From contig NC_089980.1 of the NCBI RefSeq assembly GCF_036417845.1, forward strand, positions 131,528,516 through 131,592,515: a stretch of DNA of 64,000 bases, read 5' to 3'. The stretch's first letter is position 1. Every line of letters starts with the position of its first letter. Below, in pieces: positions 1 through 64,000 of this stretch. The notes under the pieces are model-generated. The model was not told where the DNA came from and did not search any database. It worked only from the letters and a program-made list of their open reading frames with translations. This stretch comes from Apteryx mantelli (lineage: Eukaryota > Chordata > Aves > Apterygiformes > Apterygidae). The position numbers and the translations under genes were made by a program.

Positions 1-315
1 CGAACCTCCTTGTTATTCAGAGTTCTCTGTTCAGAATAGCTGAAAATATAAATAAGATACTGGGTGACAGTGATTTTCCTGAAATTCAGCAGCTTCATAA
101 GGGGGTACCAGTACATAACAGGCTTGCATAATCAGTCTGGGCTTCGACTGAGAAGAATTTTTGCATTATAAAACAAAAGAGCAAATTTTTACTAATATCC
201 TTTCATTATTTGTTCCTTGTTTTGTTCCAGATCAGATTATGCACATTGCTATTGCAGACTGAGAATATCGCATGTATTTTTAAAATGTGTGTATTATTGG
301 ATAATTATAACATAC

Positions 316-433
316 CATGCTGCATTTCTACAAGGGAGAGGTTGAATATTTGCTGGACTACATTTAGACGGAGTTTACCATCACAAAGAATAACAGCTCG
401 CCTTTCATCTGAACCATTTCTGGAAAGCTGCTT
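316..433 (-). CDS. WDCP: WDCP copy A, second coding exon (118 nt)
   Basis: On the minus strand a pyrimidine-rich tract ends in TTTACAG at 434. The exon then reads [20 protein letters not shown] and continues [19 protein letters not shown], ending with one base before a GTATGT donor at 315. It starts in phase 0, matching the end of the large exon, and leaves phase 1. The block (R/K)AV(I/L)LCDGK..L..VQQ.F.L...EM.H is the conserved C-terminal WDCP segment and aligns with 24093-24213 of copy B. It is 3 nt shorter than the copy B exon, so frame is kept. The next exon (the WIVLTAD...IIIRDG type seen in copy B) is not present between 1 and 315, so the gene runs off the left edge of the window. Confidence 0.9.
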
Positions 434-2908
434 CTGTAAATTCAAGAAAGAATCATTAGATACAGTGATGTATGGTTAAGCAGATATATCAAAATGACAT
501 TCATCAAAACAGGATCACAGATACGCCTTCAACTACATCATTTACAAAAGTCAAATGCTACATTCAGACTAATTTTCAAGATTTATACTTTAAAGTCCCA
601 GCTCTCAAAAAGAGATGATCTGTGCAAAGTCACTACGTGCAAAGTCAGCGTCTGTCAGAACTACAGAAGAAATCAGACACTGCTGCTGAAGAAAGCAACA
701 AGCTACATCCACAGCAGAATCCAGACTCTCACCCTATCACCTGCGAGGAACATCTCACCGGGGAGTCTGTAAAGCAGCAAGTTTTCTGTCTTCCCTCCTC
801 CCTGATCCACGTATTATGAAGAGGTGAGAACTCTTATCCATATATGTTTGGAACGAGGAGCAGTCTAACGTATCAGAAGCGCTTGTCTATCACACCTTTG
901 ATCATCACTGCACAAAACCTTAAAAATCCAAATAGCGTCTTCAGAGACTGTCTCCCACGTGGCAGAGCAAAACATTTTTGAAGGATAAAATAAATTGTTA
1001 CAAAATCTACAAACTCTGTTTCCCGGTACAGGATAAAATTCACATAACCATGTCACTTCCCAGAGAAGCCTGGATAATATCAGACAGGATAAATGCCATA
1101 AGGTAAGTTCTGTTTCCGCTTCCACGCTGTGGATGGACCCAAGCACACACAAGAGTTCTGCTGGAGAGGAGCTCGGAGACACACACGTGCTCTTTGCCTC
1201 CCGCACTGACAAACGTGCCGCTGCCCTCTGACAGATGCTGCTCATTGAGGGTTTCCTCTACGATTTGTAAAATACAGCTAATAGCTTGGGCAGCAGCGAA
1301 ATGATCAGGGGTCAGATTCATTTGAGAAGAGCACAAGATGAGGACCTCTTTGCCTGTTAATGATTTCCATGTCAAATATACCCAGGCAACGGTTAAAAGA
1401 CAGCATTTTCTGCCAGAATTTCCAACTTCACCCATAATTTGAAAGTCAAATTCTTTTCTTATCACAGATCATCAGTGATTAAAATCCATAGATTAAATTG
1501 TAGCCTTATTTTCATTTGTGAAACATCCTCATACAAGTATAACTATTTTAGCTCTTGGAGTGCAACTACAAGCTAGAATTTGATTCACTTCCAAACTACC
1601 TGTAAAAAGAGAACAGCGTATAAAAACATAATAAAATCTTGTGCTACCTCAAATATAAAGTGGGCTTCTAAATAAATATCTCGGATAAATGAGAGAGCAA
1701 ACTCACTGGTGAAAACTTTCACTTTTCTATGGGCACTTTTCAGAGTAACGCCTCACATTTAATTAAGATTTAAGAGAGCTAGAAAAATTAGAGTTACTAC
1801 AACTATTAAATGCTTACAGTGGAGAACAGCAAAGACAGTGAGGGGATATAGTCTAGGACCTAAGCTAAGAACCATTATTTTTAGCAATAATAAAGCCACA
1901 AAATAAGTGTTTATTGAAAGCAAATGGTGGTTTAAATGCCTTTGAATATTGACTAGGGATAAATTAATATCTAATAGTCTTAATATGTAAAAGAGGACTA
2001 GTGGATTTTGTGTCATATTTTGACAATCAGACAGTTTACACTTTCTAGCACGAGATTTAGAAGTACCTTCGTTCAGCCAAGGAAAATAAATGGACAAGAT
2101 AATTCAGAATTCAAGCCTCTCATACAAAATATGATTTTTAAGCCATTTTAAAGCTGTGTTAATTGACTTATCTGTTGTGTCCTAAAGGGTCTCTTTCCTG
2201 CTCAGACAGTACTCTCAATATTACTTCGCAAGATTTCTGTTTCAGAGACAAAGCAATTTTTTGGTTTTGGTCCCAGTTATTTGAGAACCTCACAAGAGGA
2301 CAGGAGATACAGATCAGCTCCTGCAGATGGCAGTTTTCCCCACTGACATCTGTAAGCAAAAAGCTTCAGAAATTGCTTAGGAAAAACAATAACTTTCTGG
2401 AACTTCACCTAAAACTTGAATTCTGCTACTGAAACTGGGGTTACTTGCAGTCTCACCGGCTCCTGCCTACAAAGGCAGGATGTGCCTGCTTGGGTCACAT
2501 TCGACCACCTCAGCCCACCCGTGAATAGCAGACATTCCTCAATATTTACATCACTTTAAAAACAATAAAGGTTTGTAGAGCAACAGGACTGTAGAAGACA
2601 TAAATCTAATCCTATTGACCAGTAAGTGATAACTTTTTTTTTCTAAAAATACTGTTTTCATCACTGTTACAGATAGCAGTGCTTTCATTCATACACACCT
2701 ATGTAGCCATGTGAAGTGACAATAATTTTAATTTAAAGATTACAAGAATTATCTGAAACATTTCCCTCATTTTATCTCCTGTCAGAGAAAAGTACTAATA
2801 CACAGTTTTAAAAGAATTGTAAATAGGGACTGAGATATAATTATATTAAGGGTATGGAAAATGTCCATAAACATGTTTTATCATTAAGGCTTCCAATATT
2901 AAAATTAC
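434..2908 (-). other. Intron of WDCP copy A
   Basis: This 2.5-kb intron lies between the two copy A coding exons. It is much shorter than the equivalent 8.4-kb intron of copy B, and no sequence similarity to that intron is obvious by eye. It contains an unexplained 141-codon minus-strand open frame (1040-1465), discussed as a finding. No clear transposon remnant was recognised. Confidence 0.8.
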
Positions 2909-4787
2909 CTGATAGGTGATGTTAATAAAAGAGGGTTCCTGAGAAGATGGGTAGACTGGAAGACTTTTCTTCCCAGCTTTTAGCAGCTCAGTTAATTCAG
3001 AGAGATGATGCTGTAATTCTGTAAAGTTACCAGACAGTTTTTCTACATTTTTCGAAAAGTAACTTGCTTCCTTTTCACTGAATAAGTTATTCTTAAAAGA
3101 ATTTGGTATTTTGGACGCCGCATCCATCTGCCTTTTTGGCGATGTTGACTTGTTACAAAATGCCAGTGGTGTGGCAGACAGTGCCACGGAGCGATTAACT
3201 GGTTCGGCATCCAGAGACTCAATAGCTGGAGGAAAATTCATGGAAACCTTTTTTTCTTTGAGGTCACTCACATTCAACCAGCTTTGCTCGTAAGCGGGGC
3301 TCTTAATTTCTTCAATGAGTTTTCTTCTGCTGGCGGGGGACTGAGTAGCAGCACGACCTGGTAGCAGGAGTCCACTGTTTAGAAGGTGAACGTCTGTAGA
3401 AATGTCTTGAGGTATGTTTGAAATAAGATTAAAACCGAAGCTCGCATCAGCTGGTGCAGACGCTGAAGACACTTCAAATATTAGTTCCTTAATCATCAAG
3501 CGGATCATGTACTTGTCTGATCTTGAAGATGGAAGAAATGCAGGGTCAGTGAATTTTTGTTTTCCAACCATTATCAACAATAATTTATTGGTCAAGAAGC
3601 ACAAACCCTTTGGTTTTTCATTTTTCTCTAGCTGAATTTGTTGAATATTGGGCAAATTGGATGAAGTCAGTGAATAGACTAAAATAATGTTACAAGTATT
3701 GGACGCAACCGATACAGTTTGAGTTTTGGGGTCAAAAGCCATTATATCAGGAACCAGAATGCCTGGGATGCTAACTTTTTTGGTAGAGGTAACCTTTCTT
3801 TCAAAAGTCACCAAAATGAGATGTGACGAATCTTGGCCACTTCCCGTCAGGTAGTCCTTGGGCCTCAGGTGAAGAAGAGGACTGGAATCAGTGCCCTGCT
3901 TGCCAGAAAGTATGTGAGTGAGATCCACGGGAGACGTAACAACGGATGCAGACTTCTCAGAGTCCAGTGACTTTATTCCCCCGTCCATGGAGTATTCTTC
4001 CTCGCCACATAAGCTAGACTGCGAGGGAAAAGAGTCTGTGTCAATGCTCGCTGGAACTTCAAATGCAACACCGGCATTTAAGCCGCAGATCTTGTCCAGA
4101 GGAAGTTCAGTAGCGACAGCAACTTGGAAATTCAGCGTAGCTTCTACAGCACAGATGTAGCCTCCCACATCAAAGACTGGGCAAAAAGAGCAAGCATTCA
4201 GGGTTTTCTGAGCATCGTCCCATATATAAGAATGAAGGGCACTGCCCACTCCGACTACTAAGCGATTGCCCTCCTTAGTCCAGCAAGCGCAATGGATGAG
4301 ACCGCTGCCTTTAATATCTGCTTTAATTCTCGAGTTGTTGAGATGAACGGAGTGCAGGACTGAGGCATCTCGCGTAGTTAGCACCGCCAAGATCTCCTTC
4401 TTCGGATGCCATACGCAGCCCTGGGGGAGCACTGGAAACGGCTCGCCAATGTCACATATCTGAGAAACCAAAAGCTTATTTCTTTCTGCGGCATTAAAAC
4501 AGAGCTGCCAAATAGTGATATGCTTTTTATGCTGAACAGCAAGCAGAGCTGGGGCATCAGCGGGACACGGGCCCCAGTAGAGTCCATGGACGTGTTCAAA
4601 CTGACCAACAACACTTGAGTCACCAAACTTTGGTTCTCCGTTGTGGAGATGTAAAGAAGTTAGTATGACCTGTTTCCCGTCTGTCCAGGCAATGCCATGC
4701 ACAGGATGAATTGCTTGGTACAAGGCATTGAGGCCAGTTCTCAGAAGCTTCGCCTTTCCTAGTTCCATGATTTTTAGTGTGACACAT
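2909..4787 (-). CDS. WDCP: WDCP copy A, large first coding exon (620 codons)
   Basis: This exon encodes the N-terminal beta-propeller-like part and the coiled-coil segment of WDCP (WD repeat and coiled-coil containing protein; the family was reported to bind the SH3 domain of the kinase HCK). Translation starts at 4768 with [14 protein letters not shown], as in known WDCP and in copy B. The frame is open up to 4924 only because the intron is open. A strong acceptor (long pyrimidine tract then TTTAG) ends at 4788 and leaves 19 nt of 5' UTR, so a noncoding exon must lie upstream. WD-like pieces are visible at about residues 22-40 (HGIAWTDG), 145-160 ([15 protein letters not shown]) and 180-210 ([15 protein letters not shown]). 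A serine-rich middle is followed by a coiled coil at about residues 565-605 ([20 protein letters not shown]). The exon ends in ITYQ with donor GT at 2908, phase 0. CpG content is higher than in copy B. Identity is near certain; function is inferred from the family. Confidence 0.95.
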
Positions 4788-6880
4788 CTAAACAAATTAG
4801 AAAGAAAAGAAAAAAGAATATATTGCTCTAGAGGATAGAGGAAAAATAAATGGTTATTTAGCTTATCACCCCGCCAATGCCAGACTCTTCCTTTCAGTAA
4901 CGTCAGTATACACACAGCGTTCATCTATGCTTAGACTCCAACCCCAGAGATTTTAATTTGTAAATTTTCCACTGTGAAATGCCATTTCAAAGGAAATAAT
5001 TTTTTCCCTCTTTACCTGGACTAAATCTGCCACACTTTCATCACAAAACCAGCCCTTTCACTTTAACTGACAGGTTGCTGGTTCTCAGAATATTTTCTGA
5101 TGACTTTTAGCATTAAGAATGTTAAAACTATCCCCTCTGACTCTGTCTCATGGACCATTTGTGGTCAGATAAAGTAATCCCTTACACATATAACAAAGCA
5201 TTAATGCTTCACCTATAACTTTAATCCTATATCAAGCAGGTGAGAATCAGGTATTTGGATAGTTATACCAGAAAGCTCTCTAAAAGAGTAAATGCAATTT
5301 TGAAAAAGGTTAGAATTAAAGCAGATATTTCTAGGGAAATATAAGAGAAAGACAATGAATGGAGGAGGTCCACAACCTTCTCCTAATGTTTCTCCACAAA
5401 GCAAGAATTTAAAAGAACCTAGAACAGAGAGAGGGCATAGAACCATCTACCGGAGGTATCAGCTGTACTGTTTTCAGAATTTTTGAAAAGCAAGTTATGT
5501 GATTTGCCTGATGTCTCAAAAGAAGCCTTTTCAGTTCTCCCTAATTAATATAATAGTTTCAAGGGAGAGAATGGGAAACAGCAGTGAAACCTCCTTCTCC
5601 ATAGTCCATATTTGGTGCCTGGGACATACAAAAGCCCTATGCAAGGCACCGAAACTTCAGAAGGGCTCAAGATTTTACACACATTTCCAGGTTCTGAGCT
5701 GTGAGCAATCCCACTCTGTGCACAGAATCCAGTTCAAAGGAATTGAAGGTTCCCTCATTTAAGATTCTCCATAGGATCTGACTCAACTACAAGGTCACAG
5801 CACAGGAAGAGTTGCAGCTTTAGTGAGAAAACTGAAAAATAACAAGAAAGGGTTCGAGATAGTCAAACTGCAAGGGTTTGGTAACAGCATACCTGGCACT
5901 ACTTGGTATTTTAATTAACTGTTTGTAGATGACCCCAAACTTGGAGGAGGTGGAGTGGAAGAGTGGATAAAACTAGACAGAAAGAGTTATGAGGAGATGT
6001 TGATGATTAAGATAAAAAGCTTCTCATCAAACTAACAAGTACAAAATACCATACTTGGTAAGTAAATAAACAAACTGCATGAATACCACCTTAGGAATAA
6101 TTGCCTGGGTAGCATTATAGCAAAAAATGGTCTGTCTTACAGTAGATCACAAATGGATTACGTCAGTGTTGCAGGTGACATTGAACGGGACAGCGTTGCA
6201 AAATGAGACAGCATCGCTCCTGAATGTTTTAAGAGGGATGCCATACACAGGGCAGATGATTACACCCCACTACCCTCTGAGGTAATGAGATCTCCACCAG
6301 AGCGCTCTGTCTAGTTCCGAGTTTAACACCTCAAGGATGATGGAAATGACTGAAAGAGTTCAAAGACCAGAGAAAAAAAAAGAAGTGGGTTCACTCAAGT
6401 TAGAGAGGGCTGCGAGTGGAGACAAGAGAACAGGGACTAGGCTGTTAACAGGAGAACAGTGATCTATTGTTCTCCCTGTCTACTGTGGATAGTGCAAGGT
6501 AATAATCAGCTTATTTTCAACAAGAGAGATTTAGGTCAGCTATTAAGGAAAAATTCCAACTATAAACAATAGCCAAGCACTGAAACGGGTTACCTTGGGA
6601 AGGGAGAGGGGGCACTCCACGAATTTCATTATCTTTAAGAGGTGGCTAAGGAACTGTCTGTCAAGGATATGTTTAAGTACACTGGATCCGACTCAGGCCA
6701 AGGGAGGGCTAGAGATGCTTCCAAAGCAGCTTCATCTTCCCGGCACTTCTCCGAACTCCAGCGCAACTGACCTCAACCTCGTTAAGCGACCACCGCTCAC
6801 AGTAAAATAAGGCGATAGTTAAGTTCGCCGAATCACGCGTATTCCTCCCCAGGCCATATTTACTTAGGCAAGGGAGCTGG
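4788..6880 (-). other. Probable 5' intron of WDCP copy A
   Basis: Noncoding DNA lies between the acceptor of the copy A coding exon and the CpG island at 6.88-8.05 kb. It is read as the intron after a noncoding first exon, because the coding exon opens with a strong splice acceptor rather than a promoter. Its second half is occupied by an old CR1 element. The upstream exon itself cannot be placed; on the minus strand the sequence around 7442-7449 (CAG then GTGCCC) is one possible donor. Confidence 0.5.
5925..6715 (+). mobile_element. Ancient CR1 LINE fragment
   Basis: The plus strand carries the familiar order of a CR1 3' half in degraded form. A remnant of the reverse transcriptase F-DD-KLGG box occurs near 5926-5948 (reading VDDPKLGG). 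A stretch resembling the IVDHKLN / QCDAVAKK region follows near 6135-6200, and the 3' tail (GGGTTACCTTGGGAAGGGAGAG, then AAGGATATGTTTAAG) lies near 6590-6680. Stops and indels are frequent, so it is long dead. The family call rests on pattern recognition, not a database match. Confidence 0.6.
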
Positions 6881-7577
6881 TAACCTGCCTCAGGAGACAC
6901 GCGGAGGTGCTGAGCCTCCCCGGCCATCCGGAGAGCTTTCTGTGGGGCAGGAGATGCTTTGCTTATGCTCTGCAGACCTGGAAGAGCACAGCCAGAAGGA
7001 TCCCCCCATTCCCCCCCCGCCGCCGACGCCCAGGGGCGTCCCCAAACCCTCCGACGTCTCCCGGGCGCGCAGGCCCCGAGGCGCCCGGCGCGGCGCGGCC
7101 TCTGGGGGCGTCGAGGCGGGCCGCCGGGGCCGGAGCGCCAGGAGCCCGGTGATGGCCGAGGAGCGCCCTCCGCCCCGGGCCGGGCCGCGGGCAGCTGCCG
7201 CGGGGGGCCCCGGGCAGGGCTCGGCCCCCAGGGCGGGAGCACACGGAGGGCACCAAAAGCCGCCCGCCCGCGCCGCTCCCTGCGCGGGCCCGCCCGCACC
7301 GGTATCGCCCCGCTCCCTCACGGGCCCGCCCGCCCCAGCGTCCCCCCGCCTCCCTCCGTGGCCCGCCCGCCGCTGCCTCACCCCGGGGCCAGTGGGACGG
7401 TCCCCGCGGCGGAGAGCGGCGCTCGCTGTGGCGGGCACCTGCTGAGCGCGGCGCGGCCCCACCTCCCGCTCCCCGCGGGGGGCGGGCAACGGGCGCTGCC
7501 TCTCGACGCTCTACCCGCCCCGCCGCGTATCGACGATGCTCTGTAGCGGCGCTCTAGCCGGCCACGCCTGAGCGGTA

Positions 7578-7584
7578 TGACGTA
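7578..7584 (+). promoter_or_regulatory. CRE-like site
   Basis: TGACGTA matches the CREB/ATF half-extended element. It overlaps the left arm of the 7581-7600 inverted repeat and lies 34 bp from the ZNF143-type site. It is a short motif, so function is an inference from context. Confidence 0.5.
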
Positions 7585-7600
7585 GGCGCGGGCGCCTACG
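7581..7600. repeat. Perfect inverted repeat, 9-bp arms
   Basis: CGTAGGCGC, then GG, then GCGCCTACG: a perfect palindrome in the core of the CpG island. The arms could bind a dimeric factor or form a short hairpin. No known factor is assigned. Confidence 0.8.
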
Positions 7601-7617
7601 CGGGGCGGGCGCTAAGA

Positions 7618-7637
7618 ACTACAGCTCCCAGGGTGCA
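7618..7637 (+). promoter_or_regulatory. ZNF143/THAP11 (SBS) type site
   Basis: The sequence ACTACAGCTCCCAGGGTGCA fits the well-known promoter motif ACTACAnnTCCCAnnnnGC bound by ZNF143 and associated with THAP11. Such sites typically lie close to transcription starts of CpG-island promoters, which suits its position in the centre of the island. Binding is inferred from the motif only. Confidence 0.75.
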
Positions 7638-8639
7638 ACGGGCGAGGCGGCCCGTGGGTGTTGTGTGCGCGTGCGCGGCCCCGCCCGCCCCCTCCGGCGG
7701 GCGGCGCGAGCGGCCTCCTGGGGGCGTCGCAACGGTCGTTGCCGCTGAGGCGGGCGCGGGGGAGGCGGCGAGGATTCGCCCTCCCTGTCGCTCCTGCGGG
7801 CCCGACCCGCGCTGCCGTGTCCTGGCCGCGGCCTGTGGCGCTGGGAAAGGCCTGTGGCGGGGCCTGAGGAGCGCAGAGGGCCGAGGAAGGGAGGAGGCGC
7901 CTCGGGCAGGAGGCCCCTGAGTCCCCAGTGCGGAGCGTCCCGTCCCGCCGTGTCCTGCGCTGGGGCTTCGGGCCTCGGCGGTGCCTCGCTGTCGGGGCTC
8001 AGTGCGCACCCGGGGGCCGGAGGGCCTTCGTCCCCGCGGGCGTGGCACAGGTTTGAACATGAAGGCCGCAAGTTTAAAAGTTATTCACACCCTTTGGCAC
8101 AAGATAAGCAAAACAAGATACACACCTTTGTTATCTTCTCGGGAGGTCACGTTTAAACCCAGTGTGTGTAAACCCAAAGTGTGTAAATGTGACATGGAAT
8201 AACTCCAAGCCAACTTCGTTGGTCTTGAAATATTGCACTGGACATAACTTTCTTGTTAAAAAGTCTCTAAGGCCTTTCTTAAGATAATTGCACATGCTGT
8301 TTCAAGATGTGTGCTGTGGCACTTTGTTGCTACTTGGTATTTCAAAGCAGTTTGATTGCTGTGCAGTTTCTGAAATTCATACTTTTGATAGAATCTTGAA
8401 ACATTGAAAATGTGTACTAAAGAGCTACCAAATTGCTTCAAGGTGTTGAAAAAATGCTTGACATGGTGCAAGGTCAAATACATAAACAGCTCAAACTGTA
8501 CATCTCACCAAAAAGAACTAGGTGGTGACTTGACTATATTGCCTAAGTGCCTTTACAAAGAAAAAAAAATAGTGGAAGTAAAGAGTTTTTTAACTTAGTG
8601 AAGAAAAGCTTAAAAAGAGCCAGTGGATGAATTAAAGTA

Positions 8640-8880
8640 AGACACAGCTGTGATTTTCATTAACTGCTGGAACAAACTACCAACAGAAAGAGCGGATCCT
8701 CCACGTACACTTTCGAGTCAAAACTTGATGATTTTCAGGGACATGTTTTTCAGCTAAATGCAGGTTTTGCCTTAGTCATGGACAAGTTTCTGAACTCAAT
8801 ACATGGATTGTAGATGAAATTCAACCGCCTGTGATGTACAAAAGGTGAGGATGTCTACGTATCTGTGACAGACTATTGAT
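8640..8880 (+). mobile_element. Ancient CR1 LINE 3' fragment
   Basis: The text around GCTGGAACAAACTACCAACAG, followed by a GGATCCTCC...TCAAAACTTGATG stretch and an AACTCAATACATGG...GAAATTC...CCTGTGATGTAC tail, follows the 3' untranslated region of old sauropsid CR1 copies. It is heavily degraded. The call is based on pattern recognition. Confidence 0.5.
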
Positions 8881-11800
8881 TACAAGGTAAAGTTTCACAT
8901 GTCTATCCAAAAAAGCTCAAAATAATTTGACTGTTTACCTGACATGCCAACTGCAAGATATTCAGAGACAGAGTGTTCAAGAAGACTGCAAGGGATAAGA
9001 CCTCTCCTCTTGTATGATTATAGTGGAAAAGATTTGTGGAACAGAAAATCCTACTATTCAGATTGAAAGTAGTTAGTTTCCAGCTTGCTTTGGAAGCTAG
9101 TTCAGAAAAGCAGTGGCCATGGGATATAGACAGGGTTGGGTGGAGATGAAGCAGAGGAATTATTCTAACTGCCCTCTTTTTTAAATGAAAGAGATTCTTT
9201 CTTCTTGCCAGCTTCAGCCCCTTGACTCTGTGAGTGCAGTAAATCAAAAAGCCAGGTTTAATTGATTTTGATTTAATTAATTGATTTTGAAGGTGAGAAA
9301 GAAAAGACAATGCCGCAAATGCCAGCTCTTCTCTGTTGCTCCACAAATATGCGCTCTCAGGTGTATGAGAATTTATCAAAAACTGAACAAACAGGATTTT
9401 GTTTTCTCCTTTCCATTTTCCTTTTCCTCTGCCATTGACAATAGGCAGAGCACAAAATGCTTGCCGCTGCAGAGAGAACAGGCCAGAGCTGAAAACCATG
9501 TCAGGAGAATGATTCAGTTCCTGTAAAAATCTAGACTTATTTTAATTTTATATGTTAATGTACTTCCAGGTTTAGGGCCTTAGTATCATCTGCCTCTCAC
9601 AGAGGTAAGCAGAGATAAGCCCTGCTTGAGAGATGATAATGGTGATCATTTTATTTGCTGTTATTCTTTTAACTCTAAAAAGTGCACACTCAGCGCAGCT
9701 GTAAGAACTGAACAGCCCAGGGAATGTCTGCTATCTCTTGCTGTGCCTGCTTAGCGCCTAGTGGATTGATAGAGGGAACTTCAGGGTGGTACATTTTCCG
9801 CTTCAGCTCCCCTCTCTCCACAGGGCTGCATACGCCCAAATACTCAACATTTCTGTACAAACTGCTGGCATTTAAGGTGCTGGGGATGCTTGGTCCCGTG
9901 TGTTGCCGAGGATGGGGCAGAGCCAGGCTCTGCTTTCAAGCTTGTTCTCCCTATGGATAACAAATAAATCAGGGTGACCAAAAGGTGCAGCTACTAAGGC
10001 TCCAGAGATATGCGCTGTGATTTGGTTAGATTGATGGTGGTGCAGTCTGAAAGTGCTGCAAGCCATGCATCAATAAGAAAACTTGTTTGGACTTGTTTCA
10101 GCACAGAGTGTAGCTATTTACTATTTAAAGCAGTGCAAGGCATGTGAGATTGCCGCTGTGCAGCTCTGCTTAATGTTTAAGAGGGTGTTTAGCCACTAGA
10201 GGGCTTTATTGGACAGTAATAGTTTGCTGAGGCGGGAGTTAATTCCTGAGTATAATTATATTCCTGTAACCTCACAAAGAATCTTGGTTAAATAGCAATA
10301 ACGCTTTCACAGTTTTCATTTATCCCAAGTAGAATTGTCTTATAAACTTAAATTGACCATCCATACTCATACACAGAAATAGACATTTTAAAATGGTTTA
10401 TTAAGAGACCAAATTTTAATGCCTCAGAAAATATTTTCACATTAAATGTTTGTTTTCCTTCCTATGCCTATAATTGATGAGAGTAAATCTTTTAAAAGAC
10501 CTTTATTTTTATGATGTAATTTATCTTATAAATATATGTATAAATATTCGTCGTGTTCTGCAAATGAACCCAAGATATCACCAAAGGCTGTCGCTATTTG
10601 TAAGTCTGTAAAATATGATCAGCTCTATAATTATTTTGATTGACGTGGAATTGTCTTAGCCTAGCAGAGGGCTGGGGTGGTGTGTAGACAGTTATTATTA
10701 GCCCTGTATATTTATTTTCATGCCCAACAGTGTGTATGGTGTTTGCATAAGCACTAGCTGGTTATTTCACGTAGCCCAGCATGAAAATTGCTGTAGCCCG
10801 CTTGGCCAGCAGCCACTAGCCATGGCCAGTCACGCAGCCGTAATGTGCCTAGCCGCAGCGGTTACTTCGCAGTAGCTCTAATGCAAATAAACATATCTCC
10901 GTTTTCTTCCTCCCCCCGCCCCGACTTTTCAAGCTTTTTACCACGGATATATAGGATGCCTCTGTTTCTTCCGGGATTTAAGTGATGAGAAAACCCTTAG
11001 GAGAGCCATGTAAAGTAGAAAGTAGGGCAGTGAATATATGCAAAAGGAAGTGTTACAAAGCTCAGATTATTGAAATGATTTCCTATGGTCATTCTCATTC
11101 AAAGCACACATTTTGTCTTTTAAAAACAAAGTGCTTACATTGAGTCAGTCTTATAGTAGAGACTTATCCTTAAACACTGAACAGTTACACACAACTGCAA
11201 TCTGTGCAATGAGGACAGGTTTGTGGTCTCATAATTTAATTTGCCCGTGTCATTTGGGCTTCTACTTTCCAATTAGCTTGAAACACAACATTAATAAAAA
11301 TATGGCGCAGTCTGAGAAAGAATTACGAGTACCTGTTAGAGGGAAAGAAGGGCAGAGAGATGGATGTGACAGGGCGCGTGCTGTAGTGTCATCATTTATG
11401 TCATTGCTTTTATTGGATATTTACACATTCAAAGAATGTAATAGTGTAAGGAAAAAAGAATAATTTGAAGATACTTCCTGTTAACTTCATGAGCATCATA
11501 TTTTTTAAAAAATATTTAGTCCAGGTTATTACTGAATGAGTAAGGTCTCATCATAGTATTTCTTAATGGGAAAGGTTAATAAAGCACTGTTACTTAATTT
11601 AGAACCCTAAGAGAGGATGTATGGAAGGAAAAGCTAAGATCAGTAGTTAAAATGTACAGATCTTTTAACTGATTTTTTTGTTATCAGAGTGAAAATGTTT
11701 TGAGGCTTCTTAATTTTGGGAGGTAATTAGTAATAAAGATGTATGAAATGAGCAATTTTGCAGAAAATTGTCTGGACATGAGTTAATGTCATGCTGTTGC

Positions 11801-12089
11801 AAGAGAGCAAACGTGCTTCTAGCATATGTGAACAGGATCAGGTAATGTATGTTTCAGACAACTGATTTTTATCCGCTTGGGGAAAAGGCATGGGCAATGT
11901 AGAAAGCTCTTCCAGGAATGTTTTGTCAGCCCCTGCAGTCTTCAGCCATGCGACTGCCTACTTTTTTTGTATCTAAAAACCTATACCAGTGCTTTTTCTG
12001 TGTCTAAAACAGGCCTGAGTAAGACTTCAACTAAATCCTGCTAACTTTGCTGCAATTTAAGAAAGATAATGAATAATTCTAGCTTATGG

Positions 12090-12445
12090 CAGAGTAACAA
12101 GAGGACCAGGATATATGTCTGTGAGATAGACTGAAGGAGCGGGTATCATTTAATGACAAGACGACTGAAGGGAGACATAGCGTTAAGAGAGAGGGGCAAA
12201 AGGCAACGGACATAAACTGTGAATAGTCAAAAATACTGTGTTTAAATTACTGCAATTGCAGTATAAGCATTAAGAAAAATCTAATGCTAAGGCTAGCTGC
12301 ATGGTAGAAAAGTTTGTGTACGGAGTTTGTGGACTCTCCATCACTGAAGTTTCAAACAATATTTAGATAAGCATCAGTCAAGGATGGTTTTGATAAAGTT
12401 GATCCTGCTTTGAGGCAGAAAAATGAACTAGGTAACCTTCCTGCA
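12090..12445 (+). mobile_element. Ancient CR1 LINE 3' fragment
   Basis: The order GACTGAAGGGAGACATAG, then a long degraded stretch, then GGAGTTTGTGGACTCTCCATC, ACAATATTTAGATAAGCATC, GTCAAGGATGGTTT, then a GATCCTGC...GAACTAGGT end is that of an old CR1 3' terminus in plus orientation. Many substitutions are present. The element is noncoding now. Confidence 0.6.
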
Positions 12446-15176
12446 CAACGGCATAAGGCTTTATGGTAGACTAATATATTTGTATCACTGGGGAAGCGTT
12501 AGGAGGTAAAATTTAGTCTCTTGGTTAGTCTCATTTTATTGTGTACCATAAATAACCTGGAAAAACTGAAATAACAGCATGTGTATTAAAAAATGAGGTA
12601 GCCTTAGGAGAATCTTTTCAGATTTAAAACTGATTTGGGTAAAACAACTATTATCTCAGTAAAGATTTTTAGTATGACAGTGCCCTTTGGAAGAATCTTT
12701 CCAAAGATGTTTTGGTGCATACCTTTTCAGAACAAATAATATTTTCTTTTAAATTGCTTGTCTTTGTACCCATGGTTAGTGCAGAACCAAGCTAATAAAT
12801 CACATCCTCATAGATATTCAACAACATTGTGCAGAAAAGGTTGTTCAAATCTTAATCTTTCTAGTAGGCAACTGGAATTCCCTTTTACTTGTGTCACCGT
12901 ATATAGAGAGACCATTTCTCCTCCTTCTGTATAAATCCTGCTGTGAGAAACCTTTCTTTCAGCAATAAACAAGTCAATCCTAGGTAATTCTTATATTTTC
13001 TACTGTTGCATTTTCTATTTGCCTTGTATGTAACTAATTTGCAAAAGCCCTTCTTGCATCTTTTACTTCTTACAATAGTCCAGCTTTTCAGGCACACTGT
13101 TATCATGCACATTTTTTTTTTATGCTGTTTACAGATGGAAGTGTTTTGAGATAACAGTGCATCAATGAAGATCAGTGTAGCTGCATTTTGTGATGATTAC
13201 AATGTCGTTCCTGTCTAAATAAAATGTTAAGGACAAAAGGTAGACATGGTAATGGAGGTCACAGCTGTATAGGGGTTACAGAAGCATTAGAATATTTACA
13301 AACTGAGTGTAAAACTGTGGCTTCTTTGAAGTCAATGGAAGCTTGGCAGTAATTTCAGTGCAGCCAGTATTTTGTCTTGTAATCATTTGGGGGTGAACTA
13401 AGGTTCTGAGATGAGGGAGACAAGGGAAAAAATTAGCCCCATACTTACAAAGCAAATTGTGGCTAGTTCTTTTTTTATCTGGGTTAATGCTTGGTTATGC
13501 TATCTATGTTAGGTACAATGTAAAGAAATGCAGTCAGCATTATTGTAATAAATACTTAAGTGTTCAACCTAAAAAGGGAATTTCTGATAGCTGCAGAGAC
13601 ACGTAATTCGCTGATACATTCAAGGTATGAGATACAATAGCAAGGGTGACCTTAGTAATTGATTTGTGTAACATAAGAGTGATGATGCCTTCTCTACCAT
13701 GTTGGCACGACTGTTTGGGCAGCTGAGCTGTTAATTGAATCAGGAAACTGATGTACTTTAAAAGTGTTTTGGAAAGTCTTTTTTTTTAGCCATATAAATG
13801 CTCTGACCCATGCACAGCCCAGTCACTGCAGGATGGGAGCAGGAAGGAACAGGGATCTGATAGAGGATGAGAAGGCCTTTTGCTAGTATTGCTTCTGAAA
13901 ACTTCACCTCATCAACCTGCAGCCTAAATTTCAGTTAGGAAGCTAGGGCTTTTCTTACATGACAAAAAAAAATTTTTTTTGATTGCTGAAATTAGGATAT
14001 TCTTGTGAATTTTGTGCTAATTTTGTTAACAACATTCATAGAGTGTTTCATTGTCTTAATATACTGCCTTATATATTCTTGCAAATTACTAAGTATCTTT
14101 GGTTTGAAGGACATGACTGTAGCCCATGAAGTGAACTATTGGTTTGCATTCATCTGGAGTTTTGGTTCTTTTTTGTGTGTAGTATTACGCTGTGTTGTTT
14201 ACATGTACTTCTTTCTTGGCTGTAGACTCCCTTGTCTGTTTGTTAAGATATCATGGTGCCTGCTGACAAGCTGGATGGATCCCTGCCAAAGGACAGAGGT
14301 TGTCGAGTACTAATGGTTCTAACTGGCCAGTCTGTACAACTCCGCAAATGTCATCTCCTGTGCAGGAAGTCTTTCTGTGCCAGTACTGAGCTTTGGCACC
14401 GCGTGCCTCCAAACATTTGATCGCACCTGGCTGTTGACACGCGTGTCGAATCATAGTTGAAGAAAGGGCGACATAAAGTTCAAGGACAGCTTTGGCTGCC
14501 CGCAAACAGAGGCCGAATTGCTGTGAGCACTTTGGAAACTCATACGAGAGGTACCCAAATGTCGTTAGCAGGGAGATACTGGCAATCCTCTACTTGTCTG
14601 TTAGATAACAGCGCTGGGGAGAAGTACTGAATCTCAGCAAAGTGAATTTGCACTTAACATAGAGATTGTGAAATTGTCTCAGCCTTGCAGAAAGCTGAAG
14701 CCATAATACTGAGTAATTAACAAGTACACGGTTAATTCCTGTTGTGCGGGACAATGGAAAAGAAACTCCTACTTCCATGTGAGAAATTACATAACCCCTG
14801 GGCTTGACCTCGCCTGACTTCACAGGCTTAAAGTTAGGTCAGATGAAGCCAGGCCTGAAGGACTGAACTGTTTCATAACTGCATAACTGGTATTGTGTGT
14901 TGTTTTAATAGCAGGCTAGGCACACGTCTAACAGGAGTTGTCTAGGAATAATTTGGAGGGTTAGAGAGGACTGTTTGTCTCATGTACTCATGTATGCTAG
15001 TAGCGGAAACAGTGGCAGGGAGCATTCCTGGGCACTAGGGCATCTGTGCTGTTAAACTGCTAAAACAGCCATTCCCAATGCACAGTTTGAATGTGACCTC
15101 TCTGTTTTGGAAGATCCAAAAATTTAGTATCATGGACATGCCCCCTGCCATGCCAAGGCAGTCTGGATATAAGAGG

Positions 15177-15503
15177 ACATGGAGTCATGGAATAATTGAG
15201 GTTTTGAAGGACCTCTGGAGGTTTCCAACTTCCTGCTAAAAGCAGGGCTGATGTCAGAGTTAGATCAGGTTGCTCAGGGCAGTGTCCAGTTGATTTTTAA
15301 AAATCTCAAAAGATGGAGATTGCCCAGGCTCTCTGGGTCCCTCTTGCAGTGGTTAATCACTTTCATTCTGCAAATATCCATGCCGAATTTCCCTTGCTGC
15401 GCTGTTTGGCCGTAGCCTCCTGTCCTTTCACTGTGCACCTCCGAGAAGAGGCTGGCTTTTGTTGGACTCTCTTCTCTATAACCCACCTTTAGGGAGTCCT
15501 TCA
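15177..15503 (-). mobile_element. CR1 LINE 3' fragment
   Basis: In minus orientation, the sequence contains the CR1 3' end (rc of GGAATAATTGAGGTTTTGAAGGACCTCTGGAGG) and the C-terminal noncoding tail (rc of CTTTCCCTTGCTGCGCTGTTT-like text near 15388 and TGCACCTCCGAGAAGAGGCTGG near 15434). It is moderately diverged compared with the young copies near 44-51 kb. It is 5' truncated, as is usual for CR1. Confidence 0.75.
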
Positions 15504-18500
15504 CATGAGTCCTTCCCAGCCTTGTTTACTATGATTCTGTAATCGGGTTAAATGCATTCTAGTTAGAAACATATTGGAAGGGGAAAACAGGCCAGTGCTT
15601 GCGGTTTTCTGTTCAAATAGGAAAACCTGAGAGTAAAACTAGCTAAAATTATCCTCATTGTCCAAGCTGTGAAAAGATAGATAAGAAATCAGAACTAGGG
15701 AAAAGGAAATTAGGCTTTATGGTATTATTTATGCCTTTTCAATAATTTAAAGTGCATTAAAGGAAATTTATATAAAAAACTTTTAACATGAGTGTAGATA
15801 CTATTCCAAAGTTTTATTCAAGAGTACATAGATCTTCAATAACAGTAGGGAAAAAAGAAGAACTAGTTGGAGGTCACGTTTGGTCAAGTTAATACACTTC
15901 CTTCGGTGTCCTGTGACTTTTTAGCTATTACAAAGTATATCGAGGTAGAATTTTGTATGCAAAGTCAGCATCGTAGATTGGCCAACAGAATTTCAGTTAA
16001 TTTTGGTTTTGTTGTATTTAATTTTCACATTGTTTTATTACTGTTTTCACAATCAAAATGGAGGAGGTTTTGCCAGAAAAAAACCCAAACCCCCAAACTA
16101 CCTGGCATATAGAACGTGTGTTGTTAGCAATTCTGTCAAGCGGTGGGGCAATACGAGAAACCTTGAAGGCTAAAACAGACTGCTGCATTCTTAGCAGCAA
16201 AGTTACGGAAAATGGAAGGTAAGATTTAAATTTAATTTGAGGCAGATTTGCTTTTAAATAAAGATATACTAACTCCTAAAAATATACTAGGACACATATA
16301 AATGTGCTGGGTAAAGATGCAGAGTAATTAAAATGGAAATTTAGACTTTCTGGCTTGATCCCCACAGGGGAAATGTTCTGGAGGAGCTGGTGTACTCTTT
16401 GGTGTTCTGAGCAGCGCTGGTATGGCATACCGAGTGTAGTCATTCTGCTATGACATCTAATTTAAGCTCCTTGTTTCCATAGCTTTCCTCTGTTGTAATT
16501 AGGAAAGACAGGCTCCCCTACAGGGTGACTCTGCCAGGAAGCTAGCGTAGATATGCCGAGCCTTCCTCTGGAGGAACCTATCCTCTCTGCTGGTTCAAGA
16601 CGGAGCCTAAAAGAGGGGTTTAGCAGCTTCGTGAAAGTTGGATGAGCTGCACAACTTCCCTTTTTGTAAACTGATCCACGCTGGCCACTATACACAAAAC
16701 AGCCCTTCTGGAGGAAGGTGCATGCTTCCCAAGCTATGCTTTTCTCCTTTTCACAGACTACTGTCTCCTCAACTCATTTAGTACTAACTCTTTTTATCCT
16801 TCCACATGCTTTTATCATTGTGCAAAAATCTTCTGTACAGCTTGTGCTTAATAGAACAGTCTTCTTATATCTCTTTACTTCACTGATTCTCCATCTGTTC
16901 TCCATCCAAATCAAAGCTGAAAATTTATCCTCTGCTTTGCATAAATCTCTTCAACACTTCTTCCAGTGCTTTTATTACTTCCAATTTTAACTTTACAGCT
17001 CTGTGTTAGACACTATATAAAATACTTATGCACTGCACGGGACCCCTAAATCATTACCTGAAAACAAATATTTCTTCATTCAGGAGCTGTCCATTTTTAA
17101 TTGAGCATATGTGGTTTAAACACTTGTTTTCAAATGGAGTATATATGTACACGATAGTGTGTTCATAAATGGGAGAAGGGTTCTTTTTAACTATAAAATT
17201 GTAGTTGATTTTTTCTAAGCCTTCTTACACAATTGTATGTGTCCAACAGGGTGATCTGGGGTCCTCAGTAGTTACCAGAATAATTGCACTGGGTAATGAT
17301 ACCACCTTAAGACAGATTAATTCCTACTTAGGATCAATAACCTTTGCATTGTACAGCAGAGGAAAACAATCTTACCAAAATATAACAAATCCAAAAGTCC
17401 ACTGAGCATCATGGAACTCAGTACTTGAATTTTACAGCCACTGATTTCCTGAAACTAATCCTTTTGTCATCTGATAATTTTTTTTCTTCTCTTTATCTCC
17501 AGAAGACTAAACCAAACCAAACCCTGATAGCCATTCAGACATAAAAGCTTCTTTCACTCCTGAACTTCTCAAAATTCAGAATATTTTTTAGAAAAGTAAT
17601 ACATGAAAATTTTAAATGATAGTGTGACAGACTGACAATGAAATGTATAGTGATAATTCTAATATTTGAGTAGGCGTCTTTGATGCACATACTAGCTGAT
17701 ATCTGCTAGCCAAGATTTTCACCTTCTCCGAATTCCCCTTTCAGCTGTTGCAACAGCACGAAGATACCAAGATAACGAAAGATGGATCACGAGTGTTCCT
17801 CTAGCAACAAGGAAGTCCTTAAGAATAATACCTGTCATGAACTCGGAGAACAGCACAGTGCAAAGGAAGGTGTCCTGGCCTGTTAGCAAGCTGATAGGCT
17901 TGGTCCTGTTTCTCTTCAAGCTCATAGGGGTATTGGGCGGGACTGTTCCATATAAAATACTTTTGTGTTTCATTAGCCTCGTGTTAAGTGGACCAAACTG
18001 TGGAGCTCCCACCATTTCCCTTAGAAGACAATATTTGTCTAATATTTGTCAGAAAAATCTCCTTTTAGTTCTCCCCTTAGTTCAGCTGAAGTATTCCTCT
18101 AAAGTATATCCTCCCATCGTTTCTAGCTAATTATAATTAGCTTTTATTTTACTTGGCCTTATGCATAAATATTTTAAATACCAGAAACTGCTGTGAGACA
18201 CAAGGATGCTGTTCAAACATATGTGTAAGATGAGACAAATCTGCTGCTTCAAAATGGCTCAGGTCATGTCATTTAGAAATCTGGTAATGTCTTCCCTCGC
18301 CATAGTAGGTCTGTGACCCTCGATATTACCCTTTTGATTTCAGTGATTTGGACTGATTTCAGTGAAGGAAAGCAAGACTGAACCCAAGTTTTTTAAGCAA
18401 TGATAATATAAATACTATTTTGAACTGAATTTTAATGTGAAGTAGCAGGTAATCCAATTAACCGAGTAGTTAAAAAGTAATAGGTGTGTTTAATATTTAA

Positions 18501-18521
18501 ATGCTCAGATGTGTTTGGGGT

Positions 18522-18549
18522 TTTTGTTTGTTTGTTTGTTTGTTTGTTT
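18522..18549 (+). repeat. (TTTG)n microsatellite
   Basis: About seven tandem TTTG units in an otherwise unremarkable AT-rich stretch. Confidence 0.9.
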
Positions 18550-19545
18550 ACAAACTGGAAGCCTCCTCTTGTCCACTTAAAAAGAGCTTTGCAAACAAGG
18601 TACTGCAAATATACCCAGCTACATCGAATACCTGTGGTTGCAGGCGCTTTAGCATGATGATTTCTTTGTCTCTGGGAAAGTATTTGCATGATAAGGACAT
18701 TACTTATTTATATCAGGAATTGAAACTGTTCCTCATGAGATTTCTGGCTGTATCCCTGGGCTGATATTAGTGCAGAACTTCCAAAACCCATAAAGTGCTT
18801 TCAGATCATGGATATATCATCTTGATTGTGGCTTGGTATGGAGTGAAGTATTGTAACTATGGATTTTAGCATATCTGTGCTCTAGAAACAGTTTTGCCAT
18901 TGTCCTCGGGCAGGGAAGAAAATGACTCTGCAGAAGTATTCACAAGAACCAAAATGCGTACTGTGAAAAATAATAATTTTAACAGTAAATTAAATAAGTT
19001 TCATCCCTGTTATCTTTCCATGAATGTGCAGGATGAAGCAAGCATGCCTTTCCATGTTTTCTCTTGGGGCCTGTCCAATAGCTTGGACTGCTAGGCCTCA
19101 CGCACGTGGCTGTTCGTTACACGTTACCCGTCTCTTTGCACTTACAGATGAAAAGTCCGGGAGTTCATTCAGTTCTTCCCTTATTCCTGCTTTTGTCACC
19201 ACAGTCATGATGGTTTAGCTTCCCTGAATCTGTCTATCTGCTTCTCAGATCTGTTTGTACTACCCATTGCCTCTGAAGATGAGGTTTAGCTGACTAAACG
19301 TAAATGTCTGTATTTAAACTAGTCACCTTAGCTTGCTTTTGCAGTCAGTGGAAAGGAACAGGCACCTAGGGGATGGTTTGCTGTGATCAGTTTTAGAAAT
19401 CTATGTTAGGACACAATTAGTCTGCGGTAGAAGTGCTAATTTTTTGACTGATCTTACAGGAGTCTAGATGAGTGTAGACACCTGCATTTAGCCAAAAGAA
19501 ATTTACAGTGAATGTCTTTGATCTGTAATTTACCTTGCAAGTTAT

Positions 19546-19551
19546 TTTATT
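19546..19551 (-). terminator. Candidate polyadenylation signal for WDCP copy B
   Basis: Reverse complement AATAAA lies about 600 nt downstream of the copy B stop codon. An ATTAAA variant near 19763-19768 is an alternative. The hexamer is common in AT-rich DNA, so this is only a candidate. Confidence 0.3.
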
Positions 19552-20150
19552 TCTCTTCTGCATGCATGTGTAAATCTACATGCTATGTAAGACACTGACC
19601 TGAGACAGTGATGCTGCCTTTTTTAATAGCTGAACATTTTCACATAAAAATTATGCATTTCCGAAAGCATTGCAGGTTTCCATGGGATCTACTGGAACAG
19701 CAGAGAGAGCCTGGAAGGTTTTTTTTTTCTTCCTAGTTTTCCTTAATAAATATAAATGCATTTTAATCACATTTTCTTCAGCCTTTGTGTAGACCCTACA
19801 CCTGTATTTGCTAGATGTATTGTGACTGCATAATTTTTAGCATAATATTGTTTCTCCAAGAACATCCTGACCACAATTAAAGTGCAGCCTAGTCTCAGCG
19901 CTCCAAACCACGGACAGCCATTAATAGCAACAGCGGCGATAAACATCAGTCTAGGTCGGACCCTTCAAAAGAAACCATACAGGCTCAGCCAAGCCTAGAA
20001 TCTAGCTACTGTGTAACCGTGCCACAGATTCGACTGTTAAAATACCCTGAAAGTACTGAAGTCAGCTTTCTAGTCGTTCAGTTGCTGACACGGCAGAACA
20101 TCTTTTGATTGTAGTAGACCAGAAGGTCATTAGCATTCTTTGCTCAGAAA

Positions 20151-20317
20151 TTAAGTCACTCTGCTTGGTGGTCGCACCGAAGCGCTCTTTTGGTAGGAGT
20201 GACCTCCACAGACTTCCGAGCTGTCGGTTCCATCCCTTATGATTATCTCTTGCGTTGCTCGGAATATTAATGGCACAAAGCCGTCGTTGTCTGCGGTGAG
20301 CACAATCCAAGAAGAGC
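20151..20317 (-). CDS. WDCP: WDCP copy B, terminal coding exon
   Basis: A pyrimidine-rich tract ending in TTTTCGTAG at 20318 precedes the exon. With the single base carried over from the previous exon it reads [17 protein letters not shown] and continues to the [10 protein letters not shown] block, which is the conserved C-terminal WDCP motif. The frame ends at a TAA at 20153-20151, after an RVT C-terminus. The tail after IIIRDG is shorter and less conserved than in the human protein. Together with the other two exons it gives a predicted protein of 734 residues, close to the human length of about 720. Confidence 0.9.
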
Positions 20318-23300
20318 CTACGAAAAGTAAGCATGAAAAGGAAATGAGTGTACTGCTCTGGTTACATAAAATGTACAAACACATTTTAAAAAGTCATCCG
20401 GCACATGTGCAGAGCAGGCTTGCTTTTTGTGCGCTAAAGCCTTATTACCCTAATGACATTAAGGTCTGGCAATCCGCGCTAAACACACCTTTGCGTAAAT
20501 GGAAAGGGAAACTAAATGAAAGGGCTTGAAAGGGCTTGAGGCATTTTGCCCCTTGCTTAAGTTCTGTTGAGTATCAAGGTGTAGTTTTGGAGTTAGTAAA
20601 GAAAATGACTGTGCTGTATTTGTTCTGGAGAGGAATAGGGTTATCCTCTCCTTCACTGTCAATCCAAGATTGTTCTGTATCTTTTCAAACTCATCTGACA
20701 AATGGAAAATAAGTTACACTTTGAAGATGATTTACAGAAGAAAAGAGATTGGGATGTTTTACTTCTCTTTGATAAATAAGTCACTAAAAGTCACTTGTTC
20801 TTGTTTGAAAAATTAGGAATGTTATGCTTTGTCTCTATGTTTGTTGAAACATTTTAGTGATATCAAAAATACATATTGTGAGTTTTCTTAGCATCACTTG
20901 AAGGGTTGATTTTTGGTCATCAACATTTATACAATTAAGTATACTCATATAATGCAGCTGATACTGTAAGATTTCTTGTCCTTTAATTATCTGTTGAATC
21001 TTTTCATAAAGAAGAGAGTGAATAAAATCTGAAGAACATTTTATCCTTTTTTCAGAAAAAAGAGGTAAAATTAAAAGGCAAAGCCATAAAAAACATTAAG
21101 ATTCACTTTTCATACATTGCATAGAAGCAGAAATAAACCTGAAAACCCAGGTTGTTTTACTTTCCTTTGGAAATCAGCTTGAAAATGAAGCTGTATGTAC
21201 TGGATATATATATTTTCTTGTGATTGAAGTATTTCCTGTTGGATTGGATATTGAAGTTATTATAGGAAAGAGTGAATTTTCTGTTTGTCTTTTGTACAAC
21301 TTGACATTTTATGGAAAAAAAAATCTGTGGGAACAGATACACTTTGTGGGAGCCCTTGTATCACCGTTTTTCATACAGCGTGTGGTCCTGTCATTACTGA
21401 GCAGGGGGACATTACCTGGGATTATCTGAGGTACGGAAAGCCTTGCTGTGTTCTTTTGTTGTAATTTTTAATTTTGGGGGATGAGCTTGTGTTTTGAAAA
21501 GGAATGTGGAAAAGGGAAATGTAGATCCACAAAACATGCTTCATTTTTGTCAGTCATAACAAAACATTTTACTGGACAAAGTAAATCTCCGCTGCTTATA
21601 CAATTAACAAAGCACTTATACAAGCTGCTACATGTTGTCATGTCACCATAAGAAGACTGACATTCTAAACCGTGACTCTTTAATCTTCTACCCTTAATAC
21701 TTTCTTTCTAATTCTGGACAGACTTCAGATTCTGCAAACAATGGGCCTGAAAGTGGAAATTCTGCTGCCCAAATCAGTAGAATTACGTTATTGGTCAAAT
21801 CAGTAAAGCATACTCTTTTGTCACACTTTTGGTACTTTTATTTCCCTCCATTGAAATGGGTGAAATTCTCTGTATAGTTGGGGACACTTGCTGTGAAGTG
21901 TATCCCACAGAATATTTCAACGGTGGAAAAATCTTGTGCAGAATGTGATACCCTTTTGCTGTGCACAATCGTTACAGATGGCCTGCGGAAAACAGCGACT
22001 TCTAACTGTGTGCTAATACTAGGGCTATATATGACAGGCTATGTTTAGCACAGGTAATGGTATTACAGTCCTGGACTTAAAGCACCCATGATCAGGCCAA
22101 GTTCATTGCTCATATAACTGATAATTTTTATAGCCTTGCCTTGGGTATGAATTTGGCCTATAGCTGTAGACTATTTTTTTCAATATATTCAAGTTGAAGT
22201 GTATATTCAAAGGAAAAAATGCTAACCATTGCAGTATAAGCACATTGTTCATTACGTCCCCTTTAATTATATAGCATTAGAGGATGGGAGTGATATTTTT
22301 AACCATTAAATTTAATATTCACGCCTTGTGGCAAAGGAAAGATTTGGGAATATAAACCTCTACTGGTCAGAACTGAATAAAGAACTACATAATTACCTCT
22401 GCCCTGAATCTGATGATTTTGCATAGTTTTAGCAGGATTCTTGAGTCAGTTCTTCCTTTTGCTGTCAACAAACAGACTCAAATTCGGAGCAGGCTGGCAG
22501 CACGTTCACCAGAGAGGGGGACAAGCTAGGGTGATTCTGAGACATTGTCTTCTTGGTACCTCTGAAGTCTAACGCACAAAACTGAAGGGTAGCATTCTGC
22601 TAACTACATAGTCACTTCGTAGGGCTGAAAATAGGCTTTCTCAGGCTCCTTCTTCACAGTGAATTCCAACCCCCTTTTTTTCCTTACGGGCATTTATGTT
22701 TCCAAAATCAAGAACTGGAAGTGCAGGCCAAAAATGGGATCCTCCTTGTCCCATAAAGCTGCGCTGCATTATTGCAGAAGTCTGCTGTGAATAGCTCAGG
22801 CCTCTATAGCAAATGCAGATTTTCTATATATGTCTCCATTCCACTGTACAGTCGAGAGAGATGTGCTGACAAAAATACAAAACCTATATATCCTTACCTT
22901 CTGGAACAGCTTACATAACCTACTATAAGCCAGGGGAAAACTGAAATGGCCCAACGTGTCTCAGTTCTGCTGAGCTGTGGTATCATAGATATAGCCCCTT
23001 GTCTTCATTCTTGTGGTCTCAGCAAGAGCAAAGACATAAGCAGAATAAGAATGGCAGAAGAAAGAATATGCATAAGATAATGCATATTTTCCCTCTCCTT
23101 TTCCCACTGTCCTTGTTGCCAGCACCAGTAATATCCCAGGCCTGGTTTCTCGTTCACCAATAAGCCTGTTATATAGCAATTTGCTATGTAACCATCATTA
23201 CTTGGTAAATTATAGCTTAGATTATCACAGTCTTTTCATTTTGATTTTACCAAAAGTTGAATTCATTTCTCGTAAGACAGAGGGTACCAATTAAGCCAAT

Positions 23301-24092
23301 GTGTCCCTCTGCCTGTCAGGGCTAAGACAAGGAGCAAGGCAATGAGGGATTTATGGACCTCTCAGTGTGGAAACTATGCAAGAAGATAATAATTAGAGCC
23401 AAAGAATGTGGACCATAAAATCATAATATGCTTAGACTGTGATGAGAAAAGCCATCAGAAGCCTTATAGAGAAATGGTTGAGAAATAACAGTCTGTATGT
23501 TTGCTGAGGAGCGAGCACATGCGAACAGACAGGGACAAGGTAGTTCAGAGACCAGCCTGGGGCTAGAATTTCCCTGGCTGCTTCCACTTTTACAAATAAA
23601 TCAGTGGTGGGTGGTAGATATGTGAGGCTGGCAAATTAGAACATGGAGTTTTGTTGTTTATCTTAGATTAAACTAATCCCAAATGCTACATGACACATAT
23701 ATATCATTTTCTGAGGATGAATTTTTCTCCAGCCTACTCTTTGTTGTCAGGTGTGGGACGTGCTTGTAAAGATGGGCAAGGCAAAATGCCAAAAGGTCTC
23801 ATAAGAAAGTATTTCTATTTCCAGATAGCACAGTGTGCTGATTATTTTCTCAGCCTTCCTCTGTAGAGGCATTTAACAGATTACTCTGGTAATAGGGAGT
23901 TCTGCAATTACTTAGCATTTAAGTGATTTCAAAAGATGCTGGGCTGTATTTCAGACAAAGAAAAACAAATACTTATCAAGAAAAGTTAGATATCTCCGTT
24001 TACTACAATAAAGAGTAATTACTCCACCACAAATGCCCCTTTCATGCTAAAAATCTCAGGTGAAACCAATACCAGAAATAAAAAGAACATAC
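20318..24092 (-). other. Last intron of WDCP copy B
   Basis: A 3.8-kb AT-rich intron between the second and third coding exons. No conserved block or clearly classifiable transposon was recognised in it. Confidence 0.8.
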
Positions 24093-24213
24093 CATGCTTC
24101 ATTTCAATAATGGGCAGGTCAAAAAGCTGCTGGACTAAACTCAGATGGATCTTGCCATCACAGAGGAGAACGGCTTTTCTTTCTTCAGCAGCTGCTCCAT
24201 TTGAAAAACATTT
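24093..24213 (-). CDS. WDCP: WDCP copy B, second coding exon (121 nt)
   Basis: The exon starts after an AG at 24214 (weak pyrimidine tract, TTCGAAG) and ends with one base before a GTATGT donor at 24092. It reads KCFSNGAAAEERKAVLLCDG, then KIHLSLVQQLFDLPIIEMKH. It aligns with 316-433 of copy A and enters in phase 0 and leaves in phase 1 in the same way, with one extra codon. The acceptor is the least convincing site of this gene; the first one or two residues could shift if another AG is used. Confidence 0.88.
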
Positions 24214-26489
24214 CTTCGAATGCATATATGTAAAAGAAAAGATCTTGTTAAAGACTTGCCTATTTTGCCTCAGTTCTTTTAACCTTTCTTCCGCTCTTAT
24301 TCCTTCCAGCTCTTTACTAATTTTGACTGTGAAGAGAGGCTGTGCAGAGAGGCTGTAAAGCTGCTCTAATAAGGTAGCTGGGGACTCATATGGATTTCTT
24401 TGAGAGAGAGGGAGTTGTGTGGACTTACTGCCCTGGGGGTTGCTCTGACATTAACAAAATCCCCCATTTGAATATAAAGGTGGCAAACTCATGCTTCATG
24501 AAGTTTAGCTGGCCTTGAGAATTAACACCTTTGAGATCCATCACCCTGGTGACTGCAAAGTGCGAAGACTACAAAATAGTTGTTATAAGAAATTGAGTTA
24601 ATGTGGTTATGGAATGGTTATATATTTGCATTTGCAATTCGTTACCTGCTATCATTTGAAGGTCAGTTTTAGCATTACGACTTTTCCAGTGACTCAGTGC
24701 CACCATTAAATATATGTGAACTGGACATTTTCTTCTAAATCATCTTGCTGTGTTTTTGTGCTGTAAAATCCATTTTGTTCTTTCCTCCCCATACTTTCCA
24801 CCTGTTTAGTTCCCATGTATTTTTTGCCTTTGACATCACTTATTTTTGCAGAATCTCCAGATTTCATGTATTTGTTAATTTAATTAACAGTCTGTTTATC
24901 CTGTTGCATAGACATTTCCATTTTGTACATTCAGAATGGATCCAAGTTAACATTTTAGAATGGGTGGAAAAGAAGTCATCTATCCCAAATCCCATTTTGG
25001 TCCTGCCCTGTCTGTGTCTGCTTCGCACCCCTGGATCTTTCTTGCTGCTGAAATTTCCGACTGAGTCAATTCACACTGCATCTTCTATTTCTGTGCTCAG
25101 TAATCTATTCTACAAGTTTATTAACCTTTGGCTAAATACATCTCTTAATCTCTTTTAACACTCATCTCTTAATTTCTAATTGGGCTGTCTTTTTGGCCCT
25201 GTCAGTCTCTCAGTGAACACGTGCTTTCTCGCTATGCAACATCCTTTCTAAACCAAATAATCACTTTTATTTTTTCTGTACATTGAATGTATGCTCTCAC
25301 GAAACCCCCGGGATTCTGTAAGTCAGAACGTCTACCAACTGCTGTGAAAGTGTGTTTTCTCTACTCTGTTCTAAATTGGCTATGCAGATAAAGTCCCTAG
25401 CTGACTGTTATTTAATTACATATTATGATAGTTTGAAGATATAAGAACTACAAAAATAGTTCTCAGTTAAAAACCCCATCCAGCTTCAGAGTTTTTTTCA
25501 TTGCTTTCCCTGTTCAAAACAGCCAGAAAATTTTTGCTGTGTAATAAATAGGGAAATATCTAAGGAATGCATCAGAGAAGTATCATTTTCTGAATCATAA
25601 ATATATAGTAACTTTTTATTACAGCTTTTCAGAGCTTCTTAGTTACTTTTAGGTCTTTTCAAATTGTATAGTGCTATTCTACTGAACCTAAATACACTTA
25701 AAACTCGATGGGCTGAATTTTCAGCAATGGGCATGTGCTTTGCATTTACATTCCAAAGATGCTATTTGCCCGTACAGATATTGGTGCAATGTTTTTTGTT
25801 GCTGCTTATTAATAAATCTCACAACTGCTTCATTTTTCCTGGATTCAAGATGAAATACCAGGGTTTACCAAAATACCAAAATTCTACCTCTGTTAATGAA
25901 TTATGAACAGTGGTGGACTGTAACTGAGACAGGCACGTTGCCTTGACTGGAGGGGTTCATTTTTTCATATAGACATGCTTCAACTGCTAAAAATCTGAAA
26001 AAAAAGCAGTCGAGCTGTGCCTCTGTTGATTTGAAATCAGTCGAATGGAAATATATATTAAGAATGTATGTTCCAGTATGTTTTCTACTTAGCCCTGCAA
26101 GTTATTATTGTAACTGCTATTAGAAGTAGGAGACATTTTTGTATTATTATACAAAACTACATGGTATCTCTCTTTTATCCTAACCTATGATTTTATAGGT
26201 TTTCAAGTACAGACCCCAGAGCTCCAGTCTCAGAGCTGTTTGTCTTTCATCACTTCTGAGCACTTATACCAAATTATTCTCTCTGTTTATAATGATAAAA
26301 TTGGTCAGCTTTACCTTTTATTTTTGTGTGCTGGCAAATTCTGTCAGGTCAAGAATCTTTCTCTGTTTTAATCTTCTATTTAGCCTCTTCTTGTTTAATG
26401 TTTAGGTGATGATAACATGCCTTCTCTTTGAAGAATATATTCGCACAGATCTTATCATATATTAAGTGATTTAAACCCATGCCTTCTTG

Positions 26490-26620
26490 AGAGGTAGGTA
26501 ATTGTTATTATTCCCTTTTTATAGATGATCAAACCATGACACAGGAGGATTAAGAGATTTACTCAAGGTCATGCAGGTAATTTGTGACAGAGTTAGAAAT
26601 ACAACTAAATCTCACCTTAG
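26490..26620 (+). mobile_element. MIR/L2-like ancient SINE-type remnant
   Basis: The plus strand follows the very old amniote repeat core: ATAGATGATCAAACCATGAC, then ACTCAAGGTCATGCAGGTAA, then GACAGAGTTAGAAATA. This is the order of the MIR/L2 3' core (GATGAGGAAACTGAG... CAAGGTCACACAG ... GGCAGAGCTGGGA). It is strongly diverged; the call is by pattern only. Confidence 0.5.
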
Positions 26621-27379
26621 TACTTGCCATTTTCATATCTTGACCCAAAGACCATTTTCTAGTAAAATCTAACTTTAATCTAGCCCTTTCTAAAATATGT
26701 ATCTCTGCTTTTGCTGTGTTGCTGTTTGTCTCCAATGGAAGCCAGAGGGCTTGCAATTCTGTTTCAAAGCCCTTAAAATTAGTTGTTTTATCCGAAAACG
26801 AAGTTTATCGGTGGACTAAGAACATACTCGCAGAAGAAACAAATATATTTCCACATGCTTGAGTGGATATTTTCAGATCAAGTTTCTTTAGCCAACTTCC
26901 TGTAGTATGTCGGGTCCAGCTCCCCCTCAGCAAAGAGCCAACAGAAACAAACCATCAATTCAAGAACTGTTTTCCTCCATCTGTGTCAGCCTGCCCCCTG
27001 AGCGGATTTTATAGCCTGTAAAGGGTCTCCTGGGCGGCAGCCCGCCAATCACAGTGTCGCCAAGCCATCTTTCAAAACTCGTGTTTTGGAAAACAGATAT
27101 ATATGGGAAGAAAATCATTTGCGAAAGCAGAAGAGGTTCCTGGATTAGCTGCCATACACCATATGTGTGTGCAATAAATCAACGTGTATTTTATCTCTGT
27201 TTTGAACCCCACTGAGCAGTCAGCTGGTTCTACCTCTTGACCCTTTTCCCCTATTAATCTTGTATTTCCTAATGCGCTGCCCACCCTTGCCTGGATGCCA
27301 AGATCATCTTCATGAACTTAAATTTAATGACCGGTGAAACTGTGAGGTAAATCAGAATATGCTACCAATCAAAAATGCT

Positions 27380-28130
27380 CTTACTAACCCTGGATCAGTG
27401 ATTCCCTGCAGTCTGAGTGTATCTTCTTGTACACGGATGACTAGAATTGTAAAACATATTCCAGATGAGGCCTCACTGCTGTGCTGCCTTTCGCACTGGA
27501 TATACCTCACTGATGTATCTGAAGACTGCCCTGCTTCTTTTGATAACTGTATCACGTTTCTGAGTCATAGTTGTCCTGTAGTCACTTAACACGTGCAAGT
27601 CTTTGTCTTCCTCAGTTGTTTCCAGCTAATGAATATCCAGTATAGAACAGAAATTCTTGCTATAAATCCTGGAATATATGACTGTGCACTTCATATTAGT
27701 TCATTTAAATCCATTTTTATTGTTCTAGATGTTAAGGTCATCGAATTGCATGTGTGATATGCTATCCTCCATTGAAAATATTACTGACTTTGTGTCATAA
27801 GCAGATTTTATTAGTGTATCTCATCAGATCATTAATGAAACTTTTGGATTACCCTGAAGATCTTTCATGGGAAAATCCACGAGTAAATTTCCTCCATTTC
27901 CTTTTATTTTAGCATAACCATTTACTATCTTTCCTTTAGCTAACTCCTTAACCATCCTATATTTCTTCTATTAATCCCTATTCTCTGCAGTTGAATAAAT
28001 AATCTCCCCTGTGGCACCATTCCAGGTGTTGTACTGAGTTACAGGTATTTTAAATATTCTTCACATCCTTTGTGTGAATAACTATTCTTTTATGAAGGAA
28101 AGATACCAGGTTAGTCTGTCACATCTATGC
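27380..28130 (-). mobile_element. Ancient CR1/L3-like LINE fragment
   Basis: In minus orientation the text follows the CR1 reverse transcriptase 3' half. Landmarks on the plus strand are the TGACTTTGTGTCATAAGCAGA piece near 27787, CTAACTCCTTAACCATCC near 27941 and CCTGTGGCACCATTCCAGGTG near 28009, followed by AGGAAAGATACCAGGTTAG near 28098. All frames are broken. Age is clearly greater than that of the copies near 44-51 kb. Confidence 0.55.
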
Positions 28131-29079
28131 ATTGTAAGATGAATAGGTCTGTATTGCCTACGTCTTTATTTTCATTTTCTTAAACCCTTGATTTCAGCTC
28201 TTTGAATTGTGCCCCAGTGGTAATTTCAGCTTTGATACCCATTAGTCAGCCTGCTTTTGCCTTGCCCCCATATTCGTTATATGTGAGGAGAGAAAACTGG
28301 TAAATTATACAGACGTGGGGGGATCTGGCCAAGAAGACAATGAGAAAACAGTTAGGTGGTTGCAGGAAGAGCGCTGAAGAGGAATGAGAACTATAATTTT
28401 TCATGTTCAAAGCACTGTGCGTTCTTGAGCCTTGTGCAGCATTGCCACGGGTGGTAGTATTTGGGTTTGGCAGAAGCGGTCCTTTCCTGTCATGAGGCCT
28501 ATTGCTGCTACGATTCCTGTTTGATTTTTGATGGATCCCGATTTTATTGTGGTGGAGGTCTTACTAACTTTGCACGCCCTTATTTGAGACATTCCGATTG
28601 CAAACCTAACTGACCCATAGGAGAAGCATAAACCTGTAAAATAGTTTAAGGTGGAAGAGTTTGTATGTGCTCAGAGGTGATTAAATCCCAGTGCGGTTTG
28701 CTTTTATAGCTCGCAGAAGGACACCAGCACTTCAGATGATGTGATGCTAGGATTTCTCTACTCCTGGATACCCATTCAGATGGGTGCAACTAAAGTTTCA
28801 GATGCCCTCTAATGTGAGACGTTTTCTTTGCCCCCATGCTTGTGCTTCTATTACCTTTATGTTTGGGATGTTTTATTTTAACTCCAACCTTTACGTCCTT
28901 TGCAAGGTATGAAATCTTGGATTCATCTTAAACTTTACATGTTCCATTTCTCTCGCGTTGGTGTATCTGACAACCAAAAAACATCTGGTCCCGTGGAAGA
29001 TATCGCAAGTCCCCTGCGAACCCTGCTTGTCTGCTGTTGCTCAGTTTTAGAACATGGTCAGAATTTATCCTGAATGGAT

Positions 29080-29385
29080 CCTGCAACCTTTGCTCAAAAT
29101 CTTAAGCCCGCATTAATCACATCTTGTCTCGACTACTGCAGTTCTTTCTTTTATGGTCATCCTAAATCTCTTCCGTCTAAACTTCAGGATGCCTGACTAG
29201 TTTCTTACTCCAGGGAGCAGTCGTATCATCCTCCTCTTCCATCATTTTCATGGCTTCCTTTCTGTTGCTCCACCTGAGTCAAAACTGCCCTTTGGATTTC
29301 AAAAAGGTTCATGGACTTATTACAGCTAATCGTTACAGCTTGGTTTCTCCTTATCTCCTTGCTCATTTTACGCTGCCACCCTTAA
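29080..29385 (+). mobile_element. Degraded L2-like LINE reverse transcriptase C-terminus
   Basis: Conceptual plus-strand translation gives SRLDYCSSFFYG, then KLQDA, then PLPSFSWLPFCC, then VKTALWISKRFMDLL. This follows the order LDYCN..LYG..KLQ...HWLP...RI.FK..L...K.LHGL known from the C-terminal part of L2/Jockey-type LINE polymerases. Frame breaks and stop codons occur between the blocks. Avian genomes carry few such remnants compared with CR1. Confidence 0.5.
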
Positions 29386-32300
29386 TGCACCCCCCACCCT
29401 TCTTTATCTCTATCCATGTATTTGTATTAAAAAACTTTATTGCCATGTTTTGATCCTTTCTATTCTTCTCCCACCTCTGTATAAAAGATTGTTTATTTTA
29501 TAGCTGACCTTGGCAATAAAGTTTCCCGTGGTAAATTGTACGAAGATGCTGTAAAAATACAAATTGACTTGCATACAATTATTGGTGAGTGTTAAGAAAA
29601 GGAAATCATGATGACTAATTGCTGAAAATGTATTTATTTCCTGTTGAATTATGCAACATATGCTCTCAATGATACAGACTTCTGACATCATATGGCTTGT
29701 GAGCAAAATGCAGGAATTTTAAGATACTCTTCGAATTAAGATGAATCTTGTTCCTCCTAAAGAGGTTTGCCTAAATGCCATTAATTTCAAATCTAGATTG
29801 GCTTTATTTCCACTGTAATTAGCTTTTGAATGAGGCTTGTTTAAATATTCTGCAGCTGTTTCTTTTCTGGGGGAAAACAATGATAAAAGTATCTTTCTGC
29901 AAAATGAAACAGAAACAAATCTGTGACAGATTTTCATCTTTCTTTTTTCTTGTTAAATAATATCTTCTTATTGCGTCTGTCTGTCTGCCCTCCCACACTA
30001 TCCTGAATCACAAGTCTGTATGCGATGAAAGAGCAATAATATTTGCTTTTCAGGGTTGAATGATCAAGTCACCTCTGGTGGCTGAATGCTATTACACAAG
30101 TGATAGTGCAGTGACATTTTCAAAGCGTGAGTGATCATGTTTTTCTTTTACGGCTGCGGGATGCAAAGAATATAAATTCTGATAGTACTGCATGGACATG
30201 ACTTCAGAGAAGCTATAGGTAGGTTAGAACTAGCAGAATAAACAAAGGTTTTGAAGAATATTTAGTAAATAGACATTATGAATTATTAAGTCATTTACCT
30301 TCTGTTTTATATTATGGTTTTCTAAGCAGAACTGGAAATTTTATGTATGTAAATAATGTTTCCGCACAGCAAAGTTCATAATCGACCATTAATTATTGCT
30401 ACGCTTTTAGCTCTAATGGCTTAAACTTTCCTTTTATGTTTTTAATGCGCAGATATGGTTATGCAGCATGGATCATTTTTATATTTTATAGTACAAGAGA
30501 TTTCTCAATCAGGATTGAGCCTCTGCTGTGCTGGGGATTATACAAACACTTAAGAAGACGTGCACTTGGCACAAAAAGCTGACAGCTAATGGCCATATTA
30601 TTGACTGGACTGCAGCGTTCCTAAAGTTTAGGATGTTTTCCACAGGCTGATATTTATATCGTAAGGCAATAAAGCTATTTCCTGACTTTTTGCACTGTGA
30701 ACGCAGAGCCTGGCTGGAACCCACAGCCCAGCTGGTTTCTGAGCTCACAGAGTGCTAATCAGCTCCTGAAGGAGGAACAAGGTTCAGATGTCTGAATCCA
30801 AACTAATCAAAACAGCTATTTTATGAGCAAATTATTAGCTGCCTATGAAGCAAATATTTCCCTGTCTGGAGGCCTTTTTGTCATCAGTCTATTTATCATT
30901 ATTTTTTGGCATCCAGCTGTGATCCTGTTAGGTTTCAGAAGCAGGGTTGAACTACGCAAGGCGTTTGATGCGAGACTTCCACAGAAGAGCTGCATGTGCC
31001 TGAAAGACGTTAAGTGGCACTTTTTCTGCGTCATTATAATGTGGTGCCAGAGTTGCTCTCTGCTGGCTCAATGTGAAACCGACCTGTTTAGATAAATAAG
31101 AGACTTCCTTTCCAAATGTAGTTAGTCTGGCAATATTTTATAAGCACTAAATTTTCTTTGTTTCCGAAGAGGAAAACAGGAAAATTAATTCTTACTGCTT
31201 GTGCAAGCAAACATGTGCACAGTGACTTTCAGATCTTAGATTAATGTTAGGTGTCACAGTCAGAACTACTCTTTGGAAAGGTTAATCCAATAGAATCCAA
31301 CAGATAGGGCTCCTTGCTAAATAAATAAGTGAATTTACGTTAAGAAATCAGAATTAATTTGAATCTGCTGTAGAGCACAAGAGTTTATTTTTTGGCAAAT
31401 AAAATCCTAAATTATTTAAAATGGACATGTTTGCTTTTTTCAGCAGAATTTGTATAATATATTCAAGTTAAATTATTGACTAATTCAGATCAAAAGCTTT
31501 GCTTTCATCCAGAGTGCCTAACATACTAAAATCTGCTAAAATGCCAAGTAAACAATTGCTAAAAAGTAATGAATATATTTGAATTTAGTCACAATTCCCT
31601 TAATGAATGTTTTAAGAGTGGTGCTTAGATGCGTATATATGGATCCCTTTAAAATAAAAGGAAGTCATTATTGTATATCTGTGAATCAAATTTTATTGAG
31701 ACATACATACTTCAGCATCATCACTGTAATAACTCCATTAATTTGACATAATGGTGCTTAAAGTGCAATAGACAAGAATACATTTATAATTGGCACCTAC
31801 GTCCTGAAAGGGACCTCAGCTTCAGCAGCAGCATGACCAAAAATATTATCATTATAATATTAGTGTTACTGCTAGCATCACTTAAGAGTGATAAATAATT
31901 GCCCAGCCTGTATTCTTTAGTCAGTTGAAATTCTTACTGATGTCAGCAGGACTTTTGCCAAAATAAGGATGAGATAGGAACATGATGATTTGACATTCAC
32001 CTATTTATTTAATGAAATAATTACATTTTGACATTTTTTTCAGAAAATTTGAAGTAGTAATACTTTTTTTACAGATTGATTATGTCCAGTTGTGTGAAGA
32101 CTGGCAAAAGAAATAAGCCAAATTCATATCACTCCCATTTGAATTTTCTGTAGGTTGAGATTCAGTACTTTGATTCAGCCTTCATGAGATCCCAGCTACC
32201 TCCAAACTTTGGATTTGAGCTTGAGTTTGAATTTATCGGGTTGCTGATGAGGATGGTTACTGTACCACCCAGCTCAGGCTCATCTCTATACTGAACTAAT

Positions 32301-32650
32301 ATATAAACCTTTTGTACATTAATGACCGTTTGGCTCTGTTCTCTTCTTTGATAGATACACACAGAGTCAGCAAGTATCCAAGACAGTTGTGCACAATCAA
32401 AGAAAGAAGAACAGACCCAGATCTTCCATATGAAGTATCCTGTAAGTTACCCACATAGTCCTTAGTTATTGTTTCAATGACAAATTATAATACCTTTTTA
32501 AATTAAGCTTGATGTCAGACTCAGATTACATTTCTAATTGGTTAATAAGAATTAAACTGCATCCTCTTGATTTAAAAATAAATAAATAAAAGATTTTTTT
32601 TTAAATTGCAGTGCCCTATCGTAATATTTCTAAGTTGATGAAAAAGTTAC

Positions 32651-34567
32651 CTGGTAAGTGATGTAAACAACAGGCGGTTCCTCTGAACATGGGTAGGCTA
32701 AAGATATCCTCTTCCCATTTTTAGTGAAGTTTGTTAGTTCAGAAAGACTCAGTTGTAATTCACTGAAGCTCCCACAAAGTCTCTCTAGATTCCTAGAGAT
32801 GTGACTCATTCCTCTTTCATTTGGCAAGTTGTTATTTTTAGGAGAACTTGATGTTTCTTGGATCACATTGAACTGCGCTTTAGGAGAAGTTGGTCTGTTG
32901 GAAAGCCTGGTAGGTGTTCTGAAACCAAGAAGAGCCACTGAACGATTGATGATAGGTTCAGCATCCAAGGCAACTGAGGGGTCACCTGGGAACCTTTTTT
33001 CATCCTGGTCACTCACACTTGATGAAGAGCTCTGTTCATAACTAGGGCTCTTTACTTCTTCTATGAGTCTTCTCCTGCCACTAGGAGATTGAATAACCGT
33101 GCTCTGTGGCACTAGCAGCTCCCTGCTTTGAGCTTGGTCTTCTGTGGCAATATTTTGAAAGAACTTTCTTTTTCCAGGTATATTCACAGAGGATTCAAAG
33201 TTATAAAACATATTCTGGTTAGTCTCAGGCAGTGCTGAAGAATCTTCTTCAAACATCAATTCTTTGATCATTAAACGCATTACATACCTGTCTGAACTCG
33301 AAGATGGAATGAGACAAGGCTCAGGGAACTTTTGTTTTCCAATCAGAATCAATAGGAGTTTTTCAGTCAAAAAGCATAAGCCCTTTGGTCTTTCATTTTT
33401 TTCCAGCTGGATTTGTTGAATATGGGGCATGCAAGAAGAGGTTACTGAATACACCAAAACAATATTAGAAGTATTAGAGGCTACTGCCACAATCTGAGCT
33501 CTAAGGTCAAAAGCTATTATATCAGGAACCAGAATACCTGGGATAGTGCCTTTTCTGGTGGTGGTTACCTTCCTCTCAAAAGTCACCAAGATCAGGTAAG
33601 AAGAATCCTGACCATTTATTGATGCGTAGTCTTTGCGTTTCAGAGTAATCAGAGGCCCAGGATCAGACCTCCGATGGTTTGCAAGAATATTGGTTAAAGC
33701 CACAGGACCCGATGAAGAAGATGCTACTGAATCCACAGTGACTGATCTATCTGAATCTGTAGACTTTCTTCGAAGGTCCGTGGAGTATTCCTCGTCACCA
33801 AGCGCCAGAGTAGACTGTGAGAGTAAAGAGCCAGTTTCAGTACCAGATGGCACGTCAAATGTAATGCCTGCATTCAAACCACAGATCTTATCTAAAGGAA
33901 GCTCAGTAGCTACAGCAATTTGGAAATCCTGTGTGGCTTCTATAGCACAGATATAACCTCCCACATCAAATATTGGGCAAAAGGAGCAGGCATTTAGAGT
34001 TTTCTGAGTATTATCCCATATATAGGAATGAAGGGCACTGCCTATAGCAACTACTAAACGGTTACCATTCTTAGTCCAGCAAGCACAGTGGATAAGCCCA
34101 CTGCTTTTGATATCTGCTTTCACCCTGGTATTGTCAGAACGAACAGTATGCAGGACTGAAGCATCTCTTTTTGTAAGCACAGCCAGGACCTCCTTCTTTG
34201 GATGCCACACACAGCCCTGGGAAAGCAGTGGAAAGGGCTCACCAATTTCACAAGTCTGAGAAATCAAGGGTTTGTTCTTCTCTGCAGTGCTGTAGCCCAG
34301 CTGCCAAATGCTAACATGCTTTTTATGCTGAACAGCAAGCAAAGCTGGGATGTCTGTAGAGCAGCATGGGCCCCAGTAAAGCCCATGCACATGTTCAAAT
34401 TGACCAACAACACTTGAGTCTCCAAACTTTAGTTCTCCATTATGATAGTACAGATCAGTCAGTACCACTTGCTTCCCATCTGTCCAGGCAATTCCATGCA
34501 TGGGGTGGATGGCCTGATATAAAGCGTTAAGGCCAGTTCTCAGCAGTTTCGCCTTTCCCAGCTCCAT
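32651..34567 (-). CDS. WDCP: WDCP copy B, large first coding exon (639 codons)
   Basis: The exon encodes the propeller-like and coiled-coil parts of a second WDCP protein. The start [14 protein letters not shown] at 34567 is identical to that of copy A, and 54 of the first 60 residues match copy A; similarity falls in the serine-rich middle (about residues 255-310 and 480-560). Visible pieces are [14 protein letters not shown] (24-37), [15 protein letters not shown] (about 148), [15 protein letters not shown] (about 183) and a coiled coil near residues 590-620 ([19 protein letters not shown]). It ends in ITYQ with donor GT at 32650, phase 0 as in copy A. The frame is uninterrupted. A candidate acceptor CACCAG or AGACAG lies 13-20 nt upstream of the ATG, so a noncoding first exon is likely. 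Its place is unknown; the FKBP1B CpG island is one candidate since human WDCP and FKBP1B are head-to-head. Confidence 0.95.
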
Positions 34568-37500
34568 CTTTTTAAGCTTTCTGTCTACTGGTGATTATTC
34601 CAAAGTAGAGAATCCATGGAATTCATTTGCAGATCATGATGAGGAAAATAATGTCTTTGACTGCCTTCCCTTCCTTCCCAGAATCAAACTGTTTTTTCTG
34701 CTACTAGTCCAAGAGTCTGTATTGTGAACTCCCTCTCAGTAAGCCTGCAGCTGCTCTTCTAAGTATAAATCCATGTGAAAGCTGCTTTTACTATGTCTTC
34801 CCTGGGAGGAGTTATCATCTTCATGTGATGGCTAACAAGGTTTAGCTAATTACTGTGCATTTTCGTAGAAGTCTATTTTTATCTCTTCACTGCTGGGAGT
34901 ATATTTAAAAATAACTCTTTAATACGTTGACCTTCAGTGAATGAAGGTCTTGTTTGGTGAACATAGGAGAGAGATCGTATGCTGTCAAACCTGGGTAATA
35001 AGCTACAGCCTGAAATAATGACCTGACACTTCTTTCAGCCAGCCTTTGAAGGGTAAAAGATTTAAACATTTCTGAGAACTGTACAAGGCAGATTGCAATC
35101 TTTGATGGACAGCACCTTTCAAAGATATAAGATCCTTAGTGGCTACTGAAAAGAAAGTCAGAAAGGGAAATCATACTCTGTTCTGTCAGTAGTTACGGGA
35201 GAATGAAGGAAGATGAGATTTAAAAAAACAAAATATGCTAGAAACAAAGGCAGCTGACTAGTGTTCATTTTTTTGTGTCAGATTTCCTAGCTACAGGTAT
35301 ATATTGATTTCTTTCTTTGGCTTCCTAGCCACCTCTGTCTGAGGACTGCTTCCTCATCATAGAGCCTACAGCCCAAACTGCAAAGAGGAAGCCAAAATTT
35401 TCCTGTTTTCCCAAGCTCTGGAGTATCTACAGCATGTAACATAACATCATGCAAAGATCCTTGAGCTAGCAACCCCCCCACAAATAACAGGGTTAGCAGT
35501 GTGGTGATATGAGGGCACGCCAGTTTGGTTCAGCTGTATTGTTTCACGACCGGAGCTGGAATACCTCAGGTGTCTTCATTCTGCCCTCCTCGGCACATCC
35601 TTTTCTGGGGTTAGTTTGCAAGAGTCTGGGTATCAGTGAATGTAAATATTCAGGGTGGGATTCAGTACTTAGATATAAGCAAACATTACTATTATAAACA
35701 CGGTAGGCTATCTGAGACATACACACAGGGCTGGTAGATGTGGCATAAGACTTACAGAAGTGCAGTGGCATTCTGGAGTGGCAGCTGATAACAAGATAGT
35801 AGGTGGTCCCTAGGCTGTCTAAAATGGCGTTAGATCCTCATAAATAGGTAACTTAATCCCATCCTCAGCATCTTTTTGTAATTTTTGATTTGCTGGGATC
35901 TCCTTTCTACTCTTGTTCATCTGGATGTACCTTGTGTCTTTTGCTGTTTGCACACTAATGTGAATAAATTTCACCTGGGCAGAAAAGGCCTTCAAATGAT
36001 TAGTATAAGTATGTTTAAAAATGTAAGACTTAACTATATGCATTCTGCATCTTTACTGATTTATACTATACATGTATTTTATAGTACTACCAGGGAATAG
36101 CAGACCTCTTCTTCAAGGCTGTTCGATCACCGTTGTAAGAATTTTTTTAGTATCCTCTTTCCAGGTATATTTACTGAGGATGGTGAGCACTACAAAAGAA
36201 CTCCCAAATTTATGTAAAGTACTCATATTCTCATTCACAACTAGTTGTTTCTTGTAGATTATTTCATGAAGATTGCATTTCAAATCAAAACTATTTTACC
36301 TTCATCAAAGACAAGTCAACAGTGATGACTGGAACAGATGAAAATTAGAGCACTAAATACACAGGTTAGAAGATCACTTTCTATGCAAGATTTCTGAATT
36401 TTTGGTGCCTGTCTGTGCTTGCAGGCAAACCATCCTTTTTACTAATTTTACTTTACAGATTGCTGCCACAGATGCTCAGGTCACACTTAGATGCTACACT
36501 GCCATACCTGTTAGATTAGGAACTTGGACAATTCTGTGCTTCCACAAAGTGGTAGCAGGATTATTCTGTCATATATGGTGATAGCTTTTTTATGGATAGT
36601 GATTATAATGAATAAAGACTGAAATTACCTTAAAATACAATCCCAGCAGCTCCACAAACTTGTAGAGTTTATATTAGATATTTTTGTTTTGCTTTAAATT
36701 AATGCTAGTTAGCTGCTTTGCTGTCTTCTGAATCTATTTTACTAACACTGATAAAGCTATTCTTTAGCTTAGTCATCTCATCTACATTCTGAATGGCACT
36801 TTAAATATCAAAACAAACTGTGTTGCAGCTGGATTCTAACAACTTAAAATGGGTTTTGGATGCAGAAGCTCAGTATGACTGAAACATTCAAATGATGTTT
36901 CACTAAAGATGTTACTTGTTCTGCCAGACGTCTTGAGATCATGGACTACTTGTGGAATATTGGACTCTCTTTGCTGTTTTTTAATTTCATCATCTCTCAT
37001 AGCATGTATCTGCTGTTCAACAGTGTCTGTGACATTATCAGAGGGAGATACAGGACAGAATCTGTGATATTTGCCAGTAACAAGATCATCCTCAATTTTG
37101 GAATTAAGGATGTCTCACAGACACTGAGGCCTTGAAAAATATTTGTAACAGAGCCATGATGACCTTTTCATCTAGCTGTGAAAGCATTAGGAAAAAGGGC
37201 TTAGTCTGTACTTACGTACTTATGTTTATTGCTAGTTAACTCTCCAAGATACTCAGAAATTAAAATGATAGCATCAGTAAAGTTTCACTGACATGGTAGT
37301 GAGGTAGCTCTGAAGCCACAGGATACACTGGTTTCATAAAGAGGTGTTTCTACATTGTCCAGTGCTAAGATCTTTTTTTCTCAAGCTCTAGCACCTTTAT
37401 TTTCACTAAGCCAATTCACCTTCTGTTTCCTATCACATTTCATCTTTACGCCTTGTGGTAGAATTTTTCAAGAAAATTGGAAGAAAATCAGTAAAGATGT

Positions 37501-40500
37501 TTAGTAGACACAGAGTTACACAGTTCATTTAAGTCAAAGGATAGATTCAGAGATCTCTGATTGCAAAGAATCTTTGTATACAGCTTCAGCAAATGTGAGA
37601 TGAGGCCTACAGAGAAGCCAGACTCATGGAGAGACGCTGAAGAGTTGGCCATGGCCTTTTTTTTAACTCTCTATAGCTCTACATTCCTTGGAATCTGCAG
37701 AGTTTGGACAAGCCACAAGCTCTATCCTGTAGCAGTTGAGTTTGAACCCCAGGCACCACTGGAATAACGTTTGAGGATCTCAGGGAAAAATTCTTCCCAT
37801 GATTCCTTCTATGGGTTTTTCAGTGGGAGGGAGTAATGTGGGCAAGAGACTTCCATGCCAAGTGGATAATCTAGTACCTTCATAAACACCATTGATGGAG
37901 AAACTAATTTGAGATAAGATTAACTTTCAGAGTGTGTCTTAAAAAAACTATGTAAACAGTGCAAGACTTCCAAAATTTATAAAGGAAAAAAACCATAAGA
38001 AGTTATGGCTTGATTGCAGAGCTTGAACAAGTTATGCTCTGAATCAAATCAGGTTCCAGATGCAGGCACAAGGTGAATGAAAGAATGAACTTTTGTTTGG
38101 CTCAGCTTCCTTTTTGAAAAACAGGATAAAGATGGAGGGGGCAAAACAAGTTCCCCTCATTCAGCTAGCATATTTTTCTGAAAACTGGTAAATCATTTAA
38201 ATAATATTTTTACATGACCTTGGTGTGCACAGATCTATATAGCACATACACACAAAATAAAGACTTGTAATTGAAAACTGTCGAGGCAGTACTACAGTTT
38301 TCCTTTGAGACCTGACTAGAACTGCAATGAGAAGAGTAATCTGTTGTAATCTGAGACACTCCAGTGAGAGACCACAGTCTTTACGCTGATAATGAGCTAG
38401 ATTCTGATCCTATTAGCGTCCCTGCAGCCTTTGGTTAATTTTGGCACAATTGAGACCAGAATGTCACCCATGGTCTAAACAGAGTGTTTCAGCTGATGGC
38501 CCCTTGGCTGGATCTGTCCTGCAGAATGATTCCAGCCAGCGTCTGTTGCTTTGGAGGAGATGGTTGTTAAAGTAGCACACAAAGTCCAAAACCAAACACC
38601 GTCTACTGAGCTGTACATAGCTATTAGCTAGCGGCAGTGAGTTCCCGTAGTTCACAATAGATGTTGGAAAATTAAATCTAGCCCTCGTTGTTGCAGAGGT
38701 TGAGCTACCTTTGTTTATAATATTGATTTTGTATCTTGTAAGATGTGCTGTTTTCTTCCATTACTATACTTACTGTTCACCTGTCTTGGGAAATGGTGAA
38801 ACCTTTTGTATTTAATATGAATCAGAGCTAATGAGGTCCAGGCTCTTAAATGTATTTACATGCCTATTTCCTGCTGAATCCAGTAGGAGTTAGGTATCTA
38901 AATATTTCTGTGGATCTGAGCCCAGTGCCTTGCTGGAAAAGCTGAGATTCAGATTTCATTTTCTTCTTTGTTCATGGTAAAATAACTCTTTCTGGGCTAA
39001 ATCTCACTTCAAATTAATTAAATTGATGGTAATATTCCTGATGACTTAAAAAGATGACAGATACAGCTCAATATGTAATAAAAACTTCACAGTAATAATT
39101 TTTCTAATAGTAACAACTCACATTTCTAAAATGTCTAATGTTTTGTGATATACTTACTTCAAAATTATTTCTATTTAAAGCTACCTATCATGATTTCAAC
39201 AGTTTTAGTTGATATATCATTTAGTTCAATACTTTCAAGAAGCTTGAGTAATGTATTTATTTTTCCACACTGACATTTCCTTGCCTTGAGATCTGATTTA
39301 AAAAAATAGTTACCTGTCACAAGCTAACTGGAACAGAATGTGAAAATGATGCACAGTTAATAAAGATACAAAATATGCAATCTGTCGGAGCAGATCTACT
39401 GATCACACTATGTAAATCAGCATTCTTTTGACGGTGATATGTCTATGTGCTGTTACTGCTCTCAGAACAAGATTTAACTCACTGTTCTGCTAGCAAGCTT
39501 TTGTATGTGTGTGGCAAGTAAAGTGGGAAAGATCTAACAGCAGACTGTAATTTTTAACATAAATATATTTAAGCAATCTGTTAAGAAGTTTGGCTATTTC
39601 AAAAATACATGTTTATATAATATAGAAGTAAAGCCCTGAGCTTTTTGATGCAGGCTATATACAAACTAAGGAGACTCTAGACTGAAAGTCACAGCTTCCG
39701 TGTAAGATTATTTCTTTTGCACTTGAAGTCCCACAGTCTTAGCCTTCTGGAGTGACTGCCTAGGCCAGATATAACTGGCCAGCTTGATCTGTCATCTGCT
39801 AAATAAAGGTATCTGGTATGGAGACTCATATGATGCAGGACTGACCGTTAAAATGCGGACAAAAGTTTTGCAGCTCCTTGTAGCTCCACACTCAGTGATG
39901 CCCTCCTAGAGGGAACCCTCCAAAGGCAGTAAGTAATTAGCTGTGGCCAATCCTCTGACATGACCTGCAGCTCTCTGAAATCTGCCTGGGCGTCAGGCAT
40001 GCTCCTTTCCGTCATATTATTCCAAGCTGAGGATAGGTACTGTCCATGAATCCCACAGGAGTGAGTTGTCAACAGGCCTCTTGATATTTGTGGTACTTGG
40101 AACTTCCTCTCCTCTGTTATATAAAGGCAAGTGTCATGCAATAGTAACACAGCAGTACAGCAAGTTTGGGGAAGCAGAGCTGGCTGAGGATTCATTAGTC
40201 ACCCAAGCTTCCCCTTTTGCAGTTTAGAGTAGGACCCTCACGGCTCGCTGGGGTGGGGAGAAGAGAACCAAACCCTCTTTTCAGAAGGCCACTTTTCTCT
40301 TGCTCTCAGCAAGGTTGTCTGGTTCAAGTTTTTTCTGGCTTTCACAATGCTAAAGCAAAATAGGTGAGGAATCAGGAAGGAAAGCACAGAAAAAGAGATT
40401 ATTTAAACATGGTCACAGAGGATGAGATTTATTTCACTTTTAATTGTAGGGATGTGATTTTTCTCACAAGTTAACCCACCTACATTGAGGTATATATTTA

Positions 40501-41400
40501 TGGCTGTCTACTTGAAAGTTGTATCCAAGCTCCCATTATAGTAAATGGAAATCTAGTCTATGGAGTCACTGAAATCTAAGATACATCCGGATCATCTGCA
40601 TCTGATCAGCTCGATAGGGGGCTTCATTCAATTGCCTAAACCTAGGTGCTGGGTGCCATTTGAGATGCCATAAGGAAATGTCACTGAGCACCTGTTTTTA
40701 AGCAACTGAGTTGAGCCTCAGCTCTATAACATGTCTTTAGACCTACACACTATAGTTTTCTAAATCTGAGACTGCTCACTGACTCCCTTAAAAGTCAGTG
40801 GTGGGTAACAGGCGCTTGTAGGGCATGATTCATTCTGTCCTAAAGTACCTAAAATAGATAAATGAATCTTGCTTTATGAATCTAGCTGATTAACTTGGCT
40901 AGGACATGGTTCTGGACAGATGAATCCCCAGGTGTGGTTATGTAGTTGCTACATGCATGCCTGTTAAAGCTAGCACGTTTATTTGTGATGAGCCCACTGA
41001 TATTCCTTTCTAGAGCTATATGCTTCCTACCCACATCCCTCCCACTGCTCAATGCCCTCTCTGTCTCAAACCACTATTTTGTGACTAATACGCCCTGTCT
41101 GTATGTGCCAGTCTCTTCTGCTCACTTTATAAAGTAATCAAGAAGTTTTCCACAGTGTTCTCAGAAAGGATTATTTCCTCAGGCTGAGCTATGTTTGTGT
41201 GAAATAGAATCTTAAGAAAGTGATAGAAACCCCAGTACTTATGTTATTAAAATTAGACTAGGCAGAAGAGTATGAAATGTTCTTTAGGAAGCACTCCTGT
41301 CTTGGCAAAGAGAGGGAATGCATGATCTAATAGGTCTTTCCATCTGTAAGTCAGCATTCAGCTCCCAAATTATGCCAGTCTTTTTCTTTTGTAGGCATTA

Positions 41401-41416
41401 AATATATATATATATT
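41401..41416. repeat. (AT)n run
   Basis: Short alternating AT tract flanked by T-rich DNA. Confidence 0.85.
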
Positions 41417-43399
41417 TTTAATAAATCTCTTCTTAGTATTTTTTGTTTTCCATGATGAAGTAAATTTACATTTTTGAAGTGATATTTATATAGCTTACAC
41501 CAAACACATCATATTGTCAGATAACTTAGGAGCTTATAGGATGGCTAAATATTCTTTGCTACAATTTGTATGATCAGATCACTCTCATTTGAAAGCCCAT
41601 TGTGACTTGAAAAAAGAACAAAGGATAATATTATTTTTTAGCAGAATTATCCCAGCTTGATAATTTATAAAGGTCATTTAGAGTCTGTCTGCACTAGAAA
41701 AATAATTTGTTATTGTAGTGGGACTCAGGACGGTATGAGCCTGACATAACCCTGTATTGAAATTAGTTTGGCTGGCAGTGAAGACAGAGTCAAACTCTGA
41801 GCAACATCTATTTTGGAAAGTGCACTGGAAAGCAAATTTCAAGCATATTGGAAGTGGCTGATTCTGAATCTAGTGGATTCTAGAATCTATTCATGCAGTG
41901 AAACCATGGTTGAGAATATGGATTGAGAAGGATCTTGAAATCTCTCTCTAAATCTAATTTTACTTCAAGTCGGGGGTGTGTATGGTGGTAATGCTTCTGA
42001 TGTCCATGTTACCTGAATACTTTTGCTGTTGCTGTCAATGGAGCTATTCCACTTTAAGGATGATTGTGCAACAGTTCCAAAAGTATCTGAAGAAATATGT
42101 CTCCCAGGTGTATTTGGAAGCCCTCATAACAAATCACCTTTGGCTTGGTCTTCCCTAGACACGTTCTTGCTAGTTAGATTTAACATGACCTCCCTACCCA
42201 TCTCTCCCAATACAGACGAATATTTTGGTGAATGTTTTCTAACACAAACCTGAAAATTAAAATAAAACACTGGTAACATCCTGCTGCTACCCACCTTTTT
42301 TTTTTAAGAGTTCACCTTTAAACTCTTGGTGCAGGATGAAACAGAACTATAGTAGATGATGGTTTTAAACCATAAACCTTGAGCTAGTTTAAGTGTTAGA
42401 TAGAATTGTATTAAAAAAGGTCCTGTGGTGTCTAAATGGGAGGTTTATTTGTCCTACTTCATTAAGAGGAAGGACTAGAAAATTTTCCACTTCAGAGTCA
42501 GCTTAAGTCTAAATATCTGTTCTCCAGAATTCAGCCAGCTCGACTCCACTGGTGCAAAATTCAGAGAGGCTGACTCAGCCTTTCCTTTTTGTAAGAGAGC
42601 TAAAGGCCAAATGCTGGGTCAACCTTGATGAGGAGCTGAATACCAGAAAGACTAGCGTTTGGGTTTGTTCTGCAGATGAAACTCAAAAGCCTGAAATTTT
42701 TAGTGGCTCTTGTAAATCTGTTGACACTTACCTAGAGTTAAAGGTGGCCCTGGAGTGTCATACAAAACTTTTATCATCTTTTTGTAGCTGTCCTGGCAGG
42801 TCTACAACCTGCCTCTCTGCCCTCTGGTCTTTAAGTTGTAACTTCAAATCATTTTGGTCTGGAGGTGCTAGAAACTCATTAAGTAGTGTTGGAATTGCAC
42901 ATGCAGAATGAGGCAAAACAAATATGACCTTTATTTTCTGAACCCATTATCCAGCTCCCTCGGTTCATTTATCTGGAGAATTAGAATGCCAGTTAATTTC
43001 TATACCGCAGTTGCATTTTCCAAAATCTTCGAAAGACTAATCAGAAGCTTGTAGCTAATATTTGCGGTTTGTTTGGTTTTGTCCTGTTGTTTGAACTGCT
43101 TCCAGTATGTCTAGCCAGTGACATTTCTTCACCAGGCAGAATAAATACCAAAACTATAGAGAAAAGAGTTTTACTGTAGAAAACAGCAAATCTATTGCAT
43201 TGTAAATACAAACTTTTCCAGAGTGATCCCTTATGTCACTTCCATAGACTAACGCTGGATTAATTATTTTACTGTTTATAGACATGTTTCCAGTTCAATT
43301 TTGTTCAGTTTGGAAGACAGACTTGCTTACATCGCTGTTTATCCTTTTTTTTGTTTGGTTTGAAAGATTGCATGGAAGAGAAATTTTAATCCTCTTGGG

Positions 43400-43417
43400 T
43401 TATTATTATTATTATTA
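43400..43417 (+). repeat. (TTA)n microsatellite
   Basis: Six tandem TTA units. Confidence 0.85.
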
Positions 43418-43529
43418 ATTTTTATTTGTGGGACCTCATGACCCTGAGTTTAGGCTCTGGCCTCCAAGGTGTTACATTTATTTTTAATAAATGTTCCTGA
43501 GTTGTTTGTAATCTAAATAGGCAAGGCAC

Positions 43530-43865
43530 AATTACCATTCTCATTATATAAATGGAATATTGAGCCACAGAGTGATTCAGAGTGTATCTATATGACATTC
43601 AGGGAGAGTCTAGCTCTGTTCAGCAAGCTGGCTTCAAAACTGTAGGCAGTGAAGCAATACCAGTGCGGCAATCTGCCTGTGTGCCTGGATGGATGCTCCA
43701 TTTTCATATTTATATTGCATCTGAGGTGCAAGCTAGTTTATACATGTTGTTGTGCCAAGTAGATGCCTTAGCCAGTTTGGAGCATTGTGCGTTGTACACA
43801 TAACCAAAGTGATTTAGGGTCATGCAGTCAGTCTGTTTCAGAGCTATGAATTGCAGCTGCATTTC
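43530..43865 (+). mobile_element. MIR-like remnant split by an insertion
   Basis: The left part (43530-43575) reads CATTATATAAATGGAATATT then GAGCCACAGAGTGATT. The right part (43802-43865) reads AAGTGATTTAGGGTCATGCA then GTTTCAGAGCTATGAATTG. These are consecutive pieces of a MIR/L2-type core. About 230 bp of unrelated sequence lies between them, flanked by the direct repeat AGTGATT. The inserted segment was not recognised. Confidence 0.4.
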
Positions 43866-43946
43866 CTGAAGCTAAGCCTAGCACTGTGTGGTTCACCTCA
43901 CTACCATTGTTTAATTTTCTTCTCTTCCTCATTCTGTAGGACAAAT

Positions 43947-44309
43947 ATCATAGACTCGTAAAGCAATTTAGGTTGGAAGGAAATCTTTGGAGGCCATTTG
44001 GTTCAACTGCTTGCTCAAAACAGGGCTAACTGCAAAGTTAGATCAGGTTCCTCAAGACTTTATCCAGTTAAGTTTTTAATATCTCCAAGGATGCAGATAC
44101 TGCAAACTCTCTGAGCAACCTGTTTCAGTGTTTGATAACTCATGTTGTGGAGACTTTTTCCCTGTATTTAGTCAGAATTTCCCTTGCTGTGACTTGTGTC
44201 CATTGCCTCTTGTCCTTTTGCTAGGCATCTCTGAGAAGAGTCTGGCACCATCCTCTCTATAAACACTCATTAGGTAGCTGTAGACAGCAACTGAGATTGC
44301 TCCTTACCT
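43947..44309 (-). mobile_element. CR1 LINE, left half of an interrupted copy
   Basis: A CR1 in minus orientation. The 3' end is at 43947 (rc of ATCATAGACTCGTAAAGCAA), followed by the typical GGTTGGAAGGAAATCTTTGG text and the tail to CTCTGAGAAGAGTCTGGC. It is interrupted at about 44309 by a younger CR1 in plus orientation; the rest continues at 45010. Confidence 0.8.
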
Positions 44310-45009
44310 GCTGGAAAGCAGCTCTGCCGAGAAGGACCTGGGAGTCCTGGTGCACAACAAGTTGACCATGAGCCAGCTATATGCCCCTGTGGCCAAGAAG
44401 GCCAATGGTATCCTGGGGTGCATCAGGAAGAGTGTTGCCAGCAGGTCGAGGGAGGTGATCCTCCCTCTCTACTCAGCCCTGGTGAGGCCACACCTGGAGT
44501 ACTGCGTCCAGTGCTGGGCTCCCCAGTTTAAGAGAGATACAGAGCTACTAGAGTGAGTCCAGCAAAGGGCCACAAAGATGATGAAGAGACAGGAGCATCT
44601 CTCATACGAGGAGAGGCTGAGAGAGCTGGGACTGTTCAGCCTGGAGAACAGAAGACTGAGGGGGGACCTTATCAATGCGTTTAAATATCTGAAGGGAGGA
44701 TGTCAAGAGGATGGGGCCAGACTCTTCTCAGTGCTGCCCAGCGACAGGACGTGAGGCAACGGGCACAAACTGAAACATAGGCAGTTCCATCTGAACATGA
44801 GGAAAAACTTCTTCACTGTGAGGGTGACAGAGCACTGGAAAAGGTTGCCCAGAGAGGCTGTGGAGTCTCCATGCTTGGAGATACTCAAAAGCCATCTGGA
44901 CAGGGTCTTGGGCAACGTGCTCTAGGTGACCCTGCTTGAGCAGGGGGGTTGGACCAGATGATCTCCAGAGATCCCTTCCAACCTCAGCCTGTCTGTGATT
45001 CTGTGATTC
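44303..45009 (+). mobile_element. Young CR1 LINE, 5' truncated, inserted in an older CR1
   Basis: The plus strand retains the C-terminal end of the CR1 polymerase frame: 44350-44556 translates to [20 protein letters not shown], then [18 protein letters not shown]. It then has the conserved 3' UTR and ends with the CR1 hallmark of two ATTCTGTG-type octamers (CTGTGATTCTGTGATTCT) at 44992-45009. It is very similar to the minus-strand copy at 50471-51525. A 7-bp CTCCTTA occurs at both junctions (about 44309-44315 and 45008-45014). Confidence 0.9.
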
Positions 45010-45155
45010 TCCTTAGCCTGCAGGCTGAATAAACCTGTCTCTCATCCTCTCCGGGTTGGACACAGCCCTTCAGTCCCTAACCCTCTTTGTCATCCTTCAT
45101 TGAACTTGCTCCAGTATGCTAATGTCTTTTCTTGCACTGGGGAGACCAAAGTTTC
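45010..45155 (-). mobile_element. CR1 LINE, right half of the interrupted copy
   Basis: This continues the minus-orientation CR1 of 43947-44309. It reads CCTTAGCCTGCAGGCTGAA, then CTTCAGTCCCTAACC, CTTTGTCATCCTTCATTGAA, TTGCTCCAGTATGCTAATGT. The two halves are colinear in the family consensus order, which shows that the plus-strand copy was inserted later. Confidence 0.75.
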
Positions 45156-45369
45156 GGGGAGAGAGTCCATGGAAAGACATTAATCAAAAAAAAAATTGTT
45201 TGAAGGTTGTAAATTTTATTAAACTCATCTGGAAGTGAGCTCCATTAATTAGGTCCTGTGCTTGTGGAATTTTTTCCTCCATTCCTGAGCATAAGCTGCC
45301 AACTTCATGGCCCTAGCAGCTGTTGATGTTCATCCTTATGAGCTGGAGCTCTTCCTTGTGCATACCTGA

Positions 45370-45650
45370 GGTGACCTAACCTAGTCCTGTAAAGGGTCTT
45401 GAAGATCAAGACAAAGACCTGAATAATGACGCCTGTGTAAGCAGTGTAATGGAGAGTATGTGAATATCTGAGTTGGTAAGAGCTCAGTGTGCAGAGCAGA
45501 ACGCCAGAGAGACGTGGCAGCTTTGCAAGTCCATTTCAATGCTACTGAAAAGTTTTGGCTGAAGTTTTGCAAAAGGAGCTACAACTGCCAGAGGAGACTA
45601 AGAATGGAGATGTGGACAAGGAGTTCCAGGAGTCAGACGAGACTTCAGAA
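45370..45650 (+). repeat. Possible ancient interspersed repeat
   Basis: The text GTAAAGGGTCTTGAAGATCA, AGACCTGAATAATGACGCC and GAGACGTGGCAGCTTTGCAA resembles a widespread old sauropsid repeat in which a TTGAAG(A/G)TCA...ACCTTGAA motif recurs. A related stretch occurs at 46740-46860 (GAGCCTTGAAAGCTGAGACT). The overlapping 116-codon plus-strand frame (45487-45837) is not called a gene. The family cannot be named with certainty. Confidence 0.3.
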
Positions 45651-48085
45651 CGATTGCTTCAGGAGGAAGGCTTACTCTATTTTGGGGCATCTGGAACAAG
45701 TGCCAGTTGGAAGGAGACCACTGTGCTGCAAATCTGAGGTAATCAGCAGTGGTGAGAAGAGACACAGCCCTCCTAGGGCAAGGACGTTCAGAGATTTTCA
45801 GTACGCTTTGATCGGTTCATCAGGGAAGCCCACGTAAATGGCAGTCGCTGAGGGTTCGCTATCAGGTCTGCCCTGGGCACCTGCTTCGAGGGACATACCT
45901 GGTTCTGGCCTGACACTCTAGTTTGCTGTCATGGCTTGTGATGTGCAAGAGCATTTGCAGTGACATGACCTGCTGAGCCGTGTGGGCTGGTGTTTATTTT
46001 GGTTGTTTTTTCCAGTGTGGTGTTGGTTTTGCATGTTCTGTACACTTTTGGATTAAAATTACTTGGTGGTGCTTGTTGGTTCAGTGAGGGGAAAGGTCAG
46101 TATTTGTAAAACATTTGCTGTTTGCTTTCGTTACTTGTTCATAGAATAGTGGTTGGGTTTCAAAGGTAACACTGAGTCCTTCTCCATGGATGCTGGTGAA
46201 GGAACTGTGTAGTGTCTGTGTTTTTATGGCCTCCATGAATTTATACGTTTGCAGAATTTGTGCTTTCTGTTTATGGGCAGTTTAGTGCTTTGGTCCGCTA
46301 GTTCAAGGGGTGTTACTTGTGTGCATATGGAATCTGTTACACATGATTTGTAGATCCTTTGTAGATTTTGAAAACAGCGAAGAACAGGATTTCACAATGT
46401 AGGAACATTTCGGCCTATGAACTAAACTAAAAAGCCCTGAATATTTGAAAAATGTTTGTCTTCCTAAAAGTGGAAATGCACAAATAGTTTGTAAACAGTG
46501 CAGGCTGTAGGGGCTTTATCTAAGGAAAAAGATATTCAGCTGCTAAACTTTGAGGTTTGGGGTTTCTGCGAAACCTCATAATGACTGTGACCAACTTTTC
46601 CTCTTTGTGACCACTGAGGAATCATGTGGATCCATCAAAAGGCTTGGGAAGGAGTGTTCACAGACCCCTCACTCTTCCAGGCTGCTGGTTTTTTTGCCAG
46701 GATAGAAAGACATGTTGCGGGAAGGTCTTGTGGTAAACCGCTGTTTCAGGAGGGTGAGCTGTACAGAGCCTTGAAAGCTGAGACTAATGGACTTTATCCT
46801 CGATACAGATACACTGGATCCCAGAGGGGGAGGAGGTGGAAGTAATGCAATATCTTTGAAAGAGCATGCTTTAAAACTGTAATCTCCTGGTCTGCTTCTA
46901 TAAACTGGTCACAGCAATGTTCTTGGTCATGGAAAGACTTTCCCTGTTAGGCCCTTTGTACTCTTTGCTTCTCCTACAATTCTCTGCCAATCTTAAACCA
47001 CTTTCCTTTGTATTTCAGAGGCTTTTCTGAAGATGTAGGACATTTCTCAGTCTGTTCTTCGCTTCCAAGATCATCATATGCTGTGTAGCTGTTAACACCA
47101 GTGACTCTGAGGACCTGGATGCTGCAGGTATAGATACAGTAAGGTGAGAAAAATAACAATGTTATTTATTGTTCAATGTCCATGGTAACAAAGATTTTAA
47201 AAATTATTCACCCAGCAATTTTGAGATATCCTCCTTCCTTTTTCCTGTCTTGGAATTTGGTCTCAGCTTTCTTTCCATGTGCTTTCGAATACCGTTGTAG
47301 GAGACCTAGGTAGCTCATGCCCAAAATATGCTCTATGTCTGCATTTAGGGACCCAGCACAGGGCAAGAGGCCATGGGCTAGGATAGTAACAAATGCAGTG
47401 GGTTTAGGCCCGTGTCATGACCTCGGTCTCTCCCAATTCCTCCCTCTGGCCTGTGCCTTTTGCTATTGGTGGCTTTTGCTCTTCTACTGTGGTTGTAAGT
47501 CTGTCTGAGGATGCTGGGATCTGTGTTTAAGGCTTGTCATGTATGATCACATTTGGAATAGACATTCTCCAGGCCCTTCTGAACTGAATTATGTGATTGA
47601 ATCCAATCATCTCCTCCATCACAAGCAGTAACTCAGTCACAGGACGTGACTCAGGAACAGCTACCCTTCCACCATCATGGGAAGATCTGTATCCCTGATC
47701 AAGGGAACCATAAAGGCAAAAGGGAACCCAGCAAAATACAAATTGCTCTCATTTATAAGACTTTATGCCTTCTAACTTTCTGATTGCCTGGAAGGACGCA
47801 GACATCTACCTGGAGCTGGGATGAAGGCAACCCTTTCTTGTAAAGTCAAGAGTCCAGCTAGGACACTGTGCATCTAGAATTTCACATTATAACTCCCCTT
47901 ACAGGCTCAGTATTTGCTGTGCCATCGGCGTTGTTCTGTCAGGATTCTGAGACACATCTGGAATTAGCAATGTTTAAGACTTCTTAATACTCCTGTGCCA
48001 CTTACTTCTGGTCTGGTATTTCTCAAATATTTTTAATAGCTTTTTACCAATTAGAAATAAAATGACATTCTGAGATTTGCACTGA

Positions 48086-48108
48086 TTAATAATAATAATA
48101 AAAAAAAA
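48086..48108 (+). repeat. (TAA)n and A-rich tract
   Basis: Five TAA-type units followed by nine A residues. Confidence 0.8.
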
Positions 48109-48952
48109 CTTTTCAGAATTTGTACTGTTAACAACCTGTACTGATGAACTGAAATAACTGTTTGCCTATTTTATGTATGCTATATCCAGATGCAGGTTTA
48201 ACTGGGCTAGGAGGGGGGGGAAGGACTGAAGTTCCTATTCTGTCTTATTACCATTTCTGAATGTGAACTCATGCTTTTCCCTTGTTCATTGACTTTTGGG
48301 GAAGCTTCATCCAGCCCCAACAATGCAGAGCGCCTGACTCGCAACAAAACATATATGCAATAAAGCATGTGGGTGAACAGTCTGATCAGAATAGGGAAAG
48401 AGCAGAGTGGAGGTGGCCAGTGCAGTTCAGAGCATAGATACAAGTATCACATTATCACAGTTACAAAACAACACAGTAATTCTCCAATTAAATCATCCTG
48501 ACAGCCGTGTGGATGAAGATCACTTTCCCTGAATGCAATTGAGTTTACAACAGATAAAATTCCTGCAAAAGCGTAACTTCAGTGAAAAGGGCGAATGCGG
48601 AAATAAAATGTCAGAGGAGTGCAGGCTTGAATGAGATGGGTACAATTCTTCCAGTTGGAAAACTGATGATTTGGGGATTGATTTTTTTTTTTTTAACCTA
48701 GAACACACAGAACTGTCATTTTCTTGCTAAAACCAGAGATGAGCCCAGGGAGCGGGAACTCGAGGCACTTGAGGGTGGCCTGCTGGAGCTGCTGGCAGCC
48801 CGGCTGGCTGCTGCGGGGCTGCGGCGCTGCGGGGAGCGGGTGCGGCGCGGCGCAGCTGCGGGCCGGGGGGGCCGCGCTGGTGCCTGGCGGCGGCCTCGGC
48901 GCTGCTCCAGCGGTACCGGCAACTGCGCCCGTGCCCGAGACCTCCCCGCCGC

Positions 48953-48985
48953 GGCGGGCGGGCGGGCAGGCAGGCGGGCGGGCGG
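48953..48985 (+). repeat. GGGC-rich tandem tract, G-quadruplex prone
   Basis: Repeated GGGC/GGC units with at least five GGG-type runs separated by one to a few bases, about 265-300 bp upstream of the FKBP1B start codon. Quadruplex formation is inferred from the G-run spacing. Confidence 0.7.
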
Positions 48986-49110
48986 CCCCCTCGCCGCTCG
49001 CCGCTCCCCGCCCCTGCCCTGCATTGGCTGCGGGCGGCTGACGGGCAGCTCGGCGGGCCGCTGTCAGCCGGCGGCGGAGGGGCATGCCTGCCCGCACGGG
49101 CTCCGGCCGC

Positions 49111-49250
49111 CGAGCCGAGCCGAGCCGTGCCGAGCCGAGCTGAGCTGAGCCGAGCGGGGCCGTGCCAAGCCCTGCCGAGCCGAGCGGGGCCGTGCCGAGC
49201 CGAGCCGAGCCGTGCCAAGCCCTGCCGAGCCGAGCCGAGCCGAGCCGAGA
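49111..49250 (+). repeat. (CGAGC)n pentamer repeat in the FKBP1B 5' leader
   Basis: About 28 imperfect pentamers (CGAGC with CGTGC, CAAGC, CCTGC, TGAGC and GGGGC variants) run without a gap into the start codon at 49250. A higher-order duplication is visible: a 24-bp block starting CGTGCCAAGCCCTGCCGAGC occurs at 49161 and again at 49211, 50 bp apart. It gives the 5' UTR a pure G/C-rich structure and creates no upstream ATG on the plus strand within the array itself. Confidence 0.9.
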
Positions 49251-49286
49251 TGGGGGTGGAGATCGAGACCATCTCGCCGGGAGACG
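49250..49286 (+). CDS. FKBP1B: FKBP1B (FKBP12.6) first coding exon
   Basis: Reads MGVEIETISPGD plus one base before a GTACGG donor at 49287. This is the N-terminus of the FKBP12.6 peptidyl-prolyl isomerase, which binds FK506 and stabilises the ryanodine receptor RyR2; the I-E-T-I-S-P-G-D sequence separates it from many other FKBPs. The start has a good Kozak context (G at -3, G at +4). It lies in a CpG island directly after a pentamer repeat. FKBP12 (FKBP1A) is the closest alternative, but the neighbourhood with WDCP points to FKBP1B. Confidence 0.93.
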
Positions 49287-49362
49287 GTACGGGACGTGCG
49301 GGGGGCGGCGGGGCAGCGCTGCGGCGCGGCGCGGGGCGGCCGGGAGGGGATGCCGCGGCGGG

Positions 49363-49388
49363 GCTGCGCTGCGCTGCGCTGCGCTGCG
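49363..49388 (+). repeat. (GCTGC)n pentamer run
   Basis: Five tandem GCTGC units at the start of FKBP1B intron 1. It is a second, independent pentamer array 110 bp after the start-codon array. Confidence 0.85.
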
Positions 49389-50470
49389 GGGAGGGAAGGG
49401 GGGGCAGCAGCCCCGCGGCGGCGGCGGCGAGGGGGCGGCGAGGGGGCCGGGGGTCTGTCGGCGGCCGCTGCCGGCAGCTGCATCAGCCCGAGCGCGGCGG
49501 CGCCCCCCGCGCCGCCCCCGGCTCCCGCGGCCGCGCAGCGAGCGCGCACCGCTGCAAACTTTGCCCCGCTCGGCGCTGCGCGGGGGCGGCGGCGCCGGCC
49601 GCTCTCCGCCCGCGTGTGCGGTGCTGCGGCTCAGCGCGGGCAGCAGCCCCCGCTTGGCGCGGCGTCTCCGCTCCGCGCAAACCCCTGCCGCTCCGCTCTC
49701 CGCGCGGGTACGGTGTCACCGCGCAGTTTTCCGAGGAGAACGTCCTTACTGACATGCAGCCGTGTGCATCTGGGTAACAGGCCAGCTTCATCCCTGGCTA
49801 ACGTGAGACCGTGAATGATTTGCTGAAGTCGATCGCAGCTTAACTTTCTTGGCCCCGTATCTTTTCTTTCTTTGTGTATGGGTTTAAACTGGCTTCTCCC
49901 TCGGCGCTGTTTAGCTCTGGGGATCAGATTCTTCTCCTGATTGCACAGATGTAAATTCAGAATACTTCCGTGAGTGTAAGAAGTATTGCAGTATAGGAAG
50001 TATGACTATAATACTCATAATAGTACTATTTAGCTATTAAATATATCAAGGCACTCTTTGTGTGCCATAGCCAAATAAGGTTATATGGATTGTTTCTTTT
50101 GTTTGCAAGTCTTAATCAAAATCGGCTGATTTTAAACATTACCGTAAAACCACAGCCAGTGGTCTTGAGAATCTCTGTTTCTAATTCAGCTGTGATATGA
50201 ATTTATGCAGCTTCTTTGACTTTGCTGGTGTTATACTCACACGGTGGATTATGTGTCGCTAAGGTCTGATATTCCTTTTCTGTGGTCTATATATAACGGT
50301 TTATCATTTGAATAAAACCTGTTTTTGCAAGGGTAGGATTCATCTTGCATAACTTCTTTCAGGTTAGGTGCTTAGTCTAAAGCAGATGTCTACATTTTCT
50401 CTGCAGTCATCTTCTGAGGATAGTATGTCTTGCCTCTCTTGGGATAGGTTGGATTTATCTCAAAGCATTT

Positions 50471-51525
50471 CACAGAATCACGGAATAGTTAGGGTTGGAA
50501 GGGACCCTCTGGAGATCATCTGGTCCAACCCCCCTGCTCAAGCAGGGTCACCTAGAGCACATTGCCCAAGACCCTGTCCAGATGGCTTTTGAGTATCTCC
50601 AAGCATGGAGACTCCACAGCCTCTCTGGGCAACCTTTTCCAGTGCTCTGTCACCCTCAAAGTGAAGAAGTTTTTCCTTATGTTCAGATGGAACTGCCTGT
50701 GTTTCAGGTTGTGCCCGTTGCCTCTCGTCCTGTCGCTGGGCAGCACTGAGAAGAGTCTGGCCCCATCCTCTTGACATCCTCCCTTCAGATATTTAAACGC
50801 ATTGATAAGGTCCCCCCTCAGTCTTCTGTTCTCCAGGCTGAACAGTCCCAGCTCTCTCAGCCTTTCCTCGTATGAGAGATGCTCCTGTCTCTTCATCATC
50901 TTTGTGGCCCTTTGCTGGACTCACTCCAGTATGTCCATGTCTTTCTTGTCCTATGGGGCCCAGCACTGGACACAGTACTCCAGATGTAGCCTCACCAGGG
51001 CTGAGTAAAGGGGAAGAATTGCCTCCCTCGAGCTGCTGGCAATGCTCTTCCTAATGCAGCCCAGGATACCTTTGGCCTTCTTTGCAAGGCACATTGGTCT
51101 TTGGTGCAAGGGCACATAGCTGGCTCATGGTCAACTTGTTGTCCACCAGAACTCCCAGGTCCTTCTCTGCAAAGCTGCTTTCCAGCCAGTTGGCCCCCAG
51201 CCTCCCCAGGTGCAGTAATTTGTGCTTCCCTTTCTTGAACTTCATGAGCTTCCTCTCTGCTCATTTCTCCAGCCTGTCAGATCCCTCTGAACAGCAGTGC
51301 AACCATCTGGTGTATCAGCCACTCCACCCAGTTTTGTATCATCTGCAAACTTGCTCAGGATGCTCTCTGTCCCATCATCCTGGTCATTAATGAAGATGCT
51401 AAACAGTATTGGTCCCAGGATTGACCCCTGGGGGACACCACTAGTGAGTGGCCTCCAGCTAGATTTCGTGCCTCTGATCACAATCCTCTGAGCCCAGCAG
51501 TTCAGCCAGTTTTCAATCCATCTCC
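50471..51525 (-). mobile_element. Young CR1 LINE, 5' truncated
   Basis: In minus orientation this copy retains a polymerase segment: 51242-51481 translates to [20 protein letters not shown], then [12 protein letters not shown], the latter containing the catalytic A-DD box of the reverse transcriptase. It continues to the CR1 3' UTR and ends at about 50471 with a single TGATTCTGTG. Frames are broken by a few indels and stops, so it is inactive, but it is only slightly diverged from the copy at 44303-45009. Confidence 0.92.
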
Positions 51526-52781
51526 ACTTCTATTTTTCCATTTTCAGTAGGAGAAGCCCAGAAGATGGGTGTACAATAGCTGCCTGTGTTTTATATGGCT
51601 GAAGTGAAAAGAGACAACTCCCACCTCAGGATTACAGTGGTGTCCTGACTGGATACCTGCCTTTCATACTTTGTGCAACCAGCCATCCGCAGGCTGATGA
51701 ACAAGGCTGTTCAGATGATGCATGGAAGCATCATCTTCTCAATTCCTTGTTACAAATTCCATTCATCATATTGCCATCGTCTTGCCATTTACTACTCGTG
51801 GTGTTTTTGGCATGTAAGCTTATGTGTTCTCTGATGTCTTATACTCTATAACGCATAACATGCTATTGTGTTAATTCAGACTACAGCAGCCAGGGAGCCG
51901 AGCAGGAGATGAACTATCTGAATCCCCAGTTTCGAGCTTTTTTGACAAGGCAGTTTGTTAATGATTAGTCTTGCGCATACTGTTAAGTTCTGTTGAGCCT
52001 GGGCCTCTCCTAGCCAACACTGCTTCAGAAATCTGAGCTAGCTGCTTTGATAGGCCATTCCTTGGCACCTAGATTAATCTGGAAAATCTCCTCCTAGCTT
52101 TTAGTGCTTTTGGCAGTATCTAGAACAGGGAAAATGGAAATGGCAATTCCATTTCTCAATGGCAAGAAAATAATTTAAGCCTTTTTCTTTCAGTATCACA
52201 ATTTTAAGGGGAGCTACCAGGCTCTTACAAAAAGTCACTGCATTACTGCTTTACTGTTGCCTGAATACTGCAAAATTAAACTGCTTTTGTATATCATAAT
52301 TAATTTTTGGAAAGCCCTTCCTTGCTAATTAGATATGCCCTTGTTAGAGCTGTCTTGAGTGAAAGGCATTAGAAATGTGAATAGAAATGGAATGTTTTAG
52401 AACTCAAACTATAACTTCATTTGAAAAATTTCAGCAGAAGTATTCTGAGAATTTTAAGGTTATAATCCAAGAAGCTTTAACAGTCCTTTTGCGCTTACAG
52501 AATGTGAATGCATATATGATGCATATATATATATAAAATGCATACAGAGGGAAAATTACGTTACTCTAAGGGAAGTATTATTTTGTCTTGCAGCTAAGTA
52601 GGAGCCAAACCAGAACCTTTTACCCTAAATCATACCCATTCCAGTCCTGCATGTTGATGATTTGGATAAAATATAAGTCAATACAAATAGCAATCTAATA
52701 TTTTCCACTTAAAGATAAACCTGCCTAGCAATACCGATTAATCAGAGAAAATAAAAGAATAACCTTTTATAATTTTAACAG

Positions 52782-52829
52782 GACGGACATTTCCAAAGAA
52801 GGGTCAGATGTGTGTGGTGCACTACACAG
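52782..52829 (+). CDS. FKBP1B: FKBP1B second coding exon (48 nt)
   Basis: After TTTTAACAG the exon completes Gly13 and reads RTFPKKGQMCVVHYT plus one base before a GTAAGG donor at 52830. The phase (1 in, 1 out) matches exon 1 and the known FKBP12-family gene structure. Tyr27, equivalent to active-site Tyr26 of mature FKBP12, is present in HYT. The position after KKGQ is Met where the human protein has Thr. The next exon (expected to encode the MLQNGKKFDSSRD region) was not found in the remaining 11 kb and is taken to lie beyond the window. Confidence 0.95.
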
Positions 52830-55800
52830 GTAAGGCATGTTCCAAATATTCTCTTGAAACCAACTACCTTGCACTCAACAGTGATTTGTCATTTCAAACC
52901 TGGTCACTGTATTTTTGCGTTGTTCTGCCATTCATAATCCATTTTGTTATGCTCTGATGGGTTTCCTGAATATTTGACTCCTCCCTGAGCAGTTCAGACT
53001 ACAGTATCTAGATATGCATGCTAGTGGATTTGCCAGGTGTAGGGTTTGATGGTGATAGGTTCACAGATGAAACCGTGGGCCTGATTCTTTAAGCCATTAT
53101 AACCTAATGAAATGAAGCATGAAAGCTAATGAAATCAAGCATGAAACAGCAAAAATACTGGGTTCCTATTTTTCCAGCCTCTGATCTTGATGCAGACAAT
53201 TAATGATTGTATATATCTTAGTAGCATGTGTCTGTGTACTGGCAGTAAAATTCACTCCTGTTTGAAGAGATCAATACAAGGTCTATTTAACACCTACTTT
53301 ATGGACTTGTATGAATCTTAAGTGGTGAGTTAGTTAATGGAGCTGTTTATGGTGCACCTTTGCTCCTAGGGAAAATATCCTTTAAATCAGTCTGTAAAGT
53401 TATGTTTTGTATACTTATGTAAATTGTCAAACGAATGCAAAGACCTCTGCAGCCGGAGTGCCCAGCTGTGAATTGCACATCACGAGCTGCCATTTTATTT
53501 AGCCTTTTCCTTAAAATCCTGGGGAGGTGCGAATTGACAGCTACTGATTTGGGCCTACATCAGTGAGGTAATGTTTTCCTCTAGCATTCTGCATTATAGC
53601 AAAATAATCACTGATAACTCTCACTTTTTTCCAGTAAAGAAAGTTAACAAAGTAAACCTACTTGTATTTTCAAGAAGCTTTTCAGCATAATTTCAATAAT
53701 ATCTCTCCGTGGAAGGTTACGTGAGAGAATTAGTGCTTGGAGTATAGGAAATCTGGGTTCAAGTTCCTATTAATTTGTGTGTTCAGAGTATTTGATATGA
53801 GAATTTCTAGTCTGAATGAGAGTAGTGGGCAAGTGAACACAGGTCTCCCATGCCAGTCAGCTCTCACAGACGTTCCTCTTTTCAGGTCCTTCCTTTAGAT
53901 CTGAAAATAGATGTTTTGAAGCCATTTTTTGTGAAGATGCTGAAAGATATGTTTCTGTTCCAGTACAAACTTCAAAAGTTTTCATGAAACAAAATTGCCA
54001 CCTCCCACCCCTATAACTAACTGGAGATAAATTTAACCATCAGAACTGAAACAGGCAAAAAACTGATAGATGGCAATTTAGCTATGGTCTGTGGCTCCCA
54101 CAAAGTACGATTTTGCTGGATAACTTCAGAGAGAATGTGAATGGTGAATATGGAGAGATAACAAGATGCTATGTACTCTTACTGATATTAGATAACTTAG
54201 ATAAGGCTATCATAAGCTGGCTTTTGATATAAGAGACTTCATAAAATCAAATTAAATGAATCTCTAGCCCAAATTGTGCTTCCTCTGTATATCTCGCTGT
54301 TGGTGCTATGCAACCTCTCTAACTCTCAGATTAGAACAGACATCAGAAAAAGTTTATAATCACAGTTTCAGTGCTGTTGCGATGCTTATGTAGTCTTTGG
54401 TGGTAATATTTTTAAAGGGAGCCCATGGATAGTGGGTAAAATGATTTCTGCCTATGGTCTATAAAGCATTTGGGAAAGATGAAATATAAATGTCAAGTCT
54501 TAAAACTATTTTATCTGAGTACCATATAACTTCTTTTTATTCTGAAGCTACTCCGGATATGCCTGAGATTCATCTTGAAATGATTTCTGTCATATTTATG
54601 TGATCTTATTATGACCTCACTGTACTTAATGTTTATCCTCAAAATACTCCTCTGAGTCTGCTTTAACAAGTGGGCAGCTAAGGTACAGAGACATCCTGAG
54701 AGATATCCAGAACATCTATTTTGCCATCTAAAATGGGATTTAGGAAAAATTAAGGGCACCTAGGTGCAAGGAAACAATCCAGAAAACCTGCTTTCCAAGA
54801 GCTGCTTAATACTTGGGAGCATGTAAAGCTCAGTTTGTCCTGTGTGCAGTGGACGTGGCACCCTGAAGCTAGGCACAAATACCTGTGCAGAAGCATTCCA
54901 GCCTGGGAAGGGAACCAGGCACTGTCCTGACTCCATCAAGTTGAAGAGGGAAGGCACTTGGATCTCCAAAGGAGCCTGACCTCATTGGAGGGCTCTGAGC
55001 ACAGCACTGGATCCATCATGAAACACAGTAGTTACAGCCAATTTCAGTCAAAAACATGGCCTAAAGGAGCCCATTTTATGTATAATAACTGAACAGTTAT
55101 TTCAGATATGGCCAACCTGTGTTCAGTTCCCTTTTCCAACGGAGGAGGTTCACAGCTGTATTTCCCACATCCTTAACTGCAAGCATTATATTCTCGGGAA
55201 GAAAAAAAGCTGTAATTTCCTGCTGCCTCCAGTTTAAGTTGGACATTGAGTATAGTATATAGCTAAGAGTGCAAGAGCCAGGGGCAAGAAAGGGAGCAGG
55301 CAAAAGAGAGTATTTGGTTTAGGCAGTCATACAAACCTTGAAAGAGTTGTATTCCAGTCCCTGTCTTCAGGATTAATTTTGTCCTTTTTTTTATCCAGTG
55401 ATTTTCCCATACAGTGGTACTTAGTCTTGACAACTCGATAGGCCCTGTAACTTCTTGCAGTGGTCCTACCAGCAGACGCACTATGTGTGTGTGATACAGC
55501 CCCTTAGCACAAACACAGTCACTTCCATGTTTCCCGTATGGGCTAGATTTGTTGAGCGTGCACAGAAAAAACATTGCCTGCCCACTCCGTATTCATGTCT
55601 TGAGAGTTTTGAGCAAAGAGGAGACCAGGAGGGGCTTGCTTCTGCCAGAGCAGATTATGAATTTTCAAGGAGATTCAAACAGTAGGCAGTGGGCTCTGTT
55701 TTACCTTTTTACCCTTCTTGCCTTCCTCCTCCATGGGTCTCATAGATGTGCATTTGCCATTTGGTGGGGAGGGACAGCAGAAGGAGCATGGACAGGAGCA

Positions 55801-58019
55801 AGCTGCTGCCACTACAGGAGTGAAAGGCCTGCAGCTTGCTTCTGAAGAGTCTTTTGGAAAAAGGGTATTAAGAGCAAGCTGTCTGCATGAATTGTCCTGA
55901 CAGTCCATCTGCAGCAGACTGGAGGTCGAGCATCCCAACCTAATGCATGAAAAGTTTGAAGAGAACCAAAGTCTGGTACCCCAGACCCTAGGCAAAACAT
56001 TAGAGTCTTGTCCATTCATCCTCAAGATCTTGTGATTTTTGCATGTTCAAGGTAGGAGTGCTCACAAAGTAGCTTCTGGTCTGATGACACCACGTGTTCC
56101 TGAGAAGTGGGAAATGACAACTAGAATCTCAAGATGAAGGAGAATCGTAACAGGGTTTTACACTTTTTTTATCAGTGCTCTAACTATTAGGCTGTTACAT
56201 GTGGTGACTTTGCCTGTTTCTCTCCTTGTTCAATTAAATGCCTAATCTGAGGAGCAAGCTTTGTGGTCTGATTCCCAAGTGTATCATGATGCCTTAATGG
56301 ACAAACCTAAGTTCCAGTGGCAGCAGGAGTTAAGGTAGAGCTGTACAGGAGAACAGTTTAGAAGGAACCTCTAGTTTAAGCATATCTTTTCTTTTCCCCC
56401 TTAAGGAAGTTCTTGGCTGCACTCCAGTTAGAGTAGGATTTTTGGATTACCCTTCAGAAGTCCCTAATTGTCCTTTCTGACTACATAAGGCGCCTTCGTG
56501 TCTAACTTTGGTACTGTAAATCACCTGCTAATTTTTCAGCTTTGCACAGCCTGAGTTAAGTACACAAATAGGTCCTTTGGATCATTGTGTAAGATTAGAT
56601 AGGAGGACTGTGATAGAATATGAAACCGAGTCCAGCTCTTAGTGTCTGACTGAAGAGTGTGATCAGATTCATGTATGTTTTAGCTTTGTTAGGAAATACA
56701 ACATACCTAATTATTTCCTCTTACCATCCAGCATCTATGTTGTGTCTGAAAAGTTACCTGATACAATATTAAAGTAATGGGATTAATAGATACAGTAGTG
56801 TGCTGGCACTGAAATGCATTTCCAGCAGCAATGGTTTATGTCATGTTTTTGTCATAGATTTCCTTGAGCAAGCTTCTGAAAGCCTTTGGCAATCTGCTTA
56901 CTCCTTCTGTTTTCCATCTGCAAAATAATAGTTGTACTTTGTCCGCCTTGTGTAGATAGATGATGATGGGATATTAACTGCCTCCTCCTATGTGCCTAAC
57001 ATTATGGGGTCCTAATCTTGATCGGGTCTTTAGTTTGCATTGTAGTAGTGATAGTAATACAAGTAAAAATTACAGTATCATTAGTTCTGGAGCGTATCAA
57101 CAGCACTGGAGCATTTTCTGCAGTTTTGTTTCCTGTGATTTAAATTTCTTAACTTTGGGAACATGAATTAGTAGTGCAGAATTATCAAAGAAGGTTTATG
57201 AAGATGATGCTAAATGTGACTGGCAGTTAGAAAGTCCCCTAAATGTGACAAAACCTGTGTTGTGGTTGGGAATGCTTTGTCGTAAAACCTCAGTCTGGAA
57301 AGACGAGTCCCGTTTCTGGCCCTCCTGCTGAATGATGGTGTGCCCTCAAACAAACGTTACTTCTACAGGTCCCAGACCTGCCCTTAATAGTATGAGACAG
57401 CTCTTTCTCAAGTTGTTCAGAGCTGACGTTCTCTTGTGTTGTCCCAGGTAGCTTGTGGCAGAAACGAATTCTTAGCCTCTTCATCTTTTGTTTTGCCCAC
57501 CCATAAATCTGTGATAACAGTGCAATTACCCTTTTTAAGGAAAAACTAGATGTTCAGTATTTGTAGAGTGCTGGAACAGACTTCTTGGAATGATACTATA
57601 AAGGCACATTAAATTGTTAGTTATTTATTAAACTAAACTTCTATGAGAGAAAAATTTCTATGGACTTTTTTAGGTCTAGGCAATGAGCACAAAATTCCAC
57701 CAAATACTGGGAAATTGATAGTTTTCTTTTTCTTTTTTTTTTGTAAATGCTTAAAATGGAATCCTCTGTTGAAGTAAATGAATACTGCTCCATTTACTTC
57801 AGATGAGCTGTACAGATTCGTTCTGTTTTAAGAAATGGGCCTTTATTTAAAGCTTTATTTAAACTAATGATTAGTTGTTCTTTTCCTAGTGATCTGGGGA
57901 CAGACTTGTGTCATCTTCTTTTTTCCATACGTTACCAAAATTGCTTTATATTCTTTTTTTAGCTTTGGCAAGCGTGTACTGTTTTAAGAGTTATGCCTGT
58001 GTCTGTGAAACTGAAAGCC

Positions 58020-58035
58020 TTTTTTTTTTTTTTTT
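58020..58035 (+). repeat. Poly-T tract
   Basis: Sixteen consecutive T residues; no retroposed sequence was recognised beside it. Confidence 0.9.
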
Positions 58036-60689
58036 ACTTTTTTCTAATACCAAAAGCAGACTGCATAGATGCAGTTTAACAGTAATTTATAGAACATGCT
58101 TGACTTACCATGATTAAAAAGAAAAAACCTTTTCCATTTAGCACAATACAAATATAATAAAATTCCCTTGAAATAATTCTTGCCAAAAAGAGAACAGTTT
58201 TCTGCCTATTTTTCTTGGATCAAAATCAACCCAGTCTTAAGTGTAGGTAATAATAGCCAGAAATTCATCTATACAGACATATTCTCAAAAAGGCTAATGT
58301 AAATCCAGAACAATGTCACAGAGTGTCATATACTTGTCCATGAACCTGAATATCTGTATGACTGGCTGTACCTTAGTGTAGTGTATTTTGTCCAGGGTAA
58401 GTACAAGTATGCTATTTCTCTCCTCCCGTTTCCAGACACATGCATGCAACTTCAGTGAGAGTCATGCATGTGTATCTGAGAGGAAAATTGAACTAACTAA
58501 GGAATTTAATCAAAATTCTTTGTCTCCAGGAAGTTGTCTAGGTGGTTTTGGAAGAGGATTGTGAACACTGCAATTAGAGCTATCATTAATAAGAATTGTA
58601 TTGTAACAGCCATTATAACTGAACATTGAATTATAGCCAGCTAAATCTTGCTTACCTAGAAAGAACTTAATTGTTTTATCGAGCATGTTCCCAAGATATA
58701 TTATACCAGAAGAGCATGATGTCTGTCCATATTTTGGAGCCTGCCAATTTTCTGTATTTTTTACTTAAAGTAATCTCTTCAGATTGCCCTGGCTTGTCAA
58801 GATGAAAGCCTTTTACTACTTTAAAATTCCTTGTGGCAGCTAAGCCCTTGTGAGCATGTATCCTCTTTCGTCAGCGGATCGTAACTGCAAAAAGTCGTTT
58901 TGACTCTTGAACAAGCAACATGTTCTCTTGTTGCCCCACAGACATGATTTGCAAGTATTAAAACTCTCTCGATAAAATCAGTAAAATTTTCACCTTTGCT
59001 TATTTAACGTGGATTGGTTACCTTGGGAAATATTTTAATGGAGAGTTCAGCATGATAGTGATCGGAGTCCGGAAGCAAAAGTCAGAGGAAAAGAGATTTC
59101 TCCTATGTATCTTGCTACCAGCTAACTGACTGATTTCAGGCGTATTACTTACACCTTCACTTTTGACAGAAAAGGAGACTGTGCTTCACAAAATTGTCAT
59201 GAAATTAATGATTGCAAGTACTGAGAGACTCTCTGTAAAAGGAGGCTGTTGATGTGAAAAATGATTTGATGGATAAAAAAGATTCAAAGCTTTGTAAGAA
59301 AAATGTAATAGCTTCAGCAGTTAAATTAGTGAGTTTAAACTGAACAGATCAGATTGTTGCCTAATGGAAAAGGATCAGGATGATAAACTGTAGCCTCAAG
59401 TTGCCCCGTTGTTGCTCTTGTGCACTGTACACTGTGTTCCTATGGCCTGTTCCCATCGGTTTCGGTGAAATTACTTGTGATATTAGATGTTATTTAATGT
59501 GGACAGGTGAAACAGAAAAGGAGCTTGAAATGATACAATTTAGCTATTCTTATTGGCAATCTCAGCTGAAACTATGGTTTGACTAAGTGTTGGAAGTGCC
59601 TCACCTTAAAGATGGTCCACAGGGTGATGTTATCTGGAGATCTGCTCATATCTGTCCTTTGTGCAAAGAAAGGGAAGACCTCAGGATTGTCTGTAGACAC
59701 TGTGTCTCATATTCATTTAGGGAAAAGAAGGGATGAGTTTCTTTCTTGCAGAGTAAAGATTAAAAAGAGATTTCTTCAAAACAACATATACGGGCGCTTT
59801 CCCCCCAACAGGGACTTCTCCGTCAGTGCGAATACGCTCAACAATTTGGTGACTACCAGCTTCTATTTTGGAGCACCTACTAAACTCTGCCGGATTTCCT
59901 TTCATGGAGGGACATCATGCTCCATTCCTGTGTGCATAGAAACGAAATTGCTAGCAAATAATTAAACCTCCTACTCCTACCCCACAAAAGCCTGAAAGAA
60001 GTTGATTTCTAGTTAAAAACAGTTGCAAAGCAGGTTATGTAATTTAACAAAGGCTAATAACCTCTGTTCATCAAGTTTTTAAAGCTGAGAAATAATCCAA
60101 AACAGTCCCCTCTTTTAGAACATCAGATTGCTATTTTCTAATGAAATGTTTTGGCTGGACCCCGCTGGCCGTTATTTTCAGTGATGCCAACTCTGTGCCA
60201 CCCTGCCTACTTGCAGCTCGTTTAGTGACTAGGGCCTGTAAAGCTTGCATCAATTTATGATAATCAGAATTTCAGGTCCTCACAAGAATGAAGTAGATTT
60301 CTAATAGATTTATGGGGGAAAAAAAATCAAAAAATTACTCCAGCAGCTGTTGGAACTGGGGCTGCCTGGTGCAGTAAATGGTGTTTGTCAATGTAAGAGT
60401 ACAAGCGGTTTCTACATCATCTAAGTGAGAAACGCCATCCGCTGGCAACAGGGAGAGGCTTGTCTCCCTTTAATGACAAAACAGAGCTGACATCACCGTA
60501 TTTACCGAATTAAGAAGTCTAAATTGGGAGCCTAGTTACTCCAGGCTGCCTAGAGAGCTAGCCTTCGGCTATGCCGCTCTCGCTATTGATAGGTAAAGAG
60601 TCTAGTAAGGTTCCTAAGTCAGGCAGCTCCCCCAGGCAGTTGCTGGAGGGGGTAATTTTTTTTTAATTAGACAGCATGCAGCGTCATCT

Positions 60690-61000
60690 CTCCGCAGCAG
60701 ATACGCGGCAGCCGCTTTGCGGGTGTGTTACGCTAGCGGTCGCTGCTGGGCGGCCAGAGATCTCCGCACCTTGTGAGCTCAGCGGGTTGGTCCTAGCCCT
60801 GCGGTGATTTATTTGCATGGGAGATCCCCGGGGAAGGCCGTGGCCGAGGGGCTCCTAAAGCGCCTGCCGCTTGGCTCGGGTGAGCGATCGAGCGGGAGGC
60901 CGCGGAGGAGAGCCCCGCGGCCGCGGGAAGCGGCGGTCGGCGCTGGCAGGCGTTCTGCTGAGTCTTGCTGAACCGGCGCCGGGGGCTGCGAGGGGGCTTT
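60690..61000. promoter_or_regulatory. Small CpG island inside presumed FKBP1B intron 2
   Basis: A 300-bp patch with dense CpG (for example around 60697-60750 and 60836-60985) is set in AT-rich DNA. An octamer-type ATTTGCAT lies at 60811-60818, and a possible splice donor CGGGTGAGC at about 60878-60886 on the plus strand. It could be an alternative promoter, a first exon of an unannotated transcript or an enhancer. No coding sequence is recognisable in it. Confidence 0.5.
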
Positions 61001-63549
61001 ACAGCCAAGGCGACATCGTTCGACTGAGATGTATTATTTAGCTCGACTTACTCAAGGGCATTATAAATCCCACTTCATTTTTTTGCGAGGCTGCTGGCTG
61101 CAGAAGTTTGCGCTCCCTTGCCCATCGCTCAGCGCAGAGGGCTCCTGGCACCTTGTAGCTGCGGTGTTGACAGGCAGAGCCGGTGCGTCTGTGTATTTGG
61201 GGCAGCCGCAGACCCGTGCAGTGGGATGGTGCAGTCCTTCGTCTCCCATCCAACAGAACCCCTGCATCTTCCAAAACTCAGTGTTTTAACCTTTCATTTG
61301 TAACTTCAAGTTGTAACTCTCCCTTTGCCCCTGCTCATGATGTTGCAAGCACGGTTTCCTCTTCCAGACCTTTTTCATTAATCCTGCATAATTGCTGGTT
61401 CTTATTTATCTCTTACTGATCTAAATCACTTCCCCTTGCACATTTAATGATGCGACTACCTTATTTTAGAGAGATTCTCATCTTTAACTCTGTTCTCCGT
61501 GTGGAACTGAAGCATTTTGCTTTGGTAAGGGTGTCTCCTGGACACAGGAAAAGCCCTAACGCTTAGTTCGTTTTCCAGTCTGGGATTGCTACACGCACTA
61601 CACCTTCTGATGCATTGGCTCTGTCTAGTTTTAAATGGCCAAAGCGATAACGCTATTCCGGCTACTGCCAAGCCCACTGACGTTGCTGCTGTTGCAATGT
61701 TAAAAGCATCAGTGTCCTGCTGAAATTCTTTACCCTTGGTTAGAAAAAAATAAAGGGAAAAAATGTTTGGGAATTACAAAGTAATATTGTGTAGGAATTA
61801 TAGTTAGGGTGGCTTATACTTTCATTCTCCCCTGGATAGGTTTCTTGCTCTGCTACAGGCAGGGATTTCCAGGAGGAGAGTAGGGTGCTTTGGGAGATGA
61901 AATCTAGCCATATCTAGGGCACATAAAAAGAAAACAGAAGATGAGTCACTCTATGGGCAAGTTCCCGAGGCATCACCATGAAGTGTTGCCATTTCCAGAC
62001 TGGCATGTACAGTTTTCAGCCTAAAGAGCTGAAGCAAATTTGTTGTTGCGAAAACTGTAATTTCTGTGGAAAAGCCTTTTCCACAAGTTTTATTTTGGAG
62101 GCTGAGAATCTGAGGCTGAAATTCGTAGGCTAGCTGCCAGCTCTATATTGGTCTGAGCTAAAGTGCTGTATATTAACGGAAGTACATGGCGGTATTTAAA
62201 GATGCGAGTCTGAATTTGGCAGCTCCTGCTTATCTTCAGTCATAATCTGAATTAGCCTTACATGGTTTCTGCCCATTTTCATTGCAAGGCAAAATTATTT
62301 TTTCATGTTAGGGAATTATCCCACCTGACTCTACTGTAACTCTGCCTGTTTTTTTTTCTTTCTGGCTTGAAATTTGTACCACATGGTCACCCTGCTACAC
62401 ATTTATTATTTCACTTATTCATTTCCAGGCACGCTATTAGTTGTACACCTGCATTTTTTACTTTTCAGTGGTTCTGCTTTATGGCCTTCTATGCATGATC
62501 ATAAGTCTTCAGGCTCTTCAGATACAGTATTTAGTCTCAATCTCGTAGCTATATTGGTAGCATCAGGCCATGCTCCTTGCAGTATCGCAGACCTTGAGCA
62601 ATGTCCACACACACTTTAATTACAGAGTAAAAGAAATACGTGTAAACATTTGTCATTCTGCAACGTTTTTCTGGGAGAGGGTAGAAGAGTAATCCCAGGG
62701 ACTGACTTCAACCGCAGAAGAGAAGTCTTCGTACAGGACTGTGGCATTGGTGGAGAGGAACAGTCTCCTCTACACTGTTGTGCTAAACCGCCTGAGCTCG
62801 GCTTGGGCTTGGGATCGCTCTCGGGAAGTGTCTCTCCAGTGACGAGAGCGGGAGACGTCCCTTTGCCCTGCTGCTCTCTCCGTTCCTGCCGTGTCCCACC
62901 GCGGGCAGCTGGCAGCAACTCCAGAAAAGCTATGGCTGCCTCTGCCTGGCTCTGCCAGGCGAATTGCCGGAGTGCATGGGCATCACCATCAGTAGCTTTC
63001 CTTTTATGCTCTGCTTTGGATTTTCTGCTGCTGTCATTTGCACCTCATCTTCAATTGAATAAATAGCAGGGACAGGTTCACAACTCCTGCCCTGTTCCTC
63101 AAGTCAGTCAGCGGCGCTCCTGCCCAGCCCAGCCCAGCTCAGAGCTGTGGTCTGACCCGGCTTAATCCGTTTTGCCGTGTCCTACCTCCTCCTGGCCGGA
63201 AGGCAAAGTCATGCCCTTGCATCCGACCTCTGGGGACTTCCAGAGCCTCTAACTGTAAGAGGTTTCAAAAGGGTGTTGGATCTAAATGGAAATTCCTCAT
63301 GAAAAAATGATCCGTGCCTGTGCCATTAAGACTTCTTCTGTGTGAAACCATTTATGGCACTTATCTCCTTTTCAACGTTTATTCAGATTCCTGACTGTGA
63401 ATGTAGGAGTTTTAAACACCTATGAGTCATATGCAAATTCACGGTTGATACAGTAAGGCAGAATTGCCGTCACAAGTCTCCCTGTGGGCAATTTAAAAAG
63501 ATGAATCTGATCAAAACGCTACACCCTTCATTCATAAATCCCTTTGGAA

Positions 63550-63670
63550 AGGGAAGAGCCTTGTTTACTCCCCCTTTAGAAGATGGGGAAATTCGGCAGG
63601 GAAACGATTTGCCCAGGGAACATAGCAAGCCTCTGATAAAACAGGGGATAGAAATTCATGTGCTTTTAAA
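63550..63670 (+). mobile_element. MIR/L2-like ancient SINE-type remnant
   Basis: Plus strand order AGAAGATGGGGAAATTCGGC, GATTTGCCCAGGGAACATAG, then GGGATAGAAATTCATG follows the MIR/L2 core (GATGAGGAAACTGAGGC, GACTTGCCCAAGGTCACA, GGGATTCGAA). The overlapping 84-codon frame at 63501-63755 is explained by this remnant and is not called a gene. Confidence 0.5.
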
Positions 63671-64000
63671 GTCCTTATCTATTATATTTTCCACTAGCCT
63701 ATATCAACTCTGTGGAAAAGCTGTTTCTTTTTTTCCAGACCTCAGAAGTGTTTAACTTTTGAGACCAAACTATTTCAACTGGGATGAATGGTAAAAAATC
63801 AGAAAGTGCTGTAGTTTTTATTATATTTGCTGTCTTTCTCTAACCAGTCCTGATTTGACCGGTTATATAAGCGTTGTAAACAGATTAAGTGCTCAGTCCT
63901 TCCTTGCTGTAAAGAGTAATGGGGGATTCGACAGTAACGATTCAAATTATTTCAATAAAGGAACTAAAGCTCGCAATACATTGATTCACTAAAATTGCAG

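Follow-up and report, generated by a model that had tools for sequence, protein, structure and literature searches.

Two complete copies of WDCP lie in tandem in Apteryx mantelli, in and just beside the 64,000-nucleotide stretch analysed here (C3:131528516-131592515, on a contig of 141 Mb, called the window below). The duplication is genuine and old, with both copies whole and retained, and it is of an ordinary kind. It is highly likely that a tandem duplication of genomic DNA produced the pair from one ancestral WDCP, very probably before the time of living birds, and that both copies are complete, have been constrained on average and were kept. WDCP (C2orf44) is a poorly studied gene, known as an HCK binder and an ALK fusion partner.

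Structure and family of the two genes

The copies (Pfam PF15390) stand in head-to-tail order on the minus strand, with copy 1 running leftwards from 4768 and copy 2 at 34567-20151, and encode proteins of 749 and 734 residues, respectively. Each is complete with three coding exons, the third of copy 1 being taken from flanking sequence outside the window:

2909..4768, minus strand: WDCP copy 1 exon 1, coding part, 620 codons, 1860 nt, ATG at 4768
316..433, minus strand: WDCP copy 1 exon 2, 118 nt, phase 0 in, phase 1 out
C3:131526475-131526746, minus strand: WDCP copy 1 exon 3, 272 nt, 1.8-2.0 kb left of the window
32651..34567, minus strand: WDCP copy 2 exon 1, coding part, 639 codons, 1917 nt, ATG at 34567
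24093..24213, minus strand: WDCP copy 2 exon 2, 121 nt, phase 0 in, phase 1 out
20151..20317, minus strand: WDCP copy 2 exon 3 with stop codon, 167 nt

The initial annotation had described two minus-strand WDCP genes 15.4 kb apart, with open large exons of 620 and 639 codons and second exons of 118 and 121 nt with identical phases. All of this was found again: the distance from 20151 to 4787 is 15,364 bases, each large exon ends in ITYQ followed by GT, and the intron phases agree between the copies, with a GT start and an AG end in all four coding introns. The length differences keep the frame, as had been stated (1860 against 1917, 118 against 121 and 272 against 167 nt). Position 4787, given as the start of copy 1, directly follows an AG acceptor that has a long pyrimidine tract; the exon begins here, and the coding sequence at the ATG at 4768. 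The acceptor just before 4787 suggests that copy 1 has an upstream non-coding exon.

One stop was counted by the family search in exon 1 of copy 2, but it is the one that terminates the open frame, at 32630-32632, and it lies 21 bases past the donor site. In the same gene the acceptor of exon 2 (TTCGAAG; 24205-24245) is purine-rich and looks weak, and judged by eye, use of either of two AGs just downstream of it would break the phase.

The Pfam profile covers exon 1 almost whole in both copies, with E values of 2.7e-295 and 0 and scores of 982 and 1015 bits (cut-off 25.3), and exons 2 and 3 of both are also above the cut-off and reach profile position 694 of 694. When the PF15390 family was searched in the bird's own assembly (1,504,198,195 bases, 408 contigs), six matches were obtained, three exons from each of two copies and no others, and a protein search gave two exon 1 matches; all candidates were scored (6/6 and 5/5, respectively), among those that the initial screening step lets through. 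Of the 53 and 50 pattern matches that one scan each of genome_contigs and viral_contigs gave with the two-copy alignment as query, none was a relative. NCBIfam gave no family match for the copies, and the four other open frames of the window have no family above the cut-off.

Both proteins would have an N-terminal WD-type core in common, and a coiled coil at the C-terminus. The propeller profile PF25460 matched both copies weakly and below its cut-off (E about 5e-5), a sequence search of solved structures in the PDB gave 0 matches at E up to 1, and an AlphaFold model of copy 1 exon 1 from a two-row alignment had a mean pLDDT of 29. The human WDCP sequence presumably contains a PxxPxR motif, a plausible site for the SH3 domain of HCK. 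The motif PxxPx[RK] is absent from both copies, so that these proteins do not necessarily act through HCK. The reverse form [RK]xxPxxP occurs once in each, but not at corresponding positions. Proline SH3 motifs are no defining feature of the PF15390 profile.

Divergence and age of the duplication

The two proteins are identical at 450 of 709 aligned residues (63%), and the identity is unevenly distributed: 82% in residues 1-240, 53% in 241-340, 73% in 341-440 and 48% in 441-639 and the last exons. The alignment gives 54 of the first 60 residues as identical, the same count as in the initial annotation, and the strong divergence that it had seen in the serine-rich middle is confirmed by an identity of about 50% in this middle part and the tails. 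The serine-rich tail is longer in copy 1 than in copy 2. Such a pattern is as expected if the core has been kept while the linkers and tails diverged.

At the third codon positions the copies are 53% identical over 654 codons. The synonymous divergence (dS) was 1.16 with LWL85, 1.22 with ML, 1.41 with YN00 (bootstrap 0.99-2.27, 192 of 200 replicates used) and 1.51 with NG86, and 110 of 199 four-fold sites differ, which corresponds to a four-fold distance of 1.04-1.08. No signal of gene conversion was seen, neither when the front and back parts were compared (codon identity 0.56 and 0.48, p 0.17) nor in the best 40-codon window (p 0.67).

The amniote split lies at 312-330 My. With this date and the human WDCP, a three-sequence protein clock gives an age of about 196-208 My for the pair. 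Other clocks come from two papers. A mean dS of 0.418 between chicken and zebra finch, four-fold rates of 1.23-2.21e-9 and a chicken-finch split of 90-126 My are quoted in PMC2911116, and the divergence of 1.04-1.41 between the copies is thus 2.5-3.4 times the chicken-finch mean. With these four-fold rates the point estimates run from 235-320 My for the fastest rate to as much as 574 My for the slowest, and the bootstrap limits widen the span to 224-921 My. The fastest intron rate quoted in PMC2946954, 3.9e-9, gives about 127-181 My, with its low end close to the oldest date quoted for the chicken-finch split, 126 My. The clocks disagree, and the age rests on near-saturated sites, but every estimate exceeds the 90-126 My quoted for chicken and finch, the lowest only just, and a duplication older than living birds is therefore very probable.

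It is conceivable that the duplication is older still and predates the split between mammals and sauropsids, in which case mammals would have lost one copy and the human WDCP would be the orthologue of copy 1. We regard this as unlikely, even if two-rate synonymous ages of 366-518 My (345-864 My with the bootstrap limits) would allow it. Across 683 sites compared with the human sequence, 131 group the two copies together, while copy 1 groups with human at 68 and copy 2 with human at 53, and the gene conversion that could have caused this was not seen; a long human branch could however mimic the 131-site signal, and three sequences cannot be rooted. The branch lengths obtained with iqtree from the same three sequences were 0.256, 0.281 and 0.585. 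In the last two exons (alignment columns 640-900) the pattern is reversed, copy 1 sharing 15 sites with human and 8 with copy 2, while copy 2 and human share 9, and this leaves room for an older split or for a faster tail in copy 2.

Constraint on both copies

The pairwise dN/dS was 0.16-0.21 by four methods (NG86, LWL85, YN00, ML), a historical average whose reach ends before the present-day constraint on each copy. As it averages two branches, the value for one copy can be at most about 0.42 even with the other unchanged (0.56 at the bootstrap limit), and neither copy has been unconstrained for most of its history. The claim of selection on both proteins is thus borne out as an average over history, with both frames open.

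That one of the copies is young or dying and has stayed open by chance is highly improbable, although the somewhat weak exon 2 acceptor of copy 2 is what one could expect of such a gene. A dS of about 1 or more speaks against it, as do the limits on dN/dS just given. Furthermore, when copy 1 exon 1 was simulated under neutrality, with 0.5 changes per site and no indels, 0 of 1000 sequences stayed open and the mean number of stops was 18, and the rates of the two copies do not differ significantly (53 against 68 sites, p 0.17). An assembly artefact, with haplotype copies or mis-joined sequence taken for two genes, is extremely unlikely, with nothing seen in its favour, because the proteins are only 63% identical, with third codon positions at the 53% given above, and both copies lie on one 141 Mb contig with no N in the window.

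Neighbourhood and origin of the pair

The gene order is MFSD2B-like exons, WDCP copy 1, WDCP copy 2 and FKBP1B. The exons to the left, on the plus strand between 39 and 14 kb beyond the left end of the window, are similar to MFSD2A (human query sequence) and were named MFSD2B from their place. To the right, FKBP1B was recognised from the following exons:

49250..49279, plus strand: FKBP1B first coding exon, 10/10 residues identical, E 0.09
52781-52831, plus strand: FKBP1B next exon, E 5e-8

A further coding exon of FKBP1B lies near window-equivalent 91.7 kb, which makes the intron after exon 2 at 52781 very long. A search of the 134 kb fetched recovered neither the last FKBP1B exon nor SF3B6 (best E 0.17 for the latter, human query). 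In human we take WDCP to be a single gene adjoining FKBP1B, in the order MFSD2B-WDCP-FKBP1B. This neighbourhood is present here, with two WDCP copies in it. The bird genes are thus like the human WDCP (C2orf44, PF15390) in their full-profile family match and in their neighbours, the MFSD2B-like exons and FKBP1B, but differ from this single-copy gene in being two and in having PxxPxR in neither. They resemble what is generally known of old vertebrate tandem duplicates in the same orientation, the kept introns and the constraint on both copies, with no difference in kind.

The initial annotation had read the pair as an old genomic duplication with introns kept, and this reading holds: the exons are colinear with matching phases, the flanks are the MFSD2B-like exons and FKBP1B, dS is about 1 or more and the second introns align faintly. 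Apart from that alignment, a shared repeat and the CpG islands, nothing in the matching introns and flanks of the copies aligns at E <0.1. The stretch in question is:

21628..21840, no strand: copy 2 intron 2 stretch, 62% against copy 1 intron 2 (window-equivalent -1065 to -863), same orientation

Its 203 bases score 35.4 bits, a value that 0 of 100 shuffles reached (best shuffle 34.0), and a search of the 134 kb fetched for further matches to it, at E up to 1, gave a single one, of 43 bases and 29.7 bits. The stretch agrees weakly with a DNA-level duplication of great age, and it could be a conserved element. Upstream, the flanks also resemble each other, near 15.2 and 44.0 kb, but this is due to a repeat present at further positions in the window, and the likeness was discarded.

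Two CpG islands lie upstream of the copies:

6701..8200, no strand: CpG island, 2-3.4 kb upstream of copy 1
48501..50000, no strand: CpG island at the FKBP1B start, 14-15 kb upstream of the copy 2 ATG

The first is likely to be the promoter of copy 1, and the second may possibly be a promoter common to FKBP1B and copy 2. We rejected the likeness between the islands as a sign of a shared promoter. Its 62.5 bits are reached by none of 100 dinucleotide shuffles (best 42.5), but since 52.5 bits are obtained with the opposite strand as well, we read the likeness as shared composition.

The pair would descend from one ancestral WDCP between MFSD2B and FKBP1B through a tandem, DNA-level duplication that is very probably older than living birds and may have taken place in early archosaurs or sauropsids. 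Copy 2 would have kept the promoter on the FKBP1B side, with copy 1 using a CpG island of its own. It is conceivable that both were retained through shared-out or shifted roles in the diverged serine-rich middle and tail, or through differing places of expression; a division of function between the copies, raised in the initial annotation, is a guess.

A wider possibility, to which we give slightly less than an even chance, is that archosaurs or all sauropsids carry a WDCP pair more than 200 My old and absent in mammals, with roles split through linkers and tails, and absent from the literature matches listed, none of which deals with a WDCP duplication. If many birds and reptiles keep both copies, a comparison of the two would show which parts of WDCP are separable, and gene lists with a one-to-one relation between human and bird WDCP would need correcting. 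If they are not widely kept in birds and reptiles, the pair is an ordinary duplicate.

It was also possible to observe a third CpG island at 60501-61300, inside the FKBP1B intron, to which no gene is assigned. The island at the start of that gene is flanked by an inverted pair of about 700 bases, 44310-45006 and 50470-51186, the two being 90% identical and presumably CR1 elements by their look.
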